Positions 1 through 64,000 of a DNA stretch of 64,000 bases are shown in pieces (position 1 is the first letter of the stretch; each line of letters begins with the position of its first letter). This stretch comes from Ypsolopha sequella (taxonomy: Eukaryota; Arthropoda; Insecta; Lepidoptera; Ypsolophidae): contig OW203993.1 in assembly GCA_934047225.1 (NCBI GenBank), positions 22,086,069 through 22,150,068 of the forward strand, read 5' to 3'. Under the pieces are notes generated by a model. The model worked only from the letters and a program-made list of their open reading frames with translations, was not told where the DNA came from and searched no databases. The position numbers and the translations under genes are program-made.

Positions 1-870
1 TTAGGTATATTCAAAGATGATAAAAACATTCTTAGATGTACAGGTCGTACAACATTGGCTGATTTGTCATTTGGGCAGAAATATCCTATACTGTTGCACA
101 AGAAATCTACATTGACGGGAGAAATAATCAGAAACATACACGAGAAAAACTATCATGTTGGAGTAACTCAGACGTTGAGCCTCGTCCGTCAGAAGTATTG
201 GATTCCACAGGGAAGAAGCACAGTACAACGAGAATTAAATAAATGTTATGTGTGCAAGAAATATGGTGGTGGACCGTACAGACTTCCCGAGATGCCGCAG
301 TTACCAGAAGAGAGAGTCAATTTCCAAAAAGCATTCTCCTTTGTGGGTCTAGATTACCTAGGGCCTATTCTCGTACGTGACAAGTCAAGACAAATAGAGA
401 AGAGATGGATATGCCTATATACATGTTTAGCAATACGTTCAGTACACTTAGAAATAGTAAAAGACTTGTCAGCTGAAGAATGCACTTTAGCGCTAAGAAG
501 ATTTATAGCTTGTAGAGCAATGCCATCTCTGATTATCTCAGACAACGCCACTCAGTTCAAATTAACTGCGCAGGTCATGTCAGGAGAGTATTGTATTGCT
601 AACAAATTGCTATGGAAATTCATTCCGGAACTGGCGCCGTGGCACGGAGGGTTCTACGAGAGGTTAGTAGGATTAGTGAAACAATGCCTCAAGAAAACTC
701 TAGATAAATTTATGTTGTACGATAATCAGTTATCTACAATCGTAAAAGAAGTTGAGTTGGTTCTTAACACAAGACCTCTTACATACGTGAGTTCAGAAAT
801 TGAACACATATTGAAGCCTCAAGATTTTTTGTGCTTGAATGAATGTTTAACTGACCCAACAGATATTTAG
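1..870 (+). pseudogene. BEL/Pao retrotransposon integrase (partial pol)
   Basis: The frame is open from the first base, so the pol gene runs in from the left. Seen: a zinc-binding H2C2 region (two His about 5 apart near codon 47-52 of the window, then a CYVC pair) followed by an rve-type core with catalytic Asp in GLDYLGP, Asp in ISDNATQF and Glu in HGGFYERL. The HGGFYERLVG form and the DUF5641-type continuation in another frame downstream are characteristic of BEL/Pao integrases. The protein would insert the cDNA of the element. A stop at 868-870 followed by a frame change breaks the link to the C-terminal domain, so this copy is probably dead. The upstream gag, protease and RT lie outside the window. 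Confidence 0.9.
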
Positions 871-899
871 CGCAAAGTGACACCAAAACCAAGAAAAGC

Positions 900-1415
900 T
901 TGATAGAAGGTTGGCAAAGAGGCCAGAGATTAATAAAAGAGTTTTCGAAATTATTTGTAGATCAATATTTAATGAACCTGAAAGAGAGAAAACAAGTTAC
1001 CCATAAACAACCAAGAATTGTGTCTAAGAATTCTCCCAAAGTAGGAGACATAGTGCAAATTAAAGGAGATAATAATAACAGAAGTCTGTGGAGAGTAGGA
1101 AAGATAGTTTCGCTTGCAAAAGGAAAAGATGAAGAAGTGAGAGTTGCCACTGTTAGGATAGGGGAAAAAGAATTTGTTAGGTCCATTGCCCATTTATATC
1201 CCCTAGAAATAGAAGAACAGAGCTGTAGTTCTACAACAGACTCACCAGAGAGTCTGGTTGATAAACCTGTAACAGAGATGTCAGCTGGTTCTGTCATGGA
1301 GAATGATCAGAGAGGCGAAATAGAGTTACAAAGAGTAGGTAGAGCAGCGGCCATTAAGGCTAAGGAAAAAATATCCCATTGGACCAAAGAATTGGTTAAC
1401 ATGATTGTCAGTTAG
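900..1415 (+). pseudogene. BEL/Pao integrase C-terminal region (DUF5641-like)
   Basis: This frame continues the integrase after a short frameshifted gap of about 30 bases. Seen: a WQRGQ segment, KVGDIVQIK and LWRVGKIV, then VRVATVRIG and a final HLYPLE motif; this is the layout of the DUF5641 domain that ends BEL/Pao polyproteins. The tail after residue 105 is polar and element-specific. It ends at TAG 1413-1415, and LTR-like sequence starts about 50 bases later. Confidence 0.8.
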
Positions 1416-1465
1416 TTAAGTTAGTAGTTATGCTATTAGTTTGTAATGATACCATTATATTAAGA

Positions 1466-1765
1466 TGTGAAATATTTTGAGAAAGATTCTGAATACACCT
1501 TATTTTTTGCCAACTAAACTGTCTTTTTTCTTTTCCTCTCCCTTGGGAGTGTCGCGAAAGCGATATATAAACAGTGTGGGATTTAAAAAGAGAATAAAGC
1601 TTTTTGGTGAGGAGAGAGTGGCAACACTGGAAGGCGTCAGGGCGAGGAGAGAGAGATAAACGCTTGACTGAAATAAAATAATATATATCTAATATGTATT
1701 TCTGGGGTGTAAAGTGAGCTCAGACAAGGTGCGAGATAATACGTGATACTGATCAATAATGGTAA
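1466..1765 (+). repeat. Probable 3' LTR of the BEL element
   Basis: Directly after the polyprotein end the sequence begins TGTGAAATATT and holds a TATA-like GATATATAAAC at about 1560 and AATAAAGC at about 1595, the expected order of LTR promoter and polyadenylation signals. The right border is a guess because no second LTR copy is in the window. Confidence 0.45.
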
Positions 1766-2499
1766 GTGTTTCAATGACATCACTTAAAGTAGAGCGCCTG
1801 AACCTTGAGATTGCAAGGAAAGAGAATGTCATGTAACTGGAGGTCAGGGAGAACTATAGGGGAGAGGAGGAGGTTCTTCAGAGGGACAAGAAGTCCCGAA
1901 ATCTAGAGTATAAACATGACAACAAAGGCAGGTCAATCATATAGAGAGAGATGTGGACGCCCTACAAATGCTCTAGTCTAATCATCGATAATCCATTAAA
2001 GCTCGCATGTATTGAGACAGTATTGTCATCCTATTAGTGAATCTAGGCCCAGCTGATACGGGAACATTAGTGTTCGCGACAGGGGGGGAGCTCGATCCGC
2101 CGCAAGTCGGTAACTTCAAAAGACTGTCGCGCGAATTCTTTCTTAGCGTTCATTCTAGATGGCAATGTGGTATTGAATACGTGAATAATTTGATGAAAGT
2201 ACGACACTGAATTTATTCTATACCTATACCTATACAATCTACCTATATATTATCATTATCATATCATATCATAATATAATTTACAAAAAATAAGACGAAC
2301 CCCTAAGAAAGTCTGTAACGTTTACCGCGTAAGTTCACAATAAGTTATTTTTTTTTTCTCTGAGAGGTAATACTAAATAGGCAAAGTGATACAGTACGAC
2401 CATGTCGCATCTACGACTAGTTCATCTAATCGTAAACTCGAATTAGTACTCGCTGGTTTTTGTAAGATGGCGCTGTTCACCGATTTGCCATTTTAGAGG
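1766..2499. other. No gene recognised
   Basis: AT-rich sequence with stop codons in all frames. It holds short TATACC/TATCAT repeats around 2220-2275. No homology could be recognised by eye. Confidence 0.5.
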
Positions 2500-2715
2500 T
2501 CATTTCTCAAGAGCAATGAACTCACTATAGCGCCTTAAGTTTGAATCTTTCCGTAACCAACCTGAAAAGTCCGGATCTTTAAGCCAAAGATCATAAAACT
2601 TGTTTAGACGTTTTACTTTTTTTGTCTGTGGTTCATTCAACTCACTTATGCTTGCTAAACCTGGATCAGGAGTAATATCTTCACCAGCGGTTGAGCGGTT
2701 GATTATCTCTTTTGT
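2500..2715 (-). pseudogene. Open fragment resembling a transposase/zinc-finger N-terminal region
   Basis: About 71 codons are open on the minus strand, without an ATG, between a TAA near 2718 and TGA at 2500-2502. The translation has an acidic Pro-rich start and then a KFYDLWLKDPDFSGWL segment, similar in feel to the WL-D-P-x-F-x-W-L motif that precedes BED/C2C2-type fingers in hAT-related insect proteins. The Cys residues that should follow are absent, so it is either one exon or a truncated remnant. The family assignment is inference only. Confidence 0.35.
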
Positions 2716-3488
2716 TTAGTCTAAAAAGTAAAAACTAGTTAAAATACATGAAAAAACTGACAAAGTGCAAATTGTGACCGAAAACAAAAAAGAAAAATTC
2801 TCGAAACTTTTCTAATTTACATTAGCAAAGACTAGGGATAACCATCTGCCTAATTTTTAGGGCGATCCATTTTCATTACATATGTATTTCGCTATATTAT
2901 AGTATACATATTGTTAGCTATTACAGATTCTTATTACATATATTTGGTTATCTTAAATAATCATAGTCAAGTAGGAATATTTTATTGTGAGACAGCTGGC
3001 AACACATAGCTGTCAATCTTCATTCACGCGCGTAGTATTATAGAGCGGGACCAATATCTTATCATATCTATATCAAAATATCTTATCCACCTGTATTATT
3101 TATAGTATATTATTAGAGAATTTTATCAGTTCAGAAGAGCTATACTTATACCTTAAAGCCCAAATAAAACCGCTCAGAAACAAAAAGAAGGTTTGCGTTG
3201 TAAAATGGTGCCGTGACGTTTTCAAAATCAAAATGGGCTACATAAAGAAGAAATGGAAAAATGGTTCAGAAAATGATTGAAAAACAAACAAATTGAACCT
3301 TTGGGACAGTCTTCACAAGTAGTGTCATGTTTATGTAAGTGGACAAGCAAAGCACTTTTCCGTTAGGTATGTAAGTAAAAACTGAAAATTGTGATAATTT
3401 AAAGGAAAATAATAACACTAAGACAAATTATGGAATACAATACAGGAGTAATACCACAAAATACAAAATACACAATTTCAAAAAAAAA

Positions 3489-3710
3489 GTGATCGGAAGA
3501 CAATGTCTTATTACACCTTCCAACCCAATCAAAATTGGATCTGTTGTCGTTGTAGTTACCGATAACACTCCACCGCTTCAATGGCCGCTCGGTGTTATTG
3601 TAGCTGTATACCCTGGCAAAGATAATGTCATTAGGGTAGCTTCTGTCAAAACGACGACAGGTGTTTACAAACGACCTGTCGTGCGTCTTTGCCCTCTCCC
3701 ATCTCAATAA
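3489..3710 (+). pseudogene. BEL/Pao C-terminal remnant (DUF5641-like)
   Basis: A 73-codon fragment contains the core of the BEL/Pao C-terminal domain: an IGSVVVV strand, a NTPPLQWPLGVI segment, a YPGKDN turn, then VKTTTGVYKRPVVRLCPLP. The last part is nearly diagnostic of this family. It ends at TAA 3708-3710 and is followed after 100 bases by a TGTTCGCGCC LTR start. Integrase, RT, protease and gag are missing, so this is an internal deletion derivative or a 5'-truncated relic. It differs in sequence from the BEL copy at 1-1415 and is a different lineage. Confidence 0.8.
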
Positions 3711-3810
3711 CTCCTTTCTTTGCCCCCGCTTCAAAATTTCGTTATTCTCTGTCTTATTTTTACTTTTCTATTCTTATTTTAAAACCAATGGTTTTAACGC
3801 CGGGGGCAAA

Positions 3811-4210
3811 TGTTCGCGCCACTTCTTGTGGCTCTCATACTGCGGGGTAGTTGTGAATTAATATTTTCAACTGTCATTTTCGCTGCATCTCCACCCGCTT
3901 AGTTTTGGACGCAAATCAATCAGTCGTCAATCAGAAGCCTTTCACGCCGGAGGTATACGCTGATTGTCATTCGACTAGGTCCTACCTCGACCCTACCGCC
4001 CGCCATTTTGAGATCGCACCCGCTGTGCGCCTCATTTTCATCTATTACTATTACGAAGAAGATTAGCCGAGAAGAGCGCAACCAGGCACGAAGAGGAAGA
4101 AGAAAACCATCTTGGAGAACACCAGAGACTTGGTGGCTCAGGCGAAGCGTGGTTTGTGGTGCATGCAGCTCCTTCCCAAGGTCAGATCTTTCATCTTCGT
4201 AATTATTTCT
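3811..4210 (+). repeat. Probable 3' LTR of the second BEL element
   Basis: TGTTCGCGCC begins right after a G-rich GCCGGGGGC tract, as is usual for BEL/Pao polypurine tract and LTR junctions. The segment is richer in GC than its surroundings. The right border is uncertain. Confidence 0.5.
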
Positions 4211-5735
4211 CTTCACTTCCCGCTATTTTTAAAACCTATGGTGATACAAAGCACTGCCGTCATATCGCGTGCTCAGTACCTATGATTCATCTTCATTTAA
4301 AAAGCATAAACCATGGATTATCTAGTTACTAGGTTATCTACTCATCACACAAAAATATAAACATGAGTAATTAAGCAAGTTGAGTATTGAAGGAAATCTG
4401 TGACTGGAATATATTCACACTGTGATATTATGCTGTGATACCTACTGAAAATTATTCTAAATCAATTTACTGATCGAGTAATACTAGGCCTTGGAGCATT
4501 CTACAGAGATTGATCACACGTCCAGGAAATAACTTTCAGGTTTTTTTTAATGACAATAAAATAAAATTGCATGTAGTTTTTGATTGGAGGAAATATCTAC
4601 TAACTACTGCGAAGAAGTTGAGAATTATAATTTTCAGTATATTGGCTACTAAGTTGTAATTTTTTTGAATTTGAATGCACATTATAAGAGTTTAAAAGAT
4701 AAATGAAAATTCAATAAATAGAGGAAGTGCACAATATCATATTTTCAGGGTTTATTTTCAGGAAATTATTTTCAGTTTGTTTTGTTGAAGAACTGCCAAA
4801 GATTATATAGCTGTAAATTGTAAAGTTATGGCTGTAAATTGTACCATGGTTGTTCTGATCAAGAAACAACAAAATACAAATATGGGAAACAGTAAGAATT
4901 TGAGGAATGTGTAAATCAATGTGAAACCGACCAGGCGACACGGTGGTATGGGTATATGTTTAATGGTCTATATTTTCTTTACTTAATGTGTCCAAATGCA
5001 CAAGGAAGGGTGAGGTGATATCATTGTTTATTATTATTATTCTGGCTATGGATTTTAATCCATTGTATTGATTTATTCTTTATTGAGGACCAGTAAACCT
5101 TTTATTTGTTAAAGAAGTTATACTTTTAGACCCCAAAGTTACACTTTCAACAAGTAATTTCAAGTTAACTTTTTAATGGCTGACTCACCTGTTATAATAT
5201 AACAAATAGTATTGAGAAACTTCCGAGTGGTGATGGTCAGTGAGGAATAAAAGTATTGGTCATTGGTTTAAGCATATATTGGATACAGATATATTTACAT
5301 AAAATTAGATAGGGGGCCCACAACGGCTATCCTGTTGGATAGTTATCAAGCAGCAACTCACCATCTGCCATACTTAAATTTATGACAGATTTTTAAGGCA
5401 GATGTCCGTTATCTCCCTTCATAGACCTGTTATCCGGCCCATTGGGCATCCCATCCTCATAGCCCACTCCAAGTCACTTCCTCCCTGGCAATGTTTGGCA
5501 ACTGTGGGGGACTGTCCGTTAGTATATCTCAATGACACATTGAGAGAGAGGCCTCCATGGATGCAGCCATCTCACATTTAGATGAAGTGATACCAAAGGC
5601 CTCTTCATTGTTGGTTTCGGCCGTATGAACATAGGGTTCGAAATTATCAAGATAATTACGCTGCTTGATGGATGTCTGATACCTATCCGAAGAGTATCGG
5701 ATAGTTGTCGGATAATCATCACCAGTGTAAGAAAT
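4211..5735. other. No gene recognised; repeat-like AT-rich sequence
   Basis: Nothing coding was recognised. The stretch 5290-5730 is richer in GC, with related short motifs in both orientations (ATCAAGCAGC at about 5347 and its complement near 5660; TATCCG/CGGATA at 5430 and 5690-5715), so it may be a degraded MITE or SINE. Confidence 0.4.
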
Positions 5736-5756
5736 TAATTTGTTATATTATTTGAA

Positions 5757-5860
5757 TGAATGAATGAATGAATACACACTTTATTGTACACGGCTCAATA
5801 AAAAAAAAAAAATGAGTAAAAGTGATTTCTTCCAGCCAACCTTTGGGTGCTGAAGAAAGT
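5757..5860 (-). repeat. 3' tail of a lepidopteran-type LINE/SINE
   Basis: On the minus strand the sequence reads GGTTGGCTGGAAGAAATC, a short A/T run, then TGTACAATAAAGTG and a (TTCA)n tail. The same segments recur at 41196-41318, also on the minus strand, showing a dispersed family. I recall this tail as common in moth genomes. Confidence 0.65.
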
Positions 5861-5984
5861 ATTATTTTACCTAATGTGGAAGTGGATACCAGATTTACAA
5901 AATAATTAAATAAAAGAAGAATCAAAACCAATAAAGTGAATATACATAACGCCTAATGTATTTCATGTTTGATATATATATATA

Positions 5985-6375
5985 CATACAGAAGTATAAT
6001 AATAATAGTGATAATAATAATTTTATTTTGGTACAATAATTTTGGATAACAAAAACCAAGTTGTAAGTTAAGCAAGCAAATGATTGCTTGTGATAAAAAT
6101 ATAACATAAAAATGTGCCGTTGGCAACTGTGGTAATATAAAATTGTAATACAGTCACCAACGCCTTCCTATAGGTGTACAAAAATTACAAAATTTGCGTA
6201 TTACATGGTGTTTAAATTGTAACAAAAGAAAAAAATATATATGGTTTGATTTAACAAAAAATAGTAATAGAACAATTTTAAAAACGAAATTTAAAATAAT
6301 ATATAATTAGCATGCAAATTATTCAAAAAGATTGTATGAGAGAGGGTGTGAGGGTGTGTGTGTGTATACATACCG
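5985..6375 (-). repeat. Dispersed retroposon 3' region, copy 1
   Basis: The reverse complement matches 17725-18232 in order: a CA-rich tract with CACCCTCTC, a GGAAGGCG-TTGGTGACTGTATTACA block, a CAGTTGCCAACG block and an ATTATTATT tail. The matching order and simple-repeat tail indicate a retroposed 3' end; no coding part is visible in either copy. Confidence 0.6.
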
Positions 6376-6489
6376 TATACATACAAATAAAAAATAATTA
6401 CTTAATATACTATACATAAAAATATCAATAGACTGAGTGATGAAGTGAGACTACCAACTTACAGAAACTTCATGACGTGATCTTAAATT

Positions 6490-6498
6490 CTTTTTAAA
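6490..6498. repeat. MULE target-site duplication, left copy
   Basis: CTTTTTAAA immediately precedes the GGG terminus of the MULE and is repeated exactly at 9376-9384. Nine-base duplications are the rule for MULE insertions. Confidence 0.85.
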
Positions 6499-7047
6499 GG
6501 GTAGTAATAAAAGCTCCGATAATAAATTTAAAAATGTCCTTACTAAAAATATAATATTTACTGCCCGAAATACTAAATCTCCGACTACTTCTGTCCGACT
6601 AAAAATGACGAAACGACCGAATGATATACTTAAATCTCAGAAAAAATCTTATGACTGTTAATTGCTGTAATACTTTTTTACCATATAAAATTATGTTCTA
6701 CTGATAACAATGCTTTGTAATTATTACCTTTACTTGCCAACTAGAAATTCATCAATTACATTTAATTTTTCATAAACTCTGTGCTATTTTTACTACAATG
6801 TTATACTTAAATTTCTATTGTTGGCGCTTGTCCAGAAAGTTATTAAAAATACAAAAATGTACTTACTATAATCATGAATTCTAGTTACTACAGGTACAGG
6901 GAGCAAAGAATAAAATAAAATTCAGTTTATTATATCTAAAATATTCTTTAATCAGTAGTAGAAAATGTCATCATTTCTTCTTATGACCTAAAATAAAGAG
7001 GTAGGTAAGTAGTACCTAATCTTAATAATATTTCGCGTTATAAGAAT

Positions 7048-8823
7048 TCATTGAATTATAAGAGCAGGTCTGGATTTAGTAGGACGACCCCGTTTTCTTT
7101 TTTGTCCTATAGGTAATGCTTTCGCTTCCAAAGGCGGAGTCGCGAGTTTCAATCTGATAGCGAGCCCAAGAAGGTGTTTACAAATGTATTTTTTATAAAA
7201 CTGCGGGCAAGTGCAGGATCCTTTTTTCCAATTTACATTTTCAGTTCCATTTTTTGGGACCTTGACTTTCCAGAAAGCAAAATGTTTCCTCTTGTAATCA
7301 TCGAAGTTTAACCACTGTTCGCCGTAATTTACGTCTCCTACTTGGCTACTTGGGATCAAGTATTCTGTGTATGCTGTGTTGGATGATAAAATCTTTATCT
7401 TTAAATCTTTTTTTGCCCAGCAATAACCATCAGTCCAATCCTTTAGCTCAATAGTAGGTTCTTCAGGTAAAGATTCTTTGCAGCTTTGTATAGACCATTG
7501 ACCAACCATCTCAGTCGCAATGGCCAAGAAATGTGAAAGCGGAAAACGTTCACGTAAGGTGTTGTGGTCTTTAATATTCCGATTAAAAGCTTCTAACGCA
7601 TTATTTGTGACAGGTGAACACGGCGCTGCACCTAAAAACCAATTCGGATGCTTTTTTAACCATTCTTCTTGGAAGTAGTTAACAAACTCGGTTTGAGTCT
7701 GCCATTTCTCAACAAATGCTTGTGACGCAGCATTAAATACTTCATATGATGTAGCATTATGTAGCGTGTCTATGTCCTGTATGATTTCTTTCTGTTTTGT
7801 TTTGTGGACGGTTTTCTGAACTTTCTGTTGCATATTTTTCTTCGCGTGAGCCCAGCACATACGAACAACAGGTGCATTACCAAAAACTTCTATGAAAGCA
7901 TTTATTATAGCCTGAGCAGCGTCACAAACTAAAACTCTAGGTTCCAATATGTGATCAAATAAACTTAGTGCCTTTTCTTTGAGGCCACCAAAAATCATTT
8001 GGAAATCTTCTTGACGTTCATTTGTGGAGATACCAAGGCAAAGCGGATGAAACTTGCGGTTCTTGTCAGTGGTACCAAGAACTAAAACAGGGAACCCTTG
8101 CCATATGAGTTTGTAGGTGGCGTCTATGTGAAGTACGTCAGTGGAACAAACAATGTTGAGTAATTTTTTTGTTGACAATGCAAGACGAAAAGTTGGTACT
8201 TTATCTTCTAGCACGTAATAGTTAAACACAAAAACTTCATTTTCATCATCGGGAATAGTTGTTCGATCGAAAATCCACTTTTCAAGTTCACCTAAGTAAA
8301 TTGTAGCTCTTCCATACTTTTCGCGCCTTCTGTCATATAAGTAGTTATTAAGTTGCCTTTTAGAAGGGACCTTTATCCCTTCAATCTTGTTCAGAGCCTC
8401 TAATATAGCTTTTGGCTTTAGACGTAAATCAAACAGCTTATTTATTTCTCTTTTAACATTTTCCGAAATTCCGTAATCACTTCGCGTACCAATCTGGTCA
8501 TGGTTGTGCTCTGAAGTAGTCTTAAAAATAAGAACATCTTCACAATCGTTCACAAACAATAAATACAAGGCACAATCACACTGTGGCCCTTTGGATTTTA
8601 CTTTATTACAACGATAGAACCGTTTTTGGCCTTCTTCACTATCCCGCGTATAATTTCTTGACCAAGTCTTTTCATCATTCACAAATTCTTCTGCTTCTTG
8701 TTCACTGCACCGTTTGATTAACACCCAACTTTTAATATGACGGCTCTTCTTCGCCGGTACTGACGGTTCAGCTCCCACTTCTTCCTCATCAGAGTCAGAA
8801 CGGTACACAGGTACCTCATCCAT
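7048..8823 (-). CDS. MULE transposase (591 aa, intact)
   Basis: A single uninterrupted frame starts at ATG 8823. Seen: acidic N-terminus; a WRKY/GCM- or FLYWCH-like zinc module near residues 50-110 (RFYRCNKVK, a second Cys group, then EHNHD); a MULE-type core with Asp in HIDATYKL (about 234), Asp in VCDAAQAII (about 302) and Glu in NNALEAFNRN (about 415); a SWIM-like CTCPQFYKKYICKH finger near 555; and a KRGRPTKSRP AT-hook-like tail. These are the standard parts of a Mutator-family transposase, which excises and reinserts the element through its terminal repeats. All three acidic residues are present, so activity is possible. A domesticated role is less likely because termini and target duplication survive. 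Confidence 0.93.
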   Translation of the reverse strand: MDEVPVYRSDSDEEEVGAEPSVPAKKSRHIKSWVLIKRCSEQEAEEFVNDEKTWSRNYTRDSEEGQKRFYRCNKVKSKGPQCDCALYLLFVNDCEDVLIFKTTSEHNHDQIGTRSDYGISENVKREINKLFDLRLKPKAILEALNKIEGIKVPSKRQLNNYLYDRRREKYGRATIYLGELEKWIFDRTTIPDDENEVFVFNYYVLEDKVPTFRLALSTKKLLNIVCSTDVLHIDATYKLIWQGFPVLVLGTTDKNRKFHPLCLGISTNERQEDFQMIFGGLKEKALSLFDHILEPRVLVCDAAQAIINAFIEVFGNAPVVRMCWAHAKKNMQQKVQKTVHKTKQKEIIQDIDTLHNATSYEVFNAASQAFVEKWQTQTEFVNYFQEEWLKKHPNWFLGAAPCSPVTNNALEAFNRNIKDHNTLRERFPLSHFLAIATEMVGQWSIQSCKESLPEEPTIELKDWTDGYCWAKKDLKIKILSSNTAYTEYLIPSSQVGDVNYGEQWLNFDDYKRKHFAFWKVKVPKNGTENVNWKKGSCTCPQFYKKYICKHLLGLAIRLKLATPPLEAKALPIGQKRKRGRPTKSRPALIIQ

Positions 8824-9040
8824 ACTTCAGTGTCCTTAGTTTCAACTACAAATACAAATATTATAATTATTTATGTAAACAAACAAACGAAACACGCGGC
8901 GAGCTGTCGTTGCAAGCGCACTGCGCTCGAAACTTCCGACGTCACGCCGAACGTACGCGAAAACACCCGAACGCGACCCAAACGCCGTTCGCGCGGTCCG
9001 ACCAGTTTCGGTATTTTCATCAATGTTGAGAGTTAAAAAA
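8824..9040 (-). promoter_or_regulatory. GC/CpG-rich 5' region of the MULE transposase gene
   Basis: In an otherwise AT-rich region, 8893-9005 is dense in CG dinucleotides (CGCGGCGAGC, CGCGACCC, CGTTCGCGCGG). Its place directly upstream of the transposase ATG and inside the element suggests a promoter; no TATA box was assigned. Confidence 0.4.
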
Positions 9041-9375
9041 TATATTTGGTAACCAACACTAGAAAATTAAATAACTCATAAAATTCGTAAAAGAATGATT
9101 ATTTTGACATGACCTCTGTTGTCAGTAACCCAGTAATCTCGTCGGAGGTTCAGTATTTTATTCAGAAGTTTAGTTTTGTTATTCGAAGTTTAATATATTT
9201 TTAAGTAGAAATGTAATTTGATTGTGTTCATAGGTGTCAGCAAAATTTAGGTATTTTATTCGGTATGCTTTGAATTTTTTTGTCGGTATATTATTATAAC
9301 GCTGGTAAATTAGAATAAAAGTCGGACAGAGATAGCTGGAGAATTATTTATTTGTCGGAACCATTATTATTTCCC

Positions 9376-9384
9376 CTTTTTAAA
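9376..9384. repeat. MULE target-site duplication, right copy
   Basis: An exact repeat of CTTTTTAAA at 6490-6498, directly outside the right terminal repeat. Confidence 0.85.
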
Positions 9385-9429
9385 TATCGCCAGTGAAGGC
9401 GATATGTATACATATCTTCGTGGGTAAAT

Positions 9430-10705
9430 CATCAAACGGCATTCTTAGATATTCAAAGTGACCAAACTGTGTGCTAAACGCGGTTTTAGGTATATCTTGT
9501 TTTTGAACCTCAATTTGATGATATCCACTTGCTAAATCTATAGTACTGAAATATTTACTGTTCCCTAATTTGTCAAAAATATCGGCAATATTAGGTAATG
9601 GATATTTATCATCAATAGTTTTGTCATTAAGTTTCCGATAGTCAATTACCATTCTATATTTTTGTTCTCCTGAAGCGTCCATTTTTTTTGGTACAAGGTG
9701 TACAAGGGTACTCCAGGGTGAGAAACTAGGACGAATTATGTTTTCTTTTAATAATTTATTAGATTGCTCTTTTATTTCTCTGGCCTCTGAAGGTGATTGC
9801 CTATAAGGTCTAATGTAAATTGAATTATTATCAGATGTCCTTATTTGATGCTTTACTTCATTTGTAAATGTTAACGCAATTCCCTCGCAATAAAATATAT
9901 CTTTGTATTCAAAACATAAATTATAAATTTTATCGCTTTCTTCGTGATTCATGTGTTCTAATCTCAATTTATTTAAATTTTCGATTAATGTATTATTTAT
10001 AGTCAAATGATTTAATTCACACATTTCTTTCATTGTGTTAGATGTTATTTTATCAACTTTGAATGGGGTCTTAATTGTAATAATTAAATAATTTGGTCCT
10101 GTATTTTCCACAATAACGTATGCATACCCTACGCTACAAACAACATATTCGTTTCTTATCCGTACCTCTGAACCGAGTTCTCTATTTTGTAACATACCGT
10201 AACCATTATATAGGTAGGTCGGGATCTTTTCGTTCTGAGAAGTGTACGGTGGTAACTTAATATGCATGACCATGAAGTTATTTGCTTCTGGGTTACTTTG
10301 AAATATTATTGGTATTGTTACATTGTTTGTTTTCAACACCATATTTTGCATGTCGATTTTTGCTTTTAGTAACAGCAAAAGGTGACTTTCTATCAAACCA
10401 TCATACACGTCTCCAACATTAAATATATGGAATTTGTATGACATATTTGATTTAAAAATTCTGAATAATTTAATAAAGATAATTTCATTGTGCGTACTTA
10501 CAGAGTGCGTACTTTGGACTTGAAATTCTTCATTAAGTTTTTTGTCTGAACAAAATGTATCTGCTAATGCCGTATTAACAAATGACCGTACACTACCTGT
10601 ATCAATAATGAATTTTGCATAATTTAATTCAGGTATAATTATGTAAGGTAATTGTGGGTTTATTTTGGTGCAGAGGTTGAGGCCTGTATATGAAAATTCA
10701 AGCAC
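9430..10705 (-). pseudogene. Ty3/gypsy pol: protease and 5' part of RT
   Basis: Minus-strand frame downstream of gag. Seen: a retropepsin-type FIIDTGSVRSFVN active-site loop near residue 33, then an RT N-terminal half with SPWSTLVHLVPKK, YRMVIDYRKLND, YPLPNIADIFD, STIDLASGYHQI and YLRMPF. After RMPF the match stops at about 9437, before the catalytic YxDD box, and about 17 unrelated codons lead to a stop at 9380. RNase H and integrase are missing. The frame overlaps gag by about 46 bases in the -1 register, the usual arrangement for gypsy elements. Truncation makes the copy inactive. Confidence 0.88.
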
Positions 10706-11542
10706 TCACTTTCTATATTCTCATTATCTGCAGAATCTACAGTGTTACAGTCTACAGTGTGAGACAAGCAATGAAGAGGCTCCTTTTTTACAGCAGGTGT
10801 TATGTTTTGCGATGACGTCCCCGGTTGTGGTTGCCTATTACGTGAAACATATTGTGGAGGTGTTAGGAATGGCCTGAACGAATAACCTTGTTGGTTTCCA
10901 CTCCTATTAGGGTAATTATATGGTCTCTGATTCCTATAAGAATTTTGAGAATAATCATTATTTTTTTGAGGTAGTTGTGGTTGTATAGGATTATTAGGTT
11001 TTACTTTAAAAATTTTATTAGAAAATCCGACATTATTTTTAATTCGATATTGATATCTAAAATTGTCTTCTTCAAGCACCATCTCAAGTGCCACCTCTAA
11101 AGTTTCAGGAGCTTTGAGTCGCACTAATCGCATCAATTCCTCTGGCAAGTTCAAAAGAATTTTCCTCCTCTTATTGATTGATTTTAGCAAATAAATTGCT
11201 CCGCACCGTTTTTATACGGTTACATAATTGAAGATATTTTTCATTAGGTTTAATTTTCATTGTTTCTAATTTCATTGCAATGCAATCGCCAAAATGCTGT
11301 TCGAGAACGACTTTCAATTCATTCCAATTAGTAATATCATCTCTTTCACTGTATAATGATGCTGCATTTCCAGCAAGTCTACTGGTGACGACATGTAAAT
11401 TGTACTCTTCCTGTAGGTTATTTCTCGCAGGATAATATTGAGTTAACACGAAGTCGCACTTTTTTATAAATAGATTAAGCTGACGATAATCGCCATCGAA
11501 GATCATCTTAATTAACGCAGGTGATATTATTTGTACTTCCAT
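10660..11542 (-). pseudogene. Ty3/gypsy gag (frameshifted)
   Basis: Two minus-strand frames, 11171-11542 and 10660-11190, together cover a Gag-like protein. The first starts at ATG 11542 and contains the capsid-like NWNELKVVLEQHFGD segment; the second has LPEELMRLVRLKAPETLEVALE followed by a Gln/Asn/Pro-rich basic tail. No CCHC knuckle is visible. The two frames overlap for about 20 bases and differ in register, which I read as an inactivating indel rather than programmed shifting, because the break falls inside the capsid region. The start of the gene is duplicated upstream. Confidence 0.75.
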
Positions 11543-11905
11543 TTTTACGCGTTACACAAGTCAAGTATTTAATTCGCTTGCAAAAATTGCATTGAACGCG
11601 GATCGCCAAAATGCTGTTCGAGAACGACTTTCAATTCATTCCAATTAGTAATATCATCTCTTTCACTGTATAATGATGCTGCATTTCCAGCAAGTCTACT
11701 GGTGACGACATGTAAATTGTACTCTTCCTGTAGGTTATTTCTCGCAGGATAATATTGAGTTAACACGAAGTCGCACTTTTTTATAAATAGATTAAGCTGA
11801 CGATAATCGCCATCGAAGATCATCTTAATTAACGCAGGTGATATTATTTGTACTTCCATTTTTACGCGTTACACAAGTCAAGTATTTAATTTGCTTGCAA
11901 AAATT
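11285..11905 (-). repeat. 304-bp tandem duplication of the gag 5' end
   Basis: Bases 11285-11588 recur at 11602-11905, offset 317, with one difference noticed (C/T in AATTCGCTTG versus AATTTGCTTG) and a 13-base spacer. The repeat covers the leader, the gag ATG and about the first 86 codons. The outer copy makes a 96-codon frame (11569-11859) that ends in the spacer. Confidence 0.9.
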
Positions 11906-12284
11906 CTATTCACTTGGTAAAAATATATTCCCTTTTAGCCAAATTACGTTTCAATTATTTAAACATATATTTTGTATTTTTGTTTTTTTTACCGGCGTCG
12001 CTGTGTTTCATCTAAGTGCAATAATCGCATATAATGCTCGTATATATGCGTCAATCATTATATTAAATCTTTTAGAATAATTAACACTGCCTTAACAACT
12101 TCTACGTCTCTAGGACAACAGCCAGGATTAGAACAACTTCTATACATTACCAATTATCACTCCAATTTAACAAAGATAATCACGTAACAATTTCTCAAAT
12201 GCAACAGTTAGTTAAGATCAATCATTTACAATTATGTATATCTGTCGAGCAATCTCTTACTCCCTGTCGATATGCAATTAATTA
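11906..12284 (-). other. Putative gypsy leader sequence
   Basis: No ORF was recognised. Given the minus-strand gag to the left and a gypsy-type PBS and LTR at 17448-17720 on the same strand, this is best read as part of the 5' untranslated leader, cut off from its LTR by the LINE. Inference only. Confidence 0.35.
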
Positions 12285-12529
12285 TTTATTTTTATTTTAT
12301 TTTTATTTATTTATTTACTCAGGTTAACAAACAGTTACAACACAGATAAAGTACATTCATATAAACACAAACTAACCTAAAGAACCATAAGAAAGCTCAA
12401 ACATAAATTAGCTCATAACCTACAGTTAAATGATAAAAATTTACAGTATGAGTGCGAAATTTATACAGTATTTATACAGAAACACAGCATTATTATACAT
12501 ATCATAATTCCTTGTACATACATGGTTTG

Positions 12530-15465
12530 TTACTTATTTGTCACAATAAATGAAACCTTATTCTTATAAGAGTGCAAACTTTCTAAGAAAATATCAGTGT
12601 TACTCAGTACTTGATTATACTTTTTTGGGGCACGAACCAAATATCGATTTTGAGAGTAATTAGTGCGGCAGGTATCGACATGAAAGTTAAAACCTAAGTT
12701 GCGAGACGAAAGCCTGGGGACCTTAACAGAAAGCCTTTCAACAAGTGATATTTAAGATTTTTAAGATTATTATTTAAGATTTTAAAAAGGAAAATGGCGT
12801 CAGTGATGGTAAGACGGTCAGCAAGAGAGGTAATATTATGACGATTAGCAGAGGATTCGTAGTCAGTGAAAAATGTCCTTGTTCTATAGTCTAGTGCCTT
12901 CAAAAATTTCTTCTGAACCCTCTCGATTCGGTCCTTATGTGTTGAGTAATTTGGACTCCAAACGACGCTACAGTAATCAAGAATACTACGAACAAAGCTG
13001 AAATAGATGATCTTGTACGTTGATGCAAGCTTAAAAGGTTGGCACTGTCGAAGTACAAAACCTAGTCTTTTAAAAGCTTTGTTAATTATTTGATCGATGT
13101 GGAGATTGAAATCCATTTTGTGATCAAGAATCACACCTAGATCTCTAATTTTGTCCACACGGTTTAAAGGGTTACCTGAGAAATTATAATTATTAATGAT
13201 AGCGCTTCGTTGTCTAGAAAAACTAATGACACAGCATTTATCCTCGTTTAAAAACAGAGAATTTCTGCTGCAATAGGACATGAGGGTGTAAAGATCCTCC
13301 TGGAGTTTAGCGCAGTCTTTGACTTTGCTTATTATACGATAAATTTTCATATCATCTGCGTATAATAGAAAGTGAGTATGTTCACTAAATATTTGTACAA
13401 TATCATTAATATAGAGAACAAATAAGAGTGGCCCAAGGTGAGACCCCTGTGGGACACCAGAACTAATTTGGAGGAAAGTAGAAACAAAACCCTTGAGAGC
13501 CACTGCCTGGGAATGATTCTCAATATAGGATTTTATCCATCTTAAGAGGTCACCGTGTATACCGATGTTTAATAATTTAGAAATGAGAGTTTTATGATTA
13601 ATTTTATCGAAAGCTTTAGAAAAATCGGTATACACGGCATCAACCTGATGACCATCCTCAAGAGCTTTAATAACAAAGTCTGTAAAACTCAATAGATTAG
13701 TCTCCACACTTCTCCCTTTCATGAAGCCGTGCTGCTGGTTTAAAATATGTTGGCGAACACTGGCTGCCACCTCTAGTGTTACTATTTTTTCCAAGACTTT
13801 ACCAAAAATGCATAACTTGGAAATGGGTCTGTAATCTTTCACGGATGATTTATCACCTCCTTTAAAAATTGGTGTTACAAGAGCCATTTTCCAAATGTCA
13901 GGAAAACAACCTTCATTAAGGGATTTGGAGAAAATAAGAAATAGCGGTAGACTGAGCGCCTTTGCGCATTTTACTATTAAATAAGGATGAACGTTATCAC
14001 AACCAGCGCCCTTAGTGGTATCAATATTCTCTAGATGTTTAAGTATTAGGTTCTGATTGATGTTAATGCTGGATACATCAACACTACAGTGGTTAGGGTT
14101 ATTGTCGTAAACATCACTAGAAATGTCAGAATTCACAAAGACCGATTGAAAATATTCGTTAAATAAACCGCAGATACTCTCGCCGCTATCGGAGCTTTTA
14201 TTTTCATGATTAACTGTATCCGGAATGGCATTATGGGACGATTTAGACTTTATAAACGACCAAAAATAATTTGGAGATTTCTTAATGTTTTTTTCGGCGT
14301 AATTAATATAAGATTTATAATTTACTTTTTCTTGCTTTTTAAATCGGGCTCTTAGTAATTTAAACTCTTGGTAGTCACGAGGGTTGCTGTAAACCTTCCA
14401 CTTTTTGTGTAATTTTTGTTTTTCTTTTTCAAGTTTAACTAGTGAGCGAGAGAACCACGGGGGATAGTTTGTACTATTTTGGACAATACGCTTTGGAATA
14501 TTATCCTTAATTAGGTTACTAAGTATTAAATAAAAATACTCAGCGCAAGAGTTAACATCCATATCCCTAAAAATAGTCCAATCTGCACTCAATATTCCAT
14601 TTGAGATTGCAGTATAGTTTCCCATATGATAAATAAATTTACTTCTCATATTATCCTTAAGGGATGTGAAGGGTTTTATGGAAACGCTAATAACAAGTGA
14701 TTTATGATGAACATCCTCTTTGGTTAGTGGAAAGGGGCAGCTTCTGACAGAACAGTCAACGTTAGACAAAACAAGATCCAAAATGTGGTTATTAATGTTA
14801 AGACAGTGATTAAATTGATTCAGGGAACTGAATGACATGAAGTCCTTTAGACTGTTCGTTTTTAATTCATTAGATGGTTCTATAGTTAAGTAGTTATTAT
14901 TTAGTGTTGAGGACCAGGACGCATAAGAAACGTTAAAGTCACCCAGTAATAGAAAATCATCATAGGGATAAGATATTCTGAGCTCTGAGACATAATCGAA
15001 AAATGTCTGTAAACAAATATGATGATTGAAGTTATGTGGAAAGTATACACAAGCGATATTTAATTTGGAGGGAGTATTTCGGGCCGCCCCTGAATTGCCA
15101 GCAGGAGAGCGTTGACATCCTGTGACGTCAATACTCACCCATAGCTCCTCGTGGACGGCAGAAGCGCGCCAATCGCGTCGCGTCGCACGTAGACCGCGTC
15201 GCACTACCAGTGAAACCCCACCTCCCGGCTCGTGACCCCTGGACAGCGGGTCCCGGTCCACTCGAAATACATTGTAGCGACTGTCATAATACTCTGAATC
15301 ATTAAAGTCGTCGGAAAGCCATGTTTCACTGATACCTATGATATCATAATTAGATGTAGATACGTTGCTTAAAAACGCGTGAGATTTGGTTCGCAGGCCT
15401 CTCGCATTTTGATAGTAGATATTAAGAGAATTTTTAGCTAGGCCTTTTATCTTGTAAATCGAACA
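12530..15465 (-). pseudogene. CR1-like ORF2: AP endonuclease and reverse transcriptase
   Basis: The frame is open from about 15465. Endonuclease: YYQNARGLRTK and IIGISETWLSDD near the start, LLLGDFNVSYASW, and a degenerate DVHHKSL near the end (the usual SDH is altered). RT: HGFMKGRSVETNL, VYTDFSKAFDKINH, SGVPQGSHLGPLLFVLYIND, catalytic YADD, then thumb and C-terminal region. At about 12720 the main frame runs into a false end (stop at 12694); the true C-terminus continues in another frame with SSRNLGFNFHV and CRTNYSQNRYLVRAPK to a stop at 12530-12532. The product nicks target DNA and copies the element RNA there. No ATG was found upstream of the endonuclease motif. Confidence 0.88.
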
Positions 15466-15850
15466 TCAAGTAAGCAACTCTCATGCCTTTACCGCCCACT
15501 GAACTAACTTTAAGAATAACAATGTAATAATAATAATAAACATGATATATTGCATACAGATATCGAAAAGTTCGTATAATTAAAGAGACATCGCATAGTC
15601 TTTGCAGAATAAGGCTTTTTGTGCTATTACAGTGAAAAACGTAATTAAATATACAGTTAACACCTAAAAGTTTTGGTAAGTATGATAAAAATATGACAAT
15701 GAGAAAATTCAATTCAATTAAAGTTGATACACATAAACATATAATACACAGTAAATTACAAAGAATACTCAAAAATTATTTTAATATATAGCTAAACGAG
15801 TACAACAAAACAAGTTTGAACAGAACACATAAGTAGGATAACACATATAG
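15466..15850 (-). other. Spacer between ORF1 and ORF2
   Basis: AT-rich, with a (TAA)n run at about 15520. No conserved frame. Confidence 0.5.
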
Positions 15851-16804
15851 TCAATGTAAGTTATTAAGATCCTTTTCACAGGTTATTCGGACAAACTTGG
15901 ACTTTTCATTTTTTCTCATCATAATTTTCCCGTCGCGTACCCACAGGAAGTTGTATTCAAGCTCAGCCTTCAGAACTCTGGCGCGACGTAGAAGCACTTT
16001 GTTCGCCGGCGTCATGTGTTCGTTGACGTGGACACCCAAGACGGGCCCTGAGAAGCCCAGGTCTCCTGTGGTCAGGCCTCGACGCGAACGAACGGCTGCG
16101 AGAACCTCGTCTTTGCGGCGCCTGCGCGTGAACCGCACGATGATAGCTGGTGGGCGGGACCCATTGGATCCAGGGTCTTCAATACCGCCTGCTCCCGGGT
16201 ACCTCCGTACTCTGTGTATGGTATCAACGTCGGAGTCGGATAAAGATATTCCTATTTTTACACATAGGCTATTTAAAATTGAGTGCAGACTTTCACCCTT
16301 TTTTGATGGCACCCCTGAGATTTCGACGTTGTTCATGCGAGAGTATTGGTCACGCTCGTTGTTTTGTTGAATCAGTGTGGCCACCTTTTGTTCCAGGTCT
16401 CCTTGATTAGAGGTTATTGTCGTCACTGCAGACTCAACGGTCTTCAAGCGAGCATCCATACCTTTCAGGTTTGATTCCAACTTACTGAACTTGCCTTTTA
16501 GATCATCGATGCCCTTTGAAGCCTTATTAATGTCGGCTTTTAGATCTAAACTATTGCTTCGTATTTCCAACAAAATATCGTTCAATGTTGGAGATGCAGC
16601 CGCTGTCATGATACCAGATACTTCAGGCTGATTCTTGTTCTCTTTACAAGGTACACACTTCCACTTTGGCCTGTTCATCGGCAGGATCTTGCTGTAGTCG
16701 GCGTCAAACAGTCCTGCACATCCATAATGCAGTGATATCAAACAGATTCCACATTTTAGTAGCTCTGTTGCTTTGATTGATTTGTTGCATTTACCACAAT
16801 CCAT
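15851..16804 (-). CDS. CR1-like ORF1 protein (PHD finger, coiled coil, FP25/RRM-like)
   Basis: A 317-codon intact frame from ATG 16804. Seen: an N-terminal Cys/His finger (CGKCNKS, CGICLISLHYGC, WKCVPC) of PHD type, residues 3-55; a long heptad-rich coiled coil at about 75-145; and a C-terminal region (NNVEISGVPSKKGE, DVDTIHRVRR, IIVRFTRRRRKDEVL, VHVNEHMTPANK, YNFLWVRDGKIMMR) matching the baculovirus FP25-like/L1-type nucleic-acid-binding module found in many LINE ORF1 proteins. It probably trimerises and coats the element RNA. Confidence 0.88.
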   Translation of the reverse strand: MDCGKCNKSIKATELLKCGICLISLHYGCAGLFDADYSKILPMNRPKWKCVPCKENKNQPEVSGIMTAAASPTLNDILLEIRSNSLDLKADINKASKGIDDLKGKFSKLESNLKGMDARLKTVESAVTTITSNQGDLEQKVATLIQQNNERDQYSRMNNVEISGVPSKKGESLHSILNSLCVKIGISLSDSDVDTIHRVRRYPGAGGIEDPGSNGSRPPAIIVRFTRRRRKDEVLAAVRSRRGLTTGDLGFSGPVLGVHVNEHMTPANKVLLRRARVLKAELEYNFLWVRDGKIMMRKNEKSKFVRITCEKDLNNLH

Positions 16805-17099
16805 TGCAGTGAACAGTTGCTTTCTGTTTTGGTGAAAAGCAACGAAACGGCCGTAATTACTAAGTTAAAAACCAAAACTTTCTTCCCGAGAAGTTCGTGA
16901 AGTAAAGAAAAATTATTCGAGAACAAACGGTAAACAAGTCTTTTTTAATAATTGGCAAATTTTAGCCTAGTCCTACATGGACTTATAAATAATTTGAGGT
17001 ATTTTTAACCTTCAGAAATTATTTTTGACATTTAAAATATTTAAGACATTTATAATGTAGGGTAAACGTATTACAAGTATAACACACACAAAATAATTA

Positions 17100-17447
17100 C
17101 AATAAAATAATATAATAAATACCGTAATAAAAAGATGGTCTTCTACTGCACCCGTGATGCTGGTTGAGGAAGGGCTGACTACGGGGCGCTGGTGCTGCTC
17201 CTCAGGAAGCAGGAATTCTACCTGCTCGGTCCCGCTGCTCTGCTCAGCTGCTGCTTGGTCGTCTGCCGCTTGTCGTGAAGCTCTCCCAGGACTTTTTCTT
17301 CAATGATCGTAGACCGTACTCATGCGGTTTTATTTTACGACAATGAATTTTAAATGTTGTCCAGATTTTAACGTATTTATTTTATTTGTAGGGACTGCTC
17401 GCGATTTAATTGTTGAAACAAAACCTTCTTTTTCAAGAAGTTAGCAA
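17100..17447 (-). other. Putative gypsy internal sequence next to the PBS
   Basis: A GC-richer stretch whose minus-strand reading contains an open Gln/Ala/Ser/Pro-rich segment (ADDQAAAEQSSGTEQVEF). It lies immediately downstream, in element sense, of the PBS at 17448-17470. It may be leader or gag-like sequence. No homology recognised. Confidence 0.35.
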
Positions 17448-17470
17448 GCTAATCCTACTCGTCTGCGCCA
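17448..17470 (-). promoter_or_regulatory. Gypsy-type primer-binding site
   Basis: The minus strand reads TGGCGCAGACGAGTAGG, closely similar to the TGGCGCAG-type PBS used by insect gypsy elements, and sits directly after an LTR-like end ACTTTAAC. Confidence 0.6.
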
Positions 17471-17720
17471 GTTAAAGTATGGGGATGACTTGTGGCTAAG
17501 ACAGGGTGTGGGCAGAGATGACAAGAAATAACTCGAAATATTGTGGTTACGAATAGTTTAATCAGAGAACTTATACGAAGGCGAGTACAGAGTAGAATGA
17601 TGTTAGAAGGCACAGTTTTCATCTTATATACTAGTCAGCTACTGATAACAAATTCAATGGGAGCACCAATATTAATCGTACGTAACCAATAATAATCGTT
17701 TATTATTTGTGACTTTAACA
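17471..17720 (-). repeat. Candidate gypsy 5' LTR
   Basis: About 250 bp. On the minus strand it starts TGTTAAAGT and ends ACTTTAAC, an inverted pair of termini, and is followed by the PBS. The mate LTR is not in the window, consistent with the truncated pol at 9430. Linking it to the gag-pol at 9430-11542 is inference from strand and order. Confidence 0.55.
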
Positions 17721-17724
17721 CATA

Positions 17725-18232
17725 CACTTCACACACGCATCCACACACATACATTTCACACACACACACACCCTCTCCCTCTATCACACCTCTTTTCACA
17801 TATCTTCAACCCCAAACACTCAATCTCCATTTATCACCCTGTATTAGCTATAATTGTGATGTAGTTCTTTAAGTTTTTAATATATCCCTGTTAGTCTTTA
17901 AACTTTTATTTGTTGTACATTGTCTTCTGCTTGTCTAATCAACACTGTGTCTAATTAAATTGTTAATCAATATACTACCTGCTCAAACACGGCTACGTAT
18001 GACCTATAATCTTGTTACAACTACAGGAAGGCGCTGGTGACTGTAATACAGTTCAAACTAAAACAGTTGCCAACGCAACATTTTACTGTCTCTTATATTA
18101 GACAATTTGCAAAACAGTGTATCTCTGCTACTGTATTGTTAGAAAACTTTTAGTCTAAGATACTTGTACACTGACTTTGTCAATTGGTGACCAATAAATA
18201 CATTTTTATTATTATTATTTTTTTTTTTTATA
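17725..18232 (+). repeat. Dispersed retroposon 3' region, copy 2
   Basis: CA-rich tract (CACACACACACCCTCTCC), then the GGAAGGCG-TGGTGACTGTAATACAG and CAGTTGCCAACG blocks, AATAAATACATTTTT and a (TTA)n/T tail. It matches 5985-6375 in reverse complement. Confidence 0.6.
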
Positions 18233-18452
18233 TCACTTTTATGTGTGGGGTGCACAAAAGTAAATGGTTCTTTGGGCGTAGAATTTGACCAAGGGAATCA
18301 CGGGAAGCGTACCTTTCTTTCAGGTAAGAAGGGGAAACAGGATTGCGACACATGGTCGTACTTACGGCGATGGACAATGCAAAAGTTTAGAAGTTCAGCC
18401 CTGTACAGTATAAGTAATTGATTGTTTTCTCACTAGATTTTGCTGTTGATGC

Positions 18453-18720
18453 CTGAGGCCGATCCACATGTGTGTGAACGCGGCATTTCATCAACTACGA
18501 TCTGAGGCCGATACACCCAATGTGTGTACACGGTATTCCATCAACTACGACACCATAAACAGAGGCTGATACACACATATGTGTACGCAGTATATCATCA
18601 ATTTCATACCTTATATCTGAGGCCGATACACACAATGTGTGTACGCGGTATTTTATCAACTACAACACCATAAACAGAGGCTTATACATCTGGCGAGTGT
18701 ACGCAGTATTCTATCAAGAA
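18453..18720 (+). repeat. Minisatellite of about 57-bp units
   Basis: Five diverged units start at about 18453, 18502, 18561, 18617 and 18675. Each begins ctGAGGCcGATACA or agAGGCTgATACA, contains ACACACAATGTGTGT or a variant (a near-palindrome), then ACGCgGTATT and ATCAACTAC. Two unit types alternate in the last four copies, giving a higher-order period near 115 bp. Confidence 0.8.
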
Positions 18721-18987
18721 CTCAAGGCTGAGTAGAGACGGATAATTAAGGAATATATTACATTTATGTGTATAAATTAAATTAATGTAACATAATGGAG
18801 TTACGCTTATATGACATGCGTCAAACTGTTGAAAATAGTCGGTTCGGCAATGGACCAAAAAAATCATTTATACAAAAATATAGTTAATGTAATAAACTAC
18901 TAAGTAATGAGACCATAATAGGCTATAGGTAAGGGATGGCTGGAACGAATTATAATGCTGATTATTTTGTCTGTTTTAACTGGCATA

Positions 18988-19302
18988 TTGTTTCATGTTA
19001 AAGCCTTTTGCTTAAGTTAAAGTAGTATGACATAAGTTTTTGTTTACTTATGAGTAAGTTTTGTAAACATATTGTAATGCTGATTATTGTTTCACACTAA
19101 ATTTTTTTGGTTTAACTTAAGAGTAGCATGACGTAAGTTTTTAATTACTTTCAAGAGTAAGTTTAGTAAGCCTAATGTTATCCTGATAACTTTATGTAAT
19201 TCATTGAATTGGTATTGTTTTACGTTGAAGCTTCTTATTTAAGTCGAAAGTTTGTATGATATAAGATTTTGTTTATTTATGAGAGTAAATTCTGTAAACC
19301 TT
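18988..19302 (+). repeat. Diverged tandem repeat, three units of 99-127 bp
   Basis: Units start at 18988 (TTGTTTCATG), 19087 (TTGTTTCACA) and 19214 (TTGTTTTACG). Each continues with a TTAAGTtaAAGT region, ATGACATAAGTTTTTGTTTACTT and GAGTAAGTTTTGTAAACC or variants. Confidence 0.65.
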
Positions 19303-19387
19303 TATGTTTGTGTTGTGTTTGGTATCGATTGGTCAAACTAGTAAAATTATTATTTTGTGGAATTAATTAATAGAAATGGAAATGAAA

Positions 19388-19693
19388 GGTTATGTTTATT
19401 TTGCGAAATCCATCGCTGTGAATACTCTAAATATTATTTATCAAGCAGATGCAAAAATAACAGTGGAAAAGTATGATGAAAGAATTCGCCGGTCTAGTTA
19501 AGAACCTCGGTGGCGCAATTGGTAGCGCGCTTGTATTGATAACAACAGGTCGCAGGTTCGAATCCTGGCCCGGGGATTTTTTTCAAATTCTTGTCTTTTG
19601 ATTTGTTTCTGATTTATATTTTCTAGATTGTAATGCACTCTAAATAGTATTAAGAGTATTCATAGTGATGGATTTCGCAAAATAAACATAATC
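19388..19693 (+). mobile_element. Inverted-repeat element containing a tRNA-like sequence
   Basis: Arms of about 48 bp at 19388-19436 and 19646-19693 are reverse complements with few differences (shared TTTATTTTGCGAAATCCAT and GAATACTC). They enclose a 210-bp segment with a tRNA-like core that recurs without the arms at 19836-20043. It resembles a MITE or foldback element carrying a tRNA-derived insert. Confidence 0.6.
19505..19575 (+). tRNA. tRNA-like sequence 1 (loop triplet TGA)
   Basis: Seventy-one bases that fold as a cloverleaf: acceptor CCTCGGT/CCCGGGG (six of seven pairs, one of them G-T), a D arm with GCGC, an anticodon stem with one mismatch around ATTGATA, and a T arm GCAGG-TTCGAAT-CCTGG. 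A box-B-like GGTTCGAATCC is present and a TTTTTTT terminator follows at about 19577. The central triplet TGA would mean Ser, but the long variable arm of tRNA-Ser is absent. More likely tRNA-derived repeat than functional tRNA. Confidence 0.45.
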
Positions 19694-19835
19694 TTAGTTA
19701 ATGAGAACTGTGAATTTCATAACTGTCTGAAACAACAATATTGTTGCGACGACAGCGCCATCATCCATCTTAAGAACAAGGCGTGAAATCACATAACGCC
19801 CTCGTGAGCGTTCTGTATGTGCAATACAAGCTTGT

Positions 19836-20043
19836 ATATCAAGCAGATTCAAAAATAAGTGGACAAGTATGATGGAAGAATTTGCCGGTCTAAGTAGGAA
19901 CCTCGGTGGCGCAATTGGTAGCGCGCTTGTCTTGATAACAAGAGGTCGCAGGTTCGAATCCTGACCCGGGGAATTTTTTCAAATTCTTGTCTTTGGATTT
20001 GTTTCTGATTGATATTTTCTAGTTTGTAATGCACTCTAAATAA
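19836..20043 (+). repeat. Second copy of the tRNA-containing 210-bp unit
   Basis: Matches 19438-19647 from TATCAAGCAGAT through GCACTCTAAATA with scattered differences. It lacks the flanking inverted arms of copy 1. Confidence 0.75.
19901..19971 (+). tRNA. tRNA-like sequence 2 (loop triplet TGA)
   Basis: Same cloverleaf as copy 1 but with a perfect anticodon stem CTTGT/ACAAG around CTTGATA; box B GGTTCGAATCC; TTTTTT terminator at about 19974. The variable region is only five bases, unlike a true Ser tRNA. The better stem suggests it is closer to the parent. A tRNA-derived SINE head remains the first alternative. Confidence 0.5.
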
Positions 20044-21589
20044 CTAAAATGAAAGATGTCCAAAAAGACCCTTCATTGTTATGATGTTGTAAGCCTCGCA
20101 TATTCTGTTAATTTAAGAATCTTATCCTAATTTTATTTTGCTTTTTACCCCTTAAAAATAAATGTTTTAATTATTCGTCAACTAAAGATCTAATTTGTTG
20201 ATCTAAACGGAGTCACCAAATTGTTGTATTAAAAAAAAAATGTGATGATGAGGTCCAGGAATAGAGACATTCCTCATACAGGATGGACGATGCGCACTGG
20301 GTGCGCGTGATATCATGACGAGCGCTGTCCGCGGCGGCAGCGGCGTCTGCACTAATGCATTAAAATAGGTTTCACGTCGTGCCTCTTTCTTGCCAATTTT
20401 GAGCAGTCATGCTTATTTATTTGTTAAAATTTTTGTACAAGAATCAAATCTCATAAGTACATGTAATTATACAGTGCACTGCAAAACTATATACACATTT
20501 CGTCTGCAGGAATGAGTCACGAGATTTGATGTCACGCTCATCAGCAGGACCACCAAAAGATTTTTCAATACTGCTACTGGTAAATAATTGTCCTGAAATT
20601 GTTGGATTTAGTGGTCCTTTTTGGGAAATTGTACTTTAGCAGTTTTCCCGGAAAAATCGTTTTAATGTGGTCTGCTGGAAAGCATGCTGTCCAGCAGGAC
20701 CACCCCTGAAATCATGATGCAAGATCGTGATCAACATCCAGCACCTTTGTCAGAAATGTGTTTGTGAATTAGTGGTTCAGGATTCATTAACAGAACAGGT
20801 ATGACTCCGCTAGAAAAAAATACAGTAATTTCTTTTTTTCTATTGACATATCCATCTAAATGCCTTGCAACAACATGTAGCAATGTTTACGTCATAAGTT
20901 GGTAGCGAAATAAAAGGCGTTTTCAAACATTCCTTAAGGTTAGCCGACTGGCTGGCAGGCTTTGCTGGTGTTATTTAAGTTAAAAGATGAAACGATTATA
21001 CGCTTCTTAGCCAGTACAATTATTAATTATCGATAATTAACAATTAACAATAGACTTCTGGCACGATCGTGCCTCCTGCCACTTTTCTGGTTAGTTATAG
21101 TAACAAAACCTTGATGGTGACTTCTTGTTCAAAACAGACTGATCGCATGGCATATTATGTTAAATTTACGAGTACATTTACTGTATTCCACAAATTAAAT
21201 CAATATAGACCTGCTCAATTTTAGAGTCAAAATCGTACCAACTATGAAAATCAAAAATCAACTCGAGTCCGCGTCACCACTGAAGTCCCACCACTGGTGA
21301 ATATGAACCAAAATGCATTACTCCAGAGGACTTCAGTGCTGGTGCGAACTCTAGTGAGACCGACCGTCGTCCAACAGAGTGTTTTTGTTGATTATAACCT
21401 CAAAAAAGTAAAAAAATTAATATAAAAAAACGGTTCGTTACCTTTTAATAGGGGGGTACCACGGGGTAGGGGGCTACCCACTCCACCCCCCTGACCCCTT
21501 CCCCCTTCTCCGCCTGCCAAACGATACTAAATTTTACCTATTTTTTTAATGTATGCATCAAGGCTAAGAAAGAAGTTAAACAAGCATCC
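20044..21589. other. No gene recognised
   Basis: Holds AGCAGGACCACC motifs around 20540 and 20693 near a GGTCC-rich stretch, an imperfect inverted repeat at 21267-21355 (arms sharing CACTGAAGTCC) and a C/G-run at 21450-21515. No frame with recognisable homology. Confidence 0.4.
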
Positions 21590-23398
21590 GAAAATTTGAA
21601 GAGCAATAGTGATGTGTCATCAGATTGTGAAAAAAATTACTGCAGCAGTACCGACAACGAAGATAGTGGCCGTAAGTACGTTTCTTTCAATGTTGCGTTA
21701 GACACATGGGACGAGATGAAACCAAAAACTTACTGCTTAGAAAGAAATTACCCGAAAAAACCTACAGTTCGTTATAGAAACAAAAAAAGACTACAGGCGA
21801 TAGTGGACAGATTATATGCGAGAACTAATCTGGAAAAATACGTCAAATCGCTGTATATGGGTCTTTATAAATAATTCTGCAACTACCGATTACTGTGCGA
21901 CAATGAAAGGATACTGCAAATCGGTAAATTGCGGAGGCAAAATTTCAGTAAGCACAGAAAAAACAGTGATTCCTCCGTTTCTATTACCTGTATAATAGAA
22001 AATGTTGACGAGAAAACGTTAAAGTCAGAATAACGTCGCACAAAAAAAAAGAATTGGCTTCTAAGCTAGAAAATTAGTATCCTGTTGTTGTCAGACACAA
22101 ACTGCTGAATTCTTCTATGGGCGATAACGATGAACAAGAACCACATTTTATACAGGGAAATACTTTGACAAAGTTGTTATAATGTCGTTTACGCCTTCTT
22201 ATGATTCAATACTTCGGTTTGTTAGTATATCTCCTTTCTTTGTGTGTTACTGGACTAAACTGCAACGAAAATTTTACGAAAAGTTTGCTGTTCAAAATTA
22301 CACAGCCATAAGCATCGATGCAACAGGATCAATTTTTAAGAATATTAAGCCAACTTCTGACCCCAAAGGGTGCTATAAACCAAAACACTTGTTTTTATAT
22401 GTAGCACTTCTTAAATAAAATGAACTTTTGTTCCGATAACTCAAATGATATCTGCGACACAAAAGATGACAAGTATATGTGATTGGCTAAAAAAATGGTT
22501 TGATATTGTGAAAAAACCGAATGAAATAATAATAGACGACTCTAGCGCCCTAATTGGAGCATTTGTTCAGGCTTTTACAATATTTAAAACCGTAAAAGCT
22601 TATATAAATCATTCCTTCCAAGTTTTGGAAAAAAATACTTATATTTATCTGATTAGATTCTTCTCATTTTATAAAAACTTTATACGGTCTTAAATGCTTC
22701 AAGTTCGTTGATCGACGAGTAAAGAAGTTCTTTATTAAACATTTACTAAACTTGAAATATTGTACAAGTTATTCTCAAGCAAAAGACTTGATTAGGAATT
22801 TGATTATAGTAGCACTCAATAGATGCGACAGGATATCTGAAAATGGTGTAAAAACAAGATGCGAATCGGCCAAAGAAAATTTATTGAAAATTGCAGATTT
22901 TCAGGAATTGTATGATGATCAAGCAGACCCGGAGCACAATGCTCAAGAATCTATATTTGATGATGAAATTTCGAACAATTCAACAATTTCATGGTTCAAT
23001 AATTTGGTAGATTCCGAAATAGTACATGCTGACCTCAGTGACGACACCATATATGAAAACATTTATTATTTTCCTGCGTTCATTGACACATTTAGAAAAT
23101 TTTATATAAACTACCTTTATGGAGCAATATAATGCTGCATTATTACAAAGAACTTAATGATTCCCCAAGCAGTAGTAACGTAGAAAGTTATTTCAAAAAT
23201 ATAAAACATTTACTACTGAATACAAGAAGTGGGTTGTTACGGGTGGACGATTTTGTAGTTAGACATGTGAAATATTTATCGGGAGAGCTAAAGATGGCAC
23301 AATCCCTTTATCCTGAAAATAAATGTATTTCTCGCAGTAGCGGTAATAAATTAGTACCAGTTCGTAGCCTGAATCCCAGTTCGGTGATATTTCAGTGA
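21590..23398 (+). pseudogene. Eroded DDE transposase (MULE-like, family uncertain)
   Basis: Five consecutive plus-strand pieces (21596-21874, 22182-22418, 22445-22693, 22752-23132, 23132-23398) alternate between two frames. Motifs in order: an acidic and basic N-terminus; Asp in ISIDATGSIFKN; Asp in IIIDDSSALIGAF; Glu in SSNVESYFKNIKHLLL. The spacing and sequence of these acidic residues resemble MULE-type transposases common in insects. At least four frameshifts and several stops make it a pseudogene. Not related in detail to the intact MULE at 7048. Confidence 0.65.
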
Positions 23399-23800
23399 AT
23401 AACCTAAGGATTGCAGTAAAATCGTCGTCAAAGTAATTGTGATACGATTGTAATCGGCTGTCGACGCGACGCGACGCGGTGGCTGTTACTTCGAGCCGCT
23501 CGCTGTTAAGCGGAGATTCTGAAGTGTGTCAATACGCTAGATGATAACTACCTAGCCTGTTGCCAATTCAAAAAATTTGGGATGAACGAATGAATTGCAT
23601 ATTTTTTGGCAACAAGCCACACGATACGATATCAAATCAAGGCATTTCGACGACCAGCTATTTGAGTGTATGTGTGTGTTTATCGTGTAGCAAACCAGTC
23701 TCATAACGCAAACAAGTAGTGTGCGTGTATGCGTGTCTCTTCAAATCCGTAGGCTTGCAGTGTTTACATTGTTTACTTGCTAGTTACTGGCTCGAAATGA
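23399..23800 (+). other. Possible 5' region of the following LINE
   Basis: A CG-rich patch (GTCGACGCGACGCGACGCGG, about 23459) and GTGTGTGTTT tracts precede the ORF1 start. No gene was recognised. Confidence 0.35.
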
Positions 23801-24423
23801 GAGATGATGCGTTCCCCGAAAAAAAAATACGTCAGATGCACAAGAGAACAACTCTCCTAGCAATGTGACTCAGTGCCGTAGAACTCAGAGGGGAACTTAT
23901 CGTGCAGACTGTGTGGAAGTCATAGACTCGGACCTGGCACCGGTTACTCGTAATGAACTTAACTCCTTTAAAGAAGAAATGCGCACCATGATAACATCAC
24001 TTCTGACTGGACAAACCTCTTCCATTGACATAATGGGAGCAAGTTTGAAGGAATCAATTCAAAAATCCAAGCAAGAAATTGAAAAATCTATGAGCTGTAT
24101 GTCTGATCAATTAAAAGAAATGGTGAAATTGATTGCCGGATTGGATAGAGAAAGAAAAAACCTAGCAGTTCACGTCTCAACCCTGGAAGAAAAAATCGAA
24201 CCAATGGAAAGAACCTATTTAGACCTGTTTAGAAATCCGAAATGTCCCAAAAATTCGCCAAGAAAGAAAAGAAAAGCTTTTTGACATGATTGATAAATTA
24301 TCAAAGTCCCTAAACGTAGACATTCAACGCTCAGATCTAAATGATGTCCTAAGATGGCCTAGTAAAAAAGAAAGCTAATACTCTTCTGTTATCGACGAGT
24401 TTCAAAACACCCTTGCAAAGCTA
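23800..24423 (+). pseudogene. LINE ORF1 (FP25-like), 5' part, split by element A
   Basis: The frame 23865-24284 holds a coiled coil (about residues 45-115, with LDRERKNLAVHVSTLEEKIE). After a frameshift near 24235 it continues as IRNVPKIRQERKEKLFDMID and further polar sequence, typical of the FP25-like ORF1 of insect non-LTR elements. The sequence is cut at 24423 by the terminus of element A, and the expected continuation appears at 33132. Several frame changes show it was already degenerate. Confidence 0.75.
24422..24423. repeat. Element A target duplication (TA), left
   Basis: TA precedes the CCCAGC terminus and TA follows the GCTGGG terminus at 33132-33133. Confidence 0.7.
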
Positions 24424-24534
24424 CCCAGCTAGCAAAGTAATCATAAAAGAAAATTTATTAGCACTAAAAAGTGTTATAAAAGTCATTTAAAAGCAACGCG
24501 GTGACGCATCTCTCAGCGTTGTTGTATATTAGTG

Positions 24535-25175
24535 ATTCGTAACATGGTTTAGCTGTATTAGGTTAAACAGCCAAATCGTGATAATAAATGATGACATAAA
24601 CGTTTACTCGACCGCTTTATAGAGCGCATATAACACAGCTGTAAAAAAGTTCTCACAACGGCGATTTAGCGCTAATATGTTGTACAACAGGTTTCAATGG
24701 TACATTTATAAAGCACAGTAGATATATTTGATGTATAAAGTCGCTGCATTAGCGTTGGTGACATATCTGCCACGCATGGATCTAATCAGTGATATAAACG
24801 AACATATTGCAGCTGATATTCATCAAATTTATCGTATAACAGCATTTCCTTGGTGCTTGTGTCCTGATGGTGACGTAACATTATTTAGCTGTATAATCGG
24901 GATAATAAGATATGACAGAAACGTTTACTCGACCGCTGTATAGAGCGCATATAATACAGCTGTAAAAAAGTTCTCGCAAAAGCTATTTAGCACTAATAGT
25001 TGTACAACAGGTTTTAATGCTATATTTACACAACAAATTTGATTTACTGTGGTTCCAAAGTCGCTGCTTTAGCATTATTTATATATCTGACACGAATTGA
25101 TCTAATCCGTGATATAAAACAATACTTTGCAGCTGATATGCATCTATTTTATCGTCTAGCTATATAAACGTGATA
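24535..25175 (+). repeat. Subterminal direct duplication, two units of about 320-330 bp
   Basis: Unit 1 is about 24535-24868 and unit 2 about 24874-25175. They share CGTAACAT..TTTAGCTGTAT, CGTTTACTCGACCGCT, TATAGAGCGCATATAA, CAGCTGTAAAAAAGTTCTC, TTGTACAACAGGTTT and TTGCAGCTGATAT blocks with offset 321-339. It lies just inside the left terminus. Confidence 0.8.
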
Positions 25176-25421
25176 AAGGATCTACATTAATATTAAATAG
25201 TTGTAAACTTACTTTTGAAAGACGTTTATATGGTCATATAGTTACTTAAAAACGTTTTTTGGTTAAATATAACGCTAAAACAGCCCAAAATAGCTGCAAA
25301 TGACACCTATATACCAAGTTTATGCTCGTTAAGATAATTTCCAACATCGAGTTATCACAAAAAGCCGGCCATATTATTCTGTAAGTAAAGACTCGCACTC
25401 GTATCGTTCGTCATTGAAAAA

Positions 25422-27789
25422 ATGAATTTCGAATCTTTGAAAAGATTTAAAAGAAGTGGATCTTACAAAAGAAAAAATAGGAACAAGTACAAACAGTCAC
25501 AATCTTTCCTGGCTAAGAATGAACCACAAAATCAACCTTGTATAGAGAATTTAGAAGATGGTTCCGTACATACCAAAAGTAATATTTTATCAAAACAAGG
25601 CTCCAGCAAAGAAAATGAATCCGATAACGAAGTTGGAGAAGAAGAAATTTTATCATTTTCAGAAATATCTGATAGTGAAACCACAAGTGATGAGATGGAA
25701 GATAAAAATCTTGATTTCAAGAAAAATGTCAAGAAATGGGCCATTCAATTTAATATTTCACACAATGCTCTCAAGAATTTATTGGGAATAGTGAATAAAC
25801 GACTACCAAATATATTACCCAATGACCCACGAACGCTGTTGAAAACTAATACGAATATACAAGTCATTTCCATGGGCACTGGTCATTATTGGCATAATGG
25901 ATTAAAAGAACCATTAATTCAATATCTACAAACCGCTCATGATGTACCAGAGAAGCTTGCATTGAATATAAATATTGACGGATTACCAATCTCTAAAAGC
26001 TCCAAAAGTCAGCTTTGGCCAATATTATGTACTGTTTATGAGATTCCAAAACTTCAACCTATTGTTATTGGAATTTATTCTGGTTATGAAAAGCCTCCAG
26101 ATGTAAACATTTATTTGAGAATGTTTGTGGATGAAATGAAACAGCTTATGGGAAATGGTCTCGTAATAGAAAATATAAATGGCAACGAATCAAGGGTAAT
26201 TCTGAATATTAGAGTCTTCATATGTGACTCTCCAGCACGTGCCTTTGTTAAAGGTATATATATAAATTACATATTGCGGCTGAACATCGTTTGTTTCTAG
26301 TAGTTCTGTTGCGTAGTTGTGCGTCAACCAAACTAGAATTCAAATAACATAATGTATTTTAACATTAGACACATTTCATTTCATTAAGTCAACGACGAGA
26401 CTTTTTTTCACTTTTAGTCTTTTGCTTGCTATCCATTGTAACTCCTTTAGTTTACAGAGGTACTTTTATATATTAAAAACGCAGATTAAAAAAGTTCATT
26501 TTTTTCACTGACACATTTCATACCTTCTCTTTATAGGTAGTATGTAGGATTGTAGGTGAATGTGCAAGTTGTATATTGAACATCTTTTTTATTTTTCAGG
26601 TGTGTGTAACTTTAATTCTAAAGATGGGTGCCAAAAATGCACTGTACAAGGGGAATACTCACATGTATCTCGCACTGTGTTTTTTCCAAAAGTTGGATGG
26701 CCGAAAAGAGTTGATGAGGATTTCCGTGCAAATAAGTATGGCCGACACCATAAAGTGGATTCACCATTACTAGAACTTCCTGTGGACATGGTTGAAGATA
26801 TCATAATTGGAGATTCACTACATTTATTAGACCTTGGTGTAATGAAGCGCCTCTTAATCGCATGGAGAGATGGAAAGTACAGTAATAATTATGACACAAA
26901 GTGGTGCCATCAAGAAATAGTCAAAGTTACTAATTTTTTATCCAGTTGCAAAATGCCCAAAGAAATTCACAGGTCTGTCAGAGGCTTGGGGGAGTTATGC
27001 TACTGGAAAGGATCTGAGTTTCGTACATTTTTGTATTACTTAAGTTTCATAATTTGTAAACACACATTAAAACCTGCTGTATTTCAACATTTTCTGTGCC
27101 TATATTGTGCAATAACTATTTGTTCTAATGAAAATTATTTTCATTTCTTGGAACTAGCAAAAGAGTTGCTAGACATGTTCGTTGAAAATTTCAAAGACAT
27201 CTATGGGAAAGATTACATAACTAGTAATGTGCACAATTTGACACACGTTGTCGACGAGGTTAAAAAATTTGGAATACTCCAAAAGTTCAATGCCTATCCA
27301 TTTGAGAACAGATTACAAACCCTTAAAAAAATGATAAGACAAGGCAATAAGGCACTTGAGCAAGTTGCAAGAAGAATAAGTGAAATTAGTGACGTCGAAC
27401 TGAATTCTGCTGACGAAATTAGTAAAACATACCCATTTCTTAAAAAGTATAAACATGATCAGCGTGTAACAGAACTGCACCTAGAAGGTTATATTTTATC
27501 ATCACGGCAACAGGACAAGTGGTTTTTGAGCAACTTAGGTCATGTCATTGAAATTCAATGTTTCAGTAGTTCAGATAGTGGCATTATTATTCATGGTTAT
27601 CGTGTAGAGACTCTTGGTGATGCCTTTGTAAATCCGATCAAATCTTCATACTTAAATGTATACAAATGTGACCTTAAATCGATAAAAAAAACAGAATGTA
27701 TTTACACCCTTAATATGATAAAATGCAAACTGGTATCCATTGATTATGAATCGAATATATATTTTGTACCTCTACTTCATACTTTATAG
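25422..27789 (+). CDS. Element A transposase, CACTA/EnSpm-like, two exons (673 aa)
   Basis: Exon 1 is 25422-26253 and exon 2 is 26600-27789; the 346-base intron has GT (AAAG|GTATAT) and TTTTTCAG borders, and the joined frame has 673 codons plus stop. Residues 1-30 are very basic, then acidic. Candidate catalytic acids: Asp in NIDGLPISKSSKSQLWPIL (about 188), Asp in FICDSPARAFVKG (about 270, at the splice site) and Glu in NAYPFENRLQTLKKM (about 510). CNFNSKDGCQKC, then LHLLDLGVMKRLL, PKEIHRSVRGL and VHNLTHVVDEV blocks follow, as in animal EnSpm-like transposases. No stop or frameshift was seen, so it may be functional. Element B has a paralog. Confidence 0.85.
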
Positions 27790-28705
27790 CTAGGTAGTTA
27801 ATAAAATGCTTCTAATTTAAAAAAATCGTGTTTATTAATTAGTTAACACCAAAATACAAAGTAAAACGTAGTCTTGGAGAGTTCACTGTTATTGTACATG
27901 TAACCTACAACTCTCATTATTAAAACGCTGAGTCTATTTTGTCTAGCGCATTTTATAATAAATAAAATATATAATGTCAACAAAGACAGTGTCGTGACAC
28001 GAAAATTGCAGGTTGCATTTACACCATAGTGTCATGCAATAATGTAGTAGGTAACTACTTATTATTAATTTAAACTGGAAAAAGAAAAATCTGCTATCTA
28101 ATAGTAATAGTTTTTTACTTCTTCGATGAGTGTCTAATGAATAAACTGGTAACAAATCAAACTACTAATGCAGCGCACGTGACATTGAATTCACAATATC
28201 GTTCCTGTTTCCATACAGAAATGTATGAAATATTAATAATCAGCTTTTTATGTCAAAATATGGATCTTCAGTAACATTACAACGAAAGGTCAACATTATT
28301 TTAAAAACAAACACAAGAAAATATTTCAATTCTTATTTTTTTAAGTAATCAGTCTAAAAAGAATTATAATTTCTCTTCTTTATTTTAATATTTACTTAAA
28401 ATTACTATAAAACAAATGAACACATGAAAATATTTAAAGTCTCATTTTCCTAAGTAATCAGTCTTAAAATAATCATAATTGCACCTTTAATTTTTTTTGT
28501 TTGTTGAGATTATAAAAAAAATTAACACAGGAAAATATTTAACCTTATTTTAAAGTATACAAAACCAAATTACTTAGAAAGCTTGTAATGCTGTTCATGT
28601 TAAAAATAAGTAAAACACTAAAAAAATACCTATTCTAAGATACGAAAAATCAATAACGAGTTAGAAATATAGAGTTAGAATACGTTATCATACAATGTTT
28701 TCATT
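27790..28705. other. Convergent 3' regions of the two element A genes
   Basis: AT-rich, with AATAAAA at about 27801 as a likely poly(A) signal for the transposase. It holds a degenerate tandem repeat at about 28310-28550: three units of about 110 bp starting ACACAaGAAAATATTT and sharing AAGTAATCAGTCTtAAAA in the first two. Confidence 0.55.
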
Positions 28706-30936
28706 CTATTGGTCGTCGCAATCATTATCTTTACGTTCAGTAATTTGATCAGTACTACAAGAGGAAGTCTTAGTCAAATCATCAGTAGGAAGTACATTGT
28801 TTATTGTGGTATTAGGACCAGAAGAAGAAGCTTTAGCTGTGGAAGAATTTTTGCTTTTTACCTTCTTTGGCCTCACTCTGGAAGATGATGCTCTGAGACC
28901 CTTAGCACTATTACGCCTATTTGAGTTCCTCAAGACGTTTTTGAAAAATGATTCACATTCCTTTATCGTAAATGAAGGATCACTTTCCTGAATTATAGAA
29001 AAAAAGAAATTGACTGTCAATTCGTACGCTTTGAAACATACTTTCGTTTGGTTTTCTTTTCGGCTACCACCGGACCATGAGCATTCCGTTAGGAACTGTC
29101 TCGCAAACATGATGTCTACAAGAAAGTAACAATTACTCATACCATTTCCTTTGCCTACTCCACAAACTGTTAAAAATTTTCTTTTCAAATCCGATGCTAC
29201 AGTTGGATGTTTCAGCTTTTCCTCAAAATCAATCAGTGACTTTTTATTAGCTATTGGCTTCATTCCAATATGTTCGCTTCTTTGAATATCTTGTGCTTTT
29301 TTGAAATATTCATCAAATTTGGTGTCTATATTAATAACCATTTTTGTAACGCGTTCCAATGCATTTTCCACTCTTTTTTGACCTTCCTGAACGACCACTA
29401 AAGCCGATAAAAGAATATTTACTTTTTCATCCAAGTTATGTTTTGTTGAACTGTCGTGGTTTAATATCACGACGTTGTTTTGTTCCTCACTGGTATCTTC
29501 AATTGGGTTATTTTCCTCAACTAATACGGCATGACTAGGGTAACTAGATATTATATCGCGGGATTGGTTTATCACTGGTACATCAGAATCACAAAGTTGG
29601 TACGTTACATTTTCATCTAATGCACTTATAATGAATCCAGAAGTTTGCTGCTCCTCAAATTCCCTCACTTCCTCTGTTTCAAGGGACTTATTCGAAGGTG
29701 TTGTCGAAGAATTATTCTTGCCCTGAAATTTTTTTTAGTTAGTAAGCAAGCGTGTTTGCATACGTTTGCGTGCGAGTGAACGTGCATGCTTGCGTGCGAT
29801 TGCGTGAAAAGTGTTTGTTTTATGTGATAAGCACATTGTAAAGTCATCGTCATCTCAACCGGCCAGCCACTGCTAAGCACGGGTCTCCTCCAGGGAGAGG
29901 GTTTTAGACCATAGTCCACCACGCTGGCCTAATGCGGGTTGGGGACTTCACATACGCCTTAGAATTTCTTCTTTTGGCGTATGCAGGTTTCCTCACGAAT
30001 GCTTTCCTTCACCGAAAGTGTTGTATAGAATTTAATAAACATTGTAGCATAATATTTTTTACATACATATCTCTAATACCCGTGTTTATAAAAAGATATG
30101 GAATATAAACACCATTGCAAATCATATGTACATATAAAGTTTAATATTTTTAGGAAAGTATTTATAAAGTAGGTACGTCAAATTTAGAAGCTTTTGTAGG
30201 CAAAACAGTTTTGAACAGTAAAATGAAATTGTACAATTATAATATTACGTACCACGAGATGCTCTGCCAATATGAAAGATGTGGTTGGTGTATCTTGTAA
30301 CACAGGAATCGTTTTACCATTTCCGGTTGAAGACTTATTTATTTGATCCTGCCAAAAAAGAAAAGGGTAATTAAAATAAACACAAGGTTCTGAGCTTAGC
30401 CACATTCGGCGGCAACAAAATCAGGGATAATCTTTTTTGTTTATCCATACCAATATTATTAATGCGAAACCGTGCTTGTATAATTTTTTGTCCTTTCACG
30501 TCTGAATGGAGCGACGGATTGACAGTACCAGGTCAACTCGCGAATCGCAAAGCTAGTGATAAGTTGTATTTTTACTTACTTCAATACACTGTTCTGCTAA
30601 ATTATTTAAACATATAGTTTTCTTATTTTTTGTCCCTTCGCAAACTTTTCTTTTCTTTGCTTTTGATTTTGATTCCTCATCCTCTTCGGTTTCTGACACA
30701 TCTGACATATTGTCAACTTCGGCTTTCGCCTGTTCTAGAGTTAAATTCCATCTTTTAACTTCGCAGTCTAAAACACTCCAATCTTTCCCTGGTTTCGAAT
30801 ATTCCTGTTTTTTTAGCTTCTCTCCTTGAAGTAAGGATTGTGGCCACCATAATTTTCCGCCATTTTCCCAAAGTTCTGGGCAAAAAGTGATAAATATTTG
30901 CCCGTCTTCACGGGTTTGCACCACTTTAAAGTGCAT
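28706..30936 (-). CDS. Element A DUF4806-like protein (three coding exons, 489 aa incl. stop)
   Basis: Coding exons on the minus strand: 30936-30580, 30348-30253 and 29722-28706; introns have GTAAGT/TTTGGCAG and GTACGT/TTTCAG borders, all in phase 0. An acceptor TTTACAG lies 3 bases before the ATG, implying a 5' untranslated exon. The N-terminus (MHFKVVQTREDG, WENGGKLWWPQ, VLDCEVKRW, LEQAKAEVDN) matches the usual start of DUF4806 proteins; the C-terminal DUF4806-like part (about 290-430) has LLIDIM-type helix, CSWSGGSRKE and VNFFF..FFKNVLRN, then a basic tail. Function unknown; because an equivalent gene is in element B, it is probably a transposon accessory or DNA-binding protein. Confidence 0.78.
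29850..30025. repeat. Lepidopteran-type SINE body fragment in an intron
   Basis: Contains CCACGCTGGCC, GCGGGTTGGGGACTTCACA, AGGTTTCCTCACGA and CCTTCACCGAAAG, in the same order as 31070-31280. It lies inside the 29723-30252 intron of the DUF4806-like gene. Confidence 0.7.
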
Positions 30937-31069
30937 GTTCTGTAAATATAAAGATAGAGGTTAGATTAACGTATTACTTTCAAGCTGTCATGCGCCTAAT
31001 TATTTTGGTGTAGTAGTAAAAATACTGGTATAATATGAGACAAAAAAATAAAAGTAAAGTAACTATACT

Positions 31070-31345
31070 ATACTCTAAATACGTCCCACTGTTGGGCAGT
31101 AGCCCTAATTATGAGGGAGTGCGGGTCGTAGTCCACCGCGCTGACCCAGTGCGGGTTGGTAGATTTCACATATGCCTTAGAATATATTCCTGCGTGTGCA
31201 GGTATCCTCACGATGTTTCCTTCACCGAAAAGCCTAGGTATATGGTATTATAATAAACCGTAGTTGACTTGAGTTCCGAAAAACTGTTTTTGGTACGGGC
31301 GGGGTTTAAACCCACGACCTCATGAATGTGAGGCGAGTGCTCAAC
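31070..31345 (-). repeat. tRNA-headed SINE (type 1)
   Basis: On the minus strand: a tRNA-like head at 31345-31275 (GAGCACTCGCCTC, then GGTCGTGGGTTTAAACCCC as box B), followed by a body with CTTTTCGGTGAAGGAAACAT and CGTGAGGATACCTGCA, and an end CCCAACAGTGGGACGTAT. I recall this body as one of the commonest moth SINE types. It was inserted into element A. Confidence 0.75.
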
Positions 31346-31640
31346 AACTGAGATAAATATATAATATATATGTATATATATATCAGATAATAAATATATG
31401 TGGACATCTCACATACGGCCATGCAATGCGATCCCAAACTAGGCAGAACCTTTACTATGGGTATCGTATAGCTGATATACATACATAGATAAATACATAC
31501 TTATATAGAAAATAACATCTAGCTAGACACATCAAAACACAAGTGTTTTTTACATAAATGTGTACCGGGATTCGAACCCGCGACCCCGAGCTTCGCAGGC
31601 AGACGTACTACCGACCAGGCTGCGGAGCCGACGATATAAT
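31346..31640 (-). repeat. tRNA-headed SINE (type 2)
   Basis: On the minus strand: head GGCTCCGCAGCCTGGTCGGT and GGTCGCGGGTTCGAATCCCG, body with AAGTATGTATTTATCTATGT, TACCCATAGTA and TAGTTTGGGATCGCAT, and a TA-rich tail at 31346-31400. Clearly a tRNA-derived SINE abutting the type 1 copy. Confidence 0.8.
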
Positions 31641-32083
31641 CACTGCAATAAGAAAAAAAATGCAAATGAATAACTTGCACCTATGTTATCTTAAACATCA
31701 CAGAACTGTAGTCGTTTAGTTTTAACTATTAATAACATTTAAAATCAAAGTAGTAAAAAATAGTGTTACCTTAACTGTGTAATCCGTGCACCGTGATTGA
31801 CAAAAGCAAAAGTTTATGACAAGTAGTGTGACTCACTCGCTTTAACGGTAATAACTTGACTGAATTGGAAATGTCGAGAAAACATGCGTGAAGTGAGCAA
31901 CAACATCAGATAGTAAGGTTAAGTATGCATGTGCGGCGCTACTGCACTGTTCTCTTTCGTGACGCGGGGAATCCCCTTTCAGATAGGTAAACAATGCAAG
32001 TTAGATAGGTACTAAATAAAAACATGGTTTAACTTTGTAGATTGTTACTGATTGCGACTTAAAAAATGATGTTATTTTCTTTT

Positions 32084-32362
32084 TTATAGTTGGCAGTAGT
32101 TACATTCATCTTCCGGGTAATGATCATACACCAGCATATATTGACAGCCTTGACACCACAATTGTTTTATATTAACAAGTTTTTTAATATTGTTTTTGTC
32201 AATGATAAAGTGGGAGCGCAAACTTGAATCAGTGAATAGTCCGCAACCAAAACATTTTTCCGATAGGATGAAATGAGTTACAGCCCATGGCCATTCAGAT
32301 TCGTCAAGTTTCTTGAAATCATCTTTACTTAAAAAACAGTCAACGTCCAAAAATGCCACCAT
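32084..32362 (-). CDS. Element A small Cys-rich protein (92 aa)
   Basis: Intact frame, ATG 32362 to TAA 32084. Four Cys pairs or near-pairs (CFGCG, CQGCQ, CNYCQ at the end, plus an isolated early Cys) and His residues suggest a small treble-clef or zinc-ribbon-like fold. A TTTTCAG acceptor lies about 20 bases before the ATG, and a good donor (GTG|GTAAGTAA) at 32692-32699 could end a non-coding first exon near 32700-32800. The family is not recognised, and no counterpart was seen in element B. It lies inside element A, on the same strand as the DUF4806-like gene and upstream of it. Confidence 0.5.
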   Translation of the reverse strand: MVAFLDVDCFLSKDDFKKLDESEWPWAVTHFILSEKCFGCGLFTDSSLRSHFIIDKNNIKKLVNIKQLWCQGCQYMLVYDHYPEDECNYCQL

Positions 32363-33120
32363 TATGATTTTACGAAAATGAACTGAAAATATAATTACAA
32401 TTTATTTTTAAAAAGTATAATGAGTTGCATTAGGGTTTGACTGATTTCTCGAGGAACTCTAAAGTTTTATCATGGCGCCGATAATGCTGTAATCCAGTGA
32501 CATATCAGTAACTGTGGTACATTCCAAGTAATTCCATTGTTTAAATGATTTTTATTTAATTAAATATAAGAAAATCGAGGGGCGCATGCAAAATATATCT
32601 ATAATGCAATACTATTTCATCTATAAAATTGTGAGCGCAAGTGTAATTCAACTCATAAGCACGCACATGAACAGCAAGACAAAACATTAAATTACTTACC
32701 ACAGTATTTTGTTCTCCGTTTTCCAAAATAATTTATCACATTACCAATTAGTGGAACGCACGTATTTGGAACAATGAAGTAAGGTTATAGTAAATACAGA
32801 ATCACAATCACCAAAATAGCAACAAATAGCTCCATATCACCGTCGTGGCAACCATCGTATCATAATTTAGTGATATTGTGATCAAAAAATCATTATTATA
32901 ACACTAAAACGATTTAAATAAAACTTCTATATCACGGATTTGTGACTTAAAATTGTGATAGATGGCACCACATATACACACACAATATACACACATAATA
33001 TACACACAATATATCATCAAACAGCTGTAAAACTGGGGCCACTTTCCAATGATAGAAACGTATCTTTCATGGATATACGACTGCTTATATCACTAATATA
33101 CAGCTTATAATGTATTATTT
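32363..33120 (-). promoter_or_regulatory. Right subterminal region and likely promoter side of element A
   Basis: No coding frame. Contains a possible first-exon donor at 32692, ATATCAC/GTGATA motifs around 32830-32960, a CA/AT simple repeat at 32975-33010, and CAGCTGTAAAA at about 33022 and an AAGCTGTAT complement at 33100, motifs shared with the left end. Confidence 0.5.
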
Positions 33121-33131
33121 TGCTAGCTGGG

Positions 33132-33310
33132 TAAGGCCCTGGATGCGATCAAGGACTTAAACAGGCGTCAATCATCCGTTGGGCAACTAAATAATAGTCA
33201 CTTGGGACTTGGTGGACCAATTACACCAATTTACATTACATTACATTACAACAGCTCACCTCCCAAGCGAAGAAGCTTTTGTTTTTTGCACGTGAATTCC
33301 AATTATATCC
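33132..33310 (+). pseudogene. LINE ORF1 continuation, right of element A
   Basis: Begins with the duplicated TA and reads KALDAIKDLNRRQSSVG, then HLGLGGP, and in a neighbouring frame QLTSQAKKLLFFAREFQ. This is the continuation expected for the FP25-like ORF1 cut at 24423. A (TTACA)n expansion at 33223-33248 breaks the frame. Confidence 0.7.
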
Positions 33311-33767
33311 TCTTTAAATAAGTATTTTTTTGCATATTTTCTAATTTCAACTTCATCTTGTGAGTAATTTCGTTTTCTTTCAATTTCACATTCAATTTAC
33401 ACTCTTTGAACTGTTCTGCGGCTACATCTTGATTTAATTTTATTAATTTTACTTGGTAAAAGAATTTTGGTTATATTGTCTCTCTTTCATGAATTTTTTC
33501 TCAGTTCCTAAAACAAAGCATAAACATAAATTAGAAACCATACTATATTGTAGTGAATCAGAAATAAGTACAGTTTTGAAGAACAACTTACCAACATTTA
33601 AGGCCGAGTGCGACTTCTATTTTAAAATATCAGTTTGATTGATACTTTTTTTGGAGTCCTGTGGATCACCTAAAACAAGAATGCATTAGAGTCCTGTACA
33701 TAATTAATGTTGTGGGCAGATCGTAAAGGATTATTGACATAAGAATATACCATTATAGAGGTAGTTT
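33311..33767. other. No gene recognised
   Basis: AT-rich. A plus-strand frame at 33453-33638 (61 codons) shows no recognisable motif and is not considered coding. Confidence 0.4.
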
Positions 33768-34916
33768 TTAATTGGTATTTAAATAAGTAATAAAAAAAAT
33801 CTTCCAATCATCAGCATCTTTAATAAAGTACTCTGTTTCTTGAGTTTTCAAGCTTGTCATGTTCTCTTCAGCATCAGTTTTTGGTGGAACTTCTAAACAA
33901 ATGGGAAAAAATAATGTTAAACATTGTTTCGTTCACAAATGGCTTTAATTATAAGGTGCAGCTAAATACCTAAACACATCCTTCAAACACAAATAAGCTA
34001 CTAATTTGTAAAAGCAATGAGTTGGTTTAACATGGTTTTATTAAAATTTTAATATTCAGCCGTAATATTTAAATATTCTTACCACGATTCTATCATTTTC
34101 AGGAAGACTGTTCTGATACTGCTTCATGAGTTCAGAATCACTGTGCAGACTGGTATATAGGCCTTCGATTTGCGGTTCTATCATTTTTTTATTCTATTTA
34201 AAGGATCATCATCTGTTGCCGGGGGACCGCCACCTGAAATTATAAAAAATCTGCATTTCTGCAAAAAGATCTTATATATTATTTATTTCTGATGAAGAAA
34301 CAAGTTACTGGCATGTAAGTTCCTTCTTTTTGTGATCAATTTCAGATTGTTTCACTTCCTTTTTCAAACCTTCGAACCCAAACTGGCAAACTTCTATGGG
34401 TAATTTTATTATTTTGGATATGGATGGCCAATCATCACCATTATCTTCTATTGCAGTAATCAGGGCTTCTTTTTGAGTTTGATCTGGGGAAAAGACAAGC
34501 ACTTGTACAGTCAGCACAGTACTTTATACCAATATATAGTATATATACCACAATACATAGAGAGAGTTCTGTAGAGTTCAGTGTTACTAGTTACCTTTTA
34601 AGAGCATCTTAGATTCCGAGTGAAGCTTTTTTACCCTACTTTTCTTATTTCTATAACAATAAAGCAGGTTTTCGGTTGTGCGATAGCACTGGGTAGTATT
34701 TGCATTATACATTTCTGTAATTTTGGCCCAAGCCCTGTGTTTGTCACTTTGTTTTACAGAGTCTGTCTTCTTTGCCTCGATGATGCGTTTATAGGCCCTA
34801 TAATATAGGGCTTTCGTAAAAAGTTCTTGCTCTTCCTTAGTGAAATTGGGTGCTCTTGCACGAGACCCAGCTTCGACGTCCTTCTGGCTCTTTTTATTCA
34901 TTTTGGATTTCGTCAA
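33768..34916 (-). pseudogene. Myb/SANT-like DNA-binding protein gene (probably degenerate)
   Basis: Exon 1 is 34916-34595 and exon 2 34483-34305; GTAACT and CCCCAG borders join them in frame for 166 codons plus stop. Residues 20-75 (APNFTKEEQELFTKAL, IIEAKKTDSVKQSDKHRAW) match the insect Myb/SANT-like domain type seen in many transposon-derived or zeste-like regulators. Two more exon-like blocks follow: 34233-34083 (GGPPATDDDPL, then MIEPQIEGLY in a shifted frame) and 33892-33768 (VPPKTDAEEN). GGPP after the Myb domain is typical of the family, so exon 2 probably once spliced on; the shifted frames suggest decay. Whether host gene or transposon accessory gene is unresolved. Confidence 0.6.
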
Positions 34917-35540
34917 AACAATTGCAGTCCACGATCACGACAGTAAATAAATAAACTAAACACCAGTTAACACCACACGAAGTACTTTTTATATAGGGGT
35001 TAAACACCACGAATTACCACACGAATACGACGAGACTAATAGACGATCTCGCGCACAAACCAACCAAACGTCAAAATTGACATTTTGTTTCGTTATACGC
35101 ATACGAAAATCGTTTCTTGTCAGCGTTTACGCATAATTTTGACGTAAGTGACGCAAAGAACTGTTTTACCGACGACACGCGTCAATTTTATTTAGTTAAA
35201 CAGTCTTGCAAAACCACTGGTACAAGACAACCTTAATTGCGTGCATGGTAGGAAGGTCATTTGATTATTTCCGCACGAATTAAGCGGGGAGGGGCGGGAG
35301 GTATTCCCCCCACCATGGAACCCCCCTACTTACCGTTATTTTTTTTGCCCAATATAATTAGACACCTGGTCTAAATAATTTTGTTCTAGGCATGGTCTAA
35401 CAAAGGTGGTCAATTTTTGTGGGGGAGCATGACTTTTTTAGTTTTTTTGGTGGTTTAACAATACTAGTAACTTTTACGACATAAATTCAATTCTGCATCG
35501 GCTACGGTTGGTCCCGGATTCTAAAAGATGTTCTGATATC
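34917..35540. other. No gene recognised
   Basis: Upstream of the Myb/SANT-like gene. CG-containing motifs and a GTCAAAATTGAC palindrome at about 35070 could be promoter sequence. A C-rich patch occurs at 35300-35330. Confidence 0.35.
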
Positions 35541-35559
35541 GCTGATTTTTATATCTGCC

Positions 35560-35985
35560 GGTTTTTCACAGCTGCTATGTGTTCCTTGACCCTTTCCTGT
35601 ATGCTACGTTTTGTTTGGACAAATGCAAGCAAGTTGTCAAACATTTAAGGTATAGAGCTCTGCAACTAGAAGCCGCAGCCAACAATGAACACCTTGAGCT
35701 GCTTTTATGTTTTGAAGGGTATTGGCGCACATTTAGAGCACACAGATAATGACTGTGAAGATTCCTCGAATGAATCTGATGAGAGAGATAGCCGATATTC
35801 AACAAATTTCAGAACTGGTGCTGCCCCTCCCACGATAAAGATAAGTACACCTACCAGATGGGACAGTATGCGTATGATGCTGTCAAGTATTAGTCACAGC
35901 TCAAATCGCCGACCCATTTGGGACATGTTGATCGATATAGGTCATAGTCAGGCGCGTGCACAGCTTATTTAACCTAAGTAGGCAG
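35560..35985 (+). pseudogene. hAT transposase fragment, first part
   Basis: Two overlapping frames. The first (about 35590-35755) reads CLDKCKQVVKHLRYRALQLE and further; the second (35685-35972) contains STPTRWDSMRMMLSSI, the Trp-Asp-Ser block usual in hAT transposases, and RRPIWDML. The match runs to about 35990 (LVLTNENE) and resumes at about 36780. Broken by frameshifts. Confidence 0.7.
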
Positions 35986-35994
35986 AATTAGTTT

Positions 35995-36770
35995 TGACAA
36001 ATGAAAATGAAAATTACTTACCAAATAATTTACCAAGACAAATTCCCGAACGCCTGATTTTTAAACTTTAACAAACACACATGGCCTTCGCATGTTTCAC
36101 AACTAAATCTTTCCATTTTAACTCCAACAAGAAACCATTAACAACACCGAACAAATACTACCAACTTATCTATGCACTAAACTGAACTCTGAATACCAAT
36201 AACGTAAACAAACATTTCACACGCGATAACACAAGAAAACTAATAAATGGATTCTTACTTCTTAGTCGCAATGCAACAGCTGAATCCACACGGATAAATT
36301 CAAAGGCGGGGCTTTACTTTTACTTATTTCGCGACTGCATACTACGTCATTTTGTAGCTTACTCTAAGAAGCGCTGCTTTTTCTTACATGCAGAGTTCGT
36401 TGACTTTTACGACTCGAAGATAAGGGTGATAGTAGCTAAATACAGATGAATAATTCATTGTGGTTTTGTAATCGAGCTCATACAGCGAGCCATGGATGTG
36501 TGCGTGCTGCACTTGTGTGAACGAGAATTTCAAAGTGTGCGTGACCAGGCTGCCTTTAGGAACTTCTTCGGTCATACAATAATTCAGAGTGCGCTTTCGT
36601 CTAGTTGGAAGTTTGAATTTCGGCGCTCTACCGCGCGTTGTTATTGGTAGAGACTGTGTTAACTGTAAAGCGCTGAACTGATAGCAAGGTAGACAGTGCC
36701 TTTATGCCTTTATGAAGGGCATGCCACTGGTCATATTGATCTTTTGTTAAATGTAAACGAGTAAAATTTG
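35995..36770. other. Insertion within the hAT relic
   Basis: Separates the two hAT parts. On the minus strand an ATG at about 36118 begins a short frame MERFSCETCEGHVC that stops after about 28 codons near a GTAAGT donor, as if it were a first exon. The rest (36300-36700) has no recognisable coding sequence. No target duplication was found. Confidence 0.35.
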
Positions 36771-37559
36771 ATTACAAGCATGACAACATTTTTGGATAAA
36801 TTCAAGAAAATAGTAGAAATCTCAAGTTACGAATCGCACACCACGATACATTTAGCAATGATTTTTAAATCTGAAATTAGAAGGTTAGTGGAAGAATGCG
36901 ACGACAAACGACAATGTCATTATTATCAGGCTTAAAAATAACATGTGGCGAAAATTGGACCACCGCTTTCCTGTCACGGACATGACTGTAGCAGCCACCT
37001 TATTAGATTGCAGATTTCAAGCAATTAAGGAAATTGAAATGTACATGGAAAGCCATGGCACTACTAAGGTGGCATTTCTATCAGCAATAAATTATAAAAA
37101 CAATTTTGAAAGACGAGGATGTTGTTAGACCAACACGAGATGTAAGTAATGCAACACCTGGAACGAGTTCCATGCCGCCTTCTAACTTTTTGATGGACTT
37201 GGCTGAGAAGCATAGCACTTCGCAGTGATTAGGAGAGCGTGGTTGAAAATGAATGCTGGAAATATTTTAGTACAGCTAGTGCAAACGATCTCAAGCCATA
37301 CTACGGTAATGTGTTAATGTTCTGGAAGGATAGAATGATAGCCTTTTCATGGCTATCAAGCTTGGCTCGGGCAATATTATTTGTCCCGGCGACGAGTACG
37401 TCAAGTGAAAGAGTATTTTCTGTAGCTGGTCAAGTAATCACGGCAAAGAGATCACGTTTAAAACAATATTCATTCACGACAACTACATCCACAGTAAGAC
37501 CGACCAACAGTGAACGTTTTTTCATTCGCCGCCGACCAGTCATTTTTGATTGTGATTAA
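36771..37559 (+). pseudogene. hAT transposase fragment, second part with dimerisation domain
   Basis: Pieces in order: LDKFKKIVEISSYESHTT, IRLKNNMWRKLDHRFPVTD in shifted frames, MTVAATLLDCRFQAIKE (the hAT ALLDPRFK block), and finally LARAILFVPATSTSSERVFS followed by AKRSRL, the diagnostic hAT C-terminal dimerisation motif. Several frameshifts and an in-frame stop after 37126 make it a pseudogene. It joins the 35560 fragment across an insertion. Confidence 0.85.
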
Positions 37560-37994
37560 TATAATATGTTATGATTACTATAATCTTTTGTTTAACGTTA
37601 TCTATTACCCAATGACCAGTGAAAACTGTAATTTGTTGTTTTTTTTTGTACATTAATAAACAAATTGTGGTTTTCTATATCTTCCTTTATCATGTACAAA
37701 GGCAATCTTATCTCTATTAAGATATTACTTCCAGTCTACCTCTGGGGATAATAAAATATAATTTATATAAAAGTAGACATACATACGTGTACATAGATAA
37801 AAGAATATATAATAATAATAATTTGTTTAAATATAATATGGTACCATTAACGTAAAATTAACCTACTGCATAATATACCTACATAAATATATATAAATAC
37901 ATAATATATTAATAAATAAGTTATAAATATATATATATAAATGATATACTATAGAAATAAATACTTATGAATATTAATGAATTATGAAAGATAC
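37560..37994 (-). repeat. LINE 3' untranslated region and AT-rich tail
   Basis: Follows, on the minus strand, the LINE C-terminal fragment at 37995. It is almost pure TATA/TAA repeats from 37770 to 37975. The left end of the repeat relative to hAT sequence is not clear. Confidence 0.45.
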
Positions 37995-38232
37995 TCATGA
38001 CAGTGACAAAAGGTGCTCCTTCAGCCGTCTTTTAAAACTATTCAGCGATCGACAATCCCGAACGTTCGAGGGAAGTGAATTCCACAGTCTGACAGCCTCA
38101 ACAGTGAACGACTTGCTAAACGACGCAGAGTTGTGTGCAGGAGTTTTAAGAAGGGAGCTATTGTGCGATCGAGCACCACTGGAAAACAGATACTCAAAGC
38201 GACCACGAAGGTTGTTTATAAACTGCTGTTAG
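37995..38232 (-). pseudogene. LINE ORF2 C-terminal fragment
   Basis: The minus-strand translation contains RGRFEYLFSSGARSHNSSL, then SKSFTVEAVRLWNSLPSNV and SFKRRLKEHLL before TGA at 37995-37997. The F-x-V-x-A-x-R-x-WNSLP block near the stop is a hallmark of the C-terminus of Jockey/CR1/R1-type ORF2 proteins. Only about 78 codons remain. Confidence 0.75.
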
Positions 38233-38665
38233 GTAATTTGGAACAGGGGCCCATCAGCTGTCCCTTATCTACGTCCACGTAAACAAACCTATCACCGATA
38301 ATTTACTTATATACTAAAGTAGGTACAGAATTATCCTAACAGACAGTCCAGTGATAGCTGACCGCAGTCGAGTCCCTCTCGAACACGCGGTTGAAACGGT
38401 AGCCAAAGTGCGTGCCGGCGTTGTGCCACGTCGCTCACCTCCACGGCGAACCCTAAACGTAACCCACCTATCCCCTGGATGCATCCAAAACCCCAGAAGA
38501 TATTGTGGCCGGCCAATGTCTTTACACTTGTGCAAAACCGCGTGCTTGCAGGTTACTTCACCCAAAATAAACCGTATCCAAAAGTGCCTCCCCGGCAATA
38601 ATATGGTCCTACCTTGACCCACAAATGTTTACACGGTATCCACGTCCGTTTTATCCCGGTTTTTC
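38233..38665. other. GC-richer repeat-like segment, no gene recognised
   Basis: Frames of about 60-100 codons are open on both strands, but none has a recognisable motif. The composition is distinctly richer in GC than its neighbours, suggesting an inserted repeat piece. Confidence 0.4.
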
Positions 38666-38807
38666 AAATCAAATCAAATCAAATCAAATTTATTTATTTC
38701 AGATCAAAGATCCATATAAAACATGTTAGTAATAAAACAACTTATGCTATTGTTAGTAACTTATGCTAATACAGCTTACATGTATAGAAGCGTGATTCGA
38801 CGCCCCA

Positions 38808-39866
38808 CTACACATGGACATGCAATCGAATCCAGTGGCGTAGAATCGGACAGTCCCTCCTGTCTACAAACGTGCTCAGCAAGCTGTTGGAGCTGGAACG
38901 CACGCGCTCCAACAGAGACGCACACCTTTTTCTTAATATGGCATGGAAGCCGTCGGTATAGGCCTCTGTGAACATGCCGGAAGCGCTACAAAAGCGCCTC
39001 AGCCCCAACAACACCCTAAACGCGTTGTTATATTGCACGCGCAGGGCATTGTATGCTCCCTGCGTATATCCGGTTGACAGACTACTGGTGTACAAAGACT
39101 GGCAGAATGCCTTGAAGAGCATGACTTTCACTTCCTTTGTACACCTAGCAAACCTACGAGCCAACATATTGCAGCGAACACACAAAGCCCTACGCTCCCT
39201 TTCAACATCTGCATTGTCGTTTAAATCCGCAGTGACCCAATGACCCAGGTATTTAAACTTGTCCACATGTTTCAGAGGAGTTCCATTAAGTAGTAGTTCA
39301 GGAACGGTGTCGTAGCTCTTCTGAACCGCCCTGAACACAATCAACTCACTCTTTGATTCATTATACCTAAGTCCATGAGTCACCGCATAGAACTCACATA
39401 TTCCCAACAAGTGTCTGAGGGCCCTCATCGACGGGCTCAACAACACCATATCATCCGCGTAGCTAATATTGTTCATAGCTACCCCGTCTATTGAACAACC
39501 AACTTGGGCGTTGCTGAGCTTGACGATGAGCTGGTTCACATACAAGTTGAAGAGTTTGGGTGATGTCAGGCCACCCTGCCTTACTCCACACTCCAACCTG
39601 TATGCATCTGACAAGTTATTGCCGGCCCATTTTACATAAATAGACTGATTGCCGTACCAATACTTAAAAATTGACACAACTTCTTTTGGTAGCGTGGTTT
39701 CTTTTTCCAGCTTTTCCCAGAGCACTTTATAGGAGACCAGATCAAACGCCTTGGACAAGTCCAGAAAACAGGCATACACCGGTGTTTTCCTGTCAGCATC
39801 GTATCTGACAGTGTGCTTAAGGCATAGAATAGCAGTCTCAGTTGACAGCTTGAAAAATAATTGCAC
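38808..39866 (-). pseudogene. Non-LTR reverse transcriptase, 5' truncated
   Basis: 352 codons. Seen: CFLDLSKAFDLVSYKVLW, ECGVRQGGLTSPKLFNLYV, catalytic YADD at about 138, HGLRYNESKSELIVF and YLGHWVTADLNDN, then a C-terminal region with ERERRALCVRCNMLARRF. The RT N-terminal blocks are missing. It ends close to the 3' repeat tail, so the C-terminus is probably nearly complete. Confidence 0.85.
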
Positions 39867-40296
39867 TTATTTCACTCAGACAGTTTGTAAATTCAATGAG
39901 GTTATCGCTTTTAGTGTCACTCCTAGGGTCGGTAGACATGTACACTGAGAATACCACCATACAACGATCCTTTAGATCTATTTTAATTGCTGAAATTCGA
40001 TCACTACTACATTTAATCACTGAAACGTTGGGGAATAAACTTTTACGCCATAACAGTGCTACACCCCCGTAAGGCCGCCCACACAGTATACCAGCTGACG
40101 TATCTATCGCCGATTTACCGGTAAAATCGAATTCCTGGTCTAACTCGCAGAGATACGTTAAGTTATGAGGATAAAGCCAGGTTTCCTGTAAGGCAATAAT
40201 ATCTGCCTCGCGGCATAACTTCCGAATACAGTCCGTGGACCTAATGACATTCTTACAGTTAAATGTAACTAATTTTATTAAAGTTGTACCTATCAT
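39838..40296 (-). pseudogene. AP endonuclease N-terminal part of the same LINE
   Basis: 153 codons from ATG 40296: LVTFNCKNVIRS, DIIALQETWLYPHN, GGVALLWRKSL and VYMSTDPR are the opening strands of an APE-type LINE endonuclease. The GDFN and SDH motifs have been lost in the deletion that joins it, out of frame, to the RT at about 39850. Confidence 0.82.
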
Positions 40297-40589
40297 ACTA
40301 GATTAATACTGTTGCATTTGCTATATGATTGGCTGGCGCTCTTTCTTGTTCTTTTTGCTTTATAAAAATAAACATACCTATATAGTTTTTGTTGGATTTT
40401 CTTTTTTTGTTAGAATCAAATAAAAACAAAATTTTACAAAAACATTTTTTAATATTATCTTCTTTTGAATAATATAAATATTAATATAAAATTTTTACAA
40501 CTTTTTTTAAACTTTTAAAAGAGTCTTCAGAGACAAGTCTTTGAATTTAACTCCTTTAACTCCTCTACCACTTCCTCGAGTAAATCTAT

Positions 40590-41043
40590 GTACCCATACA
40601 CTATAAAAAGATCGCAAGCCTTGCGCCGTTTCATCTCGACCTTTTGGGGTTTCTTGATAGATAGGCCATTTCGCTTCTGGAATCCTAAAAACCAGTCCTT
40701 TTCTGGAATATCATCTTTGAATGGAGGTATCGCGCCCCCTTATCGACACTCCGACCGAATGGAGTTTTAATGCCATTTAGCCGGACATATTCTGAAATTA
40801 ATACTCTTGCTTCTTTCCTGGTTAATGGGAAACCATGTCTCTCCATTATATGCAGATTTTCTGCCATTTTTCTTTCAGTTTCTGGCAAAAATTACTGTGG
40901 GATGGCCAGCGGTACTGTGGGAACATACTATTCGTGTATTTATGGTACTCCTAGGCACCCCGTATACTTTTGACGCTTGGTTGCTTGTCATATATCCATT
41001 CTTAACCTCATCTACTGCTTGTAAGAGCTCTGGACCAGAGTAG
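40590..41043 (-). pseudogene. pogo/CENP-B-type transposase N-terminal remnant
   Basis: Minus-strand pieces in shifting frames: YSGPELLQAVDEVKNGYMTS and SNQASKVYGVPRSTINTRI (a psq-type helix-turn-helix), then ENLHIMERHGFPLTRKEA and LISEYVRLNGIKTPF, and IPEKDWFLGFQKRNGLS (CENP-B-like half). The DDE core is missing. It is not the same subfamily as the intact pogo protein at 51558. Confidence 0.75.
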
Positions 41044-41049
41044 GTTTGA

Positions 41050-41120
41050 CATTTTTTTCATCTGGAAATCTGGAAAATCATCCGGAAATCATCTGGACCA
41101 TCTGGAATGAGCATTTTTTA
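41050..41120 (+). repeat. Short CATCTGGA tandem array
   Basis: Five to six imperfect copies of (A)TCATCTGGAA within about 60 bases. Confidence 0.5.
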
Positions 41121-41195
41121 GTAAAATTTAAGAAAATCCCTTTGCTATTTAGAACTATCTAAAGTGTGGCTGAAAAGCAAAAAGCTAAGGAAATA

Positions 41196-41318
41196 TTTCA
41201 ATCAGTCAATCAATCAAAACCACTTTATTGTACATAAAAGAAAAAAATAAAATACAGTTTTGAAAAATAAATTTGTACAAAGGCGGGTTATAGCGATTTC
41301 TTCCAGCCAAACTTTATT
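41196..41318 (-). repeat. LINE/SINE tail, second copy
   Basis: Shares ACTTTATTGTACA and GATTTCTTCCAGCCAA with 5757-5860; here the tail is (TTGATTGA)n on the minus strand. A second ATTT-type tail (TTTATTTATTTATTTGATTT) abuts it at about 41310-41335. Confidence 0.6.
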
Positions 41319-41506
41319 TTATTTATTTATTTGATTTACAGACTAATAAATAACCATATGATGAAACAATTAGGGTTGTTCGGCTACGGAACCGTATTCA
41401 ACTGCGGTATCCTGAAAGCATTCCCTAGGCAAAGGTGACCAATAATAATGTAAACAATAAAAAGACACATCGATAATGTCGGTAATATCGTATTTTATAC
41501 CGACCT

Positions 41507-41508
41507 AT
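41507..41508. repeat. Element B target duplication (AT), left
   Basis: AT precedes the CCCAG terminus, and AT follows the opposite terminus at 49562-49563. Confidence 0.5.
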
Positions 41509-41511
41509 CCC

Positions 41512-42146
41512 AGGCAGCACACAAGTCATATAACTGGCCAACAATTTAACCTTATGCAGGGTTAAGCTTTATTATATATGTATAGAAGCTGTGTGTATTG
41601 CCAAGTTCTGTATTAAAGTTGTTTTTTGTTATGATAATGCTATTAGCTGAGTTAGTTCTGTAATTTGCCGATTTTATTTCTTAAAGCTGAATAGTCATCA
41701 TAAATAGACCTGTTACTCAAGAGTTTGTGTAACCTTTTGTATAACACTGGTATAAGATTTTATTATCCAGCAGAGTACTGAATAATTGAGGTTCTGTTCT
41801 CTTTTAGCTGTATTACACACCACATCTTGACAGTTACACAGCTGCTGTATAAAGTAGGGTGTGGTTCCTTTTATGAAGCATATAGTTAGTTAACAGAATT
41901 TAAGGTAGCTGTTATAACTACTTTATGGCGCTTTAAGTACGAAATTACTGTCATGTGCAGCTAACTGGGGTAAAAGCAAAAGTAACAGATTCTTATGCAG
42001 AAGTTGGCTGCGTATTCACGAAAAGTAGACATTTTTTAAGCTAGCAGAACTATTTTGCAATATTTGTCAGCATTTATGCGGCTAGTAGTTTGACATTTCG
42101 ATTTCGTGTGCGCGCTTAATACTTAATATTAAAGTGTGTTGTGTAA
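41512..42146. promoter_or_regulatory. Left subterminal region of element B with AGCTG motifs
   Basis: AGCTG, often as AGCTGTAT/AGCTGTGT/AGCTGAAT, occurs at about 41588, 41647, 41683, 41805, 41838 and 41908, spaced 35-120 bases. CACTA-type transposases bind such subterminal repeats; that role here is inference. The region also holds the promoter of the transposase. Confidence 0.55.
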
Positions 42147-44431
42147 ATGCCGCCTATAAAAAAAAATGCTAAAATCATCTCCAATTCATGGAAAAATAGA
42201 AAAAGAACAGGAGGCATACGAAGAAAGTGCTTGCGCGAGTATGAAAACATAAAAAAATCTATTTGTGCTAATCCACAAACGACTGAAGGAAGTTCTTCCA
42301 GTTCATCTGATCCAAGTACAAATCAAGTGCGACCACAATCCATAGAAACGGGTTCCGTAATAAATAATTATGAATCTACATTGTGTGAAGATTATGAATC
42401 AATTCAGAGGTCTGAAGATAGTGATGCGAGTTCCAATAATTTTGAAAAAAGTGAAACGGAATATGAAAAAAATTTAATATTTCGTAATAACTTAAAAAAA
42501 TGGGCCATAAATAAAAACATTTCTCTAGAAGCCTTAAGGGAATTATTAGCTGTCGTCAATCAGAGATTGCCAGGAGTTTTGCCAGTAGACCCGAGAACAT
42601 TATTACAGACTAAGAGAAATGTCGTAATAAAAAAAATTGAAGGTGGAGAATACTGGCACAAAGGACTTATTGAACCTTTAAAAGATATAATAAATTTTGT
42701 ATGGCTGGAAATCCCTGAATCTATACAATTAAATTTGAATTTTGATGGCTTACCTATTTTCAACAGTTCGAAAAAAGAATTTTGGCCAATTCTTTGCAAT
42801 ATCTGCGAAAAACCAGAAATAGAGCCTCTTGTAGTTGGAATTTATTATGGATCAGGAAAACCAAAGAACCTTAGTCAGTATTTAGAAGATTTTGTCGCAG
42901 AAACTCAAAGTCTTCTTGAAAATGGAATTTCTATAGTTAGAGAAGGCAAAGAAAATATTATAGTCAATGTAAGAATAAGGTGCTTCATCTGTGACTCTCC
43001 GGCTAGAGCATTTATAAAAGGTAAATGATGACTAAACTTGTTATTACAGATGTCATGCAAAAACTTTTTAGGGTTTTGGTAGCGGTAGGGTAGGGGTAGG
43101 GTAGGGGTGGGTTAGGGATTAGGATAGGGGTAGGGTAGGTTACACGACATTCATTGACTGGGGGTACGAAGTTCGCCGGGTCAGCTAGTTAATTAATATA
43201 TAAAAGAGGTCTTGCAGATCCTTACTACAATAAACTACAATCCTTTATTGAAAATATTTTACATTTTCAGGTGTTTGCAACTTCAACTCTAGGCATGGAT
43301 GTTTAAAATGTACGACTGTAGGAGAATACTCGCATCAGTATCATACTGTCGTTTTTCCAATCTCAAGATGTCCTAAAAGAACAAACGAAGAATTCAGAAA
43401 TAAGAAATATAGAGATAATCTAAAATCTGATACACCCCTTTTAAAATTACCCATAGATATGATCGAAGATTTTCCTATTTCCGATTCATTACATCTGATT
43501 GACTTAGGAGTCATGAAACGATTACTCGTGGGATGGCGTGATGGAAATTTTAAGAATCTTACTACAAAATGGCGAGCTGACGATACGCTGAAAGTAACAC
43601 AGTTTTTACTCACCTGTAAACTACCCTCCGAAATTCATAGATCCATGCGAGGTCTAGATGAGCTTCATCATTGGAAAGCATCTGAATTCCGGTCATTTTT
43701 TTCTGCCTGACTTTATGTCGATAGGACCCTATGAACATTTTTTGACTCTTTTCTGTGGGGTAACAATTTGCTCTAGCCTACAGTACAGCTCAATATTGGA
43801 CCTTTCTCATGAATTATTATTATATTTTGTAGAAAACTTTAAAACATATTATGGTAACTACATTACTAGCAACATTCATAATCTGGTACATATTACTGAT
43901 GAAGTTCGTAAATTCGGCCCACTTAACACCTTTAATTCTTACCCTTTTGAGAACAAACTGTACTGCATTAAAAAAATGCTTAGAGCTGGCAACAAGCCAT
44001 TATCACAAATAGCTAAAAGGCTTACAGAGAGTGATTGGAATGTTCAATCTAAATTAAGTAAAGCGAAAAATGAAACTAACCAATATCCTGTCATAAAAAC
44101 AAATAGTAAAAATAGAAAAATAATAGATTTTGGTAAGTTCGTAATTTCTAACAAAAGACAGGATAAGTATTTTATGACTACAGAAGAAGAAATTATAGAA
44201 GTGGCAGAAATAACCGATGAACATATCAAAGGGTACAGAATTGAAAATGTATCTGACATCTTCGAATTACCTATTAAGTCTTCATATCTTAATATGTTTA
44301 AAACAGGTGTACAAAATGGAAACCGTACAACAGAAATCATAAGTTTCAATAACATTAGCTATAAGTTTGTAGTAACTACAAACAAAAATGAGCTTTATTT
44401 CATTCCTCTATTACATACATTAACAATTTAA
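42147..44431 (+). pseudogene. Element B transposase (frameshifted)
   Basis: Exon 1 is 42147-43020 and exon 2 starts at 43271 after a 250-base intron (AAAG|GTAAAT ... TTTTCAG), at the same codon as in element A. Candidate catalytic residues: Asp in NFDGLPIFNSSKKEFWPIL, Asp in FICDSPARAFIKG, Glu in NSYPFENKLYCIKKM. Exon 2 reads to SEFRSFF and a stop at 43708-43710, while the rest (from about 43700 to 44431) is in another frame; compared with A about seven codons (the LYYLSFI region) are lost at the break. Without this indel it would be about as long as the A protein. N-terminus basic, then Ser/Glu-rich. Confidence 0.82.
43070..43189 (+). repeat. G-rich tract plus Helitron-like end in the transposase intron
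   Basis: A GGTAGGGTAGGGG-type array (43081-43140) is followed by ACGAAGTTCGCCGGGTCAGC and CTAG at 43185-43188, before T. A short hairpin (CGAA/TTCG) plus CTAG-T matches the 3' rule for Helitrons, and I recall this end as frequent beside moth microsatellites. Confidence 0.45.
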
Positions 44432-45020
44432 ACTGTATAGACCGTATTCTAATTGCTATGTATTTACGAGGTACTTGGGCACGCTGCTGTTTAGTAACTA
44501 AGAACAGTAGGAAGGAAGGAAAGGAATGAAAACCAAGGAAGGAATACTTATCTTGATCTCATGCTATTTATAAAAAATATTTGACTAAATGTGTAATATT
44601 AATGTGAATTGTAATAAAACAATTATTTAAGTCAATCAGTCTTCCTTTTATTTTCAGTACAAAAATCACTTGAAAATACTTAATTGTCCGATACATCACT
44701 ACCTATTAAACGATTACACTTAACAAAGTACGAAAAAAAAAGCAAGTTATAAATCTGATTATTGAGTAAACGCAAGTGTTTTACTCGGGATTCTGTTTGA
44801 AAGAACACTTAATAAAATTCTAGTTATAAAAATCTAAATTGTTATAAAGAAATCAACAAAATAGAATTAAACGTATAGCGTTACATCGCCATAAAAAAAT
44901 CAACAAAATATAATTCAACGTATAGCGTTACGCATTAGGAACGAAATACTTTCATATGGAAACATCTTCTTTCCTTATAAATACTAAAAAGTAATAAAAA
45001 TTATAAAAATAACAAGACCT
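44432..45020. other. Convergent 3' regions of the element B genes
   Basis: AT-rich. AATAAAACAATT at about 44613 is a likely poly(A) signal for the transposase. A 48-base tandem duplication occurs at 44849-44935 (units share AAATCAACAAAATA and AACGTATAGCGTTAC). Confidence 0.55.
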
Positions 45021-48004
45021 CTATTCATTCTCTTCAATTATAGCTTCGTTTTCATTACTTGGATTATTTTCTTCATCATCGTTTTTATTATTAATGCCAT
45101 TATTATTAGTCTTTTCGTCGTTGGGATTATCGTTACCGTCATTATCATTTATATTAACTTCACCATCATTTTGTATATTTCCTTCACCATCATTTTGTAT
45201 ATTTCCTTCACCATCATTATTCATAACATCTTCGTCGTCATGATTATTAGCTGCACTTCTTTGATTCTGAGGCTTACGTTGGACTCTTTTGTCGAATTTC
45301 CTTCTTTTCTTGCTGGACTGACGAATGTTCTTGGATGTTTTCCTTTTCAAAGCATTTCGCAATATGTTTTTGAAAAACTCTTCATTATCTTGCACTGTGT
45401 ACGTGTTGTCCCAATAATAGACCATTTGGAAAAAGAATTTTAATACGTTTTTATATTTTTTGAAGCCTATTTTAAGATCATCTCCACGACTTCCTCCAGT
45501 CCAGGAACACTGGCAAAGGAATTCTTTGGTAAAAATTGAATCTAAAAGTCTATAAGCACAGTTAGAGCCTGATCCTGGTGCCACAGAACATAATATTGCA
45601 TACTTTTCTAAGTATGTTTTAAGTATTTTAGGGCATGATAGTTCTTTGTCGAGTTTCTCCAAGCTTTCGATGTTATCGACAACTTCCATACACATCCTTT
45701 TAGTTTCTGCTCCTTTGGCTTGTGCTAAAGTTGTTACTGTAATATTTTCTGTGCTTTGTTCTTGTATTTCTTGTAACTGAACCGACATTTCCCCAAGCTT
45801 TTTCATTATTTTATTTTGGTTGTCCAAGATTGCAGTTTGTATCTCGTATAAATTATTAATTTGGGTTGTCATATTTTGATCATTTGTATAATAATGTACT
45901 TCTTGAGGTGTATTTTCTTGCTCTCCGGTGGATACTGTATAAACTGTTTCATCGATAATATAGGAGGGCTGCTGGTTGGTTAGAATTGACGTTTCTGGAA
46001 ATATTTGTATGGTTGGATCTGCTTGTGTGAATGGACTTGCTTGTATGGTTGGACCTGCTTGTGTGATAGGACCTGCTTGTGTGAATGGACCTGCTTGTAT
46101 GGTTTGACTTGCTGGTATGGTTGGACCTGCTTGTGTGATTGGACCTGCTTGTATGGTTTGACTTGCTGGTATGGTTGGACCTGCTTGTGTGATTGGACCT
46201 GCTTGTATAGCTTGACTTGTTGGTATGGTTGGACCTGCTTGTGTGATTGGACCTGCTTGTATGGTTTGACTTGCTGGTATGGTTGGACCTGCTTGTGTGA
46301 TTGGACCTGCTTGTATAGCTTGACTTGTTGGTATGGTTGGACCTGCTTGTGTGGTTAGACTTTCTTGAATGATTTGACTCGCGTGAATGGTTGAAGTTGG
46401 TTGTTTCATTCTTTTCTTTGGGTTCCCAGACTTAATCTGCAACAATGCATAAAAACCTTTTCGAATTATTCTAGAAAAATCAACTGTAAAGCTGTAAACA
46501 CACGATAGTATCAAACTGATCAAACGCAGTGTCGTCCTTCCAAAAATGACAGTGTTTGGGGAATTTTACGGAACTGAAGCGAGCCACGGATTTTTCTTTC
46601 TTTCTTTCCGTTTGCCTCAGTTCGGCAGTTGCAGAGTTGCAGCGATGGCGTCTGCATGTGCAAATACAATAGAATTTCTAGAAAAATATCGCGAATGCGA
46701 ATGTTTGAGGCTAATTAACACTAAATATTATAAAAATAAACATTACATTATAATTTATTTTTAAAAGTACGTAGCGGCACGGCGCGCACTAGCAGAGGCC
46801 GCTTAGAACAAAGCGCCATTTTTGACACGCACACATAGACGCTACATTTACAGGCAATCTGGGACAGTCTCGGACAGAGCTAGGTCGCGAGCATCGCAAG
46901 TGCTCGTGTGTTCATCACGACATTCACGCGGCACATAATTACCTACCTTTTAGCAAAAAGAATAAGATATATTATTACAGTTACAATGTATTTGGTTGTT
47001 TAAATACAACAAAATTATTACATACATATTACATACCTATTCAACTTATCGTTCGCTGATAAAACGCCAGTATTTAGGTACTACGGGTTAGGTTTAGGTA
47101 GGCATATTCTTTGTTGGCGCTCGCCGCCCGCGCCGCCGCCGCGCGCCGCGCGGGTATGCGTACCTACCTACCAACCTATTCTATTTATGTATTACGCTGG
47201 TAATTTTTTTATCTAGACGCACGACATGTATGTATGTTTGTAAACTAATACTACCTATCTCCTTTTCAAAATTCAAAATCAATACGGAAGCAAGCACCCT
47301 AGTGAGTCAGCAAGTATAGGTATGTATTTTCAAGAATTGCAGGAGCGGACATTCTGTAACTTCTTTATTTTGTGGTCGCGTGTCGCATCGATCGAGAAAT
47401 GAAGAGAAAGTCACTGTGTGGGGAAATCGCTCTGTCGTCATCCATTTGGAAGGACATCAGAAGACTGATCAGTTAAAACTGCCCGTGTGTGGCGAGCATT
47501 TAATTATTTAAAAACAAATAATTCAGATAATTGCTTATAACCAGTTACAACCTCAATTTTCTTAGTTTGTCGTTCATATTTTTACTTGAACTACCAAAAT
47601 GATGCACAAAACGACAATGGATATGGACATAGAGATTTAAATAAATAGGTAGGTAGGTATTAATTTACCATTATTCGTTGAGCTGCAGCATTCAAATTTA
47701 GAACTTTTTGAGGAGGAGTAGTACGTTTGTAGGATCGTTCACCGTCATCGGTATCGTCCGTGTCTGTTTTGTCTAACATTTTTGCTAATTCATCCTCTGC
47801 TTCTTCGTATGTACTATAGTTTCTTCTTTTCACTACACAATTATAGGTCAACCAATCTGTCTGGGGCTGGGTACTATCATTTTTTGCGAGTATATCACCG
47901 TACATCTTAGGCCAACGCAATATTCCTTTGACTTCCCATGTTTCGGGCACAGTACATAGTTCTACCTTGCCTTTTCGACGAGTCGACACAATTTTAAACG
48001 GCAT
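45021..48004 (-). CDS. Element B DUF4806-like protein (two coding exons, 583 aa)
   Basis: Coding exons 48004-47669 and 46436-45021; donor AATG|GTAAAT, acceptor TTGCAG, phase 0; a TTTTTCAG acceptor 5 bases before the ATG implies a 5' untranslated exon, as in element A. N-terminus: MPFKIVSTRRKG, WEVKGILRWPKM, YNCVVKRRNYSTYEEAEDEL, the DUF4806-type lead module. Middle: about 110 residues of Ala/Gly/Pro/Thr/Gln repeats. C-terminal DUF4806-like domain: KTYLEKYAIL, YRLLDSIFTKEFL, CSWTGGSRGDD, LKFFFQMVY, FFKNILRN, then a basic patch and an Asn/Asp/Glu-rich tail with NIQNDGEG repeats. Open throughout, although the neighbouring transposase is broken. The molecular function is unknown. Confidence 0.76.
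46010..46370 (-). repeat. Coding minisatellite in the DUF4806-like gene
   Basis: Five full 54-bp units encode QAGPTIP(A/T)SQ(A/T)IQAGPIT, with partial units at both ends. The A/T variants alternate in the first four units, giving a 108-bp higher-order repeat. Confidence 0.9.
46437..47668 (-). other. Intron of the element B DUF4806-like gene
   Basis: 1232 bases. Unusual for its GC-rich patch at 47113-47155 (CGCCGCCGCCGCGCGCCGCG) in an AT-rich background. A plus-strand frame at 46546-46764 has no recognisable motif. Confidence 0.55.
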
Positions 48005-49195
48005 GTTCCCTGAAAAATATCAATAACTTAATTAGTACGTACTTACCTTAAGTAGGCACATCTGGCCACTTGAAATAACCTAAATGTTTTTTGCAAGGCA
48101 CAACTTACATCTATCTACATTAGTAGCGCAGCGGCTCAAACTACCTATCCTATGTCTGCCACTTATCAAATTTTTAACCCGATGTCTCTTCTTTCTGACT
48201 TATTAATGCGACAACTATCTGCTATACTCCACAAACGGCCGTACGCATGCACTCTGATGGCAGACTGACTGACTATACTATGTTTTACGGCGGAGCGAGT
48301 GGGGAGGCGGGGGGGTTAATACAGATGCCGCGCGCCCGCACCGACCGAACCGAGGAGAGTACCTAAACACTACAGAGGTGTAGTAAGTAGTTAAACCTAC
48401 TATACTTACTTATTTATTCTGTACTACATTAATTATTACGTTAATTGTAATTTTTAGTGTCGTAACACTTTTTTATATTGAATAAGTATTAACTAATAAT
48501 AAATCTGAATATGATTAGAGCTAAAAAAAACAAATAACAAATAGGTCTATACTGTGGGTTTTCATTTATTTTATGACTGAATCCTAATTGTTTGATTTAT
48601 ATTACGAGTGTGCATGATTATAGAACAGTTATCGAAAATATGTTGTGGGCAGACCAGTTTTAACCAGAGAACATCTGAATAAGTGGACACATAAGGTCTG
48701 TTATGCAGACATTAGACGAGGAGCCGCTGTGCAAGCAGACTTTATTCAGAATGAGCGTCGCCATAATGAATAACATAACCTATTAAATGATGAGAAATTT
48801 TATACTCGAAAACTCAATTATGATAACGAAATCGGTATAATATTCTTGTAAAAAGTATTACAAGGTTACTTTTGAACCCTCAAATGGTATAAGAACATAA
48901 AAAATATTTCACTCGTAAAAACAAACCAACGACGAAATGTTGTTTATTTCTCAAAAACCTGGCTTATCAGGTAGCGCGTAAAAATTTTGCACGAAATGTA
49001 TATATGAATACACGGTAAAGTTGCATGCGCACCTACAATTTATTATTTCAAGCACAAATAAGCGTATAAAATTATTTAATTACCGCTATTTAAGACACAA
49101 TTTGGCCATTTTTTTTTCTGCTCACCAAACGCAACGCGTGCACTTTTAATTTATTTTTGTGTTCGATTATGTCAACTTCAAATTTAATTTGAATA
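48005..49195 (-). promoter_or_regulatory. 5' region of the element B DUF4806-like gene
   Basis: No coding frame was recognised. A GC-rich stretch at 48289-48360 (GGCGGAGCGAGTGGGGAGG, GCCGCGCGCCCGCACCGACC) is a promoter candidate by composition and position. Confidence 0.4.
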
Positions 49196-49558
49196 AATTC
49201 TTGATAAATGTTCTGAAATAAGCTTAAAGCTGTGTATCATCTGAATATCTGAGCTTTGAAGGACTAAGCATATAGTTCATTCATCATTCATTCATCTTCT
49301 GGATAACAGAGCTGTAATACTTGCATAAAAGAACAAAATGCTTTTATGCAGAAGATACTCAGCTTGTCGTACAGTTATTCAAAACTTATTCATGTGTTAT
49401 ATTGCTATTACTCAGCTATTAGCGGTATAATTTTGTGCCCAAATTGCTTGAGTAGCGTCTGAGTAAGCGCCAAATCAGCTAATTACGGTAGTCTTATTCA
49501 GCTATTCGTTTCTGTGACTGCTATTATAAAAAACTTACTCAGAAGGTTTGTGCTGGCT
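49196..49558. promoter_or_regulatory. Right subterminal region of element B with AGCTG motifs
   Basis: Motifs AAAGCTGTGTAT (about 49222), GAGCTGTAATAC (49308) and complementary forms CTCAGCTTG, CTCAGCTATT, ATCAGCTAATTA and TTCAGCTATT (49365-49510) line the 340 bases before the terminus. Confidence 0.55.
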
Positions 49559-49602
49559 GGGATGGGCATCACTGTTTTTTTGCATTTTCATACAAAAACG
49601 AA

Positions 49603-50001
49603 GGGGCTATTACGTCAGCATATTTTGGCGCAATAGCCCCACGTCACTGTTTGGATGAGGCTATTACGTCAGATTGAATAATACGGTGAAAACGAAGCCT
49701 AGGATTAAACTAATTAGCTAAAATTAAACTACAGCTTTTAATTTCGTAGCTTACCTTGACAGGTGTCCGAAAAAACCACTATAATCACTTGAAAATTTAA
49801 TAATATGGAGGAACGTTTTCGTAAGCACGTGTCAAAAAAATGGCGACTGTCGAAATGGGTCCGTTGATCAAACAGTTTAAGTGCTAGTGGCTCAATCTGT
49901 GATTTATCGAAGGGACTAGCGATTTCTCTACCATATCATAGATGTCACTACTGAAAACAACTCATAGAACGGGAGTTATAGCCATTTGGCGTAAAAGCCC
50001 C
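49603..50001. repeat. Possible MITE with GGGGCTATTACG termini
   Basis: Starts GGGGCTATTACGTC; the reverse complement of the end is GGGGCTTTTACGCC. It also contains AATAGCCCC near 49637 and GAGGCTATTACGTCAG at 49660. No target duplication seen. Confidence 0.35.
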
Positions 50002-50200
50002 GCTGGCGGGATAGCCCCGCCAGACCTTATCAAATGTTAAGTTACCGTCTACAAAATAGTGCAAGTATGACCGTACAGCAGATATTAATAAGAAGAAGAA
50101 ATCACCACAGAAAGTCCACTTCTCATCACTTAGCTTGGAGCCGACTCCTAGTATGCTTTGTTCCCTGACCTGAAGGCTTAGCGGGGATCTTTTTATTAAC

Positions 50201-50883
50201 TCATTGTGAGCCTGGTTCCACTGCAGACGGAAATTTGTTGAACATTGGACGCAACTCAGCCATATGTTCAATGCGACACTTATTCTTGTCCGGCAGCAGC
50301 AGTACAATTTTGCCCTCTCTAGTCCAACAGTTGCTTACACCAAAGTGACTTTTAGCAGCAATAAGAGTGTCATGCCTTGATTTGGTGAGGAACTCCGATA
50401 CACTGACACTGGACCCCTTTAATGTACACTTATTGCTCCACACCTCAGCTCGGCTTTTGAAGTACATGAAGCGCACCAACATAGGTATGGGTTTTACGTT
50501 TTTATTATTTGTACCCAATCTATGACACACAGCTATGTTGTCAGTACAGTTGATAGTTAGTTTTAATTGACCAGCCATTATACATTTTATCAAATCTAAC
50601 GGGGATTCATTGGCACTTTCAGTTAACCCGTGAAATGGCAAGACCTTTCTTCTAGATGTCATCTCAAGCTTATCCAAACCCAATTAAAGCAGGTCCATCT
50701 GTGATTTAAGCATGCTAAGAGTCGGAGAACTCCCGGGACAATGAAGCTGTGTCTAACAGAGGTGGGGAGCTTGAGGCCGTCCCCTAGAGTGCCTGCTCAT
50801 AGCTGCTTATGCGTGACTTGAACATATTTTCTAAATCCTCCATACCTTGGATAAGCTTCAAGTGTAGATCCATGGTCCAGCAA
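50201..50883 (-). pseudogene. LINE ORF1 protein (FP25-like), broken
   Basis: The frame 50201-50683 (160 codons) has LPFHGLTESANESPLDLI, DNIAVCHRLGTNNKNVKPI, MLVRFMYFKSRAEVW and TREGKIVLLLPDKN: the FP25/L1-type RNA-binding module of insect LINE ORF1. An upstream coiled-coil part (MDLHLKLIQGMEDLENMF, about 50780-50880) is in other frames, and an in-frame TAA at about 50686 separates SQMDLL from GLDKLEM. The element's 5' side is cut by the pogo transposon at 50934. Confidence 0.72.
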
Positions 50884-50933
50884 TTTAGAAGTTAGGTAAG
50901 ATGAAATAAACCAAGCACAGAAAATAGAAAGTA

Positions 50934-53900
50934 GGGTAAAGTACCCAATTACTGGCACTTTAAGAATCACTTGCCACTTGAATCGTGAAAACTATCTTTA
51001 AGAAATGTTGCCAGCGAAAAAAAATTATCAAGATGACAGAATGAGAGTTAATTAATGCTTTAAATAAATTTAAAGTCCACAATTTCATAATTTTTGGTGT
51101 TATTTTAATATTTTTTTCCCATATACACGATTTTCCCAATTATTGGCATGATTTGGCCAACTATTAGCATAGGCCTAGTCCCATTTATTGGCATTTATGA
51201 TTATTTAGTAATTTAAGGAGAATTATAGGAACCTAGGTCCCTAGGTAAAACAAGGAGCAATGACAAAATAAAAAAAAGGCTAGTTAATTTATCACTTTCG
51301 TTTATGTACCTAGCTATTTAAACATATAGAAATGCAAAACAAAACAATTTAGGGCAACCTACTTAAAGGAAATTTGGTTCAAAGAGTATCAAAAGTAGGT
51401 AACGTTCGATAATCTTTTAGAAAAAAAAGCTTGTTTAGCAAAAAAAAACAATTATTATAAAATAGACCTAGGTATCTCTTATAACTACACAACAACTAAG
51501 ACGCAAGAGATCAATAATAGCTGGATTATATTTTAAGATATTGTCTTAATACCTATCTTAGTCTTCAAATTCAGTCAAAAACTTCTCTATTTCAGCTGCA
51601 GTGTATAATATCTTTTTTTGTTTTCTATCATTATCTTCTGGTGTTAAATAAGCATAGTCAGTATAATTTTCCTGGTCCTCCTGTTTTTCATCCGGAATAC
51701 AGTCTACATTTGCAGTTTGGGGTGGATTTAATAGGATATTCACGGCATTCAACTTTTCAAGTAGCACGTGTTTTTTCACACCTGTGTTAACTCTTTCATG
51801 TTCTTTCTTAATTTTCAATTTAGCTGCTGATACTTTTGGTTTAGTTTGTTTAGTTTTTGCTTCTAACTTCTTTTTTTCTCTTTCCTCTTTTCTTCTTTTT
51901 ATGCCTTCTTCTTTTTCGTGTTTCACACGGAGTTTCTCGCTCTCTATAGATCTCCATTTATCAGAAGTCAACACAAATGGAGCTCTCTTTATGTCTCTAA
52001 CGCCTTTGCGCTGAGGTGATTTTGGCTGTACAAGGACATCAGTTAATTTAATGGGAGTAAGGTTTAACATGGCAGTGTTACGTTTTTGAACCTTTATAGG
52101 CACTGGGTCTACATAACTTTCTATTTTGTTAAACTCGAAGCTTTGTTGTTGTGCCACTGTATTCATAGGGCGTTTGATTTGTTGGGACAGAACAGAGATT
52201 CTTCTATTTTCTGTCTTAGCATTATACACTTCTGCTTTATGAGTTATATTTAAAACTTGTTGTGAATTGTTAGATAAACCATCATCATTTCCATCATCAA
52301 AGTCTTCTGCTGTTACAATTACTTCCAAGGCAGGTACAGGTACGCAATCAGAACCCTCTTCTCTCAAGTCTTCGCTTATAACAGAGATTCCCGTATTTTC
52401 TGTCTTAGCATTATACACTTCTGCTTTATGAGTTATATGTAAAACTTGTTGTGAATTGTGAGAGTCCTCTGCTGTTATAATTACTTCCGAGGCAGGTGCA
52501 GGTACGCAATCAGAACACTCTTTTCTCAAGTCTTCGCTTATAACAACTGGCATATTTTCAATATCCATTGCATCAAATCTCATATCTGCATCTTTCTGGC
52601 TGGAAGTATCGTCTATGTTTAAATCCGTTTGCACTTCCGTGAAAAAGTCATAAATTTTTTTCAAGTAGTTATCTTCCGGTCCTAGTGTACCTAGTTCAAT
52701 TTCATTAAATTTTTTTGCTCCAATTATATTCTTAAATTGTTCTTTGGTCATCGCTTTTGGTTCTTTGTTAGCTTTGTTAATAGCTTCTGCACGCGGAATA
52801 TTTGCCTTGCCTAGACATTTTGTATAGTCCACGGCGTTCACATTCCATGGGCAAAGACCTGTTGCCCTAAATCCATTAATAACTGTTGATGACGAGATCG
52901 TGTTTTTGATAGTTTTATTAAGAAGCGGTACGAAATTGATCTTAGTGAGAGCAATTGATGGATTATTTCGCCTCCACTCCAAAACAGTTTTCTGCCAACC
53001 AGATTTCAATGGCTTGAATGCTGACACGTCTGCTGGCTGCAGTAATCTGGTACAGTTGGGGTATAAGGCAATCAAAACAATTCCCAACTTCTTACATAAC
53101 TCACTAACGGCATAAGTCAAATGGGTCTTGTGCCCGTCGACAAACAGTATAACGGGGAATTGAATTCCTTTTTTGATCAAGTGAGGATGTAGTACACTCT
53201 CGATGTAATCGTGAAAGACTTCTGCTTTCATCCACCCGTTGTCGCTGAGCCCTATACCCCAATCTGATGGAACTTTGGATGTAATGTCAGCTGATAGTCG
53301 CTTATTCGGAAAGATAACCATTGGAGGTGTGAGATCTCCGTTAGCAGAAAATGTAAACATTACAGTCAACGAAGTTTTGGCCGGTGCATTGTCTACCTCG
53401 TAGACATTTCTTTCGCCTTTAGGAGCCAATACGACTCCCGTTTTGGGGCAAAGAAGAAAGTTTGTCTCATCGCCATTAAATACTCGGGATGGATCTGAAA
53501 GTACATTAAATAAATCGTTTTCTTTAAGGTAAACTTCAATTTGAGTAAACCAGCCCCGTACATCGTTTTCTGACACAGCAGCACTGGCTGCTGTAACTGC
53601 CTCAGGTGTGCGGACAGAAATGTTTGGATGTCGTTGAAGAAATAGTTTATACCACTTTTCACCGTTCTTAAAAACACTGGTCCTGTTACTATTTTTCAGA
53701 AAATTCGCTACACTACTGATTACATCATCTTTACGTTTTGGGAAACCTTTTTTACAACTGAGTGAAATCCAATCTTCGAGGTCTTTTTCTTCGTTTTCTG
53801 TCAGAATAGTAGGAGGGCCAGGACGCGACTGGTGCTCAGGGTTCTTAATCCTATATTGCAAAGTAGCCCGAGGCACTTGGTAAGTCTTTGCCGCCAATTT

Positions 53901-54708
53901 CTTGCTCATTCCCTCTTTGACAGCTTGCAGGGCCTTTTTTAAGGTTTCTGAGTCATATATTTTACGTCGGCGTATTTCTTTGGATTTCTTTGTAGAGCTT
54001 TTGTTTTTAATTTTTGGCTTCATCTTCAGATAAATCGGGTAGACTGAAAATAAAATCATAGGTAAGATGACACCAATTATCACCATACTTATGCCTAATT
54101 ATTGACACTAGTGTCGATAATTGGTGATTTCGTGGTTGGCACCGGGGCCAGAATTTGGAAATATTGCGTTTATTACTTTTATTTATAAATTATTCAAAAT
54201 GAGGTGTTCCACTTAAGATATAATGCACAAAAAAAACCTTTAAAAACAAAAGCTCTGTAAACCCAATTATTGTCATAAGTGCCAATAAATTAGAATAAGG
54301 ACATTTTGTGATACCAAATGTTTGGCACTGGAATAAAATAATAAAAACAATGCAGTTCTTCGAAATAAATTGTCAAAGACGCGAATAATATATACTGAAT
54401 TTGCTTTAAATCATAAGTCACATTATAAACACTTAGATGACTAAGATTCGATGGTATTAAAAAAGCTCTTACCTTAGCAAAAATAATAGTTATCACTGGT
54501 ATAGTCGTCACACGTTCAGTTGTTGTTATCGTTCCGACGCCATTGTAATTTCTTTTTTTTTATGTGTGGCCAGTATGGTTTCTCAGAATTTTACGACTCT
54601 ATTTAATATAAGTTGCAACACCGTGATATTAGGTGTTTTCCTGTGGGAGAGGATAATTCACAGAAGTGCCAAGAAATAGTGGGGTGCCAAAATTAGGTCT
54701 CTTTACCC
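50934..54708 (-). mobile_element. Complete pogo-type DNA transposon
   Basis: 3775 bp flanked by TA (50932-50933 and 54709-54710). The left terminus is GGGTAAAGTACCCAATTAC; the complement of the right is GGGTAAAGAGACCTAATTT. Inside both ends are several AATTATTGGCA-like motifs (51135-51200 and 54085-54290), possibly extra transposase sites. It encodes one intact minus-strand transposase. Confidence 0.85.
51558..54086 (-). CDS. pogo/CENP-B-type transposase (842 aa, intact)
   Basis: Seen: a short hydrophobic lead to about residue 20 (the true start may be the Met in MKPKIKNK, about residue 21); a psq-type HTH at about 45-85 (LAAKTYQVPRATLQYRI); a CENP-B-like region at about 95-155; and a DDE_1 core with Asp in VFNGDETNFL (about 208), Asp in VILFVDGHKTH (about 315) and Asp in LQPADVSAFKPLK (about 350). 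The pogo signature NCTRLLQPAD is present. A long charged C-terminal region holds a tandem duplication of about 60 residues (ISEDLR..ECSDCVPAP and ISEDLR..EGSDCVPVP, each followed by THKAEVYNAKTEN) and a Lys/Glu-rich coiled coil. Probably active or recently so, since catalytic residues and both termini are intact. Confidence 0.92.
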   Translation of the reverse strand: MVIIGVILPMILFSVYPIYLKMKPKIKNKSSTKKSKEIRRRKIYDSETLKKALQAVKEGMSKKLAAKTYQVPRATLQYRIKNPEHQSRPGPPTILTENEEKDLEDWISLSCKKGFPKRKDDVISSVANFLKNSNRTSVFKNGEKWYKLFLQRHPNISVRTPEAVTAASAAVSENDVRGWFTQIEVYLKENDLFNVLSDPSRVFNGDETNFLLCPKTGVVLAPKGERNVYEVDNAPAKTSLTVMFTFSANGDLTPPMVIFPNKRLSADITSKVPSDWGIGLSDNGWMKAEVFHDYIESVLHPHLIKKGIQFPVILFVDGHKTHLTYAVSELCKKLGIVLIALYPNCTRLLQPADVSAFKPLKSGWQKTVLEWRRNNPSIALTKINFVPLLNKTIKNTISSSTVINGFRATGLCPWNVNAVDYTKCLGKANIPRAEAINKANKEPKAMTKEQFKNIIGAKKFNEIELGTLGPEDNYLKKIYDFFTEVQTDLNIDDTSSQKDADMRFDAMDIENMPVVISEDLRKECSDCVPAPASEVIITAEDSHNSQQVLHITHKAEVYNAKTENTGISVISEDLREEGSDCVPVPALEVIVTAEDFDDGNDDGLSNNSQQVLNITHKAEVYNAKTENRRISVLSQQIKRPMNTVAQQQSFEFNKIESYVDPVPIKVQKRNTAMLNLTPIKLTDVLVQPKSPQRKGVRDIKRAPFVLTSDKWRSIESEKLRVKHEKEEGIKRRKEEREKKKLEAKTKQTKPKVSAAKLKIKKEHERVNTGVKKHVLLEKLNAVNILLNPPQTANVDCIPDEKQEDQENYTDYAYLTPEDNDRKQKKILYTAAEIEKFLTEFED

Positions 54709-54829
54709 TATATAATTATTTGATAAATGAGGGGCTCAGGCAACTACTTCACAAATTAAAGTGTCATAAACACTACAATAAGTATTTTTTTAATAATTAT
54801 ATACTCAGAGTTAATATATTTGTGTGTTG

Positions 54830-55410
54830 TATGTATGACTACTCACAAACCTATATCTCTGCCTTTTTTCATGATTTTAGATATTTTATCAGAGTGTTTC
54901 GTAGACAACATGACATCGCGTTTGTCCTTCCACTTCATAACAGTGGTACCATCCTCGTTTTCCATTGCCATGAAATCACCTCTTTGAAGTTTGGCTTCTA
55001 CAACAGTTTTCGGTAAACTTTTTCTGTTTTTCCTTATTTTCCCGACCAGTGTGTATTATATTCCAGTAAATTGTAGGCTAATTCCAAACTTGTGTACCAA
55101 TTATCTGTTGCCAGAGTGTGCCCTTTATTTAGTATTTGGCTAGAGAGAGACATTACCACCTTTGGAGGCGTGGTGTTCACTTTATCTGTATTTTTGCCGC
55201 TATATAAGGCCAATTTACAAGTTAGCCTGGAATAGTGCAAAGCTTAAAAAGCTTCAAGCCATACTTATGGCATTTGCTCTTATTATATTGGCGAAATGCC
55301 ATGATGGGCACTTGGCTTTCGTCTACACATATGTTTTCTTTGGGTGAATAATATTTTTGGAAAGTTTCGTTTATAATATCAATAATGGGTCTTATCTTAG
55401 CGATGCGATC
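54830..55410 (-). pseudogene. piggyBac transposase fragment
   Basis: Minus-strand pieces in order: RIAKIRPIIDIINETFQKYY, NICVDESQVPIMAFRQY, YGLKLFKLCTIPG (55390-55245); then NKGHTLATDNWYTSLELAYN (55034-55240); then LPKTVVEAKLQRGDFMAMEN and VMKWKDKRDVMLSTKHS (54900-55020) in another frame. DNWYTS and WKDKRDV..LST are diagnostic of piggyBac. A few residues after VDES are missing (the RGRL part) and there are at least three frame changes. The right edge abuts the truncated gypsy RNase H. Confidence 0.85.
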
Positions 55411-57119
55411 TGATTTATCCGCAGTAACTCCCTTTCGGTAGTGCTATAATTTCGTTCGGCTTTGGAAAAGAGTTTGGAAAAATACGCGATAGGGTGCTCC
55501 TTGTCATCAGTAACTTGGGAAAGAACAGAACCAAGTCCGACGGATGAAGCATCGCAATGAAGAATAAACGGTTTCGTGAAGTCCGGACAAGCCATAACCG
55601 GGGTGTTAATTAGAGCATTTTTTAACTCGTGAAAAGCATGATCGCCTGCTTCGTTCCAATCGATAGAATCTCGTCCCTTTTTTTTACCTAATAAAATAGT
55701 TAAAGGAGCGATAATCGAAGAAAAATTATCGACAAATCTCCGATAATAAGAGCAGAGACCAATAAAGCCACGTAGAGCTTTTGCGGTGGTAGGGGTAGGG
55801 AATTCTTTAATAGAATCCAACTTAGCGGGATCGGTGTTCAGACCATCCTTATTCAAAACATAACCGAGATATTTGAGTTCGGCTTTACAAAATTCGCATT
55901 TTTTGAGGTTAAGGGAAAGTCCGGCTTCCTTGAGGCGGTCTTTAACCTTTTTCAACAGCTGCAAATGACTATCAAAATCACGGGAGACGAGGACAAGATC
56001 GTCGACATACCCGAAAATACAATCGTCGGTATCTTTTGTGTACTCATAATTGACAATCATATCTGTTAGGCGTTGCATTTCTGACGCGGCGTTTGTCAAA
56101 CCAAACGGCATCCTGACAAATTCGAAAAGGCCACGTTGGGGGACTATAAATGCGGTTTTTTCACAGCTTTCTTTATCGGCTAGGGGGATCTGCCAAAACG
56201 CATTACGAAAATCAAGAGTAGTGATGTAGCGAGCACCACGAAGATTATCCAAAATGTCCTGAATACGAGGTAGAGGATAGGAATCTCTAACAGTAACATT
56301 GTTGAGCTTGCGACTATCGACACAGAAACGAACAGATCCGTCTTTTTTTGTAACCATAACGACGGGACTCGCCCAAGGGGATCGAGATGGTCGAATAACC
56401 CCAGCATCCAACATTTTGTCTATCTCTTCGTTGAGAATCTTGAGCTTAACCGGAGAGAGGGGATAGTAACGTTGTCGGATAGGTGGACCGACGGTATTTA
56501 TTTTATGGGATAACCAACTGGTTCTTCCTAAACCTATTTTGTCGGAAGAGATATCTTCGAATTGGTTAATGACTTCTTGTAACCTTACTTCTTGTTCAGA
56601 AGAAAGGAAAGAACGCGGTTGGACTTGTCGAACCTCACCGACAAGAACATTCTCCGGATGAGAAACCTTGGATATTAAAAGATTTCCTTTAATATTTTTA
56701 TTAAAAGCCTGACTAAAAACTACGGTCAGGCCGAACTTGTTCCAAAAATCGATGCCGAGAATAACAGGAGAAAAAATACGGTCGGCAACAAGATAATCAT
56801 GCAAAAAGGAAACTCCGTTAAAAGTGGTTAAAAGAGAAACCGTACCGGAAATAACCATGGGTGATCTATCTGCGGAATAAACAGAGGGAAGAAAACCGGG
56901 GCTAGCACGAATGCCCAGGCTTTTATCAAGGAACTCGCGGGAAAGGAGCGACAATTGTGCACCAGTGTCAAGAAGTGCCTCGCAAGGTTGATTAGACAGG
57001 GAAATTTCAACGAAAAGACGGTTATCGGATGAATCTGTTAAACGCACTGGAGAAATTTCAATTTGAGAACTCCTCCGGTGACAAACCAGTTTTTTGGAGT
57101 TTGACTGCAAGAAGGACAA
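55392..57119 (-). pseudogene. Ty3/gypsy pol 2: protease, RT, partial RNase H
   Basis: An uninterrupted minus-strand frame of 575 codons. Seen: protease loop ALLDTGAQLSLLS (about residue 50); RT blocks RPSRSPWASPVVMVTKKDG, VRFCVDSRKLNN, TTLDFRNAFWQIPL, VRMPFGLTNAASEMQR and catalytic YVDD; RNase H start ILHCDASSVGLGSVL, then NYSTTEREL. Homology ends at about 55410, where piggyBac sequence begins; a stop follows at 55392. The rest of RNase H and integrase are gone. The frame lies -1 to gag with an 82-base overlap. Confidence 0.92.
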
Positions 57120-58066
57120 TCACGGGTCAAAAAGCCTGGCTTCTTACATCTAAAACATATCTTGCCCGGAATGTTAGGGCATAGACGATAGGAATGGCCG
57201 TGTCCATCGCACTTAAGACAAACCACAGGGGTTGTTGAAACTGACGCGATATTGGCACGAGGAGTAAACGAAGGATTGTCGCTTGACAGGGCCTTCTGGG
57301 CAGAGTGGTCGTAGGTTTCGAAATTAGTCGCGATTTCGAGTAGGGTTTTTAAATCCGAAATACGATTCGTTGACAGACACAACGCGTAACGCGGATGTTG
57401 ATTAAACCTGATGATCGGCAAGAGTGCTCGATCTGAGATCGGGACCGAAAGCTTGGAATTTAGAGCTTTTATTTCAATTATGAATTCGCGAATGGGCTGA
57501 TTCGCCTTTTGTTTTTTGTTGCAAATCTCACGTTCAGTGGTATCGTCAAAATCGACAGATCCGAAAGTATCAATAAATAGTGATTCAATTTCCGGAAGTG
57601 TGAGTTTATCATTCCTGACAGATCTGTAGAACATTAACGCGTGACCAGTTAAAAGCTCATGGAAGCGACGGACTACGTACTCGTTTTGCACTTCATATGC
57701 CGTCATGCACTCTTCTAAGCTGACAAAAAAATCGCGAACACACGAATGACCGTCAAAAGATAAGTTCCATTTCGATAAGGCGGGATTCTTATTGAGACGG
57801 CATGCATGAGTAGTGGAAGGCGCGTTGTGTAAAGTATGACACGAAGTGGATGGCTGTTGGGCGATGAGTTCCATTTGCGATGGTGGTTGGCTCTGATTGG
57901 TGATTACGCCCCGTCTAGGGAGAGGCCTAGGTGTTTCCGTGACGTTCTCTTGTTGGTGGGACGCTACAGCGTGGAGTACGCGCGGGACTGAAGAACATCG
58001 CAGAATGGGTGATGGGTCTTCAGCGGGGTCACCCATCGAAATCAAATCTTCGTCGTGAGGATTCAT
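57038..58066 (-). CDS. Ty3/gypsy gag 2 with two CCHC zinc knuckles
   Basis: 342 codons from ATG 58066. Seen: a polar N-terminal third; a capsid-like retrotrans_gag domain (about 105-250: FDGHSCVRDFFVSLEECM, LLTGHALMFYRS, REICNKKQKANQPIREFI); knuckles CLKCDGHGHSYRLCP and CFRCKKPGFLTRDC (about 288-322; the second has Phe-Leu in place of the usual Gly-His, leaving only three zinc ligands). It packages the element RNA. The frame appears intact up to the frameshift site. Confidence 0.88.
   Translation of the reverse strand: MNPHDEDLISMGDPAEDPSPILRCSSVPRVLHAVASHQQENVTETPRPLPRRGVITNQSQPPSQMELIAQQPSTSCHTLHNAPSTTHACRLNKNPALSKWNLSFDGHSCVRDFFVSLEECMTAYEVQNEYVVRRFHELLTGHALMFYRSVRNDKLTLPEIESLFIDTFGSVDFDDTTEREICNKKQKANQPIREFIIEIKALNSKLSVPISDRALLPIIRFNQHPRYALCLSTNRISDLKTLLEIATNFETYDHSAQKALSSDNPSFTPRANIASVSTTPVVCLKCDGHGHSYRLCPNIPGKICFRCKKPGFLTRDCPSCSQTPKNWFVTGGVLKLKFLQCV
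57089..57095 (-). promoter_or_regulatory. Predicted -1 ribosomal frameshift site
   Basis: The minus strand reads A AAA AAC in the gag frame (codons CCA AAA AAC) inside the gag-pol overlap; slipping back by one gives the pol frame. This is a canonical X XXY YYZ heptamer. Confidence 0.75.
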
Positions 58067-58766
58067 GATTTAACAAAAAGGCAGAATTTATAAAAAATAG
58101 TGAAAACCGGAAACCGCAATAATATTTGCAAAAAAGGTTTTGCTATTGAATTGACCTCCACACAGCGAAAATAGTTTGTTAATTTTTATTATTGAATTTA
58201 TGGTACAAATATTTAAAAAAAAAAAGTTAAATCAGAATGTTCAAAATAATAGACAAATATTCAAATGTCGACCTTGACAGTTGACAAGACTGAAAATGTA
58301 AAAAAGATTTCAGAAATTGCAAAATCTTTTCAGGAAAAATTCAACATTTGTTCTGTAAAAACAGAAAGATTAATTCGAGGATTTGCGACAAAATTTCTAG
58401 CATGGGAGAGCCAATCTCAATATTATTGTGAAAATTTTGTAACAAAATGAGATTGCCTATATTGGATTAGGGATCAACAGAAAATGAATAAAGTGACCAC
58501 CCGGATCTCCTGGTATCAACAATTATGCTGGAAACACAATAAATATGTTTAACTAGTAACTACCACATTTATGTATAAATTACAATAAATTTATTTGACT
58601 TGAAAACTCAGTGTAAATTATTTACTAGAACAGGTAACAATTATTAATGATAGGTATGGAAAGTAATAGGCTACTAAATATTGAAATGCACTTACCTGCA
58701 GGTCCTACCTAACTATACACCCTTGTTCGCGGGACAAATGTTGTGGGGACCTGTACCAAAATCCTC
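58067..58766. other. Gypsy leader side; no gene recognised
   Basis: 58067-58260 would be the gypsy 5' leader; no LTR or PBS was recognised. A plus-strand 61-codon frame at 58265-58450 has no known motif and is not called. Confidence 0.35.
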
Positions 58767-58989
58767 ATTGTGCGGTCCTACCTTTCCCGTTGACATAGGC
58801 GAGTGTATTTGCTTACACGATGTACGGCTGTCTTTTTCTAGCATGAACATCTAACAGAATTTCGTTAACACTCACTGGAGACAGAGATACAAGCAATCAA
58901 AATTCTCCTCAAAAATACGGCTTGTGCGGTCCTAAAATTTTGTGCGGACCGTCCGCTAAACAAGGGTTTTGCGGACGTTAATACACAGA

Positions 58990-59195
58990 GTCCGCACTTT
59001 AGTGGGTTAACGTACGAAATAACACAACGTCCATACGTTGTTGGTTTGGTGAACGAAATTACACAGCGACCGCATTTTGATTAAATACCGTACTAAATTA
59101 TATGCTCCATCCGCACCTTGGTGGTCTTACGTACGGAATAACACACTATTCGCACTATAATGGTTTTGTATACGAAATTACACTCCCCGTCTACC
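58990..59195 (+). repeat. 40-bp tandem repeat, about five units
   Basis: Units start near 58992, 59031, 59071, 59110 and 59151: (C)CGCACtTTaGTGGttT, then a TACGAAATAACACA-like half. Confidence 0.6.
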
Positions 59196-59294
59196 CTTTG
59201 ACCGTTCCATTTCATAAAGCGACGATATTTAGTATCGGTATAGCAAATTTCAAACTGTACAAAGTACCTTTTACATAGCCTACTAAATCAGTAA

Positions 59295-59487
59295 GTTGAA
59301 GTGGCAGTGGACTGGCACGTTGGGACCAAAAGGCATTAAAATGGAGATCACGTACAGCAAAGCGTAGCGTAGGCCGCCGTCGTGCCCGCTGGACTGACGA
59401 TCTGAAGGACATTGCGGGTAGCGGCTGGATCAGGATGACTGAGGACCGCCAAGAGTGGCGTGATCAATATCACCATATCCTCCCAAT
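59295..59487 (+). pseudogene. RTE ORF2 C-terminal fragment, inverted
   Basis: Plus-strand translation: LKWQWTGTL, then in another frame RSVGRRRARWTDDLKDIAG and SGWIRMTEDRQEWRDQY, the well-known RTE C-terminus (RWTDDI..W-x-R-x-A-x-D-R-x-x-W). It lies head-on to the rest of the RTE copy, which is on the minus strand, and the two meet at a 15-base palindrome (59479-59493). Confidence 0.75.
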
Positions 59488-61450
59488 GGGAGGCCTATGT
59501 CGGACGGACATGGAAGCGGAATCATACAGACATTTCAGCATCTCCACGTAAAGCCAGTCAACTTGGCATCGCTGCAAGGACTGCAGAACAGACCAAGTTT
59601 CAAGGGAGTCGAAGGCTTTCTCGTAGTCCACAAAGGCTAAACATAAAGGCTGATTATACTCTTGTGATTTCTGTATGATCTGCCTTACCGTGTGGATGTG
59701 GTCCACGGTGCTGTAGCTTTTTCGAAACCCAGCCTGCTTTGGAGGTTGGAAGTCGTCGAATCGTTGGGCGAGATGATTTGTGATAACTCTTGAGAAAAGC
59801 TTGTAGGTGTGGCTCAGGAGCGCGATTGGCCTAAAGTTCTTCAGTAGCATTTTGTCCCCTTTCTTGAAGAACCAAATTTCCAGGCTCCTGCTCCACTCTT
59901 TTGGCGTAGTTCCGGTGCGAATTGTAGCTGTCTGAGTATAGGGTAACCTCTAGCTCTCAGGAAATCGGTTGTGATGCCATCTTCGCCCAGCGCCTTGTTA
60001 TTTTTCAGCTGCTCAAGAGCTATCCCAATCTCTTCCATTTCGACATCCGGGAGTTCATCGGTGTAGTGGCGGGTCAAAGGTGCACGTTTGTCGTCCTGAT
60101 TTGCAGGCAGTTGGCTTGGGAGCATGTGAAGAATATAGGAGTCCATAGAAATTCTCGATTTCAGTGAGGATTTCTGGCCTAGAGGTAATATTTCTACTGT
60201 CAGATGTCTTCAGCTTCGTCAGATTAGTTCTTCCTAACAGCTGGGCAAAAATGTTTGAGCCTTTGTTTCGCTCAATCGCTGATTTAATGATGCGAGTGAT
60301 ATGTCGGCACAGTTCAAAACGAATTTGCCTTTTAACACGCTTATTAAGAAGGGGGTAATCTGCCGAATCTGAAGACATTTCCCGTCTTTGCCTAATCAGG
60401 TCCAAAGTTTCGCTTGAAATCTTGGACTCCTTTTTCTTTCGCTCCGGTTTAAAATAAGCTCTGCCAACTTTGCGCACGACATTCTTGAAATTGTTAGCAA
60501 GCTGGTCGACGTCCTCAGTGGTTTCCAACAAGGCAAATCGGTTCTGAAGGTCCATTTGGAATTTCTGGGATCTCGCAGCGATTTGGCGCAGAGAAGGATG
60601 GAGAGTAGACTTTATCAGACGGTTTCTCTTCAGCTGTAAGTCGATATTCAAGATCCTTCGAATAAGTCGGTGATCGCTACTGGTACTAAACCTATTGATC
60701 ACGGAGACATCTTGGAATATGTGCTTTTGATCCGTCATTATGAAGTCTATCTCATTTTTTGTCTTACCATCCGGGCTTCGCCAGGTCCACTTCCTTTGGG
60801 GCTTATTTTTGAAGAATGAACTCATCAAATAGAGCCTCTGGCTTTCAAGGAAGCTAACCAGCATCTGGCCCCTAGGGTTTCTACAGCTATAGCCGTGCGG
60901 TTCGATTACCGATTCACCACACTCCTGTACTTTGGCGTTGAAGTCCCCCATAACAACGGTATGATGTGTCTTGGTGGTGTTATTTTTGGCCTTAGTAATG
61001 TCATCATATATGTCCTCGACGTCATCATCGGGGTCTCTCAACGTGGGGGAATACACTTGGATGACTTTAAGAGAATATTTCTTGTTAAGTCTGAGAACAA
61101 GATATGCCACCAGATAGGAGACACTGCCGATTTCTAACACGTTGCTAGTGAGGTCTTTGTTGACCAGCACGCCAACTTCACCGATAGACAATTGATCGCC
61201 CTCTCGATAGTATAGCAGGTGTCCTGACTCCAGGGTTATCATGTCCTCACCCGCTCGTCGGACTTCCAAAGCCCCAGAATATGCCAGTTTATTCTACCTA
61301 ACTCTGACTCGAGCTCAGCGAGATGTCTGTCCTCCCGTAACGTCCGTGCATTATACGTCGCCAAAAAGAGTCGCCGGTGTTGGTAACCTTTCGACCGGAG
61401 ATTCTTAGCACCCCCTGCCCCACCGTTACCGTGACCGCCAACGCCACCAC
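59488..61450 (-). pseudogene. RTE-clade LINE: endonuclease and 5' half of RT
   Basis: Minus-strand pieces: 61440-61270 (ATYNARTLREDRHLAELE, WHILGLW), 61269-60055 (EVRRAGEDMITLESGHLLYY, VVMGDFNAKV, KTKNEIDFIMTD, STSSDHRLI: a near-complete AP endonuclease and linker), 60146-59841 (LEQLKNNKALGEDGITTDF) and 59850-59488 (FRPIALLSHTYKLFSRVI, GFRKSYSTVDHIHTV, LAFVDYEKAFDSLET). At least three frameshifts. The catalytic YADD part is missing, and the C-terminus continues on the opposite strand. Confidence 0.85.
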
Positions 61451-62062
61451 TTACCGACTATCCAGAATGAATGTGGATAAAAAAATAAACTTCTATTTAG
61501 GTGCTTACCTTACCTCAGATTTATTTTTCACACACCAAGAAGTAGGGTGAATTAAATTTATGTATAAAGTGCGGTCCTATTTTAAATTTCGCATTTTAAG
61601 ATGATTACTTTAACATTTGTTTTTTACACACGAGGAAGTAAGGTTGGTTCGTTATTTGTATAAAGTGCGGTCCTACGTTGACGTCCGCATTTTATCATTT
61701 TCGTACTAAGTTATACATTTTTTGGACTGGTGGCGCCACGTGGTGGTTACACACTAGAACTATATTTTTGCATGTGTTAACTCAACTTGACAGAAATACT
61801 GGTTGTGCGCCACCCCATTGAAATTCTCCCAGATTTCACCAGTCGACCAATCAGAGCACAAGGATTCGATAGCTATATTTAAAGGTCTACCAAAATATTA
61901 TGCGGACGTCCGCATAATCAGAAAGACCGCACAACAAGGATTTTTGACAAGGTAAAGACCGCACAATACTCTAGCCGCAAAGACATAAGGAAATTAGGTT
62001 AGGGATAGGATAATATACACACACAAATAAAACAGGTAATACACAAAAAGTGTGTAAATACT

Positions 62063-62337
62063 TTATTCCTTTATTAAAATTTGTAAAACATAGATTTCAC
62101 AAATTAAGGGTATCCATAAAGACAAAAATATTCTTCGTGGAAAGATTTGGTTCCTTTCGACAGCTTGGTATTGGGGTTCCTTAGAAGAGAAAACGCTGCC
62201 TGAAAACAAACAAAATTTAGTAGGTTGGAAAATTATTCTACGAAAGCGTAGACACCACCGTCGAATTGAGAAAAAAAATGTTAAAGTACAGCAAGTAATA
62301 TTTAGAAATACGTACTTTCCTTTAGTTCGGGTGCCAT
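62063..62337 (-). other. Possible small two-exon gene or last exon
   Basis: ATG at 62337, donor GAAA|GTACGT (62316), acceptor GTTTTCAG, exon to 62199 and TAA at 62063-62065 give a 52-codon frame. A poly(A) signal AATAAA overlaps the stop (GGAATAAAG). The alternative exon frame (LLRNPNTKLSKGTKSFHEEY) is also open for 31 codons. No family recognised; the splice signals are the only support. Confidence 0.25.
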
Positions 62338-62339
62338 TT

Positions 62340-63480
62340 TGTAGCGTTTCTTTTTTAAAAAATTATGTTTTAGCTACTTCATAACCACGAACGTAATTTC
62401 GTCGGTTCGACCTAAATTTGGACTGCCACCAGGCAAGCCTGGTGACAGCCAAAAAAGAGGTAAATCTGGATAAAGAAACTGTATAATTTAACTTTAAATA
62501 AACTAAAAATAACAAAACTGAAGTAAGAAAAATATGGTATAAAACACAATAATATCTGTAGAGTATTGGGTACTAAGGAACTTATTAAATCAACACAAAA
62601 ATTATGCCTAATTCGTCTTATTTAGGATTTTGTTTTCCTTTAGCTTAAACGACGCATTTGTTCACAAAATAATGGATTTAAATTTGGATATCGAAACTAG
62701 TTTATAGGATCCCAGAAACTAAGATTTCACGGAAGTTTTAATAACTTCTAATCCGAAAGAAAACGTAATATTAAGGTGTTAAGAACAATCGTTATCTAGC
62801 TTTACACTAAGGAAGAAAAATAATTGATGCTGTATATCCAGACTACTGGATGTTAGGCTACGGATACTAAAAACCTGGTAATGGTCTCTTCGTGACTTGG
62901 GTGTTTCCAGTCTTCCTGGGAGTAGTCGATGAAGCCAAGCCGACTTCTGTTTTAATACCGGAAGCTTTAGCTCACCAGGGTACGTGGTCCTTATATCCGG
63001 CCTCAATAGGTACAACCGTACGAGATGGCGGGAGGAATTGAAGAAGAAATGGGGAAAAACCCTTAAAACCTGAAGGGTCGCTGTAAAGAAATAAAACAAC
63101 AGCTTCAAGATATGCTTATGAAATCTGGGAAAGGGAATTAACGTATTGGAAACGGAACAAAAGGGATTTTCAGAGAATGAAACCAAAATTACACAAAACT
63201 TACCAGGAAATGCAGAAAAAAACTGGCTTTCACAATGTTTAGAGCAAATGTGCTCTGTTTCAAGAATCCAAATAGATATATTTCATATTTTTGTAGCAAA
63301 TTTGTCTTACTTGTACCACGATACTCTTTGATATGAGAAAAATAACAAAAAAATCTGACAAGATATTCCAAATATTCCTATTCGAAAATTCAGCAAAGCA
63401 ATCAACGATAAAGAAAGACTAAAAATATATGAAAAAGGTTGAATACTTGTAGCGAATGCTACAATAGGTACTGTGCATAT
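62340..63480. other. No gene recognised
   Basis: Frames of up to 135 codons on the minus strand show no motif. There is a palindrome CACCAGGCAAGCCTGGTG at 62427-62444. Confidence 0.4.
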
Positions 63481-63483
63481 TAT

Positions 63484-63749
63484 AAACTCAAACTCAAACG
63501 TTTATTGCAATCTAAGTGTATACAGATCTTATAAGTGTTTGTTCGTACTTATGACTTAGATGCCTATTTTATAGGCGTTGCAAATTTGGAACACAACTTA
63601 AAGCTAACAAATTATTTTAGATTCATTAATTAATTAAATATTTACTACATTACTACATTACATGCATCATAAACTACTATAAATTCTACTACTACATTCA
63701 ACATTTGGGTAAAATAAAAAATAAAAACACAATTAAAAGGGGTCATTAA
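63484..63749 (-). repeat. 3' untranslated region and (GTTTGA)n tail of a LINE
   Basis: Begins at AAACTCAAACTCAAACG, read on the minus strand as a simple-repeat tail after TTGCAATAAACG, and leads up to the ORF2 fragment at 63750. Confidence 0.6.
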
Positions 63750-63998
63750 TTATTCTATTAAGAAATCCTCAACCGAGTAGTAACATTTTTTTATTAGATA
63801 ATTTTTGATATTGTTTGACAAAATGTGTTCTTTTTCTTCCGATTTTAAATTGGCGGGTATTTTATTATAAATTTTTATTGCCATGTAGTATGGGCTGCAG
63901 TTAAGCATTTTAATACGAGACATTGGTAGGTATAATTTGTTTTTGTTTCGAGTATTTAGTTTGTGTATATCTTTGATTTGTTTGAAATGCTTAATATT
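63750..63998 (-). pseudogene. LINE ORF2 C-terminus, cut by the right edge
   Basis: The minus strand is open from the window edge to TAA 63750-63752. It contains LNTRNKNKLYLPMSRIKML, SPYYMAIKIYNKIPANLKS and KKCYYSVEDFL: the C-terminal end of a Jockey-type ORF2 (the R-x-K-x-LYLP and IKIYNKIP blocks are usual there). The RT itself is outside the window, so it cannot be judged whether the element is intact. Confidence 0.72.
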
Positions 63999-64000
63999 TT

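Follow-up and report, generated by a model that had tools for sequence, protein, structure and literature searches.

Two transposons at the locus

The window, by which we mean the whole stretch of 64,000 nucleotides of Ypsolopha sequella DNA analysed here (contig OW203993.1, positions 22,086,069 to 22,150,068), contains two large elements on the plus strand, A and B, each with a transposase gene and a second gene encoding a DUF4806 domain. Element A is a complete TRC-type CACTA transposon of 8708 bp (24424-33131). End comparison placed its left terminal inverted repeat (TIR), CCCAGCTAGCAAA, at 24424-24436 (plus strand) and its right one, TTTGCTAGCTGGG, at its 3' end (33119-33131, minus strand), and it is flanked by a 2-bp target site duplication (TSD), TA, at 24422-24423 and 33132-33133. 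Element B, a TRC-type CACTA transposon of 8053 bp (41509-49561), has the inverted ends CCCAGGCAGCACA...TGTGCTGGCTGGG, with one mismatch in 13, and is flanked by the duplicated AT at 41507-41508 and 49562-49563. These extents and duplications agree with those given in an earlier, sequence-only reading of the locus.

The 5' kilobase of A is present in 14 copies in the source genome (867 Mb), 13 of which have both ends. All 13 carry CCC at the TIR tips and perfect 2-bp TSDs that vary in sequence from copy to copy, and they differ from the majority by 1-8 substitutions; the window's A also has 27 bp more than the majority copy, at 32969-32995. The dispersal of A is thus recent, and since both genes are open in 12 copies with almost no divergence, the family looks recently active. 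Among seven sequences distantly related to the 5' end of A (L022-L028) there was no transposase or DUF4806 match, and in four of them a right end was sought without success.

The B family is represented by 12 further near-full transposase matches in the genome, assigned to the family by score. One further copy was read and is 99.5% identical to the window's B; both copies have CCC at the TIR tips, with AT and AA as TSDs. The window's B is a defective copy, its transposase being broken by a 20-bp deletion in exon 2 at 43700 relative to the sister copy L031, where the joined frame is open and encodes 684 aa.

In the accessible text of DeMarco et al. 2006 (PMC1636069), TRC elements (SmTRC1 and its insect relatives) are characterised by TIRs with a CCC core, direct repeats of 2 bp and a Transposase_21-related transposase. 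A and B share the CCC core and the 2-bp duplications, and the 9.2-kb Aedes TRC element (CCCAGTCAAC) is close to them in size and ends (PMC1636069). CCCAG ends have been published for Aedes and Hydra elements (PMC1636069, PMC4298943). One of these, Spongebob / EnSpm-4N1_HM, has CCCAGCCAACATTGAC ends and a 2-bp TSD, was assigned to TRC/CACTA and has also been reported from Bombyx; it differs from A and B in that its 5.8-kb Hydra consensus lacks a readable transposase, and the available part of the description reports no accessory gene (PMC4298943). As TRC-type animal CACTA elements, A and B have ends that are not new, and the initial impression of non-canonical, possibly undescribed termini was overturned by ends known since 2006.

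Transposases and accessory genes

All splicing in A and B was predicted from the DNA. The transposase of A comprises exon 1 (25422-26253, plus strand), which in a six-lineage alignment contains the first two catalytic D residues (in DGLP and CDSPAR), and exon 2 (26600-27789, plus strand) with C(2)C, HNLTH and the catalytic E in YPFEN. The predicted protein is 673 aa long and its gene is open in all 13 copies with both ends. The transposase of B is encoded by 42147-43020 and 43271-44431 (plus strand), the second exon being the broken one. The predicted intron lies at the same place in both genes (FVK|G in A and FIK|G in B, phase 1, GT..AG in both), in agreement with the earlier reading. Transposase identity between A and B is 46%, with the B sequence taken from L031, and their DUF4806 cores are 35% identical. 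This bears out the view that the two are too diverged to be recent duplicates of each other; they belong to separate families.

The motifs DG(L/I)P, CD.PA, C.KC, H-x3-H (HNLTH in A) and FE were found in all six aligned lineages, among which transposase identity falls to 26% and the residues D, D, C(2)C, H(3)H and E are invariant. This agrees with the residues given for CMC/CMCT transposases in the accessible part of PMC12730594: D, D and E, the second D and the E being separated by a stretch that contains C(2)C and H(3-4)H. Of the TRC motif L/V/I-D-X-L/M-H-X3-L-G, the part D-X-L/M-H-X3-L-G is present in 6/6 lineages, whereas the hydrophobic residue before it is not conserved. Profile matches were weaker: transposase A matched Transposase_21 below the cut-off (E=9.5e-6, 25.4 bits against 28.6), the C-terminal piece of transposase B just reached the DUF4218 cut-off (27.1 against 27), and the L033 transposase matched neither Pfam profile. 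Taken together, the catalytic residues and these borderline scores support the placement of both transposases in the CACTA group, as had been proposed; they are putative CMC-type DDE enzymes. The best match of transposase exon 2 among PDB sequences was an HTH regulator (E 0.0051), and a search of viral contigs returned two stretches that fit a pattern and no relatives.

The accessory gene of A, convergent with the transposase, has three predicted exons on the minus strand and encodes 489 aa: exon 1 with an N-terminal module (30580-30936), exon 2 (30253-30348) and exon 3 (28706-29722), which includes DUF4806 at 28862-29266. An open frame runs along the whole gene in 12 of 13 copies. The B gene, likewise convergent, has two predicted exons on the minus strand and encodes 583 aa, with the N-terminal module in exon 1 (47669-48004) and a tandem-repeat linker followed by DUF4806 (45288-45692) in exon 2 (45021-46436). 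A Chilo suppressalis protein, P0122, continues across the junction of the two exons in the way the B gene model predicts. Scores against DUF4806 (PF16064, Pfam cut-off 25) were 30.6 bits for A and 35.3 for B, as expected from the first description of these genes, and 29.2 for F2 and 46.6 for L034; the pieces joined by eye scored 44.6 (L032), 37.3 (C8) and, just below the cut-off, 24.8 (L033).

The DUF4806 domain models as a BEN-like DNA-binding fold, the model of the domain in A matching solved BEN domains in structure. At the sequence level, matches to the BEN profile PF10523 were weak and below the cut-off (E=0.083 for F2, 0.11 for Chilo), and none was listed for the A and B proteins at E up to 10. 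The model of the N-terminal module was poor (pLDDT 64) and gave no usable match. The predicted accessory protein combines this module with a coiled-coil-like stretch and with DUF4806, modelled as a BEN fold. Homologue searches recovered one protein with the DUF4806 exon of A and two with a five-sequence DUF4806 alignment, the latter among the 7998 candidates sharing most words; the best match of the alignment among PDB sequences was a salivary protein (E 0.13).

Pairing of the two genes across lineages

A DUF4806 gene lies beside the transposase in all seven diverged lineages read, which come from one genome. Of the 35 DUF4806 matches within 20 kb of a transposase match in the source genome, 34 are convergent with it. 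On these two observations the pairing is supported as inherited within the transposon lineage, as first suggested from A and B. For A, the idea that the gene is a fixed host gene fails, because it was found at all 14 dispersed copies. The convergent two-gene plan stood in five lineages, those of A and B included, but not as a universal plan: in L033 and C8 both genes are read from the same strand, which rules out convergence as the defining arrangement.

Copies with the transposase but lacking the DUF4806 gene, which the sequence-only reading had taken to speak against inheritance, were found in one family, F2, whose copies are many. Because the DUF4806 core is missing from most of the F2 copies that were probed, the gene is dispensable at least in cis.

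Six of the seven lineages show the order N-terminal module, charged linker, DUF4806, the module being recognised by eye only in L033 and C8 and not found in L032. The transposase and DUF4806 trees share two of three splits, with weak support; by an arithmetic estimate, some 7% of random trees of six taxa would match as well. Repeated, independent capture of host DUF4806 genes is very improbable: the variable orientation and the 17 of 52 DUF4806 matches in the source genome without a transposase match within 20 kb would fit such captures, but the recurrent domain order and, weakly, the trees argue against them, and a single inversion accounts for the difference in orientation.

DUF4806 tandem arrays are present in the source genome, and C5 holds 8 DUF4806 matches.

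Subterminal motifs and the role of the accessory protein

AGCTG/CAGCT sites are clustered at both ends of B, with 7 non-overlapping sites in the left subterminal region (41524-42108) and 6 in the right (48962-49546). The third element, L033, which has CCC TIR tips and the TSD TT, instead has AGATAT clustered at both ends (10 left, 7 right). The counts merge overlaps, so that the palindromic CAGCTG is counted once, and the enrichment in B and L033 holds under this count. For A the signal is weak (rank 9 of 512): 5 non-overlapping sites on the left (24439-25023), partly within a tandem duplication whose copies are 82% alike, and 2 on the right (32532-33116). Ends were also sought in L032 and L034, and none was found convincingly.

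The best overall explanation, which we consider somewhat probable, is that A and B represent two TRC-type (animal CACTA) cut-and-paste families, each amplified on its own, with a TnpA-like mechanism. Each family encodes a putative CMC-type DDE transposase and a separate DUF4806 protein, and the latter would bind the subterminal motif arrays, self-associate to bring the two element ends together and recruit the transposase, by analogy with TnpA in maize En/Spm. Being of BEN type, it may in addition control promoters of the element itself, and it can probably act in trans, in which case F2 deletion derivatives without the core could still spread. For the end-binding role itself, of which the analysis covered the motif arrays, we put the chances at close to even.

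Rather unlikely, in our judgement, is a protein that acts as a regulator and not as an end-binder, repressing or activating element promoters or countering host silencing. A BEN-like fold is that of transcription factors, the numerous F2 derivatives without the core would be compatible with such a function, and B's left array lies upstream of the transposase gene. However, the B motif is enriched at both ends, and so is that of L033, although its right end has no accessory promoter because the accessory gene there runs in the same direction as the transposase. End-binding and regulatory roles may coexist. It is improbable that the gene is a dispensable, hitch-hiking passenger. The many F2 copies that lost the core would suit a passenger, but the gene persists in seven lineages (six aligned), and decay would be expected over transposase divergence of this depth; the open gene in A copies points the same way, though these copies are too young to inform alone.

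Plant En/Spm elements resemble the proposed system in their two-protein logic, with TnpA and TnpD, in their subterminal motif arrays and in having a DDE transposase from the same group. They differ in that En/Spm ends in CACTA and has a 3-bp target duplication, not CCCAG with a 2-bp duplication, and in that TnpA arises by alternative splicing of the transposase unit and is unrelated to the DUF4806 protein, which is BEN-like and comes from a separate predicted opposite-strand gene in A and B. PIF/Harbinger transposons also pair a transposase with a separate helper gene, for a Myb-like DNA-binding protein; their transposase belongs to another superfamily, and target site and helper domain also differ from those of A and B.

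Among TRC elements, the extra proteins of SmTRC1 are described as alternative splice products for which no similarity was found in other TRCs, whereas in A and B a conserved domain is encoded by a gene of its own; the accessible TRC description makes no mention of a DUF4806 gene (PMC1636069). DeMarco et al. 2006 proposed a Schistosoma TRC protein as counterpart of the DNA-binding part of plant TnpA and, in the text available, reported finding nothing related to it in TRCs of other animals or of fungi (PMC1636069). A BEN-type protein with its own gene, recurring across diverged TRC lineages, offers a concrete, testable candidate for this part, and family A provides intact material for a two-component assay. 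The DUF4806 second gene may be the new feature of TRC elements, their ends being already known. DUF4806 / BEN domain proteins were treated as host proteins by Pan et al. 2023, as cited in the accessible part of PMC11075544; the A and B genes belong to the same Pfam family and fold and lie inside mobile elements. No link between DUF4806 and CACTA was found in the open-access papers identified as mentioning DUF4806. The reading given here would be a first proposal for the role of this widespread domain, which may have a mobile origin.

More doubtful is the broader idea that DUF4806 is at root the end-binding family of animal TRC/CACTA elements, the missing TnpA counterpart, with scattered genes as TRC genes or their domesticated derivatives. 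If true, the zebrafish Chr4 cluster, the Hydra expansion and the tandem arrays seen here would be such genes or derivatives, and TRC elements would be a recurrent source of BEN-type transcription factors.

Element A also contains a Cys-rich ORF of 92 aa (32084-32362, minus strand), which matched no Pfam family above the cut-off and is open in all 13 copies.

Elements A and B and their copies

Elements A (24424-33131) and B (41509-49561) are almost certainly TRC elements, the animal CACTA transposons with CCC ends, with a resident accessory gene. As the sequence-only reading had claimed, their ends and 2-bp flanks are seen in the sequence, and direct reading bore out both the common intron position of the transposases and the spliced second gene convergent to the transposase. 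The assignment to the CACTA group also held, since the ends are of TRC type and the CMC-group residues defined in PMC12730594 (D of DG(L/I)P, D of CD.PA, C(2)C, H(3)H and E of FE) are kept in six aligned lineages. In Pfam, transposase A matched Transposase_21 under the cut-off (E=9.5e-6) and a C-terminal piece of transposase B matched DUF4218 with 27.1 bits (cut-off 27). The termini had been thought undescribed, but such ends are already known: CCC tips and 2-bp duplications are published marks of TRC elements (PMC1636069), and A and B are thus new families of a known kind. For comparison, the Aedes TRC element is 9.2 kb in size with CCCAGTCAAC ends (PMC1636069) and Hydra Spongebob has CCCAGCCAACATTGAC ends (PMC4298943). 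Judging from protein matches, insects commonly have relatives of this transposase: 513 proteins were retrieved, the best five from moths and one butterfly, and the 120 matches listed include beetles, mosquitoes and sand flies as well as moths and butterflies.

Using the 5' kilobase of A as query against the 866.8 Mb genome, in which the window lies on contig C10, we identified 14 near-identical copies. Thirteen have both ends and matching 2-bp flanks, with TA in five and other dinucleotides in eight, so the duplication consists of two bases of free sequence. Relative to the majority sequence, these 13 copies carry 1-8 substitutions each over ~8.7 kb, and one (L013) is ~150 bp shorter internally. 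The transposase is open and the six predicted splice dinucleotides are intact in all of them, and the accessory gene is open along its full length in 12. The fourteenth copy (L021) is without the final 1.1 kb of A in the stretch examined. A Cys-rich ORF of 92 aa with CxxC pairs (32084-32362, minus strand), for which no Pfam family scored over the cut-off, is open in 13 of the 13 two-ended copies and is possibly a third gene.

B is a member of a second family, separate from A, with 12 more transposase matches at 50-51% identity to A over at least 400 of 409 residues. Membership was set by score; the one copy that was read (L031) is 8075 bp long, has an AA duplication, is 99.5% identical to B and encodes an open transposase of 684 aa at the place where the B copy in the window carries a 20-bp deletion. 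Between A and B, at 38808-40302 (minus strand), are remains of a non-LTR retrotransposon, with ORFs that by eye resemble endonuclease and reverse transcriptase.

Association of transposase and DUF4806 genes

The accessory proteins of A and B both satisfy Pfam DUF4806, for which the genome contains at least 52 matches. Of these, 35 are located within 20 kb of one of 91 transposase places, 34 of them convergent, while random placement would yield such proximity for ~0.4% per match. Among 55 transposase matches of at least 300 residues, a convergent DUF4806 match was present within 6 kb for 14/14 A, 12/12 B, 1/17 in lineage F2 and 2/12 others. Two of the ten others without such a match were read. 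Of the two, L032 has a convergent DUF4806 gene (44.6 bits), and L033, a complete element of 7668 bp with CCCACACAGCACA ends and a TT duplication, has its accessory gene on the transposase strand (24.8 bits against a cut-off of 25). An element on C8, read downstream of the transposase only, also has DUF4806 on the transposase strand (37.3 bits); all three scores are for pieces joined by eye. Hence each of the seven lineages that were read (A, B, F2, L034, L032, L033 and C8) has a DUF4806 gene, and the convergent plan proposed for A and B holds in five of them, but not in L033 and C8. Six-taxon trees of the transposase and DUF4806 have the splits B+L034 and L032+L033 in common and conflict, with weak support, over the placement of A and F2, which is no more than suggestive of co-inheritance.

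The F2 lineage has 17 transposase matches, and in 14 the exon-2 match is free of stops. Its C20 copy retains the DUF4806 core but has a premature stop in the N-terminal accessory exon, whereas an internal deletion has removed the core from the C24 copy. We probed the other 15 copies with 401-bp stretches, and the deletion junction of C24 is spanned by 12, two of them by just 5 bases; L040 begins inside it and L041 and L045 stop short of it. Most probed copies have ~12 bp of filler at the junction. In ten of the 13 copies with the deletion, no stop interrupts the exon-2 match. These matches and junction stretches suggest that a derivative with an open transposase and no DUF4806 core became numerous, in which case the accessory protein works in trans or is dispensable. 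A truncated protein could still arise, since the N-terminal exon is open in L030, which was read further. Copies without the DUF4806 core predominate in the probed F2 set, and a consistent lack of the gene had been named beforehand as evidence against an inherited pairing; every A and B match has a DUF4806 match nearby.

End motifs and the role of the DUF4806 protein

We ranked 512 five-mers for enrichment in the 1170 terminal bp over the interior, with overlapping matches merged. AGCTG ranks first in B, with 13 terminal sites (7 at the left end and 6 at the right) compared with 8 in the 6853 bp of interior (p 2.6e-9). In L033 the clustered word is the six-mer AGATAT, with 17 terminal sites (10 at the left end and 7 at the right) compared with 4 in 6468 bp (p 5.8e-18). 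In A, AGCTG has 7 terminal sites (5 left, 2 right; part of the count contributed by a tandem duplication) against 9 in 7508 bp (p 6e-4) and ranks ninth, or second if both strands are counted unmerged, the merged count being weaker; the top-ranked word, ACAGC, overlaps it (10 versus 10, p 9e-6). Word counts revealed no such array at the left end of F2, and the ends of L032 were not found. The DUF4806 core of L033 is 17-28% identical to the others and that of L032 is equally divergent. L033 combines the most different motif with one of the two most divergent cores. Coevolution of the protein with its sites would produce such a pattern, and this one comparison hints at it.

The elements are mobile and carry two genes, the DUF4806 protein is modelled with a BEN-like fold, and B and L033 have end motifs. 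The protein might bind the subterminal arrays and self-associate, which would bring the transposase to the paired ends, where this CMC enzyme would cut and join with a 2-bp stagger. We regard such end-binding, similar to that of TnpA of maize En/Spm, as having slightly less than an even chance. A regulatory role, instead of or besides end-binding, is less probable, between unlikely and conceivable. A link between DUF4806 and CACTA elements was not found in the accessible portion of the open-access literature mentioning DUF4806, subscription papers and Repbase being outside the search, and priority is unproven.

DUF4806 genes elsewhere

The 17 DUF4806 matches more than 20 kb from a transposase comprise eight in an array on C5, four in an array on C7 and five single ones. 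The C5 array (G000:C5:28697556-28702972) has frames of 852 and 862 aa, ~1.06 Mb from the nearest transposase match. Locus L051 (G000:C7:25274300-25278300) has two open frames of 450 and 409 aa, each with two modules that combine a coiled coil with DUF4806, similar to those of TRC accessory proteins, and no transposase match of the genome search within 16 Mb; it is a candidate host or domesticated tandem gene.

The accessory cores of A and B are merely 35% identical. The Chilo suppressalis protein P0122 is 87% identical to the B accessory protein (45021-48004) at 415 of 476 aligned residues; by this similarity another moth has a close B relative, acquired by descent or horizontal transfer. The B accessory exon at 45980-46400 encodes a TQAGPTIPASQTIQAGPI-like tandem repeat, which differs in length in the Chilo relative.
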